From assembly GCF_001650715.1 (NCBI RefSeq), contig NZ_LWQT01000045.1, positions 1 through 64,000 of the forward strand: a DNA stretch of 64,000 nt, given 5' to 3'. The notes under the pieces were generated by a model. It worked only from the letters and a program-made list of their open reading frames with translations. It was not told the origin of the DNA and searched no databases. A program made the position numbers and the translations under genes. This DNA comes from Paramagnetospirillum marisnigri. Lineage in GTDB: Bacteria > Pseudomonadota > Alphaproteobacteria > Rhodospirillales > Magnetospirillaceae. Positions 1 to 64,000 of this stretch are shown here, one piece after another. Within the stretch, counting starts at the first letter, position 1; each line of letters begins with the position of its first letter.

Positions 1-73
1 TCTTATGAATCACGCAAACTTGCTCTTGGGAACCCCAAAAAACCGCCCGTAGCTAAAATATGCCAAAGTAGTG

Positions 74-964
74 CTAGCCCGCCCGGCTGAGCGGCAGTTC
101 CGAGCGCAGCCAGTCACGAAAGGCCCTGACCTCGGGCCGGGCCAGGGATTCGCGGGCACAGACCATCCAATAGGCGGTGCGGCTGGGGATGGGCGGCCCC
201 AGCACCATGGCCAGCCGACCGGAATCGAGGTCGCGCTGGACCAGGGGCAGCCGCCCGATTCCGACGCCCAGGCCGCTGATGGCGGCATCCAGCACCATCT
301 GGATGGTGTCGAAGCGAGAACTGCGCGCCGGTTCTATCTCCGGCTCGCCCTTGGTGGCGAACCAATAGGCCCAATCGGTGGAGACGCTGACATTATGCAG
401 CAGCGTGGCCCGGGCGAGATCGGCGCAACTGGAGATAGTCTCGGCCATGGCCGGGGTGCAGACCGGAACCAACCATTCCTCTTCCAGCTTCAGGGCATGC
501 AGCCCATCCCACGGCCCGGCCGCCAGCCGGATGGCAACGTCGATGCCGTCCCTGGGGAACTCCACCTGCCGGAAGCGGGTATCCATGCTGACCTGGATCT
601 CGGGATGGCGGGCCTGGAAGCGGGGCAAGCTGGGCAGCAGCCAGCGGGCGGCAAAGGTCGAGGCGCAACTGACGGACAGCTTGCCGCTGGGCCTGCGCCC
701 AGGCACAGCGTCGGTGGCCCGCGCCAGCGATGCCAGGGCCTCGCTCACCTGGGGCAGATAGGCCTGCCCGGCCTCGGTCAGGTCCAGGCCACGGTTGTAG
801 CGGATGAACAGCCGCACCCCCAGCCAGTCCTCCAGGGTCTGAATGCCATGGCTGACGGCGCTGGGAGTCAGGCCAAGCTCCTCCGCCGCCTGCTTGAAGC
901 TCATCAGGCGGGCGGCGGCCTCGAACAGGCGCAGCGTGGTCAAAGGCGGCAGCCGATAGGTCAT
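74..964 (-). CDS. LysR-family transcriptional regulator (GcvA-like)
   Basis: A 296-residue DNA-binding regulator. Residues 5-65 form the winged helix-turn-helix typical of LysR proteins (FEAAARLMSFKQAAEELG, then LTPSAVSHGIQTLEDWLG). Residues 90-290 form the periplasmic-binding-protein-like effector domain. The length is standard for the family. The N-terminal start MTYRLPPLTTLRLFEAAAR resembles GcvA/AmpR-type members. The effector and target genes cannot be read from the sequence: LysR regulators often control a divergent neighbour, but the next gene (chemoreceptor, ending at 1052) is on the same strand and its 3' end faces this start. Positions 1-73 downstream hold no gene I can support. Confidence 0.9.
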   Translation of the reverse strand: MTYRLPPLTTLRLFEAAARLMSFKQAAEELGLTPSAVSHGIQTLEDWLGVRLFIRYNRGLDLTEAGQAYLPQVSEALASLARATDAVPGRRPSGKLSVSCASTFAARWLLPSLPRFQARHPEIQVSMDTRFRQVEFPRDGIDVAIRLAAGPWDGLHALKLEEEWLVPVCTPAMAETISSCADLARATLLHNVSVSTDWAYWFATKGEPEIEPARSSRFDTIQMVLDAAISGLGVGIGRLPLVQRDLDSGRLAMVLGPPIPSRTAYWMVCARESLARPEVRAFRDWLRSELPLSRAG

Positions 965-1051
965 GATGGTTCAGTGTGGGGCAAGCCGCCCCACTTCTCA
1001 AACAAGAACCAGGGCGGATCGGATGAGGCGCGCTCACCCGAGCCGCCGCCC

Positions 1052-2749
1052 CTATTCCGCCTTCATGGCCAACAGGAAGTCTCCCACCTCGCCGCGCAGA
1101 TGCGCGGCCTCGTGCACCAGTTCGTCGGCGGCCTGGAACATGCCCGATGCCATTTCACCGGTTGCGGTCGCCGCCTTGGACACATCGGCGATGTTGCGGG
1201 TGATTTCTGAATTGCCATCGGACGCCTGTTGGACGCTGCGCACGATTTCCTCGGTGGCGGCGCTTTGCTGCTCCACCGCCGCGGCGATGGAGGCGACCAC
1301 CTGATTGACCCGGTCAATGGTCTGGCCGACACTGCGGATGGTATCGGCCGCTTCCCGGCTGATGGTCTGGATGCCCGCGATCTGCTGGGCGATCTCGTCG
1401 GTGGCCTTGGCGGTCTGATTGGCCAGGGTCTTGACCTCGCCCGCCACCACGGCGAAGCCCTTGCCCGCCTCGCCCGCCCTGGCCGCCTCGATGGTGGCAT
1501 TGAGCGCCAGCAGATTGGTCTGGGCCGCGATGTCGTTGATCAGGGTCACCACCTCGCCGATGCGCCGCGCCGCGTCGGCCAGCCCATCCATGGTGGTATT
1601 GGCACTGTGGATGCCGTGCACCGCATCGGAGGTAATGGTGGTGGTCTCGGCCACCTGGCGACTGATCTCGCGCACGGAACTGCCCAGTTCCTCGGCGGCG
1701 GTCGCCACCGTCGCTACATTGGCGGCGGACAGTTCGGCGGCCGAGGCCACGGCGGCGCCCTGGCGGCTGGTCTGCTCGGCCGTGGCCTGCAACGAGCTGG
1801 ACGAGGTATGGACCCGGTCGATGGAGGCCCCCACCGTCCCCAGGATTTCCTCCATGGTGGAATTGAAGCGGGTGATCAACTCGTCGCGACGCGCCAGCAA
1901 CCGGGCCTGGCGCTCGCGCTGCTGGCCCTGCTCGGCCTCCAGCCGGGCCGCCCGCTCCATGCCGTCGCGGAAGACCGCCACGGCGCGGGCCATGGCGCCG
2001 ATCTCGTCGCCGCTGTCCAGCGAGGGAATCTCCACCTGGGTGATACCGCTCGCCAGCCGTCCCATGACCTCGGTCAAGGCGGTGACAGGCCTGGCGATCA
2101 GGCGGGTCATGGCGAAGGTGGCGACGATGCCAAGCACCAGGGCGGCGCCCAGCACCAGGAAGAAACGCAGCCCGGCGGCGGCGGCCAGGGCCTCGGTCTC
2201 GCGGTAGTCCTCGGCCGCCTTGGCCGCCGCCTGGGCCGACAGTCCGTCCAGCAGCTTGTGCAGGCCGTCATATTCGATCTCGGTGCTGCCCATCATGGAC
2301 AGGGCGGTGATGTGATCCGAAATGAAGATGTCGAGTACGTCCCCCGCCGCCAGCCCGTAATCCTTGACCTGCTTGGCGGCGGAGGCATCCGTCCCCAGCG
2401 CCGCGAGAACGACACCCGACTTAGCCGACAAGGTCTTGAGATCGCTCCGTATCTGGCCTTCCAGCGCCTTGATCTTGTCCTTGTCTTCCTTGGCCGCCTG
2501 CCAGCCCAGGACACGATAGAGATTGGACTGGATCGAGGCGGCGATGCCGTCCAGTTCGGCCGCCGCCCGGCTATTGGCGAAGGAGCTGTTGACCATTCGC
2601 TCCATGGCCGCGCCCTGGCGGTCCATGGCCAGGTGGAAGACCAGGCCAAGCAGCAGGATGGATGCCACAAGCAAAAGCGGCGCCATGAAGACTTTAAACG
2701 CGATACGCGCGTTGGAGATTTGGCCGAGCACGACGCCTCCCATGACCAT
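1052..2749 (-). CDS. Methyl-accepting chemotaxis protein
   Basis: A membrane chemoreceptor. An N-terminal transmembrane segment ([20 protein letters not shown]) is followed by a periplasmic ligand-binding region of about 150 residues, a second membrane segment ([19 protein letters not shown]), a HAMP domain and a long cytoplasmic signalling domain. The signalling tip carries the CheA/CheW-binding hairpin ([20 protein letters not shown]). I place the start at ATG 2749. A GTG at 2731, preceded by GGGAGG, is a credible alternative, and an upstream in-frame extension to 2845 is unlikely. The tip-coding DNA at 1481-1530 is almost identical to the attachment site used by the element at 15.6-30.2 kb. 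A terminator-like hairpin belonging to the next gene lies upstream at 2921-2959. The ligand is unknown. Confidence 0.93.
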
Positions 2750-2920
2750 CGGTTCCGGACCGATGGTCGGTCCGATGTTGTGAAGTCCTGCCTGTCCCCA
2801 ATATCGGCCGCCGGATTGTGTCCCCCAGCGTGCCGTCCTATTCAAATTGGTATATGGATACCGATTTAGTCAAGCGCTTGTTGCCCGCGTGGTTCAGAAT
2901 GAGCGGGTTCTAAGGTATTA

Positions 2921-2959
2921 TCCAAAAACGAACGGGGCCGCACCCAGGTGCGGCCCCGT
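2921..2959 (-). terminator. Rho-independent terminator of the HtrA gene
   Basis: A perfect 12-bp stem (2932-2943 with 2948-2959) has a CCAG loop. On the minus strand it is followed by TCGTTTTTGG. It lies 26 bases beyond the HtrA stop codon, so it ends the hflK-hflC-htrA transcription unit. Confidence 0.85.
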
Positions 2960-2984
2960 CGTCATCGACTGCGGCAAGGGGAAC

Positions 2985-4514
2985 TTACTTCTTGCCCTTG
3001 CCCTCCGCCAGCGGCAGCGCCACGTAACGCAGTTGCTGGGGGTTCTCCACCCGAAGCAGCAGCGACTTGGCACCGGCCTTGCGGCCGTCCTCCACCAGCT
3101 TGCCCAGATCGGCGGGCGAGCCTACCGGCTTGTGGTCGGCTTCCTTGATCAGGTCGCCGGGGCGCAGGCCCTTCTCGGCGGCGCCGCTATCGGGCTTGAC
3201 CTCGGTGACCACGATTCCCTTGTTCTCGTCATCGATGCCGAAACGCTCGCGCAGCGCCGGAGTGAGCGACGACACGGTCAGGCCGGTGCCGGGAATGGCC
3301 AGTACCCCGTCCTTGCCCTGGGATGCCTTGGGCTGGTCGGGCTTGGCCCCCTTGGCCAGCTTGTCGGCCGGGTCCTCGGGCATTTCGCCGACGGTGGCCG
3401 AGACGGTCTGCTTCCGACCGTCGCGCCAGATCACCAGATCCACCTTCTTGCCGATGGAGGTTCCGGCCACATAGCGCGGCAGGCGGCGCATCTCGGTGAT
3501 GTCCTTGCCATCGAATTTCAGCACCACGTCGCCGTTCTTGAGGCCAGCCTTGAGGCCGGGGCCGTTGGGATCCACCGAAGCCACCAGGGCGCCATGCTGA
3601 TCGGGCAGGCCCATATTCTCGGCCATGTCGGCATCCAGCGACTGGATACGGATGCCCAGCCAGCCGCGCCGCACCTTGCCATGCTTGCGCAGGTCGTCGA
3701 GAACCGGCATGGCCAGCGAGGCGGGAATGGCGAAGCCGATGCCGATGGAGCCGCCCGACGGCGAGATGATGGCCGAATTGATGCCGACCACCTCGCCCTT
3801 CATGTTGAACATGGGACCGCCGGAATTGCCCCGGTTGATGGAGGCGTCGGTCTGGAGGAAATCGTCATAGGGACCGGCGTTGATGTCGCGGGCCCGGGCC
3901 GAGACGATTCCCGCCGTGACGGTGCCGCCGAAGCCAAAGGGATTGCCGATGGCCAGAACCCAGTCGCCCACCCGGGCCTCGTCGGAATTACCGAAGGGGA
4001 CGGCGGCCAGGACCTTCTTGCCGGGATCGATCTTCAACAGCGCCAGATCGACCTTGGGATCGCGGCCCACCACCGTGGCGGTGAACACGGTATCGTCATG
4101 CAGCTTGACGCTGATCTCGTCGGCGTCGGCGATGACGTGGTTGTTGGTCACGATATAGCCCGCCGGGTCGATGATGAAGCCCGAACCCAGCGAGGTCGCC
4201 TTGCGCGAGGGCGCGTCGGGACGGCCGGGGCCGCCCTGCTGACGCTCCAGGAACTCCTTGAAGAACTCCTCCAGCGGCGAGCCGGGCGGAAATTGCGGCA
4301 TTTCCAGCCCACCGCCCTGGGGGGTCTTCAGGGTCTGGGTGGTCGAGATATTGACCACGCTGGGCAGTAGACGTTCCGCCAGATCGGCGAAGCTGGACGG
4401 CGGCGGACCACCGGCGGCCTGGGCCGTGCACGTGCTCGCCCAGACGAGTAAGGCCAGTCCGGCGATCGCGACACGCGACACGACGGAATGATGGTTGATC
4501 CTCGAGATGAACAC
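2985..4514 (-). CDS. Do/DegP-family periplasmic serine protease with two PDZ domains
   Basis: A 509-residue HtrA-type protease/chaperone of the cell envelope. Residues 1-34 form a signal peptide (VAIAGLALLVWASTCTAQA). The trypsin-like domain shows the complete triad: His126 in TNNHVI, Asp156 in DPKVDLALLKI and Ser231 in GNSGGP. Two PDZ domains follow at about residues 260-370 and 400-500. The length is as expected for DegP/MucD proteins. It lies about 90 bases downstream of hflC on the same strand; the HflK-HflC-HtrA arrangement is common in proteobacteria and links membrane-protease control with periplasmic quality control. A strong hairpin (4567-4594) separates it from hflC. The exact paralog (degP, degQ or mucD) cannot be decided, so no symbol is given. 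Confidence 0.95.
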   Translation of the reverse strand: MFISRINHHSVVSRVAIAGLALLVWASTCTAQAAGGPPPSSFADLAERLLPSVVNISTTQTLKTPQGGGLEMPQFPPGSPLEEFFKEFLERQQGGPGRPDAPSRKATSLGSGFIIDPAGYIVTNNHVIADADEISVKLHDDTVFTATVVGRDPKVDLALLKIDPGKKVLAAVPFGNSDEARVGDWVLAIGNPFGFGGTVTAGIVSARARDINAGPYDDFLQTDASINRGNSGGPMFNMKGEVVGINSAIISPSGGSIGIGFAIPASLAMPVLDDLRKHGKVRRGWLGIRIQSLDADMAENMGLPDQHGALVASVDPNGPGLKAGLKNGDVVLKFDGKDITEMRRLPRYVAGTSIGKKVDLVIWRDGRKQTVSATVGEMPEDPADKLAKGAKPDQPKASQGKDGVLAIPGTGLTVSSLTPALRERFGIDDENKGIVVTEVKPDSGAAEKGLRPGDLIKEADHKPVGSPADLGKLVEDGRKAGAKSLLLRVENPQQLRYVALPLAEGKGKK

Positions 4515-4566
4515 CTGACCAAACCCTCCTGAAGATTAAGTCCCGGACAGACCATTTTACTGAGGT

Positions 4567-4594
4567 CGTCACCCCCGCGAAAGCGGGGGTGACG
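4567..4594. repeat. GC-rich hairpin with GAAA tetraloop between hflC and htrA
   Basis: A perfect 12-bp stem (4567-4578 with 4583-4594) is closed by a GAAA loop. There is no T-run on either side, so it is more like a dispersed palindromic element or an mRNA-stabilising hairpin than an intrinsic terminator. Confidence 0.7.
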
Positions 4595-4605
4595 AAGTTA
4601 TGTCC

Positions 4606-5478
4606 CTAGCGGCTCCTTGGCCCGGCATTGAAGGTGCGCAGGAACTCGTTGTCCGGTGACAGCACCAGCGTCGTGCCGGCATCGTTCAGCGCATGGCGAT
4701 AGGCCTGCAGCGAGCGATAGAAGGTGAAGAACTGCGCGTCCTTGCCGAAGGCCTCGGCCAGGATGCGCGCCGCCTCGGCATCGCCCTGACCGCGGGCGAT
4801 CTGGGCATCGCGCTGGGCCTCGGCCAGGATGACGGTGCGTTCGCGGTCGGCGCGCGCCCGGATCTGCTGGCTCCACTCATAGCCCTGGGCGCGGGCTTCC
4901 TTGGCCTGACGCTCGCGTTCCGACTTCATGCGGTCATAGATGGACTGGCTGGTTTCCTCGGGCAGGTCGGCGCGGCGCAGCCGCACATCCACCACCTGGA
5001 TGCCCAGTTCGCGCCCGGCCCGTTCGGACACATCTTGCTGGATGCTCTCCATGATCTTGGAGCGCTCGTCAGACAGGATGGCGGGCAGCATCACCTGGCC
5101 CATCACCCGGCGCATGGCCGACGAGACGATCTGGGCCAACTGGGCGCGGGCCTGGGTCTCGGTACGGACCGCCTGATAGAATTTCAGCGGATCGGCGATG
5201 CGATAACGGGTGAAGGTATCCACCACGATGCGCTTCTGGTCGCCCAGGATCACCTGCTCGTCGGGCGGGTCCAGACCCAACAGGCGGATGTCGTAGCGCA
5301 CCACATCCTCGATGAAGGGCAGCTTCATGTGCAGCCCCGGTTCCTTGATGGTGGCGCGATGGGCGCCGAAGCGCAGCACCAGGGCCTGTTCCGCCTGATT
5401 GACGATGAACAGCGAGGACGAGGCCAACACCAGCGCCACCAGCACCAGGGCCGCCGTCACGGCGAGAGAGCGGTTCAT
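4606..5478 (-). CDS. hflC: HflC, subunit of the FtsH-modulating HflKC complex
   Basis: A 290-residue SPFH/prohibitin-domain protein anchored by one N-terminal transmembrane segment (ALVLVALVLASSSLFIVNQ). Known members assemble with HflK into a periplasmic-facing cage around the FtsH protease and restrain its activity. The typical N-terminal motif (VNQAEQALVLRFGAHR) and the C-terminal coiled-coil region rich in Ala, Glu, Arg and Gln (around residues 185-250) are visible. The ATG overlaps the hflK stop by four bases, so the two are translationally coupled. The neighbouring htrA gene fits a shared envelope quality-control unit. Confidence 0.96.
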   Translation of the reverse strand: MNRSLAVTAALVLVALVLASSSLFIVNQAEQALVLRFGAHRATIKEPGLHMKLPFIEDVVRYDIRLLGLDPPDEQVILGDQKRIVVDTFTRYRIADPLKFYQAVRTETQARAQLAQIVSSAMRRVMGQVMLPAILSDERSKIMESIQQDVSERAGRELGIQVVDVRLRRADLPEETSQSIYDRMKSERERQAKEARAQGYEWSQQIRARADRERTVILAEAQRDAQIARGQGDAEAARILAEAFGKDAQFFTFYRSLQAYRHALNDAGTTLVLSPDNEFLRTFNAGPRSR

Positions 5479-6620
5479 TTGGCACCTCCCGCCTGCTTCT
5501 TGATTTCAGGCAGCGGCAGATAGGGAATCACGCCCTGCCCTCCCTTGGCCGATGGGTCGATGACGATCTTGGTGGCGTTCTTCACCACCTCCTCCATGGT
5601 CTCGATATACATGCGCCGGGCGGTGACGTCCTCGGCCACCTTGTAGGCGCCCAGCAGCGACAGGAAGCGCTTGGCATCACCCTGGGCCAGGTCGACCACC
5701 TGCTCGCGATAGGCCTGGGCCTCCTGGGTGATGCGTTCCACCTCGCCTCGGGCGCGGGGAATGATGTCATTGCGATAGGCTTCCGCCTCGTTGCGGGCGC
5801 GCTCCTGGTCGGCGCGGGCGCGCTGGACGTCGTTGAAGGCGTCGATGACCGCGGCGGGCGGGTCGACCTTCTGCAACTGCACCTGCTGGACATGGATGCC
5901 GGCGCCATAGGCGTCCAGCAGCTTCTGCAGCTCTTCCTGGGCCTGGATGGCGATCTGCTCGCGCTTGTCCGACAGGGCCGCCTGGATGGGATTGCGGCCG
6001 ATGACCTCGCGCAGCGAGCTTTCCGCCGCCACCTTGACCGTGGCCTCGGGGTCGCGGACGTTGAACAGGAACTTGCCGGCGTCCTTGATGCGCCAGAACA
6101 CGGCGGCATCGGCCTCGACGATGTTCTCGTCGCCGGTCAGCATGCGGCTTTCCTCGGGAACCCCGCGCGAGGACGAGCCGCGCTCGCCCCTGGTGTCGCC
6201 CACCGAGCGATAGCCCAACTGCAGCTGGTTGACCTTGGTGACCTTGGGCAGCAGCACCGTCTCGATGGGATAGGGCAGGCGGTAATGCAGCCCCGGCTCG
6301 GTGGTATCCACCCATTTGCCGAAGCGCAGCACCACGCCCTGTTCGTCGGGACCGACCTTGTAGATGCCGGTGAAGGCCCAGGCCGCCAGGGCGAGCACCG
6401 CCAGCACCATCAGCCCCTGGGCACCGCCCAGTCCGCCGGGGCCGCCAGGCATGGCGCGACGCAGCCGTTCCTGCCCCTTGCGGATGAAATCCTCGATATC
6501 GGGACCGCCGGGAAGGGGGCCACCGCCGCCAGGACCGCCGCCGGGTCGACCCCATGGGCCGTTACCGCCGCCGCCACCACCCCAAGGGCCGCCGCCGCCG
6601 CCACGAGGATTCCAAGGCAT
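5475..6620 (-). CDS. hflK: HflK, subunit of the FtsH-modulating HflKC complex
   Basis: A 381-residue partner of HflC. It begins with the Gly/Trp/Pro-rich cytosolic segment typical of HflK (MPWNPRGGGGGPWGGGGGG). A transmembrane helix lies near residues 70-88 (LMVLAVLALAAWAFTGIYKV), then the SPFH domain beginning DEQGVVLRFGKWV and a C-terminal coiled coil (YREQVVDLAQGDAKRF). It is the first gene of the hflK-hflC-htrA unit, and the 236-base divergent gap to mrp should hold its promoter. The glycine-rich head creates low-complexity reading frames on the opposite strand that are not genes. Confidence 0.96.
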   Translation of the reverse strand: MPWNPRGGGGGPWGGGGGGNGPWGRPGGGPGGGGPLPGGPDIEDFIRKGQERLRRAMPGGPGGLGGAQGLMVLAVLALAAWAFTGIYKVGPDEQGVVLRFGKWVDTTEPGLHYRLPYPIETVLLPKVTKVNQLQLGYRSVGDTRGERGSSSRGVPEESRMLTGDENIVEADAAVFWRIKDAGKFLFNVRDPEATVKVAAESSLREVIGRNPIQAALSDKREQIAIQAQEELQKLLDAYGAGIHVQQVQLQKVDPPAAVIDAFNDVQRARADQERARNEAEAYRNDIIPRARGEVERITQEAQAYREQVVDLAQGDAKRFLSLLGAYKVAEDVTARRMYIETMEEVVKNATKIVIDPSAKGGQGVIPYLPLPEIKKQAGGAK

Positions 6621-6856
6621 GTATCACCCCTATCTATTGTCCGTCCGGTCGCGAAACCTGGGTTCGCACAGGGAACATAGGGCAGGATTCCCCCTCGTGC
6701 AACGCGGCCAAGTCCATATTACCGGTTTTCAATCCGTTGCGGGGCTTTCCGCCTTTCCAAACCGGGCCGGGCGACATATATCAGATCATGCTTGTAGGCC
6801 ATTGGCCCGCAAAAACCCTGAGATTCGCAAGGCTTTTCCAAACAAAGAGGATGTCC

Positions 6857-7978
6857 ATGGCCGAGGTCACCGAACAGCAGATCGTCGAGGCGCTGAGCCG
6901 CATCCAGGACCCGGACCGCAAGGCCGATATCATCAGCCTGGGCATGGTGTCGGGCGTGGCGGTGAAGAACGGCCATGTGGCCTTCGCCATCGAGGTCGAT
7001 CCCCAGCGCGGCCCCCATCTGGAGCCCCTGCGCAAGGCCGCCGAGAAAGCGGTTCACGATCTGCCCGGCGTGCTGTCGGTTTCGGCGGTGCTGACCGCCG
7101 AGCGCAATGTCCAGGGCGGCCCCAAGGGCGGCGGCCATGGTCACGGCCATGGCGCCGGTCAGGCCGAGGCGCCGCTGCTGCCCACGGTCAAAGCCATCAT
7201 CGCCGTGGCGTCCGGCAAGGGCGGCGTCGGCAAGTCGACCACGGCGACCAATATCGCCATGTCCTTCGCCCAGATGGGGCTGAAGACCGCCCTGTTCGAC
7301 GCCGACATCTTCGGACCGAGCATGCCGCGCATGCTGGGCATCACCGGCGAGCCGGTCAGCAATGACGGCAAGACCATGATGCCCATGGAGAATTACGGGG
7401 TGAAGTGCATGTCCATGGGCTTCCTGGTGCCCGAGGATTCGCCCATCATCTGGCGCGGTCCCATGGTGATGGGGGCGCTGGAGCAGCTGCTGCGCGACGT
7501 CCACTGGGGCGAGCTGGACGTGATGGTCATCGACATGCCGCCCGGCACCGGCGACACCCAGCTGACCATGACCCAGCGGGTGCCGCTGACCGGCGCCGTC
7601 ATCGTCTCCACCCCCCAGGACATCGCCCTGCTGGACGCCACCAAGGGCCTGAACATGTTCCGCAAGGTGGATGTGCCGGTGCTCGGCATCATCGAGAATA
7701 TGAGCTATTACATCTGCCCGAAATGCGGCGACGAGGCCCATATCTTCGGCCATGGCGGCGCCAAGGCGGAAGCGGCGCGGCTGTCCACCGAATTCCTGGG
7801 CGAGGTGCCGTTGGATATCGCCATCCGCCAGACCTCGGACGCGGGCGAACCCATCGTGGTCTCCAAGCCCAACAGCCCCCACGCCAAGGCCTATATGGCC
7901 ATCGCCGCCAAGATCTGGGACAAGGTCCAGGCCATGCAGAGCAGCGGACGCAAGGGCCCCCGCATCGTCATGGAGTAG
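6857..7978 (+). CDS. Mrp/NBP35-family iron-sulfur cluster carrier ATPase
   Basis: A 373-residue protein with an N-terminal MIP18/DUF59 domain (residues 1-85), a His/Gly linker (GGGHGHGHGAGQ) and a P-loop ATPase domain with a deviant Walker A (GKGGVGKST, residues 120-128). The C-terminal CPKC pair (Cys287, Cys290) is the conserved motif that binds a bridging 4Fe-4S cluster in Mrp/ApbC proteins. Known members deliver Fe-S clusters to apoproteins in the cytosol. I chose ATG 6857 because AGAGG ends six bases upstream; an ATG two codons earlier would overlap that site. The gene runs divergently from hflK. Confidence 0.95.
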   Translation: MAEVTEQQIVEALSRIQDPDRKADIISLGMVSGVAVKNGHVAFAIEVDPQRGPHLEPLRKAAEKAVHDLPGVLSVSAVLTAERNVQGGPKGGGHGHGHGAGQAEAPLLPTVKAIIAVASGKGGVGKSTTATNIAMSFAQMGLKTALFDADIFGPSMPRMLGITGEPVSNDGKTMMPMENYGVKCMSMGFLVPEDSPIIWRGPMVMGALEQLLRDVHWGELDVMVIDMPPGTGDTQLTMTQRVPLTGAVIVSTPQDIALLDATKGLNMFRKVDVPVLGIIENMSYYICPKCGDEAHIFGHGGAKAEAARLSTEFLGEVPLDIAIRQTSDAGEPIVVSKPNSPHAKAYMAIAAKIWDKVQAMQSSGRKGPRIVME

Positions 7979-7983
7979 GTCCA

Positions 7984-9168
7984 ATGTCGACGGCGCTGGT
8001 GGTGGTGGGCGACAGCGCCTTCAGCCTGTTGCAGAGTACCGGCGCCGAGCTGGCGGAAGGATTGCGGCAGTTGGGCCATACGGCCGAGCTGCTGCGCTTT
8101 CCCAATGCCGCCTTGGCGGGGGAGCGGGCCTTCGAGGAGGGGTTCGCCCAAGTCTGCCGCCGCATCCAGGGCTGCGTGGATTCAGGCGGCGACTTCTTCG
8201 TGGTCGATATGAATGCCCACCTGAAATACTCCCAGGTGCGGCGCACCGCCATGAAGCGGTTCTGCTACATCACCGATGCGCCATGGAGCCAGTTCGACAA
8301 CATCTATTCGGTCGGCGACGACGCGGTGATCAGCTATGTCGACCGCCATCACGCCGAATTCTTCGCCCGCTTTCCCCCGGGCCATCGCACCGTGTTCATG
8401 CCCCATGGCGGGCCGCAGCCCGATACCGACTGGCATGATGACCGGCCGTTTCCGGTGCTGTTCCTGGGCAATCTGACGACGCCGTGCCGCATGGAGCATT
8501 TCGAGGCGTTGACAGCAGGACTGCCCGAGCCGGTACGCCACGCCGCCCATCTGACCCTGTCCCTGGTGCTGGAAGAGGGGCTTGAGCCGTTCAAGGCTCT
8601 GTCCGCCGCCCTGTCCTCGGTCAGCCTGGGAGTGGAGAGCCTGGGGCGTTCCGCCTTCCTCGACCTGCTGCGCTTCCTCTGCCGCTTTCTCGAATCCTTC
8701 AACCGGCATCGGGTGCTGACCAGTCTCGGCAAGGTCAAGGTGACCCTGGCCGGGTCCATCGCCCCCGGTTTCTTCGCCTCCGCCCCCGCCAATGTGGAAT
8801 CCCTGGGCGCGGTGGACGAGCAGGCGGCCATGGCGCTGATGCGCCGGAGCCGCATCCTGCTCAATTCGGTGACGGTGTTTCCCGGCGGCTCGCACGAGCG
8901 GGTGTGGTACGGCATGGCCATGGGGGCCGCCATCTGCACCGAGCCCAGCACCTTCCTGGAAGAGACACTGAGCTTCGGCGACCATCTGCTGTCGTTGGAA
9001 GACGCGGTGGAGTCAGGCGGCGCCAGCCTGGCCGAGGCCCTGGCCGCGCCGACCGGCGTGCTGCCCCAGGCCCGCGCCGCCCTCCCCCTCTACGCCGCCG
9101 CCCATACCTGGCGCCATCGCGCCCGCATCATCCACGACGCCATGGTGGGAAAGCTCACACCTTCCTGA
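7984..9168 (+). CDS. CgeB-like glycosyltransferase family protein
   Basis: A 394-residue cytosolic protein starting MSTALVVVGDSAFSLLQSTG, five bases after the mrp stop. The layout is of GT-B type: an N-terminal Rossmann-like half, then a C-terminal half containing RRSRILLNSVTVFPGGSHER, followed by EPSTFLEE. That region resembles the nucleotide-sugar-binding part of the CgeB/DUF3880 and Glyco_trans_1_2 group. No catalytic residue can be named with certainty and the acceptor is unknown. Its last 14 bases overlap the end of the convergent methyltransferase gene. Family assignment is moderate; substrate is not inferable. Confidence 0.7.
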   Translation: MSTALVVVGDSAFSLLQSTGAELAEGLRQLGHTAELLRFPNAALAGERAFEEGFAQVCRRIQGCVDSGGDFFVVDMNAHLKYSQVRRTAMKRFCYITDAPWSQFDNIYSVGDDAVISYVDRHHAEFFARFPPGHRTVFMPHGGPQPDTDWHDDRPFPVLFLGNLTTPCRMEHFEALTAGLPEPVRHAAHLTLSLVLEEGLEPFKALSAALSSVSLGVESLGRSAFLDLLRFLCRFLESFNRHRVLTSLGKVKVTLAGSIAPGFFASAPANVESLGAVDEQAAMALMRRSRILLNSVTVFPGGSHERVWYGMAMGAAICTEPSTFLEETLSFGDHLLSLEDAVESGGASLAEALAAPTGVLPQARAALPLYAAAHTWRHRARIIHDAMVGKLTPS

Positions 9169-9838
9169 GCAGGTTGACCCGCATGGGCTGGTCGAAGGCG
9201 AACTTGCCCTCGGGGCCGGGCTGGGCGAGGCGGACGAAGCGCTCGCGCATCTCGGCATCCAGTTCGGCGAATTTGGCCTCGCGCTCGCTGTTAGCCGAAA
9301 TGATCTTGTCGCGGAAGGTCTCGTAGTCCGGCAGATGCATGGGATGGACATAGGTGAATTCGGCCGCTTCCTCCAGCCCGTGCACCCAGGCCCCCTTCAC
9401 CGCCGCCAGGGCGGCGCCGCGCACCCAGGTCTCGTCGTCGATGGGGCGCACCGCCTCGAAGAAGGCGCCATGGGGCAGCGGCTCGGAGACATAGACCTCG
9501 CCGCCGGGCTTCAGCACCCGCGCCGCCTCAGCCAGGGCCTTGGCCTGATGCTCGATGGGAATGTGGTGCAGACTGTTGAAGAAGATCACCGAGTCGACAC
9601 TTTCGTCGTCGGCGGGCAGATTCTGGCCGACACCGTCCACGATCTCCTCGTCCGACACCTTGGATGCAGCCCGGGCCTTGGCCAATTGCCGGGGGCTGCA
9701 TTCCACTCCCAACACATGGGCACCGAAACGGGCCAGCAGCCGCACCAGGGCACCGTCGCCGCAGCCCACGTCGATCACCCGCTTGCCATCCAGCTTCAGC
9801 GTCTCCACGATGACATCGGTATTGCGGCGTCGGTCCAC
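9155..9838 (-). CDS. Class I SAM-dependent methyltransferase (UbiE/Methyltransf_11 type)
   Basis: A 227-residue protein. The SAM-binding motif I (VIDVGCGDGALVRLL) lies near residue 20, motif II region VLGVECS near 43, and the motif following the acidic loop (DSVIFFNSLHHIP, then LKPGGEVYVSEPL) near 80-115. These are the standard elements of a Methyltransf_11 fold. The substrate cannot be deduced. It converges on the glycosyltransferase gene with a 14-base overlap and diverges from the DUF218 gene. Confidence 0.85.
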   Translation of the reverse strand: MDRRRNTDVIVETLKLDGKRVIDVGCGDGALVRLLARFGAHVLGVECSPRQLAKARAASKVSDEEIVDGVGQNLPADDESVDSVIFFNSLHHIPIEHQAKALAEAARVLKPGGEVYVSEPLPHGAFFEAVRPIDDETWVRGAALAAVKGAWVHGLEEAAEFTYVHPMHLPDYETFRDKIISANSEREAKFAELDAEMRERFVRLAQPGPEGKFAFDQPMRVNLLRKV

Positions 9839-9878
9839 GGTGTCCTCCGTATCAATTCTACGAAATCATTAAGTGATC

Positions 9879-10388
9879 ATGACAGCTTCTGTCGACAGAT
9901 TCGACGCCGCCATCGTGTTGGGCGCCATGGTCCGTGCCGATGGCCGCCCAAGCCCCGCCCTGGCGAGACGGGTGGCCCACGGCGTCCGGCTGGCGCAGGC
10001 GGGAACCGTCGGGCATCTGCTGATGAGCGGCGGACCGGTGCGCCATCCCCGCCCGGAAAGCCTGGTGATGCGCGACCTCGCCCTGGCGGCCGGACTGGCG
10101 CCCGAGCGCATCCTCACCGAGGAGACCTCGGTCAACACCATCGGCAATGCCCGGGAGTCGCGTCCCATGGTCGAGGCAAGGGGCTGGACCCGGCTGCTGC
10201 TGGTGAGCGATGCCTGCCACCTGCCTCGGGCGATCTATGTCTTTCGCCGTCTGGGACTGGCCGTAAGCCCCGCCCCGGTCTGGCCCGAGGGACTGCCGAG
10301 GGCGGAATGGTGGCTGGCCTGGGCGCGCGAGGCCGCCGCCCTGCCCTGGACCGTCCTGCGGGTGGAGCGATCCCGGCTGGGCTGGTAA
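9879..10388 (+). CDS. DUF218 (YdcF/SanA-like) family protein
   Basis: A 169-residue protein of the DUF218 fold. The hallmark segments are present: AAIVLGAMVRADGRPSP at the N-terminus, GHLLMSGGP, the acidic/threonine segment EETSVNTIGNARES, and LLVSDACHLPRA. Related proteins include YdcF and SanA, the latter linked to envelope barrier function. There is no obvious signal peptide or membrane segment here. I chose ATG 9879; a GTG two codons upstream (9873) is possible. The biochemical function of this family is not settled. Confidence 0.85.
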   Translation: MTASVDRFDAAIVLGAMVRADGRPSPALARRVAHGVRLAQAGTVGHLLMSGGPVRHPRPESLVMRDLALAAGLAPERILTEETSVNTIGNARESRPMVEARGWTRLLLVSDACHLPRAIYVFRRLGLAVSPAPVWPEGLPRAEWWLAWAREAAALPWTVLRVERSRLGW

Positions 10389-10448
10389 TCCGACGGATCA
10401 ATAAAAAATACGGATTTCATTTGAGGGAAGATTGACCAAGCTTCCCCG

Positions 10449-10838
10449 CTATTCGGCCATGCCGATGACCTGCATCTTGACCGGCACCGCCCCCAGATAG
10501 GTCATGTGCAGCCGCCGGGCGGCCCCCTGGGACAGGTCGATGGCGCGGCCGGTGAAGGGGCCGCGATCGGTGATGCAGACCACCACCGATTTCTTGCGAT
10601 CCGGCCGGGACACCTCGACCAGCGTGCCGAACGGCAGGCTGGGATGGGCGGCGGTCAGTCCCTTGGGATTGTACTTCTCGCCATTGGCGGTGCGCTTACC
10701 CTTGAAGCCGGGGCCATACCAGGACGCGACACCATAGCTTTCGGCCCGCGATGGATGGGGGCCGATCAACTCGGCCTTGGCTGTGCCCGAAAGGGTGATC
10801 ATGGCGGCAGCCGCCAGGATGGTCTTCGTCGGGGTCAT
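10449..10838 (-). CDS. RlpA-like double-psi beta-barrel protein
   Basis: A 129-residue secreted protein. Residues 1-22 form a signal peptide (TILAAAAMITLSGTAKA), followed by an RlpA domain with the characteristic YGVASWYGPGFKGKRTANGE, FGTLVEV and ITDRGPF motifs ending in DLSQGAARRL. RlpA proteins act on peptidoglycan, some as lytic transglycosylases for denuded glycans at septa. There is no lipobox cysteine and no SPOR domain, so this is a short soluble periplasmic form. Its upstream region shares a 335-base divergent gap with the peroxidase gene. Confidence 0.88.
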   Translation of the reverse strand: MTPTKTILAAAAMITLSGTAKAELIGPHPSRAESYGVASWYGPGFKGKRTANGEKYNPKGLTAAHPSLPFGTLVEVSRPDRKKSVVVCITDRGPFTGRAIDLSQGAARRLHMTYLGAVPVKMQVIGMAE

Positions 10839-11173
10839 GGCTATGAACCTTACAGTTCCTGGATACGGGCGCCATTCTGCCCGCGAAAGTGATAATTCTC
10901 TGTGAATAATCTCACATTTGCGAACGACTTGTAAACGACATTAGCCCGACCCGGCCAGGCAACAGACCACTTCGTTGAACACATCTAAATTAGGATAATT
11001 AAAAAGAATCTAATATCGCGTTGATCCACATCATTGCGGTTAATACGTATACGCGTAAATATCAGGCCCGAAGCGCCCCAGAGGCGACGCCACCCGAGGT
11101 GCGCTTCTTTGACTGAACCGACTCCGGGTTCGCGCGATATGCGGGCGCGCCCGGACTTCATCGGGGGGAACTA
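10839..11173. other. Divergent intergenic region between rlpA-like and peroxidase genes
   Basis: No gene is seen. The segment is notably AT-rich around 10,900-11,070 compared with its surroundings. It contains the FNR-like site at 11,021-11,034 and a GGGGGGAA ribosome binding site just before the peroxidase start. Confidence 0.7.
11021..11034 (+). promoter_or_regulatory. FNR/ANR-type anaerobox upstream of cytochrome c peroxidase
   Basis: The sequence TTGATCCACATCAT matches the FNR consensus TTGAT-N4-ATCAA at nine of ten informative positions. It lies 140 bases before the peroxidase start. Low-oxygen control by an FNR-type regulator is well known for bacterial di-heme peroxidases. Direct activation at this site is inference. 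Confidence 0.65.
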
Positions 11174-12184
11174 ATGACTCTCAAAGCAGCTCTTCTGTCC
11201 TTGACCGTCGGTCTCGCGGTCACTTTCTCTTCGGCCTCGGTCATGGCCAAGCCCGCCGACGAGCCGATCCAGCCGATCCAGCCCGCCAAGGTCAAGAATG
11301 TCGGCCTGGTCGAATTGGGCAAGAAGCTCTATTTCGACACCCGCCTGTCCAAGTCGGGCTTCATTTCGTGCAATTCGTGCCACAACCTGTCCATGGGCGG
11401 CACCGACAACCTGAAGACCTCCATCGGCCACAACTGGAACAAGGGGCCGATCAACGCCCCGACCGTTCTGAATTCCAGCCTCAACGTCGCCCAGTTCTGG
11501 GATGGCCGCGCCAAGGACCTCAACGCCCAGGCGGGCGGCCCCATCGCCAATCCCGGCGAGATGGCCTCCAACCACACCCTGGCGGTGGAAGTGTTGCAGT
11601 CCATTCCGGGCTATGTGGCCGAGTTCAAGACGGTATTCGGCACCGAAAAGGTCACCATCGAAGAAGTCACCAAGGCCATCGCCGCCTTCGAGGAGACCCT
11701 GGTCACCCCCAATTCCCGCTTCGACAAGTGGCTGAAGGGTGACAAGAAGGCGCTGAAGGCCGACGAAGTGGCGGGCTACAAGCTGTTCAAGGACTCCGGC
11801 TGCACCGCTTGCCATAATGGCGCGGCGGTGGGCGGCAACTCGTTCCAGAAGATGGGCGTGGTCGAGGCCTATCAGGCCACCAGCCCGGCCGAGGGACGCG
11901 TGGGAGTGACCAAGGACGAGGCCGACCGCTTCAACTTCAAGGTCCCGACGCTGCGCAATGTCGAACTGACCTATCCCTACTTCCATGACGGCGAAGCCGC
12001 CACCCTGCCCCAGGCCGTCGACACCATGGGCCGCATCCAGCTTGGCAAGAAGTTCACCCCCGAGGAGAACACCAAGATCGTGGCCTTCCTGAAGACCCTG
12101 ACCGGCGACCAGCCCAACTTCAAGCTGCCGATCCTGCCGCCGTCGTCCGACGCCACCCCGCGTCCGACGCCGTTCGACAAGTAA
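11174..12184 (+). CDS. Di-heme cytochrome c peroxidase
   Basis: A 336-residue periplasmic enzyme reducing hydrogen peroxide to water with electrons from small c-type cytochromes. Residues 1-25 form a signal peptide ending SVMA. Two heme c attachment motifs are present: Cys66-Cys69-His70 (CNSCH) and Cys210-Cys213-His214 (CTACH). The length and spacing match the bacterial CcpA/MauG superfamily. The start follows a clear GGGGGGAA site. An FNR-like box upstream and an intrinsic terminator downstream indicate a single-gene unit induced at low oxygen. Confidence 0.94.
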   Translation: MTLKAALLSLTVGLAVTFSSASVMAKPADEPIQPIQPAKVKNVGLVELGKKLYFDTRLSKSGFISCNSCHNLSMGGTDNLKTSIGHNWNKGPINAPTVLNSSLNVAQFWDGRAKDLNAQAGGPIANPGEMASNHTLAVEVLQSIPGYVAEFKTVFGTEKVTIEEVTKAIAAFEETLVTPNSRFDKWLKGDKKALKADEVAGYKLFKDSGCTACHNGAAVGGNSFQKMGVVEAYQATSPAEGRVGVTKDEADRFNFKVPTLRNVELTYPYFHDGEAATLPQAVDTMGRIQLGKKFTPEENTKIVAFLKTLTGDQPNFKLPILPPSSDATPRPTPFDK

Positions 12185-12202
12185 GGCGTCAAGCCTGTTT
12201 GA

Positions 12203-12237
12203 AGCCCCGGAGAGCCTGCGCTCTCCGGGGCTTTTTT
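12203..12237 (+). terminator. Rho-independent terminator after peroxidase
   Basis: A perfect 13-bp stem (12,203-12,215 with 12,220-12,232) has a four-base loop and is followed by TTTTT. It lies 18 bases after the stop codon. Confidence 0.92.
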
Positions 12238-12338
12238 CATGGGCGAGGCGGTATCGGTTGGCGGAAGCTGGGCCATTCTATATTGTATTGTGCCCCGCAC
12301 GGCCCAATGGCCGCCCGCACACATGGATCGAGCACGTT

Positions 12339-14000
12339 ATGGACCAGAGCAAGCGCGTCTACATCTATGACACCACCCTGCGCGATGGCGCCCAGACCCA
12401 GGGAGTGGACTTTTCCGCCGCCGACAAGGCGCGAATCGCGCGTGAACTGGACCGTCTGGGCATCGACTATATCGAGGGCGGCTGGCCGGGAGCCAATCCC
12501 ACCGACGACGCCTTCTTCGCGGCGCCACCCGCCTTCAAGCGCTCGCGCCTGACCGCCTTCGGCATGACGCGGCGCTCGGGCCGCTCGGCCGACAACGATC
12601 CCGGCTTCAACGCCCTGCTCACCACCCCGGCCCGCATCGTCACCATGGTGGGCAAAAGCTGGGACTTCCAGGTCACCGTCGCGCTGGGCATCGAGCTGGA
12701 CGAGAATCTGCGCATGGTCTCGGACTCGGTGGCCCATGCCAGGACCCGCATGGAAGAGGTGATGTTCGACGCCGAGCATTTCTTCGACGGCTACAAAGCC
12801 AATCCGGGCTATGCCCTGGCCGCGGTCAAGGCCGCCCATGAGGCGGGGGCGCGCTGGGTGGTGCTGTGCGATACCAATGGCGGCACCCTGCCCCACGAGA
12901 TGGAGCGCATCGTCGGCGAGGTGATCGCGGCGGGCATCCCCGGCAGCCATATCGGCGTCCACTGTCACAACGATTCCGACACCGCCGTGGCCAATTCCCT
13001 GGCCGCCGTCAAGGCGGGCGCCCGCCAGATCCAGGGCACCCTGAACGGGCTGGGCGAGCGCTGCGGCAATGCCAATCTGGTCTCCATCATCCCCGCCCTG
13101 ATGCTGAAGATGGGCTTCGAGACCGGCATCAATCCCGAGGACCTGCGGAACCTTGTTTCGGTATCCCGCGCGCTCGACGAGGTGCTGGACCGTCATCCGT
13201 CGCGCGGCCAGCCCTATGTGGGCGGTTCGGCCTTCGCCCATAAAGGCGGGCTGCACGTCTCGGCGGTGGCCAAGGACCCCAAATGCTACGAGCATATCGA
13301 TCCGTCCTCGGTGGGCAATGTCCGCCACATCGTCATGAGCGATCAGGCCGGGCGCTCCAATCTGGTGGCGCGCATGGCCGAGATCGGCGTCGATCTCGAC
13401 ACGGTGAAGAAAGAAGCCCTGATCGGCGTGGTCGAGCAGATGCAGGTCGGCTTCGACCCGCGCGACGTCAAGGATCTGGTGGATCTGGTCAAGCATCTGG
13501 AGCACGAGGGCTATGCCTATGACCAGGCCGCCGCCAGTTTCGAGCTGCTGGTGCGCCGCGCCCTGGGCGAGGTGCCGGAATACTTCACCCTGGAACGCTA
13601 CCGCGTCATCGACGAGCGCCGCCGCAATGCCAAGGGCGACTGGATCACCCTGTCGGAAGCCACCGTCAAGGTCGAGGTCGCGGGCAAGGAATATATCGAG
13701 GTGGGCGAAGGCACCGGCCCGGTCCACGCCTTCGACGTTGCCCTGCGCAAGGTGCTGACCACCGTCTATCCCGAGCTGACCGCCCTGGAGCTGAAGGACT
13801 ACCGCGTCCGCATCACCGAAAGCACGGTGGGCACCGCCGCCAAGACCCGCGTCACCATCGAGAGCGAGGACGACCAGGGCCATCTGTGGACCACGGTGGG
13901 CGTGCACACCAATGTGCTGGAGGCCTCGCTGGAAGCGCTGCAGGACTCCATCACCTTCATGCTGTTCCGCTATCGCGACAAGGGCGTCAAGGCGGCATGA
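12339..14000 (+). CDS. cimA: (R)-citramalate synthase
   Basis: A 553-residue enzyme of the isopropylmalate/homocitrate/citramalate synthase family. It condenses pyruvate and acetyl-CoA to citramalate, the entry to the threonine-independent isoleucine route. The TIM-barrel begins YIYDTTLRDGAQTQGVDFS. The metal-binding GVHCHNDSDTAVANS and the GLGERCGNANL loop are present. A LeuA-type C-terminal regulatory domain covers about residues 410-550. The full length and the order of motifs favour the CimA group over LeuA. ATG 12,339 is chosen because homology begins at MDQSKRVYIYD. The stop overlaps the next start as ATGA. Confidence 0.92.
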   Translation: MDQSKRVYIYDTTLRDGAQTQGVDFSAADKARIARELDRLGIDYIEGGWPGANPTDDAFFAAPPAFKRSRLTAFGMTRRSGRSADNDPGFNALLTTPARIVTMVGKSWDFQVTVALGIELDENLRMVSDSVAHARTRMEEVMFDAEHFFDGYKANPGYALAAVKAAHEAGARWVVLCDTNGGTLPHEMERIVGEVIAAGIPGSHIGVHCHNDSDTAVANSLAAVKAGARQIQGTLNGLGERCGNANLVSIIPALMLKMGFETGINPEDLRNLVSVSRALDEVLDRHPSRGQPYVGGSAFAHKGGLHVSAVAKDPKCYEHIDPSSVGNVRHIVMSDQAGRSNLVARMAEIGVDLDTVKKEALIGVVEQMQVGFDPRDVKDLVDLVKHLEHEGYAYDQAAASFELLVRRALGEVPEYFTLERYRVIDERRRNAKGDWITLSEATVKVEVAGKEYIEVGEGTGPVHAFDVALRKVLTTVYPELTALELKDYRVRITESTVGTAAKTRVTIESEDDQGHLWTTVGVHTNVLEASLEALQDSITFMLFRYRDKGVKAA

Positions 14001-14755
14001 GCGACGCGGCACCGGCCCCCGGCCCCGCCATCATCCTGGTGCGGCCGCAACTGGCCGAGAACATGGGCACCGCCGCCCGGGCCATGCTCAATTGCGGCCT
14101 GACCGACCTGCGCATCGTGGCGCCGCGGACCAGTCCGCTGGACGAGCGCGCCATCGCGGCGGCCTCGGGCGCCGACCGGCTGTTGCTTGGCGCCAAGGTG
14201 GTGGAGACCACGGCCGAGGCGGTGGCCGATCTGCACCGGGTCTGGTGCACCACCGGACGCGACCGCTACATGGTCAAGCCGGTGGACACGCCGCGCCAGG
14301 CCGCCGCCGCCATGCGGGCGGTGGAGGCCGAGGGAATGCGCTGTGGCGTGCTGTTCGGCCCCGAGCGCACCGGGCTGGAAAACGACGATGTCGCCATCGC
14401 CGACACCGTGCTGACGGTGCCGCTCAATCCCGACTATTGCTCGCTCAACCTGGCCCAGGCGGTGCTGCTGGTGTCCTATGAGTGGTTCCAGATGGAGGCC
14501 GCCTCCACCCTGCCCGCCATGACCAAGGGCGCCGAGGGTCCCGCCTCCAAGGAGAAGCTGCTGACCTTCTTCAATCACCTGGAACGGGAACTGGATGAGT
14601 GCGGCTTCCTGCGCATCCCCGACAAGCGCCCGACCATGATCCGCAACATCCGCAACATGTTCCAGCGGGCAGGGCTCACGGGGCAGGAAATCCAGACGCT
14701 GCACGGCATCGTCCACGAACTGGTGACCTATCGCCACAAGAAGGGCGGCGCCTGA
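13997..14755 (+). CDS. SpoU-family RNA 2'-O-methyltransferase (TrmJ-like)
   Basis: A 252-residue RNA methyltransferase of the SPOUT class. It shows the three SpoU motifs: PQLAENMGTAARAMLNCGL near the N-terminus, LFGPERTGLENDD in the middle, and YCSLNLAQAVLLVSYEW. TrmJ methylates tRNA position 32, and the length matches TrmJ rather than TrmH. A C-terminal helical extension (about residues 180-250) is also as in TrmJ. Translation is coupled to cimA through the overlapping ATGA. The exact target nucleotide is inference from the family. Confidence 0.85.
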   Translation: MSDAAPAPGPAIILVRPQLAENMGTAARAMLNCGLTDLRIVAPRTSPLDERAIAAASGADRLLLGAKVVETTAEAVADLHRVWCTTGRDRYMVKPVDTPRQAAAAMRAVEAEGMRCGVLFGPERTGLENDDVAIADTVLTVPLNPDYCSLNLAQAVLLVSYEWFQMEAASTLPAMTKGAEGPASKEKLLTFFNHLERELDECGFLRIPDKRPTMIRNIRNMFQRAGLTGQEIQTLHGIVHELVTYRHKKGGA

Positions 14756-14774
14756 AAACGCCGCCCCCGCCGCC

Positions 14775-15632
14775 TCAGGCCGCCTTGCGATCCCGCAGAT
14801 AGGTCGCCAGCTTGCCGTCCTCGATCCGGATGTGGTTCTTCAGCCAGTTGGAGACGTATTCGAACATCTTCGCCACCGCGTCGGGCTTTCCGTCGCCGAT
14901 GGTTCCCCGCAGCTTGGCGAAGGTGTCGAGGAAGTCGCGGTGATGGCGGCGATGGGCGTCGATCTCGCCATAGCCGTGACGGTTCATCACCTCTTCCTCT
15001 TCCTTGAAATGGGCGGTGAGGACGTTGTCGACCATGTCGATCATGGACTGGGCGGCATGCTGGCCGCCGCCGCTCATCATCTCGGAATAGAGCCGGTTGA
15101 CCTCGGCGAACATCTCCTGGTGATGACGGTCGATAGCGGCGATGCCCATGTTGAGGGCATTGTCCCATTCCAGCAGCTTCATCTCGGATTTCTCGGCGCG
15201 GACCTGGGACAGGAACCGTCCCACTTCGGCCCGCAGATACTCGGCCTGGCGCGACAGGTCGCTGGCGGAGGTATGGATATGCTCGGCCGCGCCGCCGGTA
15301 TCACGGGCTGCCTGTTCCACCGCCACCACGCTGGAAGAGACCTCGGCGGTTCCCGCCGCCGCCTGTTCCACGTTGCGGGCGATTTCGGCCGTGGCCGCCG
15401 ACTGCTCCTGCACCGCCGAAGCCACCGACGAACTGATCTCGCCCATCTGGTTGATGACTTGCGAGATGGAGTCGATGGCTCGCACGGCATTGGAAGTGCC
15501 TTCCTGCACCGCGCGGATCTGGGCGGCAATCTCCTCGGTGGCCCTGCCCGTCTGGGTGGCGAGATGCTTGACCTCGTTGGCCACCACGGCAAAGCCCTTG
15601 CCGGCGTCACCGGCGCGCGCCGCCTCGATGGT
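14775..15632 (-). pseudogene. 3' half of an interrupted chemoreceptor with C-terminal hemerythrin domain
   Basis: The reading frame enters at the element border and encodes the last 284 residues of a chemoreceptor with no start of its own. It begins [20 protein letters not shown], the descending arm of the signalling hairpin, and continues through the methylation helix. It ends in a bacteriohemerythrin domain: [23 protein letters not shown], then [11 protein letters not shown]. Those are the di-iron ligands expected for oxygen binding (HxxxE, HxxxH, HxxxxD). The matching 5' half lies at 30,171-31,415 beyond the inserted element. Joined, the protein would be about 699 residues, comparable in design to DcrH-type oxygen-sensing chemoreceptors. 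An internal start at 15,587 could give a soluble fragment. Confidence 0.9.
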
Positions 15633-15654
15633 AGAGTTTTGTCCTATTAAACAA
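15609..15654. mobile_element. attL, left junction of the integrated element
   Basis: Bases up to 15,632 match the chemoreceptor coding sequence (through CTCGATGGT); from 15,633 the sequence is foreign and AT-rich. The arm at 15,636-15,654 (GTTTTGTCCTATTAAACAA) is the inverted counterpart of the right arm at 30,150-30,168, with 17 of 19 positions matching. The candidate crossover dinucleotide is GT at 15,631-15,632, three bases from the arm. Confidence 0.85.
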
Positions 15655-15723
15655 AAGATAAGACGCTGGATTATGCTCCACCCTCAGCATAAACTAAGGT
15701 TCCGCTTCGCTCGGACCGGAACC

Positions 15724-17346
15724 ATGGCTCTCGCATTTTCCTACCTGCGCATGTCGCGCCCGGAACAGATCAAAGGCGACTCGCTCCGGCGTCAGCTTGA
15801 GGCATCACGTGAGTATGCCATCAAGCACGGCCTGACCCTCAACGAAACCATGCAAGACATCGGCGTATCCGCCTTCCGAGGTAAGAACCGCACCGAGGGA
15901 ACGCTGGCGGCCTTTCTCGACCTGATCCGGGACGGCGACATTCCATCGGGATCGGTATTGCTGGTTGAGAACCTCGACCGGCTGTCACGGGAGCAGGTCT
16001 CCACCGCCCTGGCGCTGTTCCTGTCGATCATCGACGCCGGGGTTTCCATCGTCACCCTGTCGGACGGGCAAGTGTATTCCAAGGCGGAAGTGGATCGGGA
16101 TTTCACCAAGCTGCTGATGTCCATTGTCTACATGGCCCGCGCCCATGATGAGAGCGCCATGAAATCAGCGCGGCTGGTCGAGAGCTGGAAGGCTAAGCGG
16201 GCTCGGGCTCAAGCCGATCCAAGGGCGAAGCTCACAGGGTGCGTTCCCGGATGGCTGACGCTCAACAAGGCTCGGACGGAATTCCGGGTTCGGGAAGATC
16301 GGGCGGCGATTGTCTGCCGCCTCTTCGAGGAATGTGCTTCTGGAATCGGCAGCCGGATGAGTGCGCGGAGGCTGAACGATGAAAATGTCACTCCGTTCGG
16401 GCGGGCCAAGGGCTGGCGCAACACAAGCATCCGCCAGATCCTGACGAACGAGGCGGTGATAGGGCGGTTCCAGCCCGGCGTAATGAAGGATGGGGTGCGG
16501 GTTCCGGAAGGTCCGCCCATCGAGGGCTATTTCCCGGCCATTGTGCCCGAGGCTCTGTTCTTCCGCGCCCAGAAGGCGATGACCGGGCGGCGGAAAGGAT
16601 CGGCGGGGCAGGATCGAGGAACCTGTGCCAATTTGTTTCGCGGGCTTGTCAGATGCGCCTATTGCGGCGGCCCAATGTATTATCACACCAGCGGCGGCCT
16701 GCCCGAGGGGCAGGGCTGGCTGCAATGCGATATCGCCCGCCGCCGGGTTCGGAAAGATGGGGAACTCGTATGCTCCCACATCAAAACCTATCCTTATGAA
16801 ATGCTCGAAAGGCACGTCCTCGCCTGCTTGCCCGATATCGACATCAGCCAGATGCTCGATTTTGAAAATCAGGCGACCGCCGCCCTGCGAGAAGAGCATG
16901 GCCAAGTGGAGGCCCGGCTTGACTCCGCCTTGGCCAAGCAGAAGCGTCTGGTGGCGATGGCGGAGGAGGTCGAGCCCGGTGACGGTGACGAGGTTGACGA
17001 TGCCTTGGCTGGCCGAATCGCGGAATTGCGATCGGAAATCCGCTCACTACGAGCCCGCCGAAAGGAATTGGAGGGACGCCTTCAATCGACAGGGGCGGCA
17101 GTTGTGAACGGCGAGCATGAACTGATGATGGCCGCATTGGAGCACATGCAGCGCCTGGACGAGATCGACGACCGCTCGGAGCGCTACCGGGCCAGAGCCA
17201 GCTTCGCACAGGATCTGAAGCGGTTCATTGAGCGGATCGATATCAACGAAGCCTTTGCAGACGTCATTCCCCATGGCGGCGAGGGCATTGCCCTTATTCT
17301 CGATGCCAAGGCCTTCGCAGGAATGATGGAAGGGAATCAAGCGTAA
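15724..17346 (+). CDS. Large serine recombinase (site-specific integrase)
   Basis: A 540-residue recombinase. The N-terminal resolvase domain starts ALAFSYLRMSRPEQIKGDSL, with catalytic Ser11 and the downstream arginines of LVENLDRLSREQ. It is followed by the Recombinase domain (GWRNTSIRQILTNEAVIGRF), a zinc-ribbon domain (VRCAYCGGPMYY, with further cysteines in LQCDIARRR and CSHIK) and a C-terminal coiled coil. This architecture belongs to phiC31/Bxb1-type integrases that join attP and attB at a 2-bp core and need a directionality factor for excision. It is the first gene inside the left border, reading away from it, as expected. ATG 15,724 is chosen; an in-frame ATG at 15,673 is possible. 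No obvious directionality factor was identified. Confidence 0.95.
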   Translation: MALAFSYLRMSRPEQIKGDSLRRQLEASREYAIKHGLTLNETMQDIGVSAFRGKNRTEGTLAAFLDLIRDGDIPSGSVLLVENLDRLSREQVSTALALFLSIIDAGVSIVTLSDGQVYSKAEVDRDFTKLLMSIVYMARAHDESAMKSARLVESWKAKRARAQADPRAKLTGCVPGWLTLNKARTEFRVREDRAAIVCRLFEECASGIGSRMSARRLNDENVTPFGRAKGWRNTSIRQILTNEAVIGRFQPGVMKDGVRVPEGPPIEGYFPAIVPEALFFRAQKAMTGRRKGSAGQDRGTCANLFRGLVRCAYCGGPMYYHTSGGLPEGQGWLQCDIARRRVRKDGELVCSHIKTYPYEMLERHVLACLPDIDISQMLDFENQATAALREEHGQVEARLDSALAKQKRLVAMAEEVEPGDGDEVDDALAGRIAELRSEIRSLRARRKELEGRLQSTGAAVVNGEHELMMAALEHMQRLDEIDDRSERYRARASFAQDLKRFIERIDINEAFADVIPHGGEGIALILDAKAFAGMMEGNQA

Positions 17347-17703
17347 AGGGTGTTCTAAAGTGCTTGCTTGGGCTATCTGACCGCTATGCCCCGGCAACCG
17401 CCACTCGTCGGGAGCGTCCGATATGACCCTGTTGTGCCAAGATCCATCACTCGTACCTGTTATCCAGAGCGACTTAATTGGGCAGGAAGCAGATGTCATG
17501 TTAGTTATCGGCGATTTGGTTCGGGCCATGACGACGGCGACGGTCACGGAATTTCCAATCTGCTCGGAGCAGTGATTGGCATCACTCTCCAATTCCAAAA
17601 TGGAAGGTGGCTTGCCTCATTCCTGCCATGGTGTCGCGCTACGCTTTCCATCTTGACTGACGCGGGGCACATTCGCCTCTGTCTAACAATCCCGGAGGTT
17701 TCC
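17347..17703. other. Non-coding or unresolved stretch inside the element
   Basis: A small frame from ATG 17,423 to 17,575 (50 codons) lacks a convincing ribosome site and a recognisable product, so it is not called. The end of the segment has a clear CCCGGAGG ribosome site for the gene at 17,704. A promoter for that gene probably lies here, but no clear -35/-10 pair stands out. Confidence 0.5.
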
Positions 17704-18186
17704 ATGAGCCATAAGCTGTTCGGCACCGTTGCCCTTGCTGCCTTGATCGCTGCTGGATCGGCGTTTGCCGCCGATGCTCCGCCTGCCGCGTCTTCCGCAC
17801 CCGCTGCGGCCGCGGCAACAACTGCACCCACTACGCAAGCCACGCCTCCTGCCGCCAGTTCGACGCCTGCAGCCACGGCTGCCCCGACCCCGGCGCCGAC
17901 GGTGGTTCCTGCGCCGGTCGCCGCCGCGCCGGTCGCGACGCCCCCCGCCGTTGCCCCGGCTCCCATGACGGCCATGCCCGCCAAGACGGAGAAGCCACGT
18001 GTCTCCGCATGCACCCGCGCAATCCATTCGGCCGAGCATGCCCTGAAGATGTCCAAGGCCAAGCCGGAGGCCATTGCAGGTGCCTGGCAGCATATCCAGG
18101 CCGCAAAGCAGGCGCGGTCCAAGCACATGAGCGACGCCTGCAAGTCGGAAGCGGCCGCCGCCACCAAGATGTCCAACATGATGTAA
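17704..18186 (+). CDS. Secreted Ala/Pro/Thr-rich small protein
   Basis: A 160-residue predicted periplasmic protein. Residues 1-23 form a signal peptide (LFGTVALAALIAAGSAFAAD). A low-complexity Ala/Pro/Thr segment of about 75 residues follows, then a C-terminal helical, basic domain of about 60 residues (ACTRAIHSAEHALKMSKAKP...) with two cysteines and several His, Lys and Met. The ribosome site GGAGG is well placed. I do not recognise the family. The Pro/Ala linker suggests a tether between the membrane or wall and the small C-terminal domain. It is followed within 30 bases by a truncated channel gene fragment. Confidence 0.75.
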   Translation: MSHKLFGTVALAALIAAGSAFAADAPPAASSAPAAAAATTAPTTQATPPAASSTPAATAAPTPAPTVVPAPVAAAPVATPPAVAPAPMTAMPAKTEKPRVSACTRAIHSAEHALKMSKAKPEAIAGAWQHIQAAKQARSKHMSDACKSEAAAATKMSNMM

Positions 18187-18215
18187 TCATTTGGCAGGGG
18201 GGAGAGGAGATAAAA

Positions 18216-18359
18216 TTCTTTCCCCTCACCGGCGTGGTCATTGTCATGGAAATTACCGACAACCAGTCGCTGACCTTGCCCCTGATGGCGGTGGCTGTGA
18301 ACGCCTACGGCGTGTCATGGCTGGGGTGCCCCGCCCCCATGTACCACAACTCGTCTTAG
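18216..18359 (+). pseudogene. 3' remnant of a ClC-family chloride channel/antiporter gene
   Basis: The frame reads FFPLTGVVIVMEITDNQSLT then LPLMAVAVNAYGVSWLGCPA ending PMYHNSS. It resembles the last membrane segments of ClcA-type proteins, where the pattern [21 protein letters not shown] precedes a C-terminal PLY tail. Only the last 47 or so codons remain; homology stops at about 18,216, and no start or upstream channel helices are present. It probably marks a deletion breakpoint or past recombination within the element. An intact small gene from ATG 18,246 is unlikely. Confidence 0.6.
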
Positions 18360-18400
18360 GGTCAGGACCCATAAAATTCCTTTTATGGGTCCTGACCCTA
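18357..18400. repeat. Perfect 20-bp inverted repeat at the end of nhaD
   Basis: The arms 18,357-18,376 (TAGGGTCAGGACCCATAAAA) and 18,381-18,400 are exact reverse complements around TTCC. The right arm contains the nhaD stop codon and the left arm contains the stop of the channel remnant. The arm itself holds the smaller palindrome GGGTCAGGACCC apart from its centre. It could act as a bidirectional terminator or be a REP/IS-end relic; neither strand has a strong T-run. Confidence 0.8.
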
Positions 18401-19711
18401 GAACAGCGCCGCATTGATCAGCCGATGGGTGACGATGCTGGAGACATAGCCCGCCGCCACCGCCCAACTCCATTTCAGGTGTGAGCCGAAGGTATAGACA
18501 CCGCGCGCCTGCCCCATCAGCGCTACACCGGCAGCGGAACCGATGGACAGCAGCGAGCCGCCGACGCCGGTCGTCAGGGTGATCAGCAGCCACTGGCCCA
18601 AGGACATGTCGGGCTGCATGGTCAGCACCGCGAACATCAGCGGGATATTGTCGAGGATGGCCGACAGCACGCCGATGATGACATTGGCGCTGGTGGCGCC
18701 CAACTGACCGTAAAGCAGGTTGGACATCACCGACAGATAGCCCAGCACCCCCAAGGCCCCCACGCACATCATCACGCCATAGAAGAACAGCAGGGTGTCC
18801 CACTCCACACGGGCGATCTTACGGAACACATCAAAGGGGTTTTCGGTGGACGCTCCCCGGCGGCCATGGGTTTTCATCAGGACATAGCCCAGCAGCAGCA
18901 GATAGCCCAGCCCGGTCATCATGCCGATCACGGGGGGCAGATGCAGATAATTATGGAAGCAAATGGCGGTAACGATGGTCAGGGCGAACAGGACCAGGAC
19001 GCCCCAGGCTCCGGGCTTGAGCTTCACCACATCGTCGCTGGCCTCCGGCTTGCCGCCGGGCAGAGCCAGATGCATCAGGGCGGCAGGCACAACGAAGTTG
19101 ACCACCGACGGCAGGAACAGTCGAAAGAAGTCGTTGAACTGGACCATACCCTTTTGCCAGACCATCAAGGTGGTGATGTCGCCGAACGGGCTGAAGGCAC
19201 CGCCAGCATTGGCGGCAACCACGATATTGACGCAGGCCATGGCGACGAAACGGGGAGAATCCTTGCCGACCGCCAGAACCACCGCGCACATGACCAGGGC
19301 GGTGGTCAAATTGTCGGCCACCGGCGAGATGAAGAAGGCCAAGGTTCCGGTCAGCCAGAACAAGGCGCGGTAGCCAAAGCCTGAGCGGACCAGCCAGGCC
19401 CGAAGCGCATCGAACACCCGGCGTTCCTCCAGGGAGTTCACATAGGTCATGGCGGCCAGCAGGAACAGCATCAGCTCGGCATATTCGAGGAAGACGTGGC
19501 GGATGGGTGCCTCAAGGGCGTGCGGCAGGCCCTGGGCGTTGTAGACCAAGGCAATCATGATCCACAGGATACCCGCCGCCACGACCACCGGAATGGATTT
19601 GCGCAGATGGGTGGTTTCCTCGGTGATGACCAGGGCATAGGCGAAAACGAACACCGCCACGGCGGCAAGTCCGACCCAATGGCCGGTCAGATCGGGCAGG
19701 TTCTCGGTCAA
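18398..19711 (-). CDS. NhaD-type sodium/proton antiporter
   Basis: A 437-residue integral membrane protein of the ion transporter superfamily with about eleven hydrophobic segments. Key stretches match NhaD: FISPVADNLTTALVMCAVVL and ANAGGAFSPFGDITTLMVW in the first half, and SAILDNIPLMFAVLTMQPD plus GVGGSLLSIGSAAGVALMG in the second. Such transporters export Na+ or Li+ in exchange for protons at the inner membrane. It is the last gene of the element's stress operon, starting in a four-base overlap with the diguanylate cyclase stop. A second, divergent relative lies at 56,157-57,410. Confidence 0.88.
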   Translation of the reverse strand: MTENLPDLTGHWVGLAAVAVFVFAYALVITEETTHLRKSIPVVVAAGILWIMIALVYNAQGLPHALEAPIRHVFLEYAELMLFLLAAMTYVNSLEERRVFDALRAWLVRSGFGYRALFWLTGTLAFFISPVADNLTTALVMCAVVLAVGKDSPRFVAMACVNIVVAANAGGAFSPFGDITTLMVWQKGMVQFNDFFRLFLPSVVNFVVPAALMHLALPGGKPEASDDVVKLKPGAWGVLVLFALTIVTAICFHNYLHLPPVIGMMTGLGYLLLLGYVLMKTHGRRGASTENPFDVFRKIARVEWDTLLFFYGVMMCVGALGVLGYLSVMSNLLYGQLGATSANVIIGVLSAILDNIPLMFAVLTMQPDMSLGQWLLITLTTGVGGSLLSIGSAAGVALMGQARGVYTFGSHLKWSWAVAAGYVSSIVTHRLINAALF

Positions 19712-20547
19712 ATGCTGTCTCCCTCGGTGGCGGTCAGGACCACCCTGTTACGGCCGTCTCGCTTGGCTTGATACAGGGCCTCATCGGCAAGTTTCAGGGC
19801 CTCATCCACGGTATGGGTGCCAACAACGGCACCGATGCTAACGGTCACGGACAAGGATTGCTCTTCCCAATCCAACCTGCTCAGTTCCACGGCGGCACGG
19901 ATACGTTCAGCGGCGATCAATGCACCTTTTTGCGCTGTTTCCGGCATCAGCACGGCGAATTCCTCGCCACCCATGCGCCCAAATACATCAACCTGCCGCA
20001 AACACCGCCCCACCACGGTGACAAACAGCCTAATGACTTCGTCGCCCGTGTCATGGCCGTGGCGGTCGTTGACCTGCTTGAAGTGATCGATGTCGAGCAT
20101 CATCACGGTCATGGGATGGCCATATCGCTTGGCCGATTCCGTCAGTGCCCGGCCCCGTTCCAGAAAAGCGCGGCGGTTGAGAATTCCCGTCAAGGGATCA
20201 GTGGTGGCCAGAACTTCCAATTGCCGCTCGAATTCCGCCCGTTCAACGGCATAGCGGCCAAACACCTCGAACCACAGAGCGATGACCGCGCTGGCAATTG
20301 CGGACAGCCAAGCCGAGGGAATGATCGGGACATTATGGTGCCAGACCACATTGTCGAAGGCATCGAACAGGCTGGTCAGGCCGAGGCCGAGCAAGGTCGC
20401 TATGCCACTCAACATCATGAGGAGGCGGCCATTCCTTGCCCGGCATCGGACAGCACAAGTCCCGAGACGAACGGTGACCACGAAGGCGGTCAGGGCCACC
20501 GCTACGGTCAGCACACCATAGGCATATCCAGCCCATGGCAGCGGCAT
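19708..20547 (-). CDS. Membrane-anchored diguanylate cyclase (GGDEF)
   Basis: A 279-residue protein with three hydrophobic segments (residues about 8-28, 42-62 and 75-95) followed by a GGDEF domain. The active-site loop is GGEEF and an RxxD inhibitory site (RQVD) lies five residues before it, so the domain looks catalytically competent and product-inhibited. LTGILNRRAF and DIDHFKQVNDRHGHDTGD are typical substrate and metal motifs. It makes cyclic di-GMP. The ATG overlaps the upstream stop as TGATG. Its place between trehalose genes and a Na+ antiporter suggests that stress response and sessile behaviour are linked, which is inference. Confidence 0.92.
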   Translation of the reverse strand: MPLPWAGYAYGVLTVAVALTAFVVTVRLGTCAVRCRARNGRLLMMLSGIATLLGLGLTSLFDAFDNVVWHHNVPIIPSAWLSAIASAVIALWFEVFGRYAVERAEFERQLEVLATTDPLTGILNRRAFLERGRALTESAKRYGHPMTVMMLDIDHFKQVNDRHGHDTGDEVIRLFVTVVGRCLRQVDVFGRMGGEEFAVLMPETAQKGALIAAERIRAAVELSRLDWEEQSLSVTVSIGAVVGTHTVDEALKLADEALYQAKRDGRNRVVLTATEGDSI

Positions 20548-22331
20548 CAGAACGCCTCCTCCCAGTTTCGCGACAGCCGCATGGCGCAATTGATCAGCCC
20601 GACCATGGAATAGGTCTGGGGGAAATTGCCCCACAATTCGCCGCTGCGCGGGTCGATATCCTCGGACAGCAGGCCCAGTGGATTGCGCCGCGCCAGCACG
20701 GTCTCGAACAGGGTTCTGGCTTCGTCACGCCGCCCCAGCGCCGCCAGGGCGTCGATATACCAGAAAACACAGATGACGAAGGCGGTGGACGGTCGTCCGA
20801 AATCGTCCTCGGCCACGTAGCGATAGAGGAAGTCGCCTGTCTTCAGATTGGCGGCTACCGCATCCACCGTGGCGGCGAAGCGGGGATCATCGGCGGGGAG
20901 GAAATCCACTTCGTGGAGCAGCAGCAGGGTGGCATCCAACTCAGCCCCGCCGAAGGTGGAGGCGAAGCAACCCAGTTCCACATTCCAAGCCCGCTCGCAG
21001 ATGATGGAGTGCAGCCGGTCGGATTCCTTGCGCCAGTAGATGGCGCGGTCGGTCTGGCCGATGTGGCGGGCGATTTTGGCCAGACGGTCACAGGCGGCCC
21101 AGCACATGACCGAGGAAAAGGTGTGGACCGAGGCGATGGTGCGCAATTCCCACGGCCCGGCATCAGGCTTGTCGAAAACGGTGACGGCGCGATTGCCCTG
21201 GCGCTCCAACTGCTCGAACAGTGGCGCACTACCGGGATGGGAAAGCCGCTGGTCGAAGAAGGCATGGGTCGAGGCCAGCACCACGCTGCCATAGACGTCG
21301 TTCTGGATCTGGACATGGGCCTGGTTGCCCACCCGAACCGGGCCGAAGCCGTGATATCCGGCCAAATGGGGAATGGTGACCTCGTCGATGGAGGTATCGC
21401 GGGTGATGCCGTAGACCGGGCGCAACTCGCCGTCCTTGGCTTCCTCGACGATGTCGTTGATGAAGCGCAGATAGTCTTCCATGGTCCGGGTGACGCCGAG
21501 ACGGTTCAGGGCATGAATGACGAAATAGGCGTCGCGCAGCCAGCAGAAGCGGTAATCCCAATTGCGCTGGGTCTCCGGCGCTTCCGGGATGGAGGTGGTC
21601 AGTGCCGCGACAATGGCACCGGTTTCCTCGAAATTGCACAGCTTCAGGGTGATGGCGGCGCGGATTACCGCGTCTTGCCATTCGAACGGGATCGACAGCG
21701 AGCGGACCCAACTGCGCCAATGGTCCAGGGTCCGCTCGAACAGGTCGCGCGCCGTGGTTTCCACCCCGGCCTGCAGGCTTTCGTCGCTGCCCAGCAGGAG
21801 GTCGATGGGACGGTCGAGGACAAAGGGCCGTTCCTCGGTGATATAGGACACTGGAGCGTTGGTGGTTAGGCGCAGGGTCTGGGCGGGCGAGACATAGCGA
21901 AGATGGTTGCTGCCTCGGGTGACCTGGGGCTTCAGTCCACCGTTCTCAAAGCCGGGCCGCAGCCGCACCAGCACGCGCGGGCGTCCCTGTACTGCCCTGA
22001 TCCGCCGGACGATCATGGGGGGGCGGAAGATGCGTTCATAAAGGGCGAAGCGCGGCGCGAAGTCGGTGACCTCGGCAATCCCGCCATGATGGTCATAAAG
22101 CGTGGTGCGCAGGATCGCCGAGTTGGGCAGATAGGCCTGTTCCGAATGAAGCTGATCGACCAGTTCGATGGAAAACATGCCATCGGCTTTCTGGTCATTG
22201 AGCAGGGCATGGAACACCGCGTCGCCGTCAATGCGGGGAAAGCACCCCCAGACGATGGTGGCCTGGGCATCCACCAAGGCGGCGATGCTGCAATTGCCGA
22301 TGATGCCGAGGTCAAGGCTGTGCATGTCCAT
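20547..22331 (-). CDS. Glycoside hydrolase family 15 protein (glucoamylase or trehalase)
   Basis: A 594-residue cytosolic enzyme. The N-terminal region (LGIIGNCSIAALVDAQATIV, then WGCFPRIDGDAVF) matches the trehalase-like N-terminal domain. The catalytic alpha/alpha toroid shows WDYRFCWLRDAYF near residues 258-270 and ends in a region with ELGCFA and GELWGNFPQTYSMVG. GH15 members cleave alpha-glucosidic bonds with inversion; several bacterial ones with this N-terminal domain are trehalases rather than glucoamylases. The position next to otsB and otsA makes trehalose turnover likely, but activity cannot be read from sequence. It overlaps otsB by 20 bases. Confidence 0.88.
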   Translation of the reverse strand: MDMHSLDLGIIGNCSIAALVDAQATIVWGCFPRIDGDAVFHALLNDQKADGMFSIELVDQLHSEQAYLPNSAILRTTLYDHHGGIAEVTDFAPRFALYERIFRPPMIVRRIRAVQGRPRVLVRLRPGFENGGLKPQVTRGSNHLRYVSPAQTLRLTTNAPVSYITEERPFVLDRPIDLLLGSDESLQAGVETTARDLFERTLDHWRSWVRSLSIPFEWQDAVIRAAITLKLCNFEETGAIVAALTTSIPEAPETQRNWDYRFCWLRDAYFVIHALNRLGVTRTMEDYLRFINDIVEEAKDGELRPVYGITRDTSIDEVTIPHLAGYHGFGPVRVGNQAHVQIQNDVYGSVVLASTHAFFDQRLSHPGSAPLFEQLERQGNRAVTVFDKPDAGPWELRTIASVHTFSSVMCWAACDRLAKIARHIGQTDRAIYWRKESDRLHSIICERAWNVELGCFASTFGGAELDATLLLLHEVDFLPADDPRFAATVDAVAANLKTGDFLYRYVAEDDFGRPSTAFVICVFWYIDALAALGRRDEARTLFETVLARRNPLGLLSEDIDPRSGELWGNFPQTYSMVGLINCAMRLSRNWEEAF

Positions 22332-23076
22332 TGCCTCCTTGCAAAGCGATATTCAGGCCATCGAGCCAGTGGCGGAGGGATTCCGGATCAGGAAAGCGGA
22401 ACTGTGCCTTGGTCGTCGGGCTATTCCCCACATGGATGGAAAGCCCGTACATGCGATTGACGGCGGCGAAGCCGCTCTCGTCGGTCACGTCGTCTCCAGC
22501 GAAAACCGGCCGTCGCCCCGCATACGGGCGAACCTGCATGAAGCGCTCGATGGCGGAGCCTTTTCCGACCCCGGCGGGAATGATCTCGATCACCGATTTT
22601 CCCTCCAGCAGGTCGAAGCGGCGCGGATCCGTCGCGACGGCGGCCTCGGCCACGTCCCAGACGGCGGCTTCCTGCTCGGGAGCGGCGCGGAAATGCAGGG
22701 CAAGGGACACGCTTTTGCGCTCCAGCATGACGCCTGGAAGCCTGCGCCTGGCGGCCTCGATCCCGGCGAGGAGACCATCGGGCCAGGGCGGCTGGGGGAT
22801 GAACGTCTGGCCACCGAGCCGCCATTCCGCTCCGTGGCAACCCACCGCATCGCGATTGCCGGGAAAAAGGCTGTCGATACTGTCGAGAGAACGGCCACTG
22901 ACCAGCGCCAAGGCTCCACCAAATCTCCGTGTCAGGGCATCCAGCAAGGTCAACAAATCCTTGGGCACCACCACATCGCCGGGCGTTGACGCGAGGTCGA
23001 GCAAGGTGCCGTCGATGTCCAGGAACAGCGCCCAGGCGGCATGATCAACCGGGGGCAGGATTTCGGTCTGCATCAT
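22312..23076 (-). CDS. otsB: Trehalose-6-phosphate phosphatase
   Basis: A 254-residue HAD-superfamily phosphatase that removes phosphate from trehalose-6-phosphate. Motif I is LFLDIDGTLLDL near residue 18, motif II is LALVSGRSLDSID, and the acidic motif IV is PVFAGDDVTDESGF. GVGKGSAIERFM supplies the conserved lysine. The length is typical for bacterial OtsB. Its ATG overlaps the otsA stop by four bases. Neighbouring otsA makes the substrate, so the pair forms a complete trehalose pathway from UDP-glucose and glucose-6-phosphate. Confidence 0.95.
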   Translation of the reverse strand: MMQTEILPPVDHAAWALFLDIDGTLLDLASTPGDVVVPKDLLTLLDALTRRFGGALALVSGRSLDSIDSLFPGNRDAVGCHGAEWRLGGQTFIPQPPWPDGLLAGIEAARRRLPGVMLERKSVSLALHFRAAPEQEAAVWDVAEAAVATDPRRFDLLEGKSVIEIIPAGVGKGSAIERFMQVRPYAGRRPVFAGDDVTDESGFAAVNRMYGLSIHVGNSPTTKAQFRFPDPESLRHWLDGLNIALQGGNGHAQP

Positions 23077-25313
23077 GTGCCTCCCGTCGTGATGGCACGG
23101 CGCGTCACTGCGGCGATGCGATGTTCGATATTGTGGCGCTTGCGCATGCGGGCGGCATCCAGCAGCATCCGTCCCGCCCAGAAGTAGATGTTGTTCTCGC
23201 CCACCATCTCGCGCATCAATCTCATCCGCTCTTGCCGCTGCTCGGCCGGCATGGACAGGCCCATATGCAGCGCCTCGCCCATGGCCCGGACGTCATAGGG
23301 ATTGACGATCAATGCTTCGCGCAATTCACGCGAGGCCCCGGCGAAGGTGGACAGCACCAGCACGCCGTCGTCGTCGTCCCTGGCGGCGACGAACTCCTTG
23401 GCCACCAGATTCATGCCGTCGTGCAGACTGGACACCAGACAGACGTCGGCGGCACGGAACAGGGTAAAGACCTCCTCGGGCTCGTGATGCCTTGGCACCA
23501 GAATGATCGGCAGCCAGCCCTCGCGGCCGAAGCATTTATTGACGGCTTCAGCCGCTTTTTCAGCCTCGTCCTGGGTCTCGCGATAGGCGGAAAGGCGCGA
23601 ACGGGTTGGGGCAGCGATCTGAAGCAGGGTAAAACGGCCGATCCACTCGGGATGGGCTTCCAGCAGGCTTCCCACCGCATGGAAGCGGTCGGCGATGCCC
23701 TTGGTGTAATCGAACCGCTCGACCCCCACGGCAAGCATGGTGTCACGGCCAATGCCGAATCCCTTTCGGACACTTTTCCGGCATTCCTCCACCGGAGGCT
23801 GGACGCTCAGGGCGGCGGGCGGCCATTCAATGGAGATGGGATAGGGACGGACCTGGGTGGTGCATCCGCCGGCGCTGATGGTGCTGTGCTCGCGGTCGAT
23901 ATGGCACTCAAGGAAGCGGTCCACGGAATCCAGGAAGTTGTTGCAGTGGAACTGGGTGTGGAAGCCCAGGATGGATGAGCCCAGCAGACCCGAGAGTATC
24001 TCCTCCTTCCACGGACAGATGCTGAAGACCTCGGGGTTTGGCCAAGGAATATGCCAGAAGGTGATGATGGTCGCCTCGGGCAGCCGCTCGCGCACCATCT
24101 TGGGCAGCAAGGCGAAGTGGTAGTCCTGGACCAGAACCACCGGGTTGGGTGTCTTGGCCTCGGCAACCACCGCATCGGCGAATTTCTGGTTGACCGCGAC
24201 ATAGTGCTCCCAATCCGAGGCGCGGAAAGTGGGGCGGACGAAGGCGATATGGCAAAGCGGCCACATCCCCTCATTGGCAAAGCCGTAGTAGTAGCCGTCC
24301 TGCTCCTCATCTGTCAGCCATAGGCGGCGAAGGGTATAAGCAGGCGCATCCGGCGGCACAAGAAGGTGGTCATGCTCATCCACCATGGTCTGATCGGCCG
24401 AGCCGCTGCCATGGGCGATCCAGGTGCCGCCGCAGGCTCGCATGATCGGCTCCAACGCCGTTACCAAACCACTGGCCGGACGCTGCAAGACCACCTTGCC
24501 GTCCTCAAGATTATGGATGTAGGGCTCGCGGTTGGAGATCACCATCACCTCGGCACCGGGCAATTCATTGCGCAGCACACTTCGCAGGCTGTCGGGACTC
24601 CAATCGACGCGGATGGCTTCGCTCAGGACGCGGGGCGTATCCAGATCCCGCAGCATCTTGCGCATTTCTTGAACCAAGGGAGCGACATCGGGCGACATGG
24701 CGGCGTCATCCTTCGCATCCGCTTGGCCCGACAGCCCCTTGCGGATCGCTTTAACCCAGCCGCGCAGGGTCAGGCGGGCGACCACGACAGTCACGCCAGC
24801 CGCCCCCAATCCCAGCAGGGCGAGAAAGCCGGCGAGATAGAGTTCGGCGCTGTCGCTGCGGCGTTCGATGAAGCGCAGATCATGGAGTATGACCAGACGG
24901 CCCAGATAGGTATTGTCGGCGGCCAGGGCGAAAGTGGCGACCAGGACCGGTCCGCCGTCAATATGTTCGACGGCGAAGGCATGATCCAAAACAGGCGCCG
25001 GAGGACACGCCAACCCCTTCGGCCACGCCACGGAATGCTGGGTCAATTGGCCGTCGGGCGTGCACAGCGCCAGGGCCAGCAGACGCTCGTCCTGGGTGAT
25101 GTGCTTGAACAGGGCGTCGATCTTGCGGTCGGCCTTGGTAAGGACCAAGCCGTTGACCGTTTCCTGGATGGAGTTGAACACCAACTGCGAGCGCATCTCC
25201 ACATCGGCCCGGAACCAGCGTTCCACCAACGAGCCGACCAGCGGCGCTCCACCCCAGGCTATACCGCCCAGCACCAGGAGAAGGGGGAGGACGAACCGGA
25301 TTGCCATTCGCAT
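23073..25313 (-). CDS. otsA: Membrane-anchored trehalose-6-phosphate synthase
   Basis: A 746-residue protein with an unusual N-terminal half. There is a transmembrane helix at residues 5-27, an extracytoplasmic domain of about 130 residues, and a second helix at about 157-180. A linker follows, then a complete GT20 domain from about residue 255 ([14 protein letters not shown]). Within that domain [33 protein letters not shown] and [13 protein letters not shown] are the donor- and acceptor-binding motifs of OtsA. Standard OtsA is a soluble protein of about 470 residues, so the front part is an added sensor-like module. GAGGAG seven bases before ATG 25,313 supports the start. It lies between the periplasmic-protein gene (12-base gap) and otsB. 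Confidence 0.92.
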
Positions 25314-25325
25314 GGACTGTCTCCT

Positions 25326-25937
25326 CTATTGCCCTGCGGTGGGGCATATGCCATCGGGACAGGGAGTCACCTCCGTCACCGCGCGCAATTCCCATAGGCT
25401 GCCCTGGGTCTTGTTCAGTTGCTCCCAACGCGAGGGGGCCAAGGTCAGGGCGCCGGTAAGGCGAACCCGTTCTCCAACCAAGGGGATGGGCGCGCCATCT
25501 GCATCCACCCGACCTTCCACCATTCTGGCTGGTACCGTCGCCACAACAGCGTGACGAATGCTAAAGCGCCCTTTCAGGAAGGACGGCTTCTTGGGCAGCA
25601 ATCGGAGCTGGTAGCTTCGCTCGACCGGGGCTCCGCATCGCGACACTGATGGCCTGACGGCAATTGCGCGGACGAGATATCCCTCGGTAACGATAACAGA
25701 GCCCTCAACCTTTGGGTTGGGTTTGTTCGGCAGAGCTTGAACATCCTTCAGCGACATGGCGCGGGGTTGAGCACCCGATTGGGGGGCAGTCGGCTGAGGG
25801 CAGGCGGTTTCTTTCGCCAATGCTTCCCCGGCCACCATCATCACCGAGATGGCCAGTGCGCTCATGGCGATGTGCCTTACGCCCCGGCGACCCGCCACTC
25901 GGTTCCCCAACCACACCGTCATGAATTCTGGCCACAT
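25326..25937 (-). CDS. Predicted periplasmic protein of unknown function, first gene of the stress operon
   Basis: A 203-residue protein with a signal peptide ending near GEALA (residues 20-40). The mature part starts KETACPQPTAPQSG, followed by a region that looks all-beta: VEGSVIVTEGYLVRAI, RFSIRHAVVATV and PLVGERVRLTGALTL. Three or four cysteines are present, including two in TPCPDGICP at the C-terminus. I do not recognise a named family; the alternating beta pattern could be an OB-like fold. GGAGGG before ATG 25,937 selects that start. It stands twelve bases upstream of otsA and may interact with the extracytoplasmic domain of OtsA. Confidence 0.75.
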   Translation of the reverse strand: MWPEFMTVWLGNRVAGRRGVRHIAMSALAISVMMVAGEALAKETACPQPTAPQSGAQPRAMSLKDVQALPNKPNPKVEGSVIVTEGYLVRAIAVRPSVSRCGAPVERSYQLRLLPKKPSFLKGRFSIRHAVVATVPARMVEGRVDADGAPIPLVGERVRLTGALTLAPSRWEQLNKTQGSLWELRAVTEVTPCPDGICPTAGQ

Positions 25938-26348
25938 GACGCCCTCCATTGCGGTGGAGGCATGACGAAAATCGATTGGGTCGGGGTGCCGAGCTGACGG
26001 AGCGTCGGCACCGGCCGCATCAGCCCGTGCCCTCTTCGTATTCCAATGGCTTTCCGGATGGTCCTGGCTGCCCAAAAGCATGCCCGCCTCCTTCGATCAA
26101 TTTTTCAAAACATCAATATTTGAATTATCGATTGTGGCGAGATGATGGTGAGGCTAGGATTCCGGCAGCCATAAAGGCGATTCGCAAAAGGTCAGTTTTG
26201 AAGAAGTGGCTTGGACTTCCTTCAGGCCGGCTTGGGTCGGGGTCCATGCATCGGCGAAAGACCTGGCATCCGACGCCTTTGGGTCACGAAGTGCTGATGG
26301 ACCGAAACCCGTTGGATGGCCGGATTTTATGAAAGCGGCCATCTGCCG
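25938..26348. other. Promoter region of the element's stress operon
   Basis: The only gap upstream of the six-gene minus-strand operon, so its promoter should be here. An AT-rich tract occurs at 26,096-26,135 (TTTTTCAAAACATCAATATT), about 160-200 bases before the first start. A 62-codon frame on the minus strand (26,154-26,342) has no recognisable product or good ribosome site and is not called. Confidence 0.5.
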
Positions 26349-27764
26349 CTATCTTTCCCGCCCCCGCTCCCTTTCCGGCTCCGTCATGGCGACGTCCTGG
26401 ATGGTTAGCAGTGTGTCACGGAGCCAACGAACTGCCTGCCGGTGACGCTGATGGAGGGGGACGCCACCATGGAGGCGGATCCAGGCACCGATTCCTTCGG
26501 ACACTAGACGAGACGGATTGACCAGAATCGAAGCATGCCCCAGAAGCTTGGCCCCCACTTCCATCAGGTACAGCATGCGCTTGCGCGCCCGGGTCACCAT
26601 GGCAGCCTGCCAACCGCCAAACTCCTGCAATTCGTCAGCATATTCGGCAAGCTGACGTTCGTACTTGGCCCATTCTTCGTCGCCCTTGCCATTGCGCAAG
26701 GCTTCCACGGCGCGCGTGTCACACTGCCATGACTCAAATTCCTGGCGAAGACCACGGCGCTCAAGGAATGTCCCAAGATCCTTCTTTTGCGCCGTGACAA
26801 TATCGCGCTGGGCTTCCAAATCAGCGAGGATAACCAAGTGTTTTTGGACCGCTTCCTCGCCCCGGACGCGCACCTCTTGGGCCGCGGCTTCGGCGGCCTG
26901 CGCCTTGGCGTGTGACACGACCGCCTCCTGTTCGGCGGTCTTGGCGGTAAGCGCGGCCATCTCGGCGGCATGTCGTAGAGCCTTCATCTTGGCCTCCTCC
27001 ATAAGGGCAATGTTCCGAGCGTGATGAGCCTCCACCTGTCTCTCGACGGCGGCGGCTTCGTGTTCCTTGATCCTGGCGTAGAATTCGCGGATGGGCTGAT
27101 GGTGAGCCCGGCTGTGACGCTGGCCTCGGATCAGCCCGAGCGGCTCCATGACAACGGCATAGCGATCCTGACGAGCCGCGAACGCTTCCTTGCCGCTTCC
27201 CATGATTTTGTCATGGTTGAGAGTCCATCCGGTAGCGGTGGCGGCCTTCGTCCCGTCCTTACGGGGACGGCCCCGCCCCTTCTTTTGCACCTCGACAGCG
27301 GTGGCGCACCAGACATGGGCGTGACAAACGGATTCGTCATGGTGGATGACGACGGTGACCAGATTGTCACCGAATTCAGCACGAAGAAAATCCAGAGTCA
27401 CCGACCGCCACGTCGCCAGCCGATCAGGGTCGCAATCACCGTCACGCCCGGAATGGCCATTGTCGGCGAAATATGTGCTGGAGGCCGTGAGGAGCAGTTC
27501 CCGAGCCACCACTTGACCGGGCTTTGGTTCCAGTCCGACGGCGGCAAGGCGGGTCCGAACATCCTTCACCACGTCGCCGCTGCCGACCAGCACCTCGTTC
27601 AGCGGGGAACGATCCGGGTCGATGTTGGCGCCCAGCCATGGCGCATCCCGCATGGTGTGCTGGGCGGCTTGGCGCAGTTCCCCCCAGGTGTGGCTCTTTC
27701 GTCCATGCCGCAAGATGCAAAATGGCCCCCTATCGCCGTCGTTGTCATTTGCCGCTATTGCCAT
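26349..27764 (-). CDS. MobV/Pre-family relaxase (plasmid mobilization enzyme)
   Basis: A 471-residue protein. The N-terminal 200 residues resemble Pre/Mob relaxases: FCILRHGRKSHTWGELRQAA at the start, VARELLLTASSTYF, then NLVTVVIHHDESVCHAHVWC, which supplies the histidine cluster of the metal site. The C-terminal half is a long coiled coil rich in Ala, Glu and Gln (about residues 245-390) and a basic tail. Such enzymes nick at oriT and pilot single-stranded DNA. GGGGGAA before ATG 27,764 supports the start. The oriT is usually just upstream of the gene, where a hairpin cluster is seen. Long plus-strand frames across this gene are shadows. Confidence 0.85.
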   Translation of the reverse strand: MAIAANDNDGDRGPFCILRHGRKSHTWGELRQAAQHTMRDAPWLGANIDPDRSPLNEVLVGSGDVVKDVRTRLAAVGLEPKPGQVVARELLLTASSTYFADNGHSGRDGDCDPDRLATWRSVTLDFLRAEFGDNLVTVVIHHDESVCHAHVWCATAVEVQKKGRGRPRKDGTKAATATGWTLNHDKIMGSGKEAFAARQDRYAVVMEPLGLIRGQRHSRAHHQPIREFYARIKEHEAAAVERQVEAHHARNIALMEEAKMKALRHAAEMAALTAKTAEQEAVVSHAKAQAAEAAAQEVRVRGEEAVQKHLVILADLEAQRDIVTAQKKDLGTFLERRGLRQEFESWQCDTRAVEALRNGKGDEEWAKYERQLAEYADELQEFGGWQAAMVTRARKRMLYLMEVGAKLLGHASILVNPSRLVSEGIGAWIRLHGGVPLHQRHRQAVRWLRDTLLTIQDVAMTEPERERGRER

Positions 27765-28218
27765 GGCTTCCCCCGTAAAATCTCCCCCGCCGTCGACATC
27801 GGGCGAAAAATAAAACCGGCAAGGGGAAAAATGCAGCTCGCCTAAAAGGCGGCACCTACGCCGTCGGGTTTCCCGTTGGGAAAGCCGACCTGTAGGCAAG
27901 GGCGCTGCCCTTAACCCGAAGTGTAAAATCGTGCTGACCGAAACATCCGATTCGTCGGCGCGAAGGCGATGACAAAGCGGCATCGCCGGCCAAAGCCGTG
28001 ATGCCCAGCCAGTGCCGACGGGGTGCCGACGCCCTGCTGACGCCGCCAAATCGGCCCGAGAGGCGCGGATTTCCTGGGGGTCGCGGGCATTGTGCCGACG
28101 CTGACGCCGGGGTCGCCACGGAGCCGAAAACAAATTGCCGAATCCACTTGATGGCCGCCGACGGGGGCCTAGGTCAACGAAAGCGGACGACGGTGTCCGC
28201 CCCATCAGGAGACCCGCC
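27765..28218. promoter_or_regulatory. Candidate oriT/replication-control region between divergent mob and P-loop genes
   Basis: A long imperfect hairpin lies at 27,855-27,896: arms CCTAC...GTCGG...TTTCCC and their complement, joined by a three-base loop. A small hairpin, GGGCGCTGCCC, follows at 27,900-27,910. Further on the 9-mer GTGCCGACG occurs three times (28,012, 28,023 and 28,092), with related CTGACGCC copies between and after. Position next to a MobV gene suggests oriT; the repeats could be iteron-like binding sites. No coding sequence is supported here. Confidence 0.5.
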
Positions 28219-29517
28219 ATGCCCAAGCCCACCCGCCCTAAACGCCCCAAGACACCGCCCATCGATCCGCGACAGATGGATCTGCTCGACTTCATCGCCG
28301 CAGGCAAGCTGAACGGCGAGCGGGGTGAGACCCTGCGCGGCCTGATGGCCGCCAAGCCTGATCCGCGCAGCTGGCGCGGCACGACCATGGTTCCGCCCGG
28401 CACCCTGTTGGACCGGGTGGTGGCCCTGTTCCAGCGGACCACGGACTTCCCGCTGGAGCTGCCGGCCTTCCTTGTGCTCCACGCGTTGGCGGCCTATCTG
28501 CTGGAGCGCGAGGTTGTGATCGAGGTGGCCGGAACCAGGCTGAAGCCGGATCTGTGGTCCACCCTGCTCGCGTCCAGCGGGGCGGGCAAGACCAAGACCG
28601 CTTCGGTGCTGAAGCGGGTGATGCCCATGCGGCTGTTTCCCGAAACCACCTCGGCGGCACGCTGGATCGAGGAGATGGAGACCCATAACAAGTGCCTGTG
28701 GCTTCAGGACGAATGGGCGCAGCTCCTCAAGCGCATAGAAAGCCAGACCTGGGCGGAGGAGATGCGGGGCTACCTTCTCACCCTTCACGACAATCAGGAG
28801 ATGTCGCGACGGACAAAGACAGGGTCGCTGGTCATCGAGGATCCGGCCTTGGTCATCTTCGGCACGACGGTTCTGGAGACCTTCAACCAGAACGTCTCGG
28901 TCGAGTCCATGCTGGATGGCTTCATGCAGCGATTCGGCATCATTATCGGTGATGCCGATCCGAAGCGCACGCCCGACATGTTCCCCATCTACCGGGTGGA
29001 GGAGCCGGGCAACCTCGCCCCGCTGCATACCGCCTGGGAGGCGATCGCCGCCGTGCCGCTGCACCGGACCTATACGGTGACGCCGGAGGCCGAAGCGGAA
29101 TTCGAGGCCGGTTTCCGCAATCATTTCCAGCAGCACAATTCAATCCCCCCATCGTTCTTTAGGCGCGTCCTTTGGCGGGGGTTCAAGCTTGCGGTGGTCT
29201 ACCACGTCATGCTGGGCAAGGCTGACGCCGACATCGACGCCGAGGACATGGGCTGGGCCATGCGAGTGGCGCTGCTGCACCTGACCGATGCTCGCCGACT
29301 ACTGGACGGGTATCACCTCACCGAGTTGGAGGACATCGTGGTCAAGGCCGAAGCCTACCAGGCGAAGATCGGCCGGCGGCCGAGCAAGCGGGAGCTGATA
29401 TCCCGGGTGCGGGGAATTCGCAACAATGCCATGGCAGAGTTCGTGCTGGAGTTGATGTCACCGCTGCCGGGGGCCAATGACAACACGGGCCCGACCGATG
29501 ACAAGGTCGCCGCATGA
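28219..29517 (+). CDS. P-loop protein of DUF3987 type (replication/primase-helicase-like)
   Basis: A 432-residue protein. A Walker A-like loop (LLASSGAGKTKTASVLKRVM) lies near residues 115-135 and a candidate Walker B in KCLWLQDEWAQLL near 160. VIFGTTVLETFNQ and MQRFGIIIGDADPK follow as in DUF3987 ATPases found on plasmids and phages, often with replication genes. AGGAG eight bases before ATG 28,219 supports the start. It diverges from the relaxase and is translationally coupled (ATGA) to the HIRAN gene. A role in replication or processing of the excised element is inference. Confidence 0.7.
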   Translation: MPKPTRPKRPKTPPIDPRQMDLLDFIAAGKLNGERGETLRGLMAAKPDPRSWRGTTMVPPGTLLDRVVALFQRTTDFPLELPAFLVLHALAAYLLEREVVIEVAGTRLKPDLWSTLLASSGAGKTKTASVLKRVMPMRLFPETTSAARWIEEMETHNKCLWLQDEWAQLLKRIESQTWAEEMRGYLLTLHDNQEMSRRTKTGSLVIEDPALVIFGTTVLETFNQNVSVESMLDGFMQRFGIIIGDADPKRTPDMFPIYRVEEPGNLAPLHTAWEAIAAVPLHRTYTVTPEAEAEFEAGFRNHFQQHNSIPPSFFRRVLWRGFKLAVVYHVMLGKADADIDAEDMGWAMRVALLHLTDARRLLDGYHLTELEDIVVKAEAYQAKIGRRPSKRELISRVRGIRNNAMAEFVLELMSPLPGANDNTGPTDDKVAA

Positions 29518-29927
29518 GCGGCCATGACAAGCTGGCGCGGATCAGCGCCATCGTTGACGGCAAGGATTGGCGGGCGGCGAACAGGCCGCCCCTGAGCTAC
29601 CGCGGCCGAGTTGCAGGAGCCTACTTCTATGATGGAGCATTTGACTGGTCGCAGCAGACCGCCCGCCAGGGCGCAAGACAGGGCGATGTGCTGGCCGCGA
29701 TCAGAGAGCCCGACAATCCCTATGACCGCCACGCCATCGCCTTGTGGACCTTTGACGCCCAGGTCGGCCATGTTCCGGCGAACGTGGCCTGTGACTTGGC
29801 CCCCCTGATGGACGCAGGACACCCTCTCTGGGTCCAGGTATGGCGCGAGGCGATCACGGATGAGCCGTCCAATATCGAGATTGTCTATTTCGGTCCCGCC
29901 ATTGATGAATGGCGCGACCGGCAATGA
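29514..29927 (+). CDS. HIRAN-domain protein
   Basis: A 137-residue protein. The core matches a stand-alone HIRAN domain: VAGAYFYDG, then VLAAIREPDNPYDRHAIALW and VGHVPANVACDLAPLMDAG. HIRAN domains bind DNA 3' ends or damaged forks in HLTF and related proteins; small stand-alone versions are frequent in mobile elements. It overlaps the previous stop by four bases, so the two likely work together on element DNA. It is the last gene before the right border; positions 29,928-30,104 hold no gene. Confidence 0.85.
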   Translation: MSGHDKLARISAIVDGKDWRAANRPPLSYRGRVAGAYFYDGAFDWSQQTARQGARQGDVLAAIREPDNPYDRHAIALWTFDAQVGHVPANVACDLAPLMDAGHPLWVQVWREAITDEPSNIEIVYFGPAIDEWRDRQ

Positions 29928-30104
29928 CGGCGCCGGTGATTCGGGATGGCAACCGTCTGGAAGATGCCGCCCATCCCCATCCAGGCCCGTAGCAGGGGGG
30001 GCGTATGACCGGTTCGGCACGGAGCACTCCATTGAGCGCATTGCCGCTCGGGTGGTCTCCTAGCGGTGAACGACCGAGCGGGTGCGTTCAGCGGCACAGT
30101 ATCA

Positions 30105-31415
30105 TCAGGCTGCGAGGGAAAGCGGTGTCCTACACGGCGAAGATTGTACTTGTTTAATAGAACGAAACTTGGTGGCGTTGAGCGCCAGCAGATTGGTCTG
30201 GGCGGCGATATCGTTGATCAGGTTGACCACTTCGCCGATCTTGGCCGCGTTCTCGGACAGGGCACGGACCTGATCGGTGGTGGACTGAGCCTCCTGTTCC
30301 GCGCGCGCGGCCACCGACTGCGAGCGTTCGACCTGGCGGGCGATCTCGCTGATGGAGGAGGACAGTTCCTCGGTGGCCGCCGCCACCGTCTCCACATTGG
30401 CCGAAGCCTGCTGCGAGGCCGAGGCGACGGTGCTGGCCTGGGCGCTGGTCTCCGACGCGGTTCCGGCCATCTGGCTGGAAGACGCCTGCAATTCGGTCGC
30501 CGCCGAGGTCACGGTCTCGATCACCTTGCCGACGCTGTCCTCGAAGGTGCTGGCCAGTTGGCGCAAGGCCGCCTTGCGCTCGGCTTCGGATCGGGCCTTC
30601 TGCGCCTCCTGCTCACCCTCCAGCTGCTTGACCCGGACAAGCTGGTTCTTGAAGTGCTCCACCGCCTTGGCCATCAGTCCGATTTCGTCACGACGGTCGG
30701 CATGGGGAACCTGGACGGGCAGATTGTTGGCGGCCAGATCGCCCATCACCCGGGTCATGGCGTTCACCGGCTTGGTAATGGAGCCCCCCACCAGCCAGGC
30801 GATCAACAAGCCCAGCACCACCGCCGCCGCCATGGCAATACGGGTGTACAGTTCCGCCTGATGGCTGACGGCCTCGGCGTTCTTCATGAAGGCCTCGGCT
30901 TTATCAAAGGAAAAGGCGATGACCTTGGTCAGGGTGGCGTTGACCTGGGCCACCTGATTGGCGCCCAGGGTCTTGGTGATGGTGGCGGCATCCTCGCGGC
31001 GGCCGTCGCGAATGGCGGCGATCACCTGATCGCGGATCGGCTTCCAGTCGGCGAAGGCCTTGGCGGCCGCCTCGACGTCGCTCTTGTCACCGAGGAAGCG
31101 TTCGCGAACCAGGGCGAACTTCTCGTAGACCTTCTTCTCGCGGGCATCCACGTCGGCCACCGCCTTGACCAGTTCCTCCGGATTGGAGGCCAGGGCCACA
31201 TCCTTCATGGACCGGTGCATGGCGACGATATTGGTGTTCGCCTCCTGCAAGGCATTGGTGACCGTGAAGGGGTGGCGGTAGAGCTTGACGGTAAGCTCGG
31301 TCAGACGGTCGTCGGTGGCGTCGCCCAGCAGCCCGATTCCCAGGGTCAGCACCAAGATCAAGGCAAAACCGACATAGAGGCGGGCGGAGATCTTGAGATT
31401 GGACAGCAGCGACAT
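30105..31415 (-). pseudogene. 5' half of the interrupted chemoreceptor (membrane and ligand domains)
   Basis: The first 415 residues are genuine receptor: a transmembrane helix (YVGFALILVLTLGIGLLGD), a four-helix-bundle periplasmic domain with NTNIVAMHRSMKDVALA, a second membrane helix (IAMAAAVVLGLLIAWLVGG), a HAMP domain, and the ascending arm of the signalling domain up to [12 protein letters not shown]. From there 21 residues are encoded by the element (KFRSIKQVQSSPCRTPLSLA, then A) before a stop. The product lacks the hairpin tip's return arm and the hemerythrin, so it should not signal normally. GGGGGAGG before ATG 31,415 gives the start. A 16-bp palindrome lies 131 bases upstream. Confidence 0.9.
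30150..30195. mobile_element. attR, right junction of the integrated element
   Basis: Bases 30,150-30,168 (TTGTTTAATAGAACGAAAC) are the inverted partner of the left arm. Chemoreceptor sequence resumes at 30,170 (TGGTGGCGTTGAGCGCC). The shared core is TGGT (30,170-30,173), with GT at 30,172-30,173 exactly three bases from the arm, mirroring the left side. Confidence 0.85.
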
Positions 31416-31904
31416 GGCCGGGCCTCCCCCTAGGAATTCTGGAACAATATCGTCGACAGATGCGGGTGAAAGGCAGGGCTTGATCCGATACGTCGAAGGA
31501 TCAGACCCCATCACTATGGGCACAGGCCACTCACACTCTCGGGCATATGCATTAATGCATAATACACAACGCAAATCCGAGCGAAAGCCGGTTTATCGCC
31601 AAATTTGATCATTTGTTACACTGCGCCAATATATTAGAATTACAAACTTAACCGATTGATTTACTTATTGGCGCTGGCAGCTTTCCGTTCCGGCACATGC
31701 CTTCCAACCGGAACAGCGGCGGGGTTTCGCCGAAAGGCGCACCAATCATTTGACAAGCCGCCCCCGATCCGTATAGTTCGCCCCCTCACTCCCGAGAAAG
31801 CGGGTGCGTGGCCGTCAGGCTTGTGCATCCCTCCCCGGCGAAGGCCGGACCAGGATGATCGGGACAACCGCAAAAGGCTGAACAATTCGGCCAGAAGGAA
31901 GACC
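31416..31904. other. Divergent intergenic region between the receptor gene and rpsD
   Basis: About 490 bases without a supported gene. The part 31,535-31,670 is AT-rich and should hold the divergent promoters. It contains the perfect palindrome at 31,546-31,561. The region just before rpsD carries the ribosome site AGAAGGAAG. Confidence 0.6.
31546..31561. promoter_or_regulatory. Perfect 16-bp palindrome, possible operator
   Basis: TATGCATTAATGCATA is fully self-complementary. It lies 131 bases upstream of the chemoreceptor start and 344 bases upstream of rpsD. The dyad length suits a dimeric regulator. The binding protein is unknown. Confidence 0.5.
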
Positions 31905-32522
31905 ATGAGCAAGCGTATCGAAGCCAAATACAAGATCAATCGCCGCCTGTCGGCCAATCTGTGGGGCCGCTCCAAGAGCCCGCTGAACCGTGGCAAGGAG
32001 AACCCTCCCGGCCAGCACGGCCAGCGCCGCAAGAAGCCGTCGGACTTCGGCACCCAGCTGATGGCCAAGCAGAAGCTGAAGGGCTATTACGGCAATATCG
32101 GCGAGAAGCAGTTCCGCAAGCTGTATGACGAGGCCGTGCGCCGCCGTGGCGACACCTCCGAGAACCTGATCGGCCTGCTGGAGTCCCGCCTGGACGCCAT
32201 CGTCTATCGCCTAAAGTTCGCCCCCACCCCCTTCGCCGCCCGGCAGCTGATCAACCACTGCCACATCCAGGTCAACGGCGCCCGCGTCAACATCCCGTCC
32301 TATCGCTGCAAGGATGGCGACGTGATCTCGGTCAAGACCAAGTCCAAGGACATGGCCCTGATCGTCGAAGCCGCCCAGTCGCCCGAGCGTGACGTGCCCG
32401 ACTATCTGGAAGTCGATCACAAGGACATGAAGGGCAAGTTCATCCGCGCTCCCAAGCTGGGTGACGTTCCCTACGCCGTGCAGATGGAACCCAATCTGGT
32501 CGTCGAATTCTATTCGCGCTGA
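31905..32522 (+). CDS. rpsD: 30S ribosomal protein S4
   Basis: A 205-residue primary rRNA-binding protein that nucleates 30S assembly. The S4 signature is clear: the N-terminal [18 protein letters not shown], the linker [14 protein letters not shown], and the S4 RNA-binding domain [20 protein letters not shown] followed by [16 protein letters not shown]. The C-terminus ends VVEFYSR as in alphaproteobacterial S4. GAAGGAAG is well placed before the ATG. It stands alone, as in many alphaproteobacteria, and has its own terminator. Confidence 0.98.
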
Positions 32523-32547
32523 TCGGTTCCTTCGGACCATCGATGGC

Positions 32548-32579
32548 AAAGGCCTCCCGCTTCGGCGGGGGGCCTTTTT
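32548..32579 (+). terminator. Rho-independent terminator of rpsD
   Basis: The stem AAAGGCCTCCCGC pairs with GCGGGGGGCCTTT around a TTCG tetraloop (one G-T wobble), running into TTTTT. It starts 25 bases after the stop. Confidence 0.9.
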
Positions 32580-32674
32580 CATGACCGGGCCGCCCGCGCT
32601 TCGTCAAGGCCAAGGCGCGCGAAAGCCCCGCGCCGGATGAACCGGGGCGGGGCCATCGACAACAAACGAGGGGA

Positions 32675-33004
32675 TCAGGCGGCGGCGACGCCCTTGTCGG
32701 ACATCAGCTGCTTCAACTCGCCGCTGGCGGCCATCTCGCGCACGATGTCACAGCCGCCGACGAATTCGCCCTTCACATAGAGCTGCGGCAGGGTCGGCCA
32801 GTTGGTGTACTGCTTGATGCCTTCGCGCAAGGAAGGGTCGACCAGGATGTCGATGCCCTTGAACTTGACGCCCAGGTCGGTCAGCACCTGCACCACGGCG
32901 GCGGAAAAGCCGCACTGCGGGAACATGGGGGTGCCCTTCATATAGAGCACCACGTCGTTCTCGGTGATGTCCTGCTTGATGCGGTCGAAGACGGGGTTGT
33001 TCAT
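32675..33004 (-). CDS. grxD: Monothiol CGFS glutaredoxin (Grx4 family)
   Basis: A 109-residue protein with the CGFS active site at residues 31-34 inside KGTPMFPQCGFS and the glutathione-binding WPTLPQLYVKGEFVGG. CGFS glutaredoxins carry 2Fe-2S clusters and pass them on, often in complex with a BolA protein. Here the BolA gene lies directly upstream on the same strand, 131 bases away. I chose ATG 33,004 (MNNPVFDRIK); the frame extends to 33,094 but without homology. Confidence 0.95.
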   Translation of the reverse strand: MNNPVFDRIKQDITENDVVLYMKGTPMFPQCGFSAAVVQVLTDLGVKFKGIDILVDPSLREGIKQYTNWPTLPQLYVKGEFVGGCDIVREMAASGELKQLMSDKGVAAA

Positions 33005-33135
33005 CGCAATGGCTTCCTCGAAAAACTGGAATTGCTTCAATCTAGGCGCTGATGCACCGCGACGCAACATCCCCGCCGCGAAAAAAGGACGCATTGAGGG
33101 CGGTCAAGTCCCCGCGCCCCCATCCTCCCTCACCT

Positions 33136-33393
33136 TCAATCCTTGGCGAAGTCGGGGGCGGCGTCGGGGGTAGCGGTCTGCAGCGCCATGGCGTGCAGTT
33201 CGCCGCCCATCTTGCCCTTCAGCGCCGCGTAGACCAGCTGATGCTGTGCCACCCGGCTCTTGCCGCGAAACACCTCGGACACCACCAGGGCGGAGTAATG
33301 ATCACCATCGCCGCGCAGGTCCTCGATGATCACCTTGGCGTCGGGAATGGCCTCCTTGATCATGGCCTCGATATCGGTGGCTTCCATGGGCAT
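33136..33393 (-). CDS. BolA-family protein
   Basis: An 85-residue BolA/IbaG-like protein. The fold-defining features are IEAMIKEAIPDAKVIIEDL, DGDHYSALVVSEVFRGKSRV and HQLVYAALKGKMGGELHAM. The conserved His that helps ligand a shared Fe-S cluster with CGFS glutaredoxin is in HQLVY or ELHAM. Gene order purQ-purL-bolA-grxD is frequent in alphaproteobacteria. GAGGAG precedes the ATG at 33,393. Confidence 0.93.
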   Translation of the reverse strand: MPMEATDIEAMIKEAIPDAKVIIEDLRGDGDHYSALVVSEVFRGKSRVAQHQLVYAALKGKMGGELHAMALQTATPDAAPDFAKD

Positions 33394-33404
33394 GCTAACT
33401 CTCC

Positions 33405-35609
33405 TCAGTGTCCGGACATCTCGGCGCCCATGAAGGCGGGCAGCCAGGCTTCGTTGGCGGCGAACAGCTCGTCCACCCGCACGGCGCGGCCGCCGACGCT
33501 GATGACATGGCCGCCGGTCTTGCCGATGACCCGCACGGCGGTATCGTGCTCCTGCGCCTCTTCCAGCACCGAGGCGAGATCGCCGTCGCTCACTTCCAGG
33601 ACATAGCGCCCCTGGTCCTCGCCGAAGCACCAGGCATGCAGCGGCAGCGAGGACGGCGCGTCCAACTGGGCGCCCAGATGCTTGGCCGAGGCCATGGACA
33701 TCTCGGCCACCGCCACCAGCAATCCGCCATCGGAGACGTCGTGGCAGGCCAGCACCATGCCGTCGCCGATCAACTGGCGCACCAGTTCACCGGCCCGGCG
33801 TTCGCGGTGCAGGGCCACGGGCGGCGGGGCGCCCTCCTCGGAACCGCAGATTTCGCGCAAATAGAGCGAGGCGCCCAGCCAGCCCTTGGTCTCGCCGATC
33901 AGGACGATATTGGAGCCTTCTTCCCTGAACGGAACGCTGACCGACTTGGTCACGTCCTCCAGCAGGCCGACGCCGCCAACCGCCGGGGTAGGCTGGATGG
34001 CCGTTCCTTGCGTCTCGTTGTAGAGCGAGACATTGCCGGACACGACGGGGAAGTCCAGCTCGCGGCAGGCCTGCCCCATGCCACGGATGGCCTCGACGAT
34101 CTGGCCCATGATCTCGGGCTTTTCCGGATTGCCGAAATTGAGGTTGTCGGTGATGGCCATGGGCAGGGCGCCCACCGCCGACAGGTTGCGATAGGCCTCG
34201 GCCACCGCCTGGCGGCCGCCTTCATAGGCGTCGGCCAGCACATAGCGCGGCGTCACGTCGGTGGTGATGGCCACCGCCTTGGTGGTGCCGTGAATGCGCA
34301 CCACGGCGGCGTCGCCGCCCGGGCGCAGAACCGTGTCACCCATGACCATATGGTCGTATTGCTGGTAGATCCAGCGGCGCGAGGCCAGATCGGGACAGGC
34401 CACCAGGGTCTTCAGCGCCTCGGCCGGGCACACCGCCTTGACCTCCTTGGCGTCGATGACGGCGCGCTTCGCCGGAGCCACCCAGGGGCGGTCGTATTCC
34501 GGCGAGGCCAGGGCCAGCGGGTCGATGGGCAGGTCGGCCACCACCGCGCCATGGCGCTTGAGCACCATGCGCCCCGAATCGGTGAGGGTTCCCACCACGG
34601 CGAAGTCCAGTTCCCACTTGTCCATGATGGCCTTGGCCTCGGCCTCGCGGCCGGGCTTGAGCACCATCAGCATGCGTTCCTGGCTTTCCGACAGCATGAT
34701 CTCGTAGGCGGTCATGCCCTCTTCGCGCATGGGGACCGCGTCCAGGTCCATCTCGATGCCAAGGCCGCCCTTGGAGGCCATCTCGAACGAGGACGAGGTC
34801 AGACCGGCGGCGCCCATGTCCTGGATGGCGACGATGGCGTCGGTGGCCATCAGTTCCAGGCAGGCCTCGATCAGCAGCTTCTCGGTGAAGGGGTCGCCCA
34901 CCTGGACGGTGGGGCGCTTCTCTTCCGACTTCTCGTCGAATTCGGCGCTGGCCATGGTGGCGCCGTGGATGCCGTCGCGGCCGGTCTTCGAGCCGAAATA
35001 CACCACCGGATTGCCGACACCGGCGGCGGCGGAATAGAAGATGTTGTCCTTGCGCGCCAGCCCCACGGTCATGGCGTTGACCAGGATGTTGCCGTTATAG
35101 CTGGAATGGAAATTGGTCTCGCCGCCCACGGTGGGGACGCCGACGCAATTGCCGTAGCCGCCGATGCCCGCCACCACGCCCGCCACCAGATGGCGGGTCT
35201 TGGGGTGCGACGGATCGCCGAAGCGCAGCGCGTTCATATTGGCGATGGGGCGCGCGCCCATGGTGAAGACATCGCGCAAGATGCCGCCGACGCCGGTGGC
35301 CGCGCCCTGATAGGGCTCGATGAAGCTGGGGTGGTTGTGGCTTTCCATCTTGAAGACGATGGCGTCGCCGTCACCGATATCGATGATGCCCGCATTCTCG
35401 CCGGGGCCGCAGATGACCCAGGGCGCCTTGGTGGGCAGGGTCTTCAGCCACTTCTTCGACGACTTGTACGAGCAATGCTCGGACCACATCACCGAGAAGA
35501 TGCCCAGTTCGGTCAGATTGGGCTCGCGGCCCAGAATCTCGAGAATCTTGGCGTATTCGTCGGGCTTGATACCGTGGGAGGGGATGATTTCGGGGGTGAT
35601 CTGGCTCAA
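33405..35609 (-). CDS. purL: Phosphoribosylformylglycinamidine synthase, PurL subunit
   Basis: A 734-residue small-type PurL, the ATP-dependent synthetase of step four in purine synthesis. Signature parts are [40 protein letters not shown], the repeat half with [18 protein letters not shown], and [19 protein letters not shown]. It needs a separate glutaminase (PurQ, the next gene upstream with a four-base overlap) and PurS, which is not in the window. The length fits the three-subunit bacterial form. It ends 11 bases before bolA. Confidence 0.97.
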
Positions 35610-36295
35610 GACAAGGCCTCCACCAGGGAATCGAACATGGCCTTGCCATCGGACCCGCCCAGCAGGTCCTCGGCCAGGCGCTCGGGATGCGGCATCAGGC
35701 CCAGCACGTTGTGCCGCGCATTGTAGACACCGGCCACATTGGACAGCGAGCCGTTGGGATTGGCGCCATCGGTCACCTCGCCCAGGGACGAGCAGTAGCG
35801 GAAGGCGATCTGCCCATTGCCTTCCATGGCCTTGAAGGTTTCCGGGTCGGCGAAATAATTGCCCTCGGCATGGGCGATGGGAAAGCGCACCGTCTGGCCC
35901 GCCTGATACTGGCGGCAGAAATCGGTCTGGTCGCTCTCGACCCGCAGATGGACATCCTTGCAGATGAACTTCAGGTCCTTGTTGCGCATCAGCACGCCGG
36001 GCAGCAGCCCGGTCTCGGTCAGGATCTGGAAGCCGTTGCAGATGCCCAGCACCCTTGTGCCCTGGTCGGCCTTGGCCTTGACTTCCCGCATGATCGGCGA
36101 ATGGGCCGCCATGGCGCCGCAGCGCAGATAGTCGCCATAGGAGAACCCACCCGGGACCACGATCAGGTCCAGATCGGGCAGTTGGGTGTCGCGGTGCCAG
36201 ACCATCAGGGGCTTGGCCCCCATGCTGGCTTGCAGCGCCACGGCGACGTCACGGTCGCAGTTGGAGCCGGGGAAGACGATGACGGCGGCTTTCAA
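35606..36295 (-). CDS. purQ: Phosphoribosylformylglycinamidine synthase, PurQ glutaminase subunit
   Basis: A 229-residue class I glutamine amidotransferase supplying ammonia to PurL. The N-terminus [20 protein letters not shown], the nucleophile elbow [14 protein letters not shown] with the catalytic Cys, and the His/Glu pair in [11 protein letters not shown] are complete. Its stop overlaps the purL start (ATGA). PurS is usually encoded just upstream, but here the upstream neighbour is a phosphatase-like gene, so purS must lie elsewhere. Confidence 0.97.
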
Positions 36296-36378
36296 GGGCG
36301 TTGCCTTCGCGCAAGTGAGGACAAGGCTGTCTGTGTACCCCGGATGCGCGTCGGTTTCCAGACGATTGCGGCGGAAAT

Positions 36379-36891
36379 CTATGCGGCGGCGGAAAGGCGG
36401 TGTTGCGTCGTCCCGCCGACCCGATCCAGGGTCTCGCGGATATGGCCGGACTCACGGCCGTCGCCGTTGGAACGGAACCCGGCCCCCAGGCGACGGGCCA
36501 ACCAGCGCCCCACCGTGCCCGAGCGCCCTCGGCCATTGCGGCAGACCACCAGCACCTCGCGCACGCCCTTGTCGCCCAGGCCATCGGCGAAGGCGGCGAT
36601 ATCGGCGGCATCGGCGGCGATGAAGGGGCGCCAGGGAATATCGGTGCCGAACAGGCGCCCGGCCAGGGACTCGAACAGGGCGCGGTTGCGGCCCCACAGC
36701 CGGGTGACCAGACGGCCCTTGATGCCCAGGGCGGAGGCGTCCATGTCCCAGAAGGCCAGGCCCAGGGCGGCGCCCCAGCCCTCTCCCAGGCTTTCGCGGG
36801 GATCGATGGGATCGAAAATGCGCAGCACGGCCATGTCGGCCCGGGGCGCCAGGCCCTGGAATTCGCCATTGGTGATCGCGGTGACGATCAT
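36379..36891 (-). CDS. Predicted cysteine-dependent protein phosphatase-like protein
   Basis: A 170-residue protein with the C-x5-R phosphatase signature in VLVVCRNGRGRSGTVGRWLA near residues 120-140, as in tyrosine/dual-specificity phosphatases. The general acid is not obvious, and the usual His before Cys is Val, so activity is uncertain. The N-terminal part (ADMAVLRIFDPIDPRESLG) is typical of small cytosolic proteins seen next to purine genes, but I cannot name it. Start ATG 36,891 is preferred (GGAG upstream); ATG 36,912 is possible. Confidence 0.6.
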   Translation of the reverse strand: MIVTAITNGEFQGLAPRADMAVLRIFDPIDPRESLGEGWGAALGLAFWDMDASALGIKGRLVTRLWGRNRALFESLAGRLFGTDIPWRPFIAADAADIAAFADGLGDKGVREVLVVCRNGRGRSGTVGRWLARRLGAGFRSNGDGRESGHIRETLDRVGGTTQHRLSAAA

Positions 36892-36984
36892 GCGCCGCAC
36901 TCCATCATACATTCCATCTGCATGATATATGGAGCATGCTGCGGCGCAACACAAGGCACTCCCCCCACCGCCGGGCGCATGGGC

Positions 36985-37938
36985 CTATGCGTCATCCCCC
37001 ACCAATGCCGCCAAACCGATGAAGGCGGGCAGCGGATGGGTGATCAGCCAAGTGGGGATAGCGGCGAGATAGGGCTGGAAGCGGCCATAGGCCTCGAAGC
37101 GGGCGCGAAAGCCCGAGGCCTGGAAGGCCTCATGCATGCGGGGCAGGATGCCGCCCGCGATGAAGACTCCGCCCCGGGCACCGGTGGTCAGGGCCAGATT
37201 GCCGGCCGCCGTGCCCATCATGGCGAAGAAGGTGTCCACCGTCTCGCGGCTGATGGCGCAGGACCCGTCCAGCCCCCGGCTGGTGATGACATCGGGAGTG
37301 GAGAACACCGCCTGGCGCCCGGACAGGGCAGCGATGGCCTGATACAGATTGACCAGCCCCTGGCCCGACAGCACCCGTTCCGCCGAGACATGGTCGAAGC
37401 GCTTGCGCAGCCAGCCCAGGATGTCGGCCTCGCGGTCATTGGCCGCCGCCATGGTGACATGGCCGCCCTCGGTGGCCAGCGCCGTCCAGCGCCCATCGGG
37501 CGAGGGCACCAGGGCGGAAACCCCCAACCCGGTTCCCGGCCCCAGCACCGCGATGGGGGTGGCGGGCTGGGCCGCGCCGCCGCCCAGGGGCATCAGATGC
37601 TCGGATGCGATATGGCGAACCGACAGGGCCACGGCGGTGAAGTCGTTGACCACCTCCAGCCGCTCCAGGCCCAGGGATTGCCGACTCGCCTCGATGGAAA
37701 AGCGCCAGGGCGAATTGGTCAGGTCGACCCGGTCGCCGGTAATGGCCGAGGCCACGGCGAAGGCGCCCCGCCTCGGCCGCGCGCCGGGGCAATGGGCGTC
37801 GAGGAAGGCCTTGGCCGCCGAGGCGGGACCGTCATAGTCGGCGCAGCGCAGCACCACCGGATTGAGCAGGTCCTGTCCGTCCACCACGGCGAAACGGGCA
37901 TGGGTGCCGCCGATATCGGCGACCAGGGCGGCGGTCAT
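36985..37938 (-). CDS. glk: Glucokinase
   Basis: A 317-residue ROK-unrelated, hexokinase-like glucokinase of the bacterial Glk family. It transfers phosphate from ATP to glucose. The phosphate-1 loop is LVADIGGTHARFAVVDG. The catalytic Asp is in LEVVNDFTAVALS, the adenosine motif in AVLGPGTGLGVSAL and the glucose-contacting segment is EGGHVTMAAAN. The start overlaps the glgA stop by four bases, coupling glucose-6-phosphate supply to glycogen synthesis. The trehalose synthase in the element also uses glucose-6-phosphate. Confidence 0.93.
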   Translation of the reverse strand: MTAALVADIGGTHARFAVVDGQDLLNPVVLRCADYDGPASAAKAFLDAHCPGARPRRGAFAVASAITGDRVDLTNSPWRFSIEASRQSLGLERLEVVNDFTAVALSVRHIASEHLMPLGGGAAQPATPIAVLGPGTGLGVSALVPSPDGRWTALATEGGHVTMAAANDREADILGWLRKRFDHVSAERVLSGQGLVNLYQAIAALSGRQAVFSTPDVITSRGLDGSCAISRETVDTFFAMMGTAAGNLALTTGARGGVFIAGGILPRMHEAFQASGFRARFEAYGRFQPYLAAIPTWLITHPLPAFIGLAALVGDDA

Positions 37939-39413
37939 GCCTTGCGACGTCCCTTGGCCTCGTCGGTCAGCGACTTGTAGAGATCGAGATAGCGCGACGC
38001 CGACCGGCCCCAGCTGAAATCCTGGGACACACAGGACTTCACGATCTTCTTCCACTGGTCCTTCTTGGCATAGAGCCCCACGGCGCGCTCCACCGCCCAG
38101 CGGAAGGCGCCCGCATTGCAATGCTCGAACACGAAGCCATTGGCGGTTCCGGTCATCAGGGTATCGTAGCCGGTATCCACCAGCGTGTCGGCCAGACCAC
38201 CCGTGGCATGGGCCACCGGCACGGTGCCGTAGCGGAAGGCGTAGAACTGGGTCAGGCCGCAGGGCTCGAAGCGGGACGGCATCAGCAGCATGTCGCCACC
38301 CGCCATCAGGCGATGGGCCAGTTCCTCGGAATAGCCGATGCGGGCGGCCACCTGGGTGGGATGGGCGCTGGCGACGGCGCGGAAGCCGTCTTCCAGGGCG
38401 CGATCACCGGCTCCCACCACAGCGACCTGGGCGCCCATGCCCAGGATGGTGGGGAGAACACCCAGAACCAGATCCATGCCCTTGTGGTCGTTGAGACGGC
38501 TGACGATCACCATCAGGGGAGCGTCGGCGTTCTGGGCCAGGCCCAGTTCGACCTGAAGCGCCGCCTTGTTCCTGGCCTTGGCCGCCAGGTCGCCGGGCTT
38601 GAACGGATGCACCAGATGGGGATCGGTTGCAGGATTCCACACCGCGTAATCGGCGCCGTTGAGGATGCCGACCAGATCGGAGGAGCGCCGGGCCAGCAGC
38701 CCCTCGATGCCGCAGCCGAAGGCCGGGGTCTGCACTTCCTTGGCGTAACGCGGGCTGACGGTGGTCAGCTTGTCGGAATAGAACAGGCCGCCCTTCAGGA
38801 AGGACAGGCTGTCATAATATTCCAGCCCGTCCACGGCATACATCTCGGGCGGGAAGCCCAGCCGCGCCACCATCTCGGCGGCGAACTGGCCCTGATAGGC
38901 GATGTTGTGGACAGTGAAGACTGTGCCGGGCCGCGACAGAAACTCCCAGGCGTGCAGATAGGCGGGCGCCAGACCGGTCTGCCAGTCGTTGCAGTGAAGC
39001 ACATGGGGACGCCATTTGGCCGGGCTGCCATCGGTGCACAACTGCGCCGCCACCCGCGACAGCAGGCCGAAGCGGAGCGCATTGTCGGGCCAGTCGCGGC
39101 CCTGGGCATCCTGATAAGGCCCGCCGGCCCGGTCAAACAGGGCCGGACAGTCCACCAGCCACACCGGAACCCCGCTTTCGGGCAGCTTGCCCGAGACCAG
39201 CCGCGCCTCGGCGCCGATGGCCAGCGGATCTCCCAGCAGGCCGACATCGCGCTTGGCGCCCGCCTTGTCCATGGCCTCGGGATAGCCCGGCATCAGAATG
39301 CGGATATCGGTCCCGGCCTCGGCCAGGGCGGCGGGCAAGGCCCCCGAGACATCGGCAAGGCCGCCGGTCTTGATCAGGGGAAAAACCTCGGAGGAAGCGA
39401 ACAGCACGCGCAT
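37935..39413 (-). CDS. glgA: Glycogen (starch) synthase, ADP-glucose type
   Basis: A 492-residue GT5 enzyme extending alpha-1,4-glucan chains. The N-terminus MRVLFASSEVFPLIKTGGLA contains the KTGGL ADP-glucose loop, and the C-terminal part carries RFEPCGLTQFYAFRYGTVPV with the catalytic Glu. Translation coupling to glk suggests a two-gene carbon-storage unit. I chose ATG 39,413; a GTG four codons upstream is also in frame. The next upstream region contains two palindromes. Confidence 0.96.
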   Translation of the reverse strand: MRVLFASSEVFPLIKTGGLADVSGALPAALAEAGTDIRILMPGYPEAMDKAGAKRDVGLLGDPLAIGAEARLVSGKLPESGVPVWLVDCPALFDRAGGPYQDAQGRDWPDNALRFGLLSRVAAQLCTDGSPAKWRPHVLHCNDWQTGLAPAYLHAWEFLSRPGTVFTVHNIAYQGQFAAEMVARLGFPPEMYAVDGLEYYDSLSFLKGGLFYSDKLTTVSPRYAKEVQTPAFGCGIEGLLARRSSDLVGILNGADYAVWNPATDPHLVHPFKPGDLAAKARNKAALQVELGLAQNADAPLMVIVSRLNDHKGMDLVLGVLPTILGMGAQVAVVGAGDRALEDGFRAVASAHPTQVAARIGYSEELAHRLMAGGDMLLMPSRFEPCGLTQFYAFRYGTVPVAHATGGLADTLVDTGYDTLMTGTANGFVFEHCNAGAFRWAVERAVGLYAKKDQWKKIVKSCVSQDFSWGRSASRYLDLYKSLTDEAKGRRKA

Positions 39414-39481
39414 GGCGAACACCACGGGACAGCATCGGGAATAGTAGACCTAGCCTATCGCGGATTTGCCCTGCGGTCGAG

Positions 39482-39556
39482 TGAGGGCATGCCCTCATGC
39501 ACCACGGGTCACCCCCGCGTCATGAAGACTTCACGATTATTGCAGTGCACAATAAT
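39482..39556. promoter_or_regulatory. Two dyad symmetries between glgA and the hemerythrin-like gene
   Basis: A perfect 16-bp palindrome TGAGGGCATGCCCTCA lies at 39,482-39,497. A second dyad with 7-bp arms ATTATTG and CAATAAT and a 7-base spacer lies at 39,536-39,556. Both sit in the 256-base divergent gap and could be operators. The binding factors are unknown. Confidence 0.4.
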
Positions 39557-39669
39557 ACCCGGGGCCATCTCGCACCCGCAAAAATAAAAACGGGCGTTTG
39601 AATCCGTTGAATTTCGCCGAGCCGACCTGTTAGTCTTTCCCCCAATAATAAATGGGAGACGTTGGGCCG

Positions 39670-40104
39670 ATGGCTCAGTTCAGCAAGATCACTTCGACCG
39701 GGGTTCCCGCCATCGATGCCGCCAATGACGGCCTGCGCTTCTTGCTCGAACGCGTATTCGAGCAAGGCGTTGAATGCCGACGCGGTCCCCATGGCAAGGG
39801 CGAGTGCGACCTGACCCGCTGCTCGCGCATCGACGCCATCCTGCGCTATGTGCGGCGGAACTTCTCCTATCAGGAGGAAGTGATGGCCGAGGCCGGCTTC
39901 CCCGAGGCCCAGCGCCATTGCGACGACCATACCGCGCTGATCGAGAAATTGACCATCATGCGCGACGCCCATGTCTGCGCCGACAAGGACTCGACCAAGG
40001 TGCACGACTTCATCGCCCACTGGGCGACCAACCATGCCAAGACCTGCGACCAGCCCCTGGGACGCTGGGCGGTGACCCGGCGCGTGGTCTCGCCGCGGGC
40101 TTGA
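39670..40104 (+). CDS. Degenerate hemerythrin-like protein
   Basis: A 144-residue cytosolic protein of the hemerythrin-like fold. Conserved parts are GVPAIDAANDGLRFLLE, FSYQEEVMAEAGFPEAQRHC with HCDDHTAL, and HWATNHAKTCDQPLGRW. In bacteriohemerythrins the first segment usually has His in IDxxH and the second has HF before xxEE; here both positions are Asn. So at least two of the seven iron ligands are missing, while the HxxxH pair and the H...D pair remain. It also carries an extra Cys-rich stretch (ECRRGPHGKGECDLTRC). It may bind one metal or serve another role. Start 39,670 has GGAG twelve bases upstream. Confidence 0.75.
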   Translation: MAQFSKITSTGVPAIDAANDGLRFLLERVFEQGVECRRGPHGKGECDLTRCSRIDAILRYVRRNFSYQEEVMAEAGFPEAQRHCDDHTALIEKLTIMRDAHVCADKDSTKVHDFIAHWATNHAKTCDQPLGRWAVTRRVVSPRA

Positions 40105-40136
40105 GCCCTCCCGATTGGGGGGCAGGCGTTCCTTTC

Positions 40137-40263
40137 CCCTCGCCCGCTTGCGGGAGAGGGAGGAGGCCCAATGGGCCGGAGGGTGAGGGCCTGTGTCCGC
40201 CATCGAGGCCCTCACCCGGCTCAGGCTCCGCCTTCGCCACCCTCTCCCGCAAGCGGGCGAGGG
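40137..40263. repeat. Composite palindromic repeat element
   Basis: The outer arms 40,137-40,160 and 40,240-40,263 are exact 24-base reverse complements, each itself containing the palindromic core CCCGCTTGCGGG. Inner arms GGGTGAGGGCC (40,181) and GGCCCTCACCC (40,207) also pair. The structure is a miniature REP-like element between two convergent genes. Confidence 0.85.
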
Positions 40264-40324
40264 TTTATTTGCGAATTCCACTTGCCGCCAAAGAAAGCCC
40301 GCTCGGGATGACACGAGCGGAATT

Positions 40325-41221
40325 TCAGCCGACGATGTCGTCGTCGCGGTAGCCCTGGGCATAGATCAGCGCCGTCAGGTCGCCATGGTCGACCCGCACC
40401 CGGGCCTCGGCCGCCACCACCGGCTTGGCGTGGAAGGCCACACCCAGACCGGCGGCCCGCAGCATATCCAGATCATTGGCGCCATCGCCCACCGACACCG
40501 CCAGATGGGGGGCAATGCCCAACTCGGCGCAGTAGTGGTTCAAGGTGGACAGCTTGGCCTCGCGGCCGATGATGGTGTCGCCAACCCGGCCGGTCAGCTG
40601 GCCGCCTTCGATGATCAGCTCGTTGGCGATATCCACATCGAAGCCGCAGGCATCGCGCACCTTGGAGGTGAAGAAGCCGAAACCGCCCGACACCAGCACG
40701 GCGAAGGCGCCGTGCTTCTTCATGGTCCGCACCAGGGAATGGGCGCCCGGGGTGAATTCGATGCGGTCCCAGGTCTTCTGCAGGCAGTCCTCGGACAGGC
40801 CCTTCAGCAGCCCCACCCGTTCGCGCAGCGCCGCCTCGAAGCCGATCTCGCCATTCATGGCCCGGGCGGTGATGGCGGCGATGCGGTCCTTGATCCCGGC
40901 GAAATCGGCCAGTTCGTCCAGGGTCTCGCCGGTCACCATGGTGGAATCCATGTCGGCCACCAGCAGGCGCTTGCGCCGCCCCTCCACGGGCTGGGCCACC
41001 ACATCCACCGCCCAGCCTTCCAGGATGCGGCTGGCCATGGCGTCAGCCTCGCTGGTGGCGATGCCCGTGAAGGGCAGGTCGCAGGCCCGGTCCGGCGACA
41101 GCCAGTCGGCGGGTCCGACCTCGGCTCCCAGGGCGCGTAGCGCGCCGCGCGCCTCGAACACCAGCGATGAGTCGAGCCCGTCGACCCCATGTCCGGCGAT
41201 CAGGGTCAGAACCTTGTCCAT
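40325..41221 (-). CDS. serB: Phosphoserine phosphatase
   Basis: A 298-residue HAD enzyme completing serine biosynthesis. An N-terminal ACT-like region (residues 1-80) precedes motif I LLVADMDSTMVTGE with Asp90 and Asp92. Motif II is FAVLVSGGFGFFTSKV, and VSVGDGANDLDMLRAAGLGV is the metal-binding motif III/IV. Length and motif spacing match SerB of alphaproteobacteria. It diverges from the DUF1015 gene with 140 bases between. Confidence 0.95.
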   Translation of the reverse strand: MDKVLTLIAGHGVDGLDSSLVFEARGALRALGAEVGPADWLSPDRACDLPFTGIATSEADAMASRILEGWAVDVVAQPVEGRRKRLLVADMDSTMVTGETLDELADFAGIKDRIAAITARAMNGEIGFEAALRERVGLLKGLSEDCLQKTWDRIEFTPGAHSLVRTMKKHGAFAVLVSGGFGFFTSKVRDACGFDVDIANELIIEGGQLTGRVGDTIIGREAKLSTLNHYCAELGIAPHLAVSVGDGANDLDMLRAAGLGVAFHAKPVVAAEARVRVDHGDLTALIYAQGYRDDDIVG

Positions 41222-41361
41222 GGGATGTCCTTTTGGGGGCTGGGGAAGGAAGGCGCCTGTCGTTTACTGCACCGCCGCGCGACTTGGCAAGCGCGAAGCC
41301 CTTTGCGACGGCCCCGGGGTGAATTAGGGTCGTGGGCGACACGGCTTTTCCGGAGGTTTTG

Positions 41362-42609
41362 ATGTCGGTTCCGCTGCTTCGCCCCTTCCCCGGCCTTCGC
41401 CCCACCCCCGGCCACGCCGCCCTTGTGGCGGCGCCGCCCTATGACGTGCTGTCGTCGGACGAGGCCAAGGCCCTGGCGGCGGGCAATCCGCTGTCCTTCC
41501 TGCATATCTCCAAGCCGGAAATCGACCTGCCCGACGGCACCGATCCCTATTCCCCGGCGGTCTACGCCAAGGCGGCCGAGAACCTGAAATCCCTGATCAA
41601 TCAGGGCGTGCTGGTCCGGGACGCCCGGCCCTGCTTCTACGTCTACCGCCTGCGCATGGGCGATCACGTCCAGACCGGCATTGTCGGCGGCGGCTCGGTG
41701 GCGGCCTATGACGCCAACCGCATCCGCAAGCACGAATTCACCCGCCCCGACAAGGAGGACGACCGCGTCCGCCAGATCGACGCCTGCGACGCCCAGACCG
41801 GGCCGGTGCTGCTGGCCCATCGCGACCATCCCGATATCGGCGCCGCCATCGCCGCCGTGACCAAGGCGCCCCCCGCCTACGAGGTGGCGGCGGTGGACGG
41901 CAACACCCATTCCCTGTGGGTGATGGACGACCCGGCCCAAATCGACGCTGTCACCAAAGCCTTCGACGCCATGCCCGCCATTTATATCGCCGATGGCCAT
42001 CACCGCTCGGCCGCCGCCTCGCGCGTCGCCATGGTGCAGCGTGAGCGCAAGTGCTGCGCCAGCGGCGAGGAAGCCTATGAATCCTTCCTGGTGGTGACCT
42101 TTCCCATCGGCGAAATGAAGATCTTCGACTACAACCGGGTGGTGCGCGACCTCAACGGCTTGACGCCGGATGCCTTCCTCGCGGCCATCGCGGCGGAGTT
42201 CACGGTGGAACCCCTGGCAGAACAGGCCCGCCCCCGCGCCCCGCGCGAGATGGGGCTGTATCTGGCGGGCCGCTGGTACCGGCTGGGGCTGCGCAATCCG
42301 CCGCCCGCCGACCCGGTGGCGCGCCTCGATGTCAGCCTGCTGTCGGACCGGCTGCTGGGGCCGGTGCTGGGCATCCATGACCTGCGCAAGGACAAGCGCA
42401 TCGACTTCGTCGGCGGCAAGCGCGGTCTGAACGAGCTGGAAAGGCGGGTGGATTCCGGCGAGATGGCCTGCGCCTTCGCGCTGTTCGCCACCGGCATGGA
42501 GGATCTGGTGGCGGTGGCCGAGGCAGGACAGGTGATGCCGCCCAAATCCACCTGGTTCGAGCCCAAGCTGGCCGATGGGCTGGTCAGCTATCCGCTGGAC
42601 TGGCAATAG
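41362..42609 (+). CDS. DUF1015-family protein
   Basis: A 415-residue protein of the DUF1015 family, often annotated as a putative ATP-binding protein next to serA/serB or gluconeogenic genes. Typical parts are LLRPFPGLRPTPGHAALVAA with APPYDVLSSDEA, LSFLHISKPEIDLP, YIADGHHRSAAASRV and PPKSTWFEPKLADGLV. GGAGG seven bases before ATG 41,362 supports the start. The placement beside serB suggests a link to serine or glyoxylate metabolism, though the family's activity is not established. NnrS follows after five bases. Confidence 0.9.
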   Translation: MSVPLLRPFPGLRPTPGHAALVAAPPYDVLSSDEAKALAAGNPLSFLHISKPEIDLPDGTDPYSPAVYAKAAENLKSLINQGVLVRDARPCFYVYRLRMGDHVQTGIVGGGSVAAYDANRIRKHEFTRPDKEDDRVRQIDACDAQTGPVLLAHRDHPDIGAAIAAVTKAPPAYEVAAVDGNTHSLWVMDDPAQIDAVTKAFDAMPAIYIADGHHRSAAASRVAMVQRERKCCASGEEAYESFLVVTFPIGEMKIFDYNRVVRDLNGLTPDAFLAAIAAEFTVEPLAEQARPRAPREMGLYLAGRWYRLGLRNPPPADPVARLDVSLLSDRLLGPVLGIHDLRKDKRIDFVGGKRGLNELERRVDSGEMACAFALFATGMEDLVAVAEAGQVMPPKSTWFEPKLADGLVSYPLDWQ

Positions 42610-42614
42610 CCGTC

Positions 42615-43748
42615 ATGCCCTCGCCCGTCCCCCGTAGCGGCCGATATCCCAAGGCGCACCGGTCGTTTTTCCTGGCCGCAGCCCTTTACGCCGCCCTGGC
42701 GGTGCCGCTGTGGGTCGCGGAATGGGCGGGGTGGCTGCCCGGATGCCACGGCTGCGACCCCGTCGCCCGTCATGCCCACGAGATGGTGCTGGGCTTCGCC
42801 GGGGCGGTGCTGGGCGGCTATCTGTTCACCAAGGTCAGCCTTGCCCGCCTGCTGGCCGCCCTGGCGGCCTGGGCCGCCGCCCGCATCGGCGCCTGGAGCG
42901 GCATCGGCGGCACCCCTGGGCTGGTCCTGGCGCTGGCCTATCCCGCCTTGCTGTTCGCCTTCGGCGGCTGGCCATTCCTGAAGGCGGCCAAGCTGGGCCA
43001 TAACATGGTCTTCGCCCCCACCATCGCCGGATTCGCCGTGGCCGAGGCATTGTACCAGGCCGGGCGGCTGGGGCTGGTGGAAGCGGGCGAGCGCCGGGGC
43101 GCCCTGGTGGCACTGTCCCTGGTGGCGCTGATGATCCTGGTGATGGGCGGACGGGTAATTCCCGCCGCCATGGCCGGGCTGGTGCGCAAGGAGGAAAGCC
43201 GCGAACTGTTCGACCGCAACCGTCCCTGGCTGGAATGGCTGGTCGTGGCGGGACTGGCGCTGGGAGCGCTGGGCGAGGCCCTGGCCTGGCCGCTGGCCCA
43301 CAAGCCCGCCCTGCTGCTGGCCGGAGCCGCCGCCCTGATGCGTCAGGCTCGCTGGCGGCCGCTGCTGGCGGCGCGCGACGTCTCCATGGGGCCGATCCAG
43401 TTGGGCTATTTCCTGCTGGCGGCGGGAGTGATGCTGGCCTCGGCGGCGGAACTGGCGGGGATGGGACCGGGCACCGACGCCCTGCATCTCGCCACCATCG
43501 GCGGCATCGGCCTGGTGACCGCCACCATGATGCTGCGTATCGACCATATCCGCGAAAGGCGCGAGGGAGGCTGGCCCCCGGCAGCGGTGCCGGTGGCCCT
43601 GCTGCTGGTGGTCGCCACCGATCTGCGCATCCTGGCCTCGATCAATCCGGGATGGCTGGTGCCAGCCTCGGCGGCAGCCTGGTCGCTGGCCTATGTGGTG
43701 TTGGCGGCGGCGCTGGCGAAGGGATGGCTTAGTCGGCGGCGCGCTTGA
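42615..43748 (+). CDS. nnrS: NnrS-family membrane protein
   Basis: A 377-residue integral membrane protein with about twelve hydrophobic segments. The family hallmark HAHEMVLGFAGAVLGGYLFT near residues 53-72 is present, with further His in LKAAKLGHNMVF and LRIDHIRERREGG. NnrS proteins bind heme and copper and protect cells during nitrosative stress or denitrification. Its 3' end overlaps the convergent fliN gene by 20 bases. No FNR- or NnrR-like site was recognised just upstream, since it follows DUF1015 directly. Confidence 0.9.
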   Translation: MPSPVPRSGRYPKAHRSFFLAAALYAALAVPLWVAEWAGWLPGCHGCDPVARHAHEMVLGFAGAVLGGYLFTKVSLARLLAALAAWAAARIGAWSGIGGTPGLVLALAYPALLFAFGGWPFLKAAKLGHNMVFAPTIAGFAVAEALYQAGRLGLVEAGERRGALVALSLVALMILVMGGRVIPAAMAGLVRKEESRELFDRNRPWLEWLVVAGLALGALGEALAWPLAHKPALLLAGAAALMRQARWRPLLAARDVSMGPIQLGYFLLAAGVMLASAAELAGMGPGTDALHLATIGGIGLVTATMMLRIDHIRERREGGWPPAAVPVALLLVVATDLRILASINPGWLVPASAAAWSLAYVVLAAALAKGWLSRRRA

Positions 43749-44013
43749 GCACTTCGGTGATGGTGACCGCCAGATGGTCTTCCACCACCACCACCTCGGC
43801 GCGGCAGACCTTCTTGCGATTGACGTAAAGGTCGACGGGATCGTTGACCTTGCGGTCCAGTTCCACCACGGCGCCACGGCCCAGCTTCAGCAGCTGGGCG
43901 ATGGGCAGGTTGGCGGTGCCCAGCACGGCGGACAGTTCCACCGAGACGTCGTAGACCGCCTCGCGGTTATCGCCAATGCCCAGGGCTGCGTTGATCGCGT
44001 CGTCGTCGGCCAT
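43729..44013 (-). CDS. fliN: Flagellar motor switch protein FliN
   Basis: A 94-residue C-ring component. The SpoA domain is clear: YDVSVELSAVLGTANLPIAQ, LLKLGRGAVVELDRKVNDPV, DLYVNRKKVCRAEVVVVED and LAVTITEVL. It forms part of the rotor that sets rotation direction with FliM and FliG. The protein lacks the longer N-terminal extension of enterobacterial FliN. It stands alone here, away from any flagellar operon, and overlaps nnrS tail to tail. Confidence 0.93.
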   Translation of the reverse strand: MADDDAINAALGIGDNREAVYDVSVELSAVLGTANLPIAQLLKLGRGAVVELDRKVNDPVDLYVNRKKVCRAEVVVVEDHLAVTITEVLKRAAD

Positions 44014-44128
44014 GTCGCCTCGCCTCGTTGGCCCCGGAATCGGGGGACCCCCATCTATAGCATGAGAATGTTAAGGGAGTGTTGAGGGGGCGGGACTTAT
44101 ACCGCGCGGCACGAGATCCGACTCATCA

Positions 44129-44234
44129 TGTCATCCCGAGCGACAGCGAGGGACCTCATCCTGGATCGACGTTTCCGGCCCGGAACCAGCTTTCCAGGCG
44201 GAGTTCCCTCCTCCCGATGGTCGTCGGGATGACA
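44129..44234. repeat. Dispersed palindromic repeat
   Basis: The arms TGTCATCCCGAGCGAC (44,129-44,144) and GTCGTCGGGATGACA (44,220-44,234) are reverse complements except for one inserted base. The 75-base interior includes another pair around AACCAGC. It resembles the TCATCCCGAGCGnAGCGAGGGA repeat found between genes in many alphaproteobacteria. Confidence 0.7.
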
Positions 44235-44258
44235 GGTCATTTCATTCGCCGACCGGCC

Positions 44259-44987
44259 TCATAGCCAGCCGACGGCCCGCAGGATCAGCAGCGAGGCATA
44301 GGCCAGCAGGAAAAGCCCGAACAGCCGGTTGAACAGGTCCAGCGGCATGGCCACGAACATCCGCTGGCCAACCGCCAGGAACATGGCCGCCGCCGTGGCC
44401 GCATAGGCCAGTTGCGGCCAGCCGAACAGGTCGGGCCGCAGCAGCGCCAGCACCAGCAACTGGCTGCTGGCGAAGGCGGTGTAGCAGAACGCGGTCAGGG
44501 CGCGCATGCCCTCCTTGTCGTCGCGACAGGCCCCGGCATAGATGGTCAGCAACCCGCCGCCCAGATTGGACAGTCCATGCACCACTCCCATGGCCAGCAG
44601 CCATTGCGGCTGATGCTCGGCCACCCAGCGGCGCATGGCGGCGACCAAGCGGGGCGGCGCCGCCCGCAATCCGGCGAAAGCCAGCAGAGCCAGCGCCACC
44701 CCCAACTCAAGACCCGCGCGAAGCTTGAATACCAGCACCAGGGCCAGCACGGCCGCCATGGGCGCCAGGCACCACAGGGCGAATCGGCGGGCGAATGCGG
44801 CCGATTGCAGGCCGCCGGCCCGGACCTGCAACAGGCTGACCGCCAGCGAGGCCGGCAGCAGGGTGGCCAGGGTCTCGGGATAGCCGAAACCGCTCAACAG
44901 CAGGGTCGGCGTGCCGAACACCAGCAATCCGACCCCGAACAAGGATTGGACCAGCGAGAAGATGAGAATGGAGGCGATGGCAAGCAA
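44259..44987 (-). CDS. TSUP (TauE/SafE)-family membrane permease
   Basis: A 242-residue membrane protein with about eight hydrophobic segments arranged in two halves. IFSLVQSLFGVGLLVFGTPT in the first half and VVHGLSNLGGGLLTIYAGAC in the second are typical of the sulfite exporter TauE/SafE group. The substrate is uncertain (sulfur- or organic anions). The upstream extension of the frame overlaps the gene at 45,129, so I place the start at TTG 44,987, which follows GGGGGCGGGA. No ATG is available near the homology boundary. It ends 25 bases after a dispersed palindromic repeat. Confidence 0.75.
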   Translation of the reverse strand: MLAIASILIFSLVQSLFGVGLLVFGTPTLLLSGFGYPETLATLLPASLAVSLLQVRAGGLQSAAFARRFALWCLAPMAAVLALVLVFKLRAGLELGVALALLAFAGLRAAPPRLVAAMRRWVAEHQPQWLLAMGVVHGLSNLGGGLLTIYAGACRDDKEGMRALTAFCYTAFASSQLLVLALLRPDLFGWPQLAYAATAAAMFLAVGQRMFVAMPLDLFNRLFGLFLLAYASLLILRAVGWL

Positions 44988-45128
44988 AACGTCCCGCCCC
45001 CGATCAGTAGAGCAGGTTCTCCCTACTCCTTTTCCGCCAGCCGGTATAGTCTCCACAGTCCGAGCGGACGGTTGCGAGATGGACGCACTCGCCGCTATCA
45101 TCCCCGCTTTGGATGCGGGACCACGGGC

Positions 45129-45455
45129 ATGGCGACGGAAGTCTATAGCTGCAGGGACGGCCAGGAGCTCAAGCAGGGCAAGCTGGACTATTGCGACATC
45201 GAGGACCGCGGCGAGGCCGAGGACGATGCCAAGCGCCGCTGCAAGCTGGACCCCTCTATCAAGAAGGTGGCTTATTACAAGGTCGCGCCCGATGGCGAGT
45301 TCCGCATGTTCTATTCCTACACCAACCCCAACTGCAAACCCGCGCCCAAGCCCCAGATCGCGGCGGGTCCGACACTGAAGAAGAAGCCTCCGGCCAAGAA
45401 GCCGGCCCCAAAGCCCGGCCTGTTGGCCCGGCTGAAGAAAAAGATCGGTCTGTGA
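45129..45455 (+). CDS. Small basic protein of unknown function
   Basis: A 108-residue protein. The N-terminal 75 residues have four cysteines (in YSCRDGQ, LDYCDIE, RRCKLD and NPNCKP) and the sequence VAYYKVAPDGEFRMFYSYTN. The C-terminal 35 residues are Lys/Pro/Ala-rich (KKKPPAKKPAPKPG), as in DNA-, membrane- or wall-associated tails. There is no signal peptide. I do not recognise the family. It is followed after four bases by the hydrolase gene. Confidence 0.6.
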   Translation: MATEVYSCRDGQELKQGKLDYCDIEDRGEAEDDAKRRCKLDPSIKKVAYYKVAPDGEFRMFYSYTNPNCKPAPKPQIAAGPTLKKKPPAKKPAPKPGLLARLKKKIGL

Positions 45456-45459
45456 TACC

Positions 45460-46260
45460 TTGAAGCTGGAACTACTGTATTGTCGGCCCACGGCCGCCAC
45501 CGTCGCCCACCCCATTCCAATTCTGTTCGTCCATGGCTCGTATTGCGGCGCCTGGGTGTGGTCCGAACACTTCATGCCGTTCTTTGCCCGGGCGGGTTTT
45601 ACCTGCCATGCCGTCTCCCTGCGCGGCCATGGCGGCAGTGAGGGCCGTTTCTTCTCGGCCTCGCTGGACGACTATGTCTCGGACGTGCGCCAGGCCATCG
45701 ATCATATCGGCGGCCGCTGCATCCTGGTGGGGCATTCCATGGGCGGGCTGGTGGCCCAGCACTGTCTGGCCGATGGCGACGAGGTCGCCGCCGCCGTGCT
45801 GATGTCCAGCGTGCCGCCCTCGGGCCTGGCCTCGTCGGCCCTGCACATGTCGGTATTCTCGCCCGATGTCTGCATGCAGCTGGCTCTGCTGCAAAGCGTC
45901 GGTCCGGCGGCGGTCAAGGGCGAGGTCATCCGCAAGGCCCTGTTCGCCGCCGAGACCCCGGCCGAGGACGTGGCGCGGCTGCTGCCTCGGTTCCAGCAGG
46001 AATCCCAGCGAATCTGCGTCGAATTGATGAACCCGCCCCGCCCCCGCCTGCCCAAGCCCGCCGGGGCGCTTCCCATCCTGGTCATGGGCGGCGATCGCGA
46101 TGTGCTAGTGCCCAGCTTCGCGCTCTACGAAACCGCCGCCTATTTCGATGCCGAACTCGAGGTGATGTCGGGCGCGCCGCACGGATTGATGCTGGACAGC
46201 CTGTGGTGGGAACCCACCGCCGACCGCATCCTGGGCTGGCTGCTCGCCCAGGGCCTGTGA
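45460..46260 (+). CDS. Alpha/beta-hydrolase fold protein
   Basis: A 266-residue hydrolase. PILFVHGSYCGAWVW holds the oxyanion loop, LVGHSMGGLVAQH the nucleophile elbow with Ser, GDRDVLVP the acid region and GAPHGLMLD the catalytic His, so the triad is complete. Substrate unknown (ester, lactone or haloalkane). The frame begins with TTG 45,460, as no ATG or GTG fits before the fold; the ribosome site is weak, so the start is uncertain. Four bases separate it from the preceding small gene. Confidence 0.88.
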   Translation: MKLELLYCRPTAATVAHPIPILFVHGSYCGAWVWSEHFMPFFARAGFTCHAVSLRGHGGSEGRFFSASLDDYVSDVRQAIDHIGGRCILVGHSMGGLVAQHCLADGDEVAAAVLMSSVPPSGLASSALHMSVFSPDVCMQLALLQSVGPAAVKGEVIRKALFAAETPAEDVARLLPRFQQESQRICVELMNPPRPRLPKPAGALPILVMGGDRDVLVPSFALYETAAYFDAELEVMSGAPHGLMLDSLWWEPTADRILGWLLAQGL

Positions 46261-46348
46261 CCCGTCGCCGCAGCGTGAGCCTTTCAATTTTCCGTTAACT
46301 GGCCTATAGTCAGACTCGGGTTAGTGTAGGGTTACTCTATCCAGGTCT

Positions 46349-46771
46349 ATGATGGCACTGAGTACCAAACAGATCGGTTCGGCAGCATCTTCCAGCGTCG
46401 CGGCGGCAACGGTCCGCATCGGCGGTGGCGGGCGCAATGTCGCGTCGGCGACCCGCGCCGATGTGGAGAAGCTGGACTTCACCCCCCATCTCGGCGTCAG
46501 CGAGGAACAGATCCTCCGCTTCCAGCAGGAAGCCGGGAACCTCAACCCCGATGGCCGCCGCAATTCCCGTGAGAACCGCGACGGCTTCACCCCACTGCTG
46601 TCGCGCTCCAGCCTGGGCATCGAGATCGAGGCCGCCGAGGAGCGCAATGCCGACGACTTCAAGCTGTCGCTGACCGACATCATGCGCGGCATCGGCAGCT
46701 ATGAGGAAAACATGCGTGTCACCTCACCCGCCGCGGTCAAGCCCGGCAGCGTGATGAACTACCTGTTCTGA
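46349..46771 (+). CDS. Hypothetical protein
   Basis: A 140-residue hydrophilic protein without signal peptide or membrane segments. It starts MMALSTKQIGSAASSSVAAA and has a Gly-rich stretch (RIGGGGRNVAS). The remaining part is mixed charged (GVSEEQILRFQQEAGNLNPD, then IEAAEERNADDFKLSLTDIM). Coding-biased third positions and its fit between neighbouring genes support a real gene, but the function is unknown. Either of two adjacent ATGs (46,349 or 46,352) may be used. Confidence 0.6.
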   Translation: MMALSTKQIGSAASSSVAAATVRIGGGGRNVASATRADVEKLDFTPHLGVSEEQILRFQQEAGNLNPDGRRNSRENRDGFTPLLSRSSLGIEIEAAEERNADDFKLSLTDIMRGIGSYEENMRVTSPAAVKPGSVMNYLF

Positions 46772-46783
46772 GAAAGCTTTCCG

Positions 46784-47713
46784 TCAGCCGACGCTGGTGA
46801 TGCGCCCGATCAACTCGGCCTTGACCGCTTCCGCCCGCCCGGTCTCCACCTGGCAGGTGCCGGCCGCGTCATGACCGCCGCCGCCGTATTCCAGCATCAG
46901 ATGCCCCACATCGGTCTTCGACGAGCGGTCCAGGATGGACTTGCCCACCGCGAACACGGTGTTGAGTTTCTTCGCCCCCCACATCACATGCATGGAGATG
47001 TTGGACTCGGGAAACAGGGCATAGATCATGAACCGGTTGGCGGCGTAGATGGTCTCTTCCTCTCGCAGGTCGAGAACCGCCAGCTTGCCATGCATGCGGG
47101 TACAGCGGATCAACTGGTGCTCGGCGCGCTCGGCATGGGATTCGAACAGCTGCAACCGCTCGACCACGTCGGGCAGCACCAGGATTTCCTCGATGGTGTG
47201 ATTGCGGCAATAGCCGATCAGGTCCAGCATCAACTGGGTATTGGAAATGGTGAAGTCGCGGAAACGCCCCAGGCCGGTGCGCGGATCCATGATGAAGTTC
47301 AGCAGGGTCCAGCCGGAAGGCGCCAGGATGTCCTCTTCCGAGTACTGGGCGGAATCGGCCTTGTCCACCGCCTCCATCATGTCGTCGGCGATGTGGGGAA
47401 AGCGGGCCTTGCCGCCGAAATGATCATAGACCACCCGGGCGGCCGAGGCGGCGCCGGGATCGATCACCCGGTTGTTCTTGCCGTCGACCCGGCGCATCTC
47501 GCTGGCATGGTGGTCGAAGCAGAGATGGACGCCGTCCACATAGGGCAGGTTGGTGGTGATGTCGTTGTCGGTAATGGCGACCTTGCCGTCCTGCATGTCC
47601 TTGGGATGGACGAAGACGATGTCGTCGATCATCTCCAACTCGCGCAGCAAGGTAGCGCAAACCAGTCCGTCGAAGTCCGAACGGGTGACCAGACGGAATT
47701 TCTTGGAGGACAT
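46784..47713 (-). CDS. DHH-family phosphoesterase (exopolyphosphatase-like)
   Basis: A 309-residue protein of the DHH/DHHA1 group. Motif I is RLVTRSDFDGLVCATLL, the DHH motif is HLCFDHHASEMRRVDG, and the C-terminal substrate motif is YGGGGHDAAGTCQVE (DHHA1 GGGH). These enzymes cleave phosphodiester or anhydride bonds of small nucleotides or polyphosphate with Mn. The particular substrate (pApA, nanoRNA or polyP) cannot be told. The ATG is followed by SSKKFRL as in alphaproteobacterial homologues. Confidence 0.9.
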   Translation of the reverse strand: MSSKKFRLVTRSDFDGLVCATLLRELEMIDDIVFVHPKDMQDGKVAITDNDITTNLPYVDGVHLCFDHHASEMRRVDGKNNRVIDPGAASAARVVYDHFGGKARFPHIADDMMEAVDKADSAQYSEEDILAPSGWTLLNFIMDPRTGLGRFRDFTISNTQLMLDLIGYCRNHTIEEILVLPDVVERLQLFESHAERAEHQLIRCTRMHGKLAVLDLREEETIYAANRFMIYALFPESNISMHVMWGAKKLNTVFAVGKSILDRSSKTDVGHLMLEYGGGGHDAAGTCQVETGRAEAVKAELIGRITSVG

Positions 47714-47796
47714 CAGGACTTACCCTTCTGTGTAACGAAATCTGACGGCCACCCTAGTCGGATTGGAAGCATTCGACAACGGCAAAGCTCCGCCGA

Positions 47797-48555
47797 CTAT
47801 TTGCGTGGCGTCCGCCGCGACACCATGTCCATCAACCGGTCGGGCAGGCATCCCGCCAGCCGGGCGGCCAGCAGCATGGGCCAGGGAAAGGCGATGCGGC
47901 CCCGGTTGCGCTCCAGCCCGCTGGCGATGATGCGGCAGGCGGGCTCCACCTCCATCAGGAAGGGCATGCGGAAGTTATTCACCGCCGTCATGGGGGTGGT
48001 GACGAAGCCGGGACAGATCACCGAGACCCCGACGCCCAGCGGCGCCAGCTCGGCCCGCAGCCCCTCGCCCCACACCCGCACCGCCGCCTTGGAGGCGCAA
48101 TAGGCCGGGGCGCCGGGAAAGCCCCGGAAGCCCGCCAGGGAACTCATGATCGCCACCTGCCCCCGCCGCCGCTCCGTCATGGCGGCGACGGCGGGCATCA
48201 CCGTGTTGATGACGCCATCCACATTGACGGCGAAGATGGCCCGTATCTGGTCGGCGCTCTCGCCGCCGCCATGGGTGCCCGCCGAGATGCCGGCATTGGC
48301 GATCGCCAAGTCCAGCGGCCTGTGAGCCTCGGACGCCTCGACCCAGGCGCGGGTCGCCGCGGCATCGCCGACATCGACAAGAGTGGCGATTACCTCGGCG
48401 CCGCTCGCCCGGCAATCGCTGGCGGTGCGCTCCAGCCGGACGGGGTCGCGACCGGACAGATGCAGCGTCACGCCAGACGCCGCGTAGAAACGGGCCAGCC
48501 CCGCCCCCAGCCCGGACGAGGCGCCGGTGATCAGGATGGAGACGGGCCTGCTCAT
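47797..48555 (-). CDS. Short-chain dehydrogenase/reductase
   Basis: A 252-residue classical SDR. The cofactor motif is ILITGASSGLGAGLARFYAA (GxxxGxG), the NAG motif is LAIANAGIS, and the catalytic residues are Ser in VAIMSSLAGFRG and Tyr-x-x-x-Lys in YCASKAAVRVW. It follows hepT by a four-base overlap, though it may simply share a transcript. The substrate is unknown; related proteins reduce fatty acyl or steroid ketones. Confidence 0.92.
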   Translation of the reverse strand: MSRPVSILITGASSGLGAGLARFYAASGVTLHLSGRDPVRLERTASDCRASGAEVIATLVDVGDAAATRAWVEASEAHRPLDLAIANAGISAGTHGGGESADQIRAIFAVNVDGVINTVMPAVAAMTERRRGQVAIMSSLAGFRGFPGAPAYCASKAAVRVWGEGLRAELAPLGVGVSVICPGFVTTPMTAVNNFRMPFLMEVEPACRIIASGLERNRGRIAFPWPMLLAARLAGCLPDRLMDMVSRRTPRK

Positions 48556-48896
48556 CCCCCCTCCCCCAGCAAGGCCCGGAGCGGCCCCACCAACGGCGGC
48601 AGGTCGTGCCGCGCGCTGTCGAACACGATGGACGGATCGACGGAATGGTACTCGTGCACCAGGATGTTGCGCATCTCGGTCATGCGGCTCCAGGGAATCT
48701 CCGGGTGGCGCTCGGTGACGGCGTTGGGCACCCTTTTTGCCGCCTCGCCGATGATTTCCAGGTTGCGGATCACCGCGTCGATGCTGCGGTCATCGGCCAC
48801 GAACTGGGCCTCGGTCATGCCGGAGGTATAGCGACGGATGCGCTCGATGGCCTCCAGAATATCCTCGATGCGTACCTTCCAGTCCTTGAAACTCAC
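48552..48896 (-). CDS. hepT: HepT-like ribonuclease toxin (DUF86)
   Basis: A 114-residue HEPN-type protein. The catalytic RX4HXY motif is RNILVHEY (Arg76, His81, Tyr83). The start is GTG 48,896, in a GTGA overlap with the mntA stop, and the frame reads VSFKDWKVRIEDILEAIE. HEPN toxins cut RNA, and in studied pairs the partner MntA modifies the HXY tyrosine with AMP to neutralise the toxin. The last four bases overlap the SDR start. Confidence 0.88.
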   Translation of the reverse strand: MSFKDWKVRIEDILEAIERIRRYTSGMTEAQFVADDRSIDAVIRNLEIIGEAAKRVPNAVTERHPEIPWSRMTEMRNILVHEYHSVDPSIVFDSARHDLPPLVGPLRALLGEGG

Positions 48897-49336
48897 CGGC
48901 CGCAGGCCTCCTCGCCGAAAATGGGCAGGCATTCTTCCAGGATACGCCGCTTCAGGCGCGGCTTGATATTGCCCGAGGTGATCAGGTCCACCGGGCGCCC
49001 CAGCACCCCTTCCAGGGCATGCTTCAGTTCGACAAAGCGGAACAGCCCGCCCGGCTGGCCGGGATGGAAATCCACCATCAGGTCGATATCGCTGGTGGGC
49101 TTGGCGTCGTTCCTGACCACCGAGCCGAACAGCGACAAGGCGCGGACGCCGAAGCGCTCCATCAGATGGCCGTTCTCGCGCAGCCGCGCCACCACTTCGT
49201 CGCGGGTGATGGGCTGGCGGCGGCGCGACACCCGACCGGCATAGGCCTTGACCGCGTCGGCCTTGTCGGCGGGCACGCGCACCACGATCTCGATGACATT
49301 CGGCCTGTCGCGTTGCGGCTTGCGGCGTTCGATCAT
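48893..49336 (-). CDS. mntA: MntA-like nucleotidyltransferase antitoxin
   Basis: A 147-residue protein. The minimal nucleotidyltransferase signature GSX10DXD is complete: Gly71-Ser72 in LFGSVVRND and Asp83-x-Asp85 in SDIDLMVDF. It ends IFGEEACGR. About 60 residues precede the core, including a basic region (RRKPQRDRP), longer than most MntA proteins; a start nearer the core is possible, but no clear ribosome site marks one. Its stop is part of the hepT GTG start. Confidence 0.88.
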   Translation of the reverse strand: MIERRKPQRDRPNVIEIVVRVPADKADAVKAYAGRVSRRRQPITRDEVVARLRENGHLMERFGVRALSLFGSVVRNDAKPTSDIDLMVDFHPGQPGGLFRFVELKHALEGVLGRPVDLITSGNIKPRLKRRILEECLPIFGEEACGR

Positions 49337-49414
49337 GCCGAAAAGCTTAGGCTTGGAGGCGAGGCGCCGCAAGGCTATAACCGGGCACGGCAACCACCCG
49401 GAAGGACCGCGCCC

Positions 49415-50320
49415 GTGACAGTTTCCAGCATGACCGGCTATGCCCGCGCCGAAGGCCGCGACGCCCAGGCCTCGTGGGTTTGGGAGGCGAAAAGCGTCAA
49501 CGGCCGGGGGCTCGAGGTCCGCTGCAAGCTGCCCTACGGCCATGACGGGCTGGAAATCGCCGCCCGCGACGCCGCCGCCAAGCGGCTGAAGCGCGGCAAT
49601 GTGCAACTGTCGCTGTCCCTCAGCCGGGCAAGCGAAGAGCAGTCGCAGATCCAGGTCAACACCCCCATGCTGGCGCAGCTGCTGTCCATGTGCAAGGAGT
49701 GGGAGGGCCGCTTCCCCGGCGTCGCCCCCGCCCGCCTCGACGGTCTGCTGGCCATCAAGGGCGTGCTGGAACCGGCCACCGACGCCGCCGAGCCCGGCGA
49801 TGACGAAGCCACCCGCCAGGCCCGCGAGGCCGCCATGAAAGCCAGCCTGGAGGCCTTGCTGGACCAGTTGGCCGCCATGCGCCGCGACGAGGGCGCCCGT
49901 ATCCTGGCGGTGCTGACCAGCCAGATGGATGAGATCAATGCCCTGACCGCCAAGGCGGCCGCCTCGGCGGCGCTGCGGCCCGAAGCCATCCGCGAGCGCT
50001 TCCAGACCCAGGTCGCCGCCGTGCTGGAGGCGGTTCCCGCCCTGTCCGAGGACCGGGTGGCGCAGGAAGTGGCGCTGCTGGTGGTCAAGGCCGATGTGCG
50101 GGAAGAACTGGATCGGCTGCGCGCCCATGTGGAAGCGGCGCGCGAACTGCTGGCCCAGGGCGGCGCCGTGGGGCGCAAGCTCGACTTCCTGGCCCAGGAA
50201 TTCAATCGCGAGGCCAATACCCTGTGCTCCAAGTCGTCGGATGTGGAGCTGACCCGCATCGGCCTCGACCTCAAATCCGTCATCGACCAGTTCAAAGAGC
50301 AGGTCCAGAACATCGAGTAG
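49415..50320 (+). CDS. YicC-family endoribonuclease
   Basis: A 301-residue protein. The family begins with the SMTGYARAEG motif and WEAKSVNGRGLEVRCKLPYG, and ends with the conserved C-terminal DUF1732 domain (VGRKLDFLAQEFNREANTLC, then SSDVELTRIGLDLKSVIDQF). YicC proteins are RNases taking part in small-RNA turnover in enterobacteria. GTG 49,415 is chosen because GGAAGG lies upstream and only five codons precede MTGYAR. It is followed by gmk after four bases, a conserved pairing. Confidence 0.92.
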   Translation: MTVSSMTGYARAEGRDAQASWVWEAKSVNGRGLEVRCKLPYGHDGLEIAARDAAAKRLKRGNVQLSLSLSRASEEQSQIQVNTPMLAQLLSMCKEWEGRFPGVAPARLDGLLAIKGVLEPATDAAEPGDDEATRQAREAAMKASLEALLDQLAAMRRDEGARILAVLTSQMDEINALTAKAAASAALRPEAIRERFQTQVAAVLEAVPALSEDRVAQEVALLVVKADVREELDRLRAHVEAARELLAQGGAVGRKLDFLAQEFNREANTLCSKSSDVELTRIGLDLKSVIDQFKEQVQNIE

Positions 50321-50324
50321 CGCC

Positions 50325-50984
50325 ATGACCCAGACCACGCCCCCCACCCTTCCCGCCACCATCCACCGCCGGGGTCTGATGCTGGTGATGTCGTCGCCGT
50401 CGGGCGCGGGCAAGACCACCATTTCCCGCGCCCTGCTCGCCAGGGACGACGGCATCGCCATGTCGGTATCCGCCACCACCAGGGCGCCGCGCCCCGGCGA
50501 GGTGGACGGCCAGGACTATTATTTCGTTCCGGTGCCCCGCTTCCAGGAAATGGTCGAGGCGGGCGAGTTCCTGGAACACGCCAAGGTCTTCGACAATTAC
50601 TACGGCACGCCGCGCGGGCCGGTGGAGGCGGTGCTGTCCCAGGGCCGCGACGTCATGTTCGACATCGACTGGCAGGGCACCCAGCAATTGCGCCAGACCG
50701 CCCGGGCCGATCTGGTGTCGGTGTTCGTGCTGCCGCCCTCGGTGGCGGAGCTGGAACGCCGCCTGCACAGCCGCGCCCAGGACTCGGCCGAGGTGGTGGC
50801 CAAGCGCATGGCCAAGGCGGGCGACGAAATGAGCCATTGGCCGGAATACGACTACATCATCGTCAATGTGGACGTGGAACAGTCCATCGCCAATGTCCAG
50901 GCCATCCTGACCGCCGAGCGGCTGAAGCGCGAGCGCCAGGTGGGCATGCACGATTTCGTCACCCGGCTGCGCGGCCTGGATTAG
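50325..50984 (+). CDS. gmk: Guanylate kinase
   Basis: A 219-residue kinase converting GMP to GDP. The P-loop is MSSPSGAGKTTISRALLARD, the GMP-binding segment is SVSATTRAPRPGEVDGQDYY and the lid carries RLHSRAQDSAEVVAKRM. VMFDIDWQGTQQLRQ is the Walker B-like motif. The full length matches bacterial Gmk. YicC-Gmk pairing supports the identity. The next gene starts 12 bases later. Confidence 0.97.
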   Translation: MTQTTPPTLPATIHRRGLMLVMSSPSGAGKTTISRALLARDDGIAMSVSATTRAPRPGEVDGQDYYFVPVPRFQEMVEAGEFLEHAKVFDNYYGTPRGPVEAVLSQGRDVMFDIDWQGTQQLRQTARADLVSVFVLPPSVAELERRLHSRAQDSAEVVAKRMAKAGDEMSHWPEYDYIIVNVDVEQSIANVQAILTAERLKRERQVGMHDFVTRLRGLD

Positions 50985-50996
50985 AAGGACCTGACC

Positions 50997-51677
50997 ATGG
51001 AGGCATCGGCGAAGGAATTCTGGTCGGAGCGCAAGGAGGAGTTCGGCCGAACCTCCTCGAACGCGACGCTGTTTCGCTTCCTCGGCCAGGCGGGCTTTGA
51101 TTTCACCCGCAAGAAGGTGCTGGAAGTGGGCTTCGGTTTCGGCTCCGACCTGCTGGAAGCCGAGCGGCGCGGTGCCGAAATCTACGGCGTCGATATCAGT
51201 GCCAAGGCGGTGGAGGCCTTCAGGCAGAGAACCGGACGAACCACCGTCCGTGTCGCCGACATGACCCTCGCCCCCCCGGGATTCGATTGCCTGTTCGACG
51301 CCATCTATAGCCGGGATACGGTCTATTATTTCAGTGATGCTGAACTGACCGCCTTTGCCGGACACTGCCGCGACGCGCTGGTCCCCGGCGGGCTGCTCAT
51401 GCTGCATTTCATCCAGGGCAGCGGTCGCCGCGACGTCGCCGATACCGTGTCCGCCCGGCCGGTCCCGCTCGATGACTGGCAGTGGCAGGACCACTCGCTG
51501 CACCCCGACAATCCCATCCGCCATCTCGATCCGGAAGACCTGGCGGGCATCATGGCCGAGGCGGGTTTGCGCCTGGTGGGGAAAAAGACGGTGTGGGAGA
51601 CCTATGGGGTGAGGGAAGACCTCATCCAGTGCAATCGCTACCTGCTGTTTGCCCGCCCCGTCTCGGCCTCGCCATAG
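50997..51677 (+). CDS. SAM-dependent methyltransferase
   Basis: A 226-residue class I methyltransferase. Motif I is VLEVGFGFGSDLLEAERRGA near residues 40-55, motif II GVDISAKAVEAF, and GFDCLFDAIYSRDTVYYFSD with LVPGGLLMLHFIQG cover motifs III and IV. The lipid- or polyketide-like or small-molecule substrate cannot be assigned. GAAGGAC precedes the ATG. Twelve bases separate it from gmk, so a shared transcript is likely. Confidence 0.85.
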   Translation: MEASAKEFWSERKEEFGRTSSNATLFRFLGQAGFDFTRKKVLEVGFGFGSDLLEAERRGAEIYGVDISAKAVEAFRQRTGRTTVRVADMTLAPPGFDCLFDAIYSRDTVYYFSDAELTAFAGHCRDALVPGGLLMLHFIQGSGRRDVADTVSARPVPLDDWQWQDHSLHPDNPIRHLDPEDLAGIMAEAGLRLVGKKTVWETYGVREDLIQCNRYLLFARPVSASP

Positions 51678-51688
51678 CCACTACGGCC

Positions 51689-51709
51689 GCTATAATATTC
51701 CGTTATAGC
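51689..51709. promoter_or_regulatory. AT-rich dyad upstream of the CoA-transferase gene
   Basis: The 7-bp arms GCTATAA (51,689) and TTATAGC (51,703) flank TATTCCG. The segment 51,689-51,745 is strikingly AT-rich for this genome and probably contains the promoter of the CoA-transferase gene at 51,786, with the dyad as a possible operator. Confidence 0.4.
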
Positions 51710-51785
51710 AATTATACAGATTATGTTATTTCCATGATACCTCGTCTGCGGCAGGGTGTCTCCCATCTGCATTAGAGGAGGCCTC

Positions 51786-52997
51786 ATGGCCGGAGCGCTG
51801 TCGCATCTGCGTATTCTCGATCTCAGCCGGGTGCTGGCCGGCCCCTGGGCCGGGCAGTTGCTGGCGGATCTGGGAGCGGACGTCATCAAGGTCGAAAAGC
51901 CCGGCGAGGGTGACGATACCCGCGCCTGGGGCCCCCCCTTCCTGAAGGATGCCGACGGCAGGGACACCCGCGAAAGCGCCTATTACCTGTCCACCAATCG
52001 CGGCAAGCGGTCGCTGGCCATCGACTTCACCCGGCCGGAAGGCCAGGCGCTGGTCCGCCAGCTGGCCGCCCAGTGCGACGTGGTGCTGGAGAACTTCAAG
52101 GCGGGCGGCCTGGCCAAATACGGCCTGGACTATGCGTCCCTGCGGCAGGTCCGGCCGGATATCGTCTATTGCTCCATCACCGGTTTCGGCCAGGATGGCC
52201 CCTATGCCCACCGCGCCGGATACGATTTCCTGGTCCAGGGCATGGGCGGCCTGATGAGCCTGACCGGCGAGCCCGACGGCGACCCCATGAAGGTGGGGGT
52301 CGCCCTGACCGACATCTTCACCGGCATGTATGCCAGTGTCGCCGTGCTGGCCGCCCTGGCCCACCGCGACCGCACCGGCCAGGGGCAGCATGTGGACCTC
52401 GCCCTGCTGGACGTCCAGGTGGCGGTTTTGGCCAATCAGGCCAGCAATTATCTGGTGGGCGGCATGGTGCCCCGGCGCCTGGGCAATGCCCATCCCAATA
52501 TCGTGCCCTATCAGGCCTTTCCCACCGCCGACGGCCATGTGATCCTGGCGGTGGGCAATGACGGCCAGTTCCAGAAATTCTGTGGCGTCGCGGGCTGCCC
52601 CGCCCTGGCCGAGGATCCCCGCTTCGCCACCAATGCCGAGCGGGTGCGCAACCGCGAGACCCTGGTGCCATTGCTAAAGGCGGCGCTGGGCGCACGACCC
52701 AGCGCCGAGTGGATCAGGGATCTGGAGGCGGCGGGGGTTCCCTGCGGCCCCATCAACAACCTGGCCCAGGTGTTCGACAATCCACAGATTCAGCATCGCG
52801 GCATGGTGGCCCGGCTGGACCATCCCGAGGCCGGACAGGTCAATCTGGTGGCCAACCCCATTCACTTCTCGGAAACGCCTATCGCCTATGACCGGGCGCC
52901 GCCACGGTTGGGCGCCGATACGGATGACCTGTTGTCCGACCTGCTGGGGCTTGACGAGGTCGCTATCGCCGAACTGCGGGCCAAGGGCGTGGTTTAG
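51786..52997 (+). CDS. CaiB/BaiF family CoA-transferase
   Basis: A 403-residue class III CoA-transferase. The start LRILDLSRVLAGPWAGQLLA, the motif DVIKVEKPGEGDDTRAWG with the catalytic Asp region, and VYCSITGFGQDGPYAHRAGY are typical of the family. GAGGAGG lies eight bases before the ATG. These enzymes move CoA between carboxylic acids; the particular acids (formate/oxalate, mesaconate, succinate) cannot be decided. An AT-rich promoter region with a dyad precedes it. Confidence 0.92.
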   Translation: MAGALSHLRILDLSRVLAGPWAGQLLADLGADVIKVEKPGEGDDTRAWGPPFLKDADGRDTRESAYYLSTNRGKRSLAIDFTRPEGQALVRQLAAQCDVVLENFKAGGLAKYGLDYASLRQVRPDIVYCSITGFGQDGPYAHRAGYDFLVQGMGGLMSLTGEPDGDPMKVGVALTDIFTGMYASVAVLAALAHRDRTGQGQHVDLALLDVQVAVLANQASNYLVGGMVPRRLGNAHPNIVPYQAFPTADGHVILAVGNDGQFQKFCGVAGCPALAEDPRFATNAERVRNRETLVPLLKAALGARPSAEWIRDLEAAGVPCGPINNLAQVFDNPQIQHRGMVARLDHPEAGQVNLVANPIHFSETPIAYDRAPPRLGADTDDLLSDLLGLDEVAIAELRAKGVV

Positions 52998-53202
52998 ACT
53001 GTGTCCGGTTTAATTTTTCTTGTGCGGCCGAAAGCTTGAATGCGGTTGCGTTTCAGGGCCTCGGCGCCGCCAGGGCACTCGAAAAATGATTGACCTCCAA
53101 GACTCCAAGAACACCAAGAACACCAAGAGACCGACGCGGTTTTCTACTCACCGTCATGGGTGACGACAAGGAACCATCGATTCTACCGAACTCGGACAGA
53201 CT

Positions 53203-54315
53203 CTAATCCAGGCTCTTGGCGGTATCGAGCAGCACGGTGCGAAAGGTCTTCAGCAGGCGCTGGTCGATCTGGCGGCCCAGCTGGGTCATGACATGCAGCG
53301 CCTGCTCCGGCTCCATGGGGGCCTTGTAGGCGCGGCGGTCGGTCAGCGCGCCGAAGATATCCATGATGGTGGCCATGCGGGCCAGTTCATTGACCTGCCC
53401 CCCCTTCAGTCCGAAGGGATAGCCGGTGCCGTCCAGCTTCTCGTGATGCTGCTCGGCGATCATCAGGGCGCCGCGCGGCAGGCCGGGGCTGCTGCGCAGG
53501 AAATCGCCGGTATGCGAGACATGGCCGCGCATGATCACCATTTCCTGGTCGGTCAGGCGATCCGGCTTGTTCAGCACGTCCTGCGGCACCGCCATCTTGC
53601 CCACGTCATGGACCAGGCCGCCGGTGGTCAGGGTCATCAGGTCGTCGCCCCGCAACCCGATGGAGTGGCCGAACACCGTCAGGAACATGGCGACGCGCAA
53701 CGAGTGGACATAGGAGTAATTGTGGTGTTCCCGCACCCCGTCCAGGATCGAGCGGTACTCCCCGGTGCTGACGGCCTCCACCAGCGGGGTGCAGGCGTGG
53801 TGCAGGGCCTCGTAAGGCAGGGGGGCTCCCTCGGCCATCAGGTCGGCGATGGCGGTGAAGACCTTGGAGGTGCGCTTCAGCGCCGCGCGCTGCACCGGTT
53901 CGATGCGGGTCCACGACCGCTCGACCTTGCTGGTGATTTCCCTGGCCAGGGCACCCAGCAGGGCGCTGCGGCGGAACGGCTTGACCAGCGAGGTGCGCAC
54001 GCCGAAGGCGCTGGCATCGGCCAGGAAATGGCTGCGGTCATTGGTGGCGGTGCAGATGATGGGAATGGTATCGAGATCGGGGACGCAGCAGATCTCGCGC
54101 AACAGCGGCAGGCCGCCCTTGGGCGTGACATTCTCGTCCAGGACTACCGCCGAGGGTGGCCGGGTGGCGATGGCTTCCAGCGCCTCGCCCTGCTCGGCAT
54201 AGGCGACCACGGCATAGTGCGGCGACAGGGCATTGGCAACGTCGGTACGGTAGGACGCGCTGGCATCCACCACGCAAACCAGACTCTTGCCGGATTGTTC
54301 CGCCGCCGCGTTCAT
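53203..54315 (-). CDS. Response regulator with HD-GYP c-di-GMP phosphodiesterase domain
   Basis: A 370-residue two-domain protein. Residues 10-125 form a receiver domain (SLVCVVDASASYRTDVANAL, the phosphorylatable Asp in AVVLDENVTPKGG, the conserved Lys in LVKPFRR). The usual acidic pair is VDAS rather than VDDS. Residues 180-365 form an HD-GYP domain with the metal His-Asp in GGLVHDVGKMAV and the GYP loop in KLDGTGYPFGLKGGQ. It should degrade cyclic di-GMP, opposing the cyclase in the element. No sensor kinase gene is adjacent. Confidence 0.92.
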   Translation of the reverse strand: MNAAAEQSGKSLVCVVDASASYRTDVANALSPHYAVVAYAEQGEALEAIATRPPSAVVLDENVTPKGGLPLLREICCVPDLDTIPIICTATNDRSHFLADASAFGVRTSLVKPFRRSALLGALAREITSKVERSWTRIEPVQRAALKRTSKVFTAIADLMAEGAPLPYEALHHACTPLVEAVSTGEYRSILDGVREHHNYSYVHSLRVAMFLTVFGHSIGLRGDDLMTLTTGGLVHDVGKMAVPQDVLNKPDRLTDQEMVIMRGHVSHTGDFLRSSPGLPRGALMIAEQHHEKLDGTGYPFGLKGGQVNELARMATIMDIFGALTDRRAYKAPMEPEQALHVMTQLGRQIDQRLLKTFRTVLLDTAKSLD

Positions 54316-54431
54316 GGCCCCCCCGCCAAAAAAATGTCCCCGGCCTCAAGGAGGCTCGGGGAGACACACCAAGACTTTGTCATGGCGCCAAGGTCGGGTC
54401 AATACGCCCTTCGATTGTGGGGTGGTGCGCC

Positions 54432-55367
54432 CTACTGGGCCAGCTTGTAGAACTCCACGATATAGCTCCAGGCCTCCTCGGCGGTCTCGACGAAGGTAAA
54501 CAGCTTCTTGTCGCCCGGACTCGCCATGCCCTCGCCGATCAGGGCATCCAGATTGATCACCCGTTCCCAGTATTCCCGTCCGAACAGCAGGATCGGGATG
54601 GGATCGATCTTGCCGGTCTGGATCAGGGTCGCCGCCTCGAACAATTCGTCCAGGGTGCCGAAGCCGCCGGGAAACACCACCAGTGCCTTGGACCGGGTCA
54701 GGAAGTGCATTTTGCGGATGGCGAAATAGTGGAAGCGGAAGCACAGTTCCGGGGTGATATAGGCGTTGGGCTCCTGCTCCAGGGGCAGGACGATGTTGAG
54801 CCCGATGGACTTGCCGCCCGCCTCCATGGCGCCGCGATTGGCGGCTTCCATGATTCCCGGGCCGCCGCCGGTCTTGATGACGAAATCGCAGGTCTGGCGG
54901 TCGGAGCAGGTGCCGGTGACGATATGGGCGAAGCGGCGCGCCTCGTCGTAATAGCGGCTGTTGGCCGCCATGCGCCGGGCCACCGACACCCGGCGGGCAG
55001 CATCGTGGTCGTCGGGATTGGCGCGGGCCTCGGCCTCGGCCGCCGCCAGCCGCTCCGCAGCCGCTTCCGGGTTGGGGATGCGGGCCGAGCCGAACACGGC
55101 GATGGTGGATTTGATGCCGTATTGCTGCTGCAGCAGTTCCGGCTTCAGCAGTTCCAGCTGCAGCCGCACCGGCCGCAGGTCCTGACGCAGCAGGAAGTCC
55201 ACATCCTCGAAGGCTAGGCGATAGGCGGGCGAGGCGGTCTGGGCGGTGGCGGTGGCCTCGCCGGGCAAGGTGAACTTGCCGGCTTCACGACGCGCGGTGG
55301 GAAAGGGGCCGCGACGGGGATATTTACGCATGAATGGGCTGACTCCGGGGGCGGATTCGTCCGCCAT
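54432..55367 (-). CDS. LOG/TIGR00730-family Rossmann protein
   Basis: A 311-residue protein. The family motifs are VIKTGGGPGIMEAANRGAME and VVFPGGFGTLDELFEAATLI (PGGxGTxxE). Known relatives release cytokinin bases from ribotides or cleave nucleotide N-glycosidic bonds. This version has about 100 extra N-terminal residues (EDVDFLLRQDLRPVRLQLEL region) typical of the longer bacterial subgroup. GGGAGGTGAT immediately before ATG 55,367 fixes the start. Confidence 0.85.
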   Translation of the reverse strand: MADESAPGVSPFMRKYPRRGPFPTARREAGKFTLPGEATATAQTASPAYRLAFEDVDFLLRQDLRPVRLQLELLKPELLQQQYGIKSTIAVFGSARIPNPEAAAERLAAAEAEARANPDDHDAARRVSVARRMAANSRYYDEARRFAHIVTGTCSDRQTCDFVIKTGGGPGIMEAANRGAMEAGGKSIGLNIVLPLEQEPNAYITPELCFRFHYFAIRKMHFLTRSKALVVFPGGFGTLDELFEAATLIQTGKIDPIPILLFGREYWERVINLDALIGEGMASPGDKKLFTFVETAEEAWSYIVEFYKLAQ

Positions 55368-55483
55368 ATCACCTCCCAAGTGTCGGCCATGCATCCTTAC
55401 CAGCGGGTAAAGACACACGCGGCGCTTGGAAAGCGGCGCTCCCTTCGCTATAGGGGGAGGAATTGTTGACAGGAAACAGCGTC

Positions 55484-56140
55484 ATGACACATCAGCACCT
55501 CGGCGATTTCGGGGATTTCTCGCTCTCGGTGGTGGTCACCAGCCCGCCCTGGTACGAAAATTGTTTCCTGGTCCTGCATAAGCCCAGCAAGTCCCTGGTG
55601 GTGGTCGACCCCGGTGGCGACGCCGAGCGCATCCTGGATACCATCGAGCAGTTGGACGGCAAGACCGAGGCCATCTGGCTGACCCACGGCCATCCCGACC
55701 ATCTGGGAGCGGCGCACCGGCTGGAAAGCGAACTCAAGGTTTCGACCCATGCCCATGCCGACGAGATGCCGGTCATCGCGGCGGCCAGCGATCTCAGCCG
55801 CTCCTTCACCGGCCAGCCGCAGCAAGGCCCCGGCAGCCTGAGCACCTTCGAAGGCGAGCCCAGCCTGTCCCTGGGCGGCGTTCCGGTACGGGTGATCCAC
55901 ACCCCCGGCCATACCCCCGGCGGCGTCTGCTTCGATTTCGGCACCTTCGTGCTGACCGGCGACACCTTGTTCCGTAACGGCGTCGGGCGGACCGACCTGC
56001 CCGGCGGCAGCGAACAGCAGCTTTGGGCCTCCATCAACCGGCTGCTCGGCCTGCTGGGCGAGGAAACCATGCTGTATTCCGGCCACGGCCCGGAATGGGG
56101 CGTGCGCGAAGCCCGCCGCTGGTGGCGGATGGTCGGCTAA
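55484..56140 (+). CDS. Metallo-beta-lactamase-fold hydrolase (glyoxalase II-like)
   Basis: A 218-residue hydrolase. The metal-binding motif HxHxDH is WLTHGHPDHLGAA, the next His in VIHTPGHTPGGVCFD, the bridging Asp in FVLTGDTLFRNGVGRTD, and the last His in YSGHGPE. Motif order and length match the YcbL/glyoxalase II-like subfamily. AGGAAA eight bases before ATG 55,484 supports the start; a TTG at 55,463 is possible. The substrate is probably a thioester, by family. Confidence 0.9.
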   Translation: MTHQHLGDFGDFSLSVVVTSPPWYENCFLVLHKPSKSLVVVDPGGDAERILDTIEQLDGKTEAIWLTHGHPDHLGAAHRLESELKVSTHAHADEMPVIAAASDLSRSFTGQPQQGPGSLSTFEGEPSLSLGGVPVRVIHTPGHTPGGVCFDFGTFVLTGDTLFRNGVGRTDLPGGSEQQLWASINRLLGLLGEETMLYSGHGPEWGVREARRWWRMVG

Positions 56141-56156
56141 GCGGCTTGGTTCCGGT

Positions 56157-57410
56157 TCATTTCGCCAGGGAATGCTGCGCCGGATGGCGCGGCGCCTCGG
56201 GCAGGCGGGTGTCGGGATGCCAGCCCACCACCGCCGTCAGCACGGCGAAGCCCGCCACATAGGCGGCGGCCACATGCCAGCCGTGGCGCAGCCACTGCCC
56301 CACCGACTTGGCTTCGGGGAACATGTTGGACAGGGCGACGCCCGCCGATGACCCGAACCAGACCATGGACCCGCCAAAGCCCACGGCATAGGCCAGGAAG
56401 CCCCAGTCATAGCCGCCCTGCTTGATGGCCAGCGCCGTCAGCGGGATATTGTCGAACACTGCCGAGACGAAGCCCAGGCCCAGCGTGGTCAGGACCGAGG
56501 CGGCGGGCAACTCCTCCACCGGCATCATGGAGGCGCACAGCACCAGCGACAGCAGGAAGATCGAGCCCTTGGCGGTCTCGGGCAGGATTTCCCAGTCGGG
56601 ACGGCGGATCACCATGGTCGCGCCCAGGGCGATCCATACCGAACCGCCGATGAAGGGGAAGCTTTCCGCCAGATGGCCAAACTGCAGATTGACCATCACA
56701 TTGGTAACGATGGCCGAGGTCAGGATGATGGCGACGATGCCGACCCGGCCCCAATCCACATGGGTATGGGCATGGGCATGCTTCAGGATCGGCGAGTAGG
56801 CGTGCTGCTGCTTGGCGGCGACGACACCGACGATCAGCAGGCTGACCACCGCCCCGGCATAGGCCTCGAGTACCGCCAGGGGCGAGACCCCGGCGATCCA
56901 CAGCATGGTGGTGGTGGTGTCGCCCACCACCGAGCCCGAACCGCCCGCATTCGACGCGGCGACGATGGCCGCCAGATAGCCGATATGGACCTTGGCCCGG
57001 AACAACTGGTGCGCCATGGCGCCGCCGATCAGGGCGGCGGCGATGTTGTCCAGGAAGGACGACAGCACGAACACCATCACCAGCAGGACGAAGCCGCCCT
57101 TCCAGTCCTCGGGCAGGTATTTGGGCAGCACCACCGGCACATGGCTCTTCTCGAAATGGCGGGACAGCAGGGCGAAGCCCATCAGCAGACAGAACAGATT
57201 GGCCAGCGTCACCCATTCATGGCCGAGATGGCCGACGAAGCCCCCGACCCCGGCCCCGGTCTTGAAGCCGGTGACCGCCATCTTGTAAACGGCGATGGAG
57301 GTCAGGCCGCCCAGCCCGACATAAAGGGTGTGGTTGTGCAGCAGCGCCACCCCCAGCAGGGTCAGGCCGAACAGGAAGAATTCCACGGGAATGCCGAACA
57401 GGCTGGGCAT
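56157..57410 (-). CDS. NhaD/ArsB-type ion transporter superfamily permease
   Basis: A 417-residue protein with about eleven hydrophobic segments. Two related halves carry SSFLDNIAAALIGGAMAH with NAGGSGSVVGDTTTTMLW, and SAVFDNIPLTALAIKQGG with VGFGGSMVWFGSSAGVALSN, as in NhaD and ArsB proteins. The His-rich loop HAHAHTHVDWG lies between the halves. Probable substrates are Na+ or an organic/inorganic anion; the precise one is unclear. It is only distantly similar to the element-borne NhaD (18,398-19,711). Confidence 0.85.
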   Translation of the reverse strand: MPSLFGIPVEFFLFGLTLLGVALLHNHTLYVGLGGLTSIAVYKMAVTGFKTGAGVGGFVGHLGHEWVTLANLFCLLMGFALLSRHFEKSHVPVVLPKYLPEDWKGGFVLLVMVFVLSSFLDNIAAALIGGAMAHQLFRAKVHIGYLAAIVAASNAGGSGSVVGDTTTTMLWIAGVSPLAVLEAYAGAVVSLLIVGVVAAKQQHAYSPILKHAHAHTHVDWGRVGIVAIILTSAIVTNVMVNLQFGHLAESFPFIGGSVWIALGATMVIRRPDWEILPETAKGSIFLLSLVLCASMMPVEELPAASVLTTLGLGFVSAVFDNIPLTALAIKQGGYDWGFLAYAVGFGGSMVWFGSSAGVALSNMFPEAKSVGQWLRHGWHVAAAYVAGFAVLTAVVGWHPDTRLPEAPRHPAQHSLAK

Positions 57411-57505
57411 CGGGGGCGTCCGCGTCAGATCGAGGGAATTCGATCATAGCCATAAGAGGACACCGCTCCCAACCCGGAACTTGGTGTGCGGCGCGTCAAA
57501 TCCGA

Positions 57506-60500
57506 TCAGGCCACCGCCGATTCCATGGCCGCCACCTGGGCCACCGTCATGCCCGCGATCTGGGTGGTGGTGAAGGCGTCGATCTGGGTGGCGGTCAGGC
57601 TTTCGATCTGGGTCGGCGTCAGGGCGCTGATGCCGCTGGCGGTCAGGCCGGACACCTGGGTGGTGGTCAGGCCCGCCAATTGGGCCGGACTCAGGGCCGA
57701 CACCTCGGTGACGCTCAGATTGCCGATCTGGGTGACGGACAGGGCGCCGACCTGGGTGGGCGTCAGGGCGGCGAACTGAGTGGCGTTCAGCGCCTGCAAC
57801 TGGGTGCCGGTCAGATTGGTCACCTGGGTGGTGGACAGCGAGCCCACCTGGCCCGTGCTCAGCACCCCGATCTGGGCGGTGGTCAAGGACCGGATCTGCA
57901 CCCGGGCCAGGGCGCCCAACTGGGTGGAGGACAGCGACTGGATCTGGGTGGTGGTCAGGCCCGCCACCTCCTCGGTGGTCAGCGAGCCCATCTGAGCGGC
58001 GGTCAGGCCGGCGAACTGGGTCGAGGTCAGCGAGGCGATCTGGGTCGCGGTCAGACCACCGATGCCCAGGGTGGACAGGGCGCCGATCTGGCTGCTGCTC
58101 AGCGCCCCCAACTGGGACGGCGACAGCGAGGCCAGGCCGGTGGCGGTCAGTCCGCTCAGCCCCGCGGGCGACAGCGACGCCATCTGGGTGGTGGACAGGG
58201 CGGCTAGCTGGGTCAAGCTCAGCGCGCCGATGCCGGTGGCGGCCAGCCCGCCCAATTGGGTGACGGTCAGGGCGTCCATCTCGGCCGAGGTCAACCCGGT
58301 GATCTGGGTGGTGGACAAGGCGCCGATCTGGGTGATGGTCAGGCCGTGCAACTGGGTGGTGGTCAGCGAGCCGATCTGGGTCTCGCTCAATCCGCCGATG
58401 CCGGTGGTGGACAACGAGCCGATCTGGGACACGGTCAGGCTGCGCAATTGGGTGGTGGACAGGGCGCCGATGCCGGTGGTGGACAGGCCGCCCAACTGGG
58501 TGGCGGTCAGGCTGGAGACCTCGGTGGCGGTCAGCGCCGCCACCTGGGCCGCCGACAGCGCCCCCATCTGCGGCGCGCTCAGGCCGCGCAACTGGGTGGT
58601 GGTCAACGAGGCCAGCTGGGTATCGACCAGACCCGCCATGCTGGTGGTGGACAAGGCGGCCAGTTGGGTCGGGCTCAAACCGCGCAACTGGGTGGTGGTC
58701 AGGCCCGCCAGTTGGGTCTCGGTCAGGCCGCCCAGGCCGGTGGCCGACAGCCCCGCCATCTGGGTGGCGGTCAGGCGGTCGATCTGGGTATCGGTCAGGG
58801 ATTCCACGCCGCCCGCGCCGAGTCCGGCCAATTGGGTGACGCTGAGCGCCAGGATATCGGTATTGGACAGGCTGCGGATCTGGGTGGCCGACAGCGCTCC
58901 CATCTGGGTCGAGGTCAGGCCGCGCAGTTGGGTGGTGGACAGCGCATCCACTTGCGTGGCCGACAATCCCGCCACGGCGCTGGTGGACAGGGCAGCCAGT
59001 TGGGTCGAGGTGAAGCCGCCCAGCTGGGTGCTGGTCAGCGCCGCCATCTGGGTATTGCTCAAGCCACGCAATTGCTGGGTGGTCAGGGCGGCGATCTGGG
59101 CGGTGGTCAGCCCGGCCACCTGATCGGTGGTCAGGGCGGCGAGTCCGGTGGAGGCCAAGGCCCCCAGCTGGTTGAGGCTCAGCGACGACAATTCGGTGGC
59201 GGTCAGGCCGCTGACCTGATCGGTGGTCAGGGCCGACATCTGGGTGGCGGTCAGGCCCCGCAGCTGGGTGGTGGTCAACTGGCCGATCTGGGTCAGGCTC
59301 AGCCCGGCGACGCCGGTGGCCGACAGGCCGCCGATCTGGGTGGCCGACAGCCGCGCCAATTGAGTCGAGGACAGGGCCGCCACCTGCTCGTCGGTCAGCC
59401 CGGCCAGCTGGGTGGTGGTCAGCACCGCCAGTTCGGTGGTGGTCAGGCCGTTGATCTCGTCCGCCGACAGGGCGCTGATCTGATCCGAGGCCAGCCCCTT
59501 GATCTGGGTGGTGGACAGCGAGGCGATCTGGTCGGCGGTCAGCGCCCCCACTTCCTCGTAGCCCAGCATGGTGATCTGGGTCGAGCTCAGCCCGTCCAAC
59601 TGGGTGGCGGTCAGGGCCGATATCTGGGCCTGGCTCAGGCCATTGATCTCGGCCGCCGACAGGGCGCCGATCTGGCTGGAGGTCAGGACCGCCAACTGGG
59701 TCAGGCTCAACTCTTCCAACTGGGTGGCCTGCAGGCCCCGGACCTGGGTGGTGGTCAGTCCGGCCATGCCGGTGGCGGTCAGGCTGTTGAGCGCGGTGGC
59801 GGTCAGGGCGCCGATCTGGGTCGAGCTGAGGGCTCGCAACTGGGTGGCGGTCATGGCCGCCATCTGGGTGGCACCGAGTCCGTCCATGCCGGTCACCGAC
59901 AGGGCCGCCAACTGGCTGGTGCTCAGGGCGGCGATCTGGGTGGCGCCGAGCGCGCCGGTCTGGGTTTCGCGCAGTCCCGCCAACTGGGTGGTGGTGAGCG
60001 CCGCCAGGCCGGTGGCGGTCAGCCCCGCCGCCTGGGTCGCGCTCAGCATGCCCAACTGGGTGGCGGTCAGGCCCCGCAACTGGCCGGTGGACAGACCCGC
60101 CATCTGGGAGGCGGTCAGGCCTTCCAGGGCAGTGGCCACCAGTCCCGCCATCTGGGTGGAAGACAGGGCGGCGAGTTGGGTCGCCGACAGGCTGGCGGCC
60201 TGGCTGGCACTCAGGCCGGACAAGGCCGTGGTGGAGAGCGCGCCGATCTGGGCGGTGGTCAGGGTGGTGATCTGGCCAAGGCTGAGGGCGCCGATCTGTG
60301 TGGCGGTCAGACCGCCGAGCTGGGCCGTGGTCAGGGCGGCGAACACGGTGGCGGTCAGCCCCCCCACCTGGGTCTCGGTCAGGGCACCCACCAGGGCCGG
60401 GGTCAGGGCCGATAGTTGGGTGGCGCTGAGATTGGCGATCTGAGTGGCGGTCAGCCCGGCGATGCCGCCGCCGGAGATGGCGCCGATCTGGGTCGAGGTC

Positions 60501-63500
60501 ATGACACCCAGTTGCAGCGCGGTCAGGGCTTCCATCTGGGTGGTGGCCAGACCGGCGATCTGGGTCGCCGACAGGGAGGCCACCGCCGCCGAACTCAGCC
60601 CCGCCACCTGGGCGGCGTCCAGCGCACCCAACTGGGTGGCGGTCAGCGCCTTGACCTGGGTGGTGGACAAGGCCCCCATCTGGGTCTGGCTGAGGCCGCC
60701 TAACTGATAACTGTCCATCACCCCGATCTGGGTGGTGGTCAGGCCGCCGATCTGGGTGGTGGTCAGCGCCGCCATCTGGGTGTCGGCCAGGCCAAGGAAG
60801 GCGGTGGCGGTCAAGGCCCCCAACTGGGTGGTGGACAGGGAAGCCAACTGGGCAGTGGACAAGGAGTCCACCTCGGTGGCGGTCAGGCCGCGCATCTGGG
60901 TGGTGGACAGGGCCGCCATCTGGGTGGCGCTCAGCCCATCGATGCCGGTGACCGACAGGGCCGCCACCTGGGCAGCGGTGAGATTGCGTATCTGGGTAAC
61001 GGTCAGGGCGGCGATCTGGGTATCGCTCATTCCGTCAATGCCGCCAATGGGCAGGGCGGCGATCTGGGTGGTGGACAGGGCCGCCAGTTGAGAGGTGGAC
61101 AGGGAAGCCAGCTGCTGCTCGGTCAGGCCGCCGATCTGGGTGGCCGACAGCGCCGCCACCTGCCCGGTGCTCAAGGATGCCACTTGGGTCTCGTTCAACC
61201 CGCTCAGCGCCGCCGCCGACAGGGCCGAAACCTGGGTAGTGGTCAGACCGCCCAGCGCGGCGGTGGTCAAGGCCCCCATCTGCCCGGCGGTCAATCCGCC
61301 CAACTGGGTGGTGGTCAGGGCGGACAACTCGGTCGAGCTCAGCCCCTCCATCTGCTCGGCGGTCAGGGAGCCCACCTGGAACGGGCTCCAGGCCCGCATC
61401 TGGGTGGCGGTCAGGGCGCCGATCTGCGCCGCGCTCAACCCGCCAATGCCGGTGGCCGAAAGGGCGCCGATCTGGGTAGCGCTCAACTGGCCCAATTGGG
61501 TCAGGCTCAGATTGGCGACATTGGTGGAAGACAGCCCCTGAATCTGGGTGGTGGTCAGCGCCGCCAGTTGGGTGGCGGTCAGATTGGCCATCTGGGTGGA
61601 GGACAGCGCCGCGAACTGGGGACCGCTCAGGCCCTTGATCTGGGTGACGGTCAGCCCCGCCAGGGCGGTGGAGTCCAGGCCCGCCAGCTGGGTAGCGCTC
61701 AGCCATGCCAGTTGGCTGGTGGTCAGGGCCGCCAGTTGGGTGGCGTTCAGCGCGCCAACCTGCGAATCGCTGAGGCCCGCCACGGCGGCGGCCGACAGCG
61801 AAGCCATCTGGGCGGCGTTCAGCGCGCCCAACTGCCCGGCATCCAGCGACGCCGCCTGTTCGGCGCCCAAGCCCTTGATCTGGGTCGCCGACAGCAAGGT
61901 CATGTCGGTGGGGCTCAGCCCGTCCAGGGCGGCGGTGGTCAGGGCACCGATCTGGGTGGCGGTGAGCGAGCGGAACTGGGTGGGAGTCAACCCGGCCAGT
62001 TGCGACGAACTCAAGCCCCCGATGCCCGAGGCCGACAGCGCCATCACCTGGGTGGCGGCCAGCGAGGTCAACTGCTCGTCGCTCAGCGCCTGTATCTGGC
62101 TTTCACCCAGGCGGTTGACCTGGGTGGTGGTCAGGGCGGCGATCTGGGCTTCCGACAGGCTGGCGATCAGGGTCGAGGACAGGGCGGCGATCTGGCCGCC
62201 GGTCAGGCCCCGCAATTGGGTGGTGGTCAACTGGCCCAGTTCGGTGGCCGACAATCCGTTCAGCTGGGTAGCGGTCAGGCCCGCCATCTGGGCGGTGCTC
62301 AGCGCCGCCATCTGGGTGCTGCCCAGCATGGCCATCTGGGTCTCGGTCAGGCCGCTGATGCCGCCGGGCGACAGCGCCGCCAACTGGGTATCCAGCAGGG
62401 CGGAAATCTGGGTGGCGGTCATGGCCGCCACCTGATCGGCGTTCAGGCCGCCCAACTGGGTCCGGGTCAGGGCCGACATCTCGGTGCTGGTCAGCGCCGC
62501 CACCTGCGCCGGGCTCAGGGCGCCGATCTGGCTCGAACTCCATGACCGTATCTGGGTGGAGGACAGCGCCGCGAACTGCTCGCTGCTCAGCCCCGCCATG
62601 CCGGTGGTGGACAGGGCGCCGATCTGAACACTGGTCATGGCCGCAAGCTGGGTGGCCGCCAGGGCGGCGACGGCGGCCGAGGTCAGGCCGCGCACCTGGG
62701 TGGTGGTCAGCGCCGCCATGCCGGTGGCGGTCAGGCTCTCGATCTGGGCATTGCTCAGCGAGCTCAGTTGCGAGGTGGTCAGGCTCTTGATCTGGGTGGA
62801 AGACAGCGCCGCCAACTGGGTCGAGGTCAGGGCCTCCACCTGCACGGGCGTCAGCATGCCGATCTGGGTCGAGGTCAGGGCGTTCAACTGGGTGGCTGTC
62901 AGGGCCTCCACCTGGGTGTCGCTCAAGCCCCGCAGCGCCGCCACGCCGAGCGCACTCAACTGGGTGGTGGACAAGGCCGCCACCTGGGTGCTGTTCAAGG
63001 ATTCCAGGCTGGTGGTGGCCAGACCCTTGATCTGCATGGTTCCCAATGCCGCCAGGCCGGTGGTGCCGAGCGCCGCCAGGGCGGTGGACGGCAGAACGCC
63101 CATCTGGGTCATGGTCAGGGCCTTGAGCTGGGTGGTGCTCAGGGCCGCCATCTGGCCCTCGGTCAGGCCGATGACCTGGGTGGTGCGCAGGGCGGCGATC
63201 TGGCCAGAACTCATCACCGCCAGTTGGGTCAGGCTGAGCGAGCCGATCTGGGTGGCGCTGAGACGGTCGATCTGGCTGGTGGCCAGCCCCGCCATCTGGG
63301 TCGGGGTGAGGCCCGCCAACCCGTCCTCGGACAAGGCGGCGATCTGGACGCCGTTCATGGCCTTCAACTGGGTCGAGGTCAACAACGCCACCTGTTCGGC
63401 GCTCAGGCCCGACAGCGCCGGGGCGGTCAGGCCGGCGATCTGGGTGGCGGTCAGGGACGCCAATTGGGTGGTGGCCAGCCCCTGCATATCCTCGGCCGAC

Positions 63501-64000
63501 AGGCCGGAAATGCCGGTGGCCGACAGGGCCCGCAACTGGGTGGTCGACAGCGACGCCATCTGCTCGGCGCTCAGGGCGTCCATCTGGGTGACGCTGAGAC
63601 CGCCCAACTGGGTGGCGTTCAGACGGTCGAGCATCTCGGCGCTCAGACCCGCGATCTGATCGGTACTGAGCCCGGCGATCTGGGTGGTGCTCACCGCCGC
63701 AAGCTGGGTGGCGCTGAGGGCATCCAGGGCGGTATTGCTCAGTCCGCGCATCTGAATGGGGGTCAGGGCACCGATCTGGGTGACGCTCATCCCGGCGATC
63801 TGGGTGGTGGACAGCGATTGTATCTGTTCCGCCGACAGCCCCTTGATCTGGCTGGCGGTCATGGCGCGCAACTGGGTCGCGGCCAGTTGCTGGAACTGGT
63901 TGTCGCTGAGCGAGCCGACCTGGACGGCGGTCAGCCCCGCCATCTGGGTCGAGGTCAGCGCCGCCATCTGGGCGTCGCTCAAGGCGGTGATCTGGGTCGC
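57506..64000 (-). CDS. Giant octapeptide-repeat protein (5' end outside the window)
   Basis: The frame is open from the window edge to the stop at 57,506-57,508, at least 2,164 residues. Nearly every residue belongs to an eight-residue unit, consensus L-[ST]-x-x-Q-[ILMV]-x-[GA], for example LSTTQIAG or LTATQLRG. From TTG 63,982 to the end, 2,158 residues are 269 full units plus the ending MESAVA, so there is no net register change. Position 1 is almost always Leu and position 5 almost always Gln; substitutions such as LSATGIGG keep length. No other domain is visible in the window, and the repeats reach the C-terminus. The [ST]-x-x-Q spacing resembles an N-cap box, suggesting short helical turns in a solenoid, but this is inference. 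Export signals, if any, lie upstream. Long plus-strand frames across the gene are shadows caused by the 24-base period. Confidence 0.9.
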   Translation of the reverse strand, partial: ATQITALSDAQMAALTSTQMAGLTAVQVGSLSDNQFQQLAATQLRAMTASQIKGLSAEQIQSLSTTQIAGMSVTQIGALTPIQMRGLSNTALDALSATQLAAVSTTQIAGLSTDQIAGLSAEMLDRLNATQLGGLSVTQMDALSAEQMASLSTTQLRALSATGISGLSAEDMQGLATTQLASLTATQIAGLTAPALSGLSAEQVALLTSTQLKAMNGVQIAALSEDGLAGLTPTQMAGLATSQIDRLSATQIGSLSLTQLAVMSSGQIAALRTTQVIGLTEGQMAALSTTQLKALTMTQMGVLPSTALAALGTTGLAALGTMQIKGLATTSLESLNSTQVAALSTTQLSALGVAALRGLSDTQVEALTATQLNALTSTQIGMLTPVQVEALTSTQLAALSSTQIKSLTTSQLSSLSNAQIESLTATGMAALTTTQVRGLTSAAVAALAATQLAAMTSVQIGALSTTGMAGLSSEQFAALSSTQIRSWSSSQIGALSPAQVAALTSTEMSALTRTQLGGLNADQVAAMTATQISALLDTQLAALSPGGISGLTETQMAMLGSTQMAALSTAQMAGLTATQLNGLSATELGQLTTTQLRGLTGGQIAALSSTLIASLSEAQIAALTTTQVNRLGESQIQALSDEQLTSLAATQVMALSASGIGGLSSSQLAGLTPTQFRSLTATQIGALTTAALDGLSPTDMTLLSATQIKGLGAEQAASLDAGQLGALNAAQMASLSAAAVAGLSDSQVGALNATQLAALTTSQLAWLSATQLAGLDSTALAGLTVTQIKGLSGPQFAALSSTQMANLTATQLAALTTTQIQGLSSTNVANLSLTQLGQLSATQIGALSATGIGGLSAAQIGALTATQMRAWSPFQVGSLTAEQMEGLSSTELSALTTTQLGGLTAGQMGALTTAALGGLTTTQVSALSAAALSGLNETQVASLSTGQVAALSATQIGGLTEQQLASLSTSQLAALSTTQIAALPIGGIDGMSDTQIAALTVTQIRNLTAAQVAALSVTGIDGLSATQMAALSTTQMRGLTATEVDSLSTAQLASLSTTQLGALTATAFLGLADTQMAALTTTQIGGLTTTQIGVMDSYQLGGLSQTQMGALSTTQVKALTATQLGALDAAQVAGLSSAAVASLSATQIAGLATTQMEALTALQLGVMTSTQIGAISGGGIAGLTATQIANLSATQLSALTPALVGALTETQVGGLTATVFAALTTAQLGGLTATQIGALSLGQITTLTTAQIGALSTTALSGLSASQAASLSATQLAALSSTQMAGLVATALEGLTASQMAGLSTGQLRGLTATQLGMLSATQAAGLTATGLAALTTTQLAGLRETQTGALGATQIAALSTSQLAALSVTGMDGLGATQMAAMTATQLRALSSTQIGALTATALNSLTATGMAGLTTTQVRGLQATQLEELSLTQLAVLTSSQIGALSAAEINGLSQAQISALTATQLDGLSSTQITMLGYEEVGALTADQIASLSTTQIKGLASDQISALSADEINGLTTTELAVLTTTQLAGLTDEQVAALSSTQLARLSATQIGGLSATGVAGLSLTQIGQLTTTQLRGLTATQMSALTTDQVSGLTATELSSLSLNQLGALASTGLAALTTDQVAGLTTAQIAALTTQQLRGLSNTQMAALTSTQLGGFTSTQLAALSTSAVAGLSATQVDALSTTQLRGLTSTQMGALSATQIRSLSNTDILALSVTQLAGLGAGGVESLTDTQIDRLTATQMAGLSATGLGGLTETQLAGLTTTQLRGLSPTQLAALSTTSMAGLVDTQLASLTTTQLRGLSAPQMGALSAAQVAALTATEVSSLTATQLGGLSTTGIGALSTTQLRSLTVSQIGSLSTTGIGGLSETQIGSLTTTQLHGLTITQIGALSTTQITGLTSAEMDALTVTQLGGLAATGIGALSLTQLAALSTTQMASLSPAGLSGLTATGLASLSPSQLGALSSSQIGALSTLGIGGLTATQIASLTSTQFAGLTAAQMGSLTTEEVAGLTTTQIQSLSSTQLGALARVQIRSLTTAQIGVLSTGQVGSLSTTQVTNLTGTQLQALNATQFAALTPTQVGALSVTQIGNLSVTEVSALSPAQLAGLTTTQVSGLTASGISALTPTQIESLTATQIDAFTTTQIAGMTVAQVAAMESAVA
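57509..64000 (-). repeat. 24-base tandem coding repeat, about 270 copies
   Basis: The DNA repeats with a strict 24-base period across 6.5 kb. On the plus strand the most constant part is ATCTGGGTGGTGGTCAGG-like, encoding the reverse of TTQI. Unit-to-unit identity varies, and neighbouring units are not always the most alike, so the array is old or has been shuffled by recombination. Confidence 0.9.

Follow-up and report, generated by a model that had tools for sequence, protein, structure and literature searches.

A chemoreceptor (MCP) gene of the magnetotactic bacterium Paramagnetospirillum marisnigri is split by an element of 14,541 bp (a length that counts one copy of the core), and the splitting is real and exact. 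Comparison of this locus with other genomes argues strongly that the insertion is an integrative mobilizable element and that its large serine recombinase recognizes the DNA encoding the tip of the conserved MCP hairpin as attB. The locus was analyzed within a stretch of 64,000 nucleotides (positions 1 to 64,000 of contig NZ_LWQT01000045.1), which is referred to as the window and to which all coordinates refer.

The N-terminal part of the receptor gene (codons 1 to 415; positions 30171 to 31415, minus strand) is located at the right border of the element. It starts with an ATG at 31415 to 31413, its last residues are LLALNAT, and analyses of the reading frame and of Pfam domains assigned to it the 4HB_MCP_1 and HAMP domains and the first third of the signalling domain. 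The C-terminal 284 codons (416 to 699) and the stop codon, at 14775, occupy positions 14775 to 15629 of the minus strand at the left border and encode the rest of the signalling domain and the hemerythrin domain. The Pfam MCPsignal model is split accordingly, into positions 4 to 56 and 58 to 166 of 172. Joining of the flanks, with one core copy and the intervening DNA removed, generated a 699-codon frame containing no internal stop, and the deduced receptor matched the Pfam families 4HB_MCP_1, HAMP, MCPsignal, and Hemerythrin. Over its 40 residues, from INDIAAQ to VKHLA, the joined hairpin does not differ from the hairpin of an intact homologue encoded by another Magnetospirillum genome (L002). 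The intact homologues of L002, L003, and L004, which are 66 to 67% identical to the joined receptor over about 697 residues, serve as natural uninterrupted sites, though from other species. The C-terminal half is extended in frame inside the element by a short segment devoid of an ATG, GTG, or TTG start. The preliminary description of this DNA, which had reported a 14.5-kb element splitting a hemerythrin chemoreceptor, is therefore confirmed, and its prediction that excision would restore the gene exactly holds at the level of the sequence.

The attachment sites and the core were deduced by comparison. Copies of TGGT starting at 15629 and 30170, which are separated by 14,541 bp, form the cores of attL (15629 to 15632) and attR (30170 to 30173), with the deduced crossover dinucleotide GT at 15631 to 15632 and 30172 to 30173, respectively. 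On the coding strand, this dinucleotide corresponds to the AC of the Thr codon of LNAT, in the conserved hairpin segment of MCPs. The left attP arm (15633 to 15660) contains a 20-base left-end pattern (15640 to 15659), and the right arm (30144 to 30169) is inverted relative to the left one. The attP site deduced by joining the element ends is nearly palindromic around the GT inside TGGTAG, with agreement at 19 of 30 half-site positions (versus 13 for the next-best centre). In the relative G015 (Magnetospirillum MAG VK2_bin-0414), GT is all that the left end AATCGTAAAG has in common with the right end CACTGTGGCG, although these ends are unpaired and may originate from separate insertions. Since the right ends in this assembly read CTGTGGCG and one left end reads AATCGTAAAG, the common core is GT alone. 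Insertion through a shared GT core, as originally put forward, is thus supported both by the symmetry of the putative attP and by the G015 ends.

The 20-base left-end pattern was searched in 317 genomes of the order, allowing up to 2 mismatches, with a reversed pattern as the control. The search returned 10 matches (six in G015 and one each in the genome hosting the window [G000], G117, G124 [a Telmatospirillum MAG], and G254), versus 3 for the control. All nine mismatch-free left ends were located in MCP genes, at the identical dinucleotide, in four genomes belonging to three genera. The tenth match, in G254 (2 mismatches), had no MCP motif within 500 nt. The nine C-terminal halves are in frame, score above the Pfam MCPsignal cut-off, and have pairwise identities of 36 to 67% (51% between the window and G124), indicating that the insertions occurred in nine different genes. 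A C-terminal Hemerythrin domain is present only in the receptor of the window; one other receptor has a PilZ domain, and the remaining seven end after the signalling domain.

Six chemoreceptors appear to be split in the single assembly G015. The six left ends comprise three sequence types, each found in two MCPs. Five of the corresponding contigs end 80 to 131 bases past the start of the pattern, and the sixth contains the pattern at 92 to 111 from its first base, a layout expected of assemblies that break at a repeat. The six insertions in this MAG may stem from several strains. G015 also yielded three right ends, which carry two different tails. The assemblies G015, G117, and G124 are all fragmented; both borders are present on one contig only in the window, and the ends found elsewhere are unpaired. 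The search for the right arm was weak on its own, with 7 matches at up to 3 mismatches versus 5 for the reversed control. Three of these matches were mismatch-free, and four had 3 mismatches, among which only that of G015 contig C179 was at an MCP site; the other three, in G045, G291, and G316, had no MCP motif within 500 nt and were rejected as chance matches.

Potential targets are numerous in the genomes harboring these insertions. The host genome (4,619,819 bp in 131 contigs) displayed 49 MCPsignal matches, including 47 over the cut-off, two of which are the halves of the split gene; the numbers of matches were 65, 74, and 59 for G015, G117, and G124, respectively. In comparison, more than 50 MCP genes are mentioned for Magnetospirillum gryphiswaldense in an aerotaxis study, in which two hemerythrin MCPs were among the deleted receptors (PMC12442639). 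At up to 3 mismatches, 42 attB-like places were found in the host genome versus none for the control, and 37 attB-like places had the GT core, 13 of them being identical to the 29-mer of the window.

We propose that the attB site is the DNA for the conserved segment at the hairpin tip of the MCP signalling domain and that crossover takes place at the AC of the Thr codon. Since this segment is present in most MCPs of these bacteria, a single attB specificity would give access to tens of equivalent sites per genome, each of them dispensable by itself. The element family would split whichever receptor it met, in this case a hemerythrin receptor by encounter. Each insertion would inactivate one receptor, excision assisted by a directionality factor would restore it, and receptor redundancy would make the target safe. 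What the element appears to seek out is a sequence common to most receptors of the cell, rather than the switching of one receptor, and the oxygen-sensor nature of the split receptor looks incidental. The unusual feature of the element would be the specificity of its integrase for a hairpin common to chemoreceptors.

The integrase (540 aa; positions 15724 to 17346, plus strand) contains a resolvase catalytic domain (PF00239), a Recombinase domain (PF07508), and a zinc ribbon (PF13408), all over the Pfam cut-off. The next gene on this strand (17704 to 18186) encodes an Ala/Pro-rich protein of 160 aa matching no Pfam family, the start of which resembles a signal peptide by eye. The cargo, on the minus strand, encodes an NhaD-type Na+/H+ antiporter (18398 to 19711; NCBIfam NF038006, 575 bits), three proteins identified by profile matches, namely, a GGDEF diguanylate cyclase (19708 to 20634), a GH15 trehalase-like hydrolase (20547 to 22331), and an OtsB-like trehalose-6-phosphate phosphatase (22312 to 23076), an OtsA-like glycosyltransferase family 20 protein with an N-terminal extension (23073 to 25313; PF00982), and a protein with no family match in Pfam or NCBIfam (25326 to 26081). 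The OtsA-like protein scored 415.9 bits against TIGR02400, below the cut-off of 564.85. The backbone of the element consists of genes for a MobV-like relaxase (26349 to 27764, minus strand), a DUF3987 protein (28219 to 29517, plus strand; Pfam), and a HIRAN-domain protein (29514 to 29927, plus strand; Pfam). The relaxase matched Mob_Pre (PF01076) over the cut-off, with 42 bits, and NCBIfam MobV with 73 bits, below the cut-off of 100. A Pfam scan of 12 element proteins identified no type IV secretion genes for transfer. The combination of a relaxase with the lack of transfer genes among these 12 proteins indicates that the element is probably mobilizable, in agreement with the preliminary description. 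No directionality factor or regulator was recognized among the small open reading frames of five intergenic stretches.

A G015 contig beginning in the integrase gene encodes an MCP (dCache, HAMP, MCPsignal, and Hemerythrin domains), two phytochrome-type histidine kinases, a haem oxygenase, and a piece of relaxase. The MCP gene carried on this contig is unbroken and has kept the GT-core hairpin. Thus, besides splitting chemoreceptor genes, the element family can have one as cargo.

Relatives of the integrase at E values up to 1e-60 were present in 5 of the 317 genomes of the order, the host genome included; none was found in G117 at this threshold. Scanning of a species-level genome collection revealed 5 integrase loci, in G015 (two contigs), G124, G016 (a Rhodospirillaceae MAG), and L030. 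The last of these was discarded as an intact relative, the integrase being a broken remnant with stops and no MCP or comM half being recognized nearby. The three MCP-inserting integrases form one clade (support, 99/100). Ten relatives outside the MCP-inserting group were examined, namely, a second copy in the host genome, G016, G220, and seven from a sample of 385 genomes of the class. A piece of comM adjoined 8 of the 10 (3 of 3 from the order search and 5 of 7 from the class search), and the comM halves, identified by Pfam Mg_chelatase/ChlI, are cut at the Walker A region. Neither an MCP nor a comM target was recognized next to the integrases of G480 and G378, for which one flanking gene appears to encode an acetyltransferase and an M24 peptidase, respectively. 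A magnesium chelatase gene is a known favoured target of serine integrases; its homologues are the targets of 12.4% of the site-specific integrases of one study (PMC10083194).

Comparison of the comM element of the host genome with the MCP element revealed 92% identity for the relaxase and 89% for the HIRAN protein, versus only 63% for the integrase. These values would be explained most simply if the backbone had been retained while the integrase was exchanged or diverged, with a new target as the result. The target may have moved from comM to MCPs, the integrase family having perhaps come to MCPs after leaving comM. This direction is not established by the integrase tree, because only 2 of its 10 inner branches are well supported and its root, placed for drawing only, is not a true one. 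A phage or plasmid origin of the close relatives was rejected, as no integrase with at least 60% identity was found in 50,697 phage and 72,556 plasmid records at the E values used, in a search from which records near the genome of the window were possibly omitted. Viral contigs provided no exact match to the att arms and no confirmed relative.

No stop or frameshift was found in either half of the split receptor. From residue 200 onward, eight homologues have 272 invariant sites, of which 25 were changed in the split receptor, compared to 0 to 9 changes at 247 to 256 such sites for each homologue (the far more divergent L015 was left out), and in a tree of signalling domains the terminal branch of the split receptor was the second longest of ten. 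The changes are mostly conservative (E/D, I/V, and S/T), and what we take to be the ligand pattern of hemerythrin is kept. Because the changes are mostly conservative and the branch is long, divergence and relaxed selection are not separable. As to the further inactivating mutations considered in the preliminary description, stops and frameshifts are absent from both halves, and the substitutions at otherwise invariant sites, being mostly conservative, may or may not reflect decay. The excess of such substitutions, the long branch, and the broken integrase relative of L030 would be expected if the insertion were a dead remnant that no longer excises and the receptor a slowly decaying pseudogene. 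We consider this unlikely, since the integrase frame, the att arms, and both receptor halves are complete, the substitutions are of the kind found in a merely divergent receptor, and an integrase 96% identical over 142 aa is present in another genus (G124).

Insertion also modifies the truncated receptors. In each case in which the right end was found, the N-terminal part is followed by 21 element-encoded residues ending in SLAA, SVAA, or SIAA and then by a stop codon; in the window, this in-frame tail, KFRSIKQVQSSPCRTPLSLAA, and its stop occupy positions 30105 to 30170 on the minus strand. Three distinct tails were found (that of the window, that common to G015 contigs C22 and C155, and that of G015 contig C179), and all three end in [LVI]AA, whereas none of the six comM N-terminal stumps that were read has a tail ending in AA. 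For comparison, LAAAA, FAAAA, and LAA are the endings of the tmRNA tags encoded by these genomes. These endings bring to mind a chemoreceptor-silencing family with a clean-up function, in which S[LVI]AA would be an SsrA-like ClpXP degron and the copies of the element could reassort receptor halves. The truncated membrane-bound stump would then be destroyed, so that receptor arrays would not be poisoned, and recombination between several copies per genome could reassort sensor and signalling halves. We regard this proposal as quite doubtful. The three tails are homologous DNA, a weak test of coding selection, run on the three pairs against a mutational null, gave P values of 0.14, 0.50, and 0.006, and the similarity between two of the tail sequences continues past the stop, so that selection on the tail is not shown.

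The preliminary description had envisioned that excision would turn on an aerotaxis-type input, in parallel to active lysogeny. Oxygen or salt would be the trigger, and the sigK skin elements would be a further precedent. In favor of such a regulated switch are the exact restoration of the frame, two halves devoid of stops with the presumed hemerythrin ligands kept, and a cargo that looks related to osmotic stress; a large serine recombinase and a directionality factor do drive the sigK switch of Clostridioides difficile (PMC5025042). This role is nonetheless very improbable, because the identical left end occurs in eight other MCPs, none with a C-terminal hemerythrin domain, and because the host retains two further MCP-hemerythrin receptors, identical to each other and encoded by open frames of 880 codons, in addition to 37 other GT-core sites. 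The lack of a recognized directionality factor or regulator among the small open reading frames of five intergenic stretches and the larger number of unique changes at conserved sites in the split receptor than in its homologues also argue against it. As a general rule, oxygen-specific targeting is ruled out by the nine targets. Finally, a single chance insertion without preference for MCPs, for which the locus of the window taken by itself would be the only argument, has practically no likelihood given that 9 of 9 mismatch-free left ends among 317 genomes are at one MCP dinucleotide, in four genomes and three genera.

An element entering MCP hairpins can be compared with several known systems. 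Integrative and mobilizable elements combining a serine integrase with a MobV-type relaxase are a known class, which the present element resembles by the presence of these two genes and by transfer genes not being found, and from which it differs by its target site and its trehalose/NhaD cargo. Active lysogeny and gene-interrupting elements, such as skin in sigK and phiSa3 in hlb, likewise split a gene whose frame returns on excision, but in the present case the target gene is not fixed. The parallel drawn at the outset with active lysogeny is retained for restoration of the frame in the joined sequence and abandoned for the regulated switch, against which the diversity of targets argues. The integration-dependent immunity of mycobacteriophages likewise brings together an SsrA-like tag and an attachment site. 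There, the phage repressor loses its tag on integration, but here a host protein would gain a tag-like tail. The comM-targeting serine integrases are the nearest other relatives, partly share backbone genes, and also cut a conserved coding motif. They differ by having one strong comM-type match per genome examined, by a core that by eye looks like TG rather than AC on the coding strand, and, for the six stumps that were read, by the lack of the AA-ending tail.

For multi-targeting large serine recombinases, close orthologues of one recombinase enter many target genes, as described by Durrant et al. (2022; PMC10083194). The criterion applied in that study was 90% identity between recombinases with target genes in different 50% clusters; the integrases of the window and of G124 are 96% identical, over only 142 aa, and the C-terminal halves of their targets are 51% identical. 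The present elements would be similar in that apparently close orthologues of one recombinase occupy different target genes. They differ in that the targets found belong to one protein family and are hit at one codon, within a long conserved coding motif, and in that DUF4368, common but not obligatory in the multi-targeting clade, is absent from the Pfam matches of the window integrase. The main text of PMC10083194 makes no use of the word "chemotaxis", and no report of MCP hairpins as integration sites was found among the open-licence titles and abstracts listed.

The host of the window appears to be a cultured isolate, Magnetospirillum marisnigri SP-1, which makes these questions testable. 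The recombinase is predicted to have a defined, long attB present in dozens of copies in chemotactic bacteria and may be useful as a tool. The locus also calls for caution, since the identity of an interrupted receptor need not imply a function for the interruption. More generally, a mobile element would be exploiting the best-conserved segment of a large family of paralogous genes as a multicopy landing pad, and the apparently six split chemoreceptors of one assembly would constitute a natural experiment on receptor redundancy.

The comM gene of the P. marisnigri genome is split by a second element, the backbone of which is the same as that of the window element. The relaxases and HIRAN proteins of the comM element and of the window MCP element are 92% and 89% identical, respectively, and their integrases are only 63% identical. 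Both borders of the comM element seem to be located on contig ends (contig C55, positions 278571-280169, L026 and L080; contig C66, positions 1-10500, L089).

Contig C197 of the Magnetospirillum MAG VK2_bin-0414 (locus L088) has a sequence that weakly matches a tyrosine recombinase in Pfam (25.8 bits, under the cut-off of 27.1), near a DUF3987 gene and a fragment of the same relaxase as in window-type elements, a neighbourhood suggesting that the backbone was exchanged between this element family and another element type. In Rhodospirillaceae bacterium SYSU D60014, the start of a related integrase (L030, 10001-10205) is only a remnant, broken by stops and frameshifts.

The P. marisnigri genome also encodes two MCP-hemerythrin receptors 28.7 kb apart on contig C98 (165500-170500, L101; 194200-199200, L102). 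Both 880-codon frames are open and the products are identical (880/880 residues), perhaps reflecting a duplication. The two tmRNA genes of the Telmatospirillum MAG (contigs C115, L084, and C319, L086) encode different tags, ANDNFVALAA and ANDNVACTENVLLAA, and may indicate contamination or a mobile tmRNA.

The element on contig 176 of VK2_bin-0414 (L027), a member of the receptor-splitting family, carries a dCache-MCP-hemerythrin receptor of its own. Together with two phytochrome-type kinases and a haem oxygenase, this receptor makes up a light- and oxygen-sensing cargo. The cargo of the window element (18398-25313) encodes an NhaD antiporter alongside a trehalase-like GH15 protein and proteins resembling OtsA and OtsB, possibly forming an osmotic-stress module in a freshwater host.
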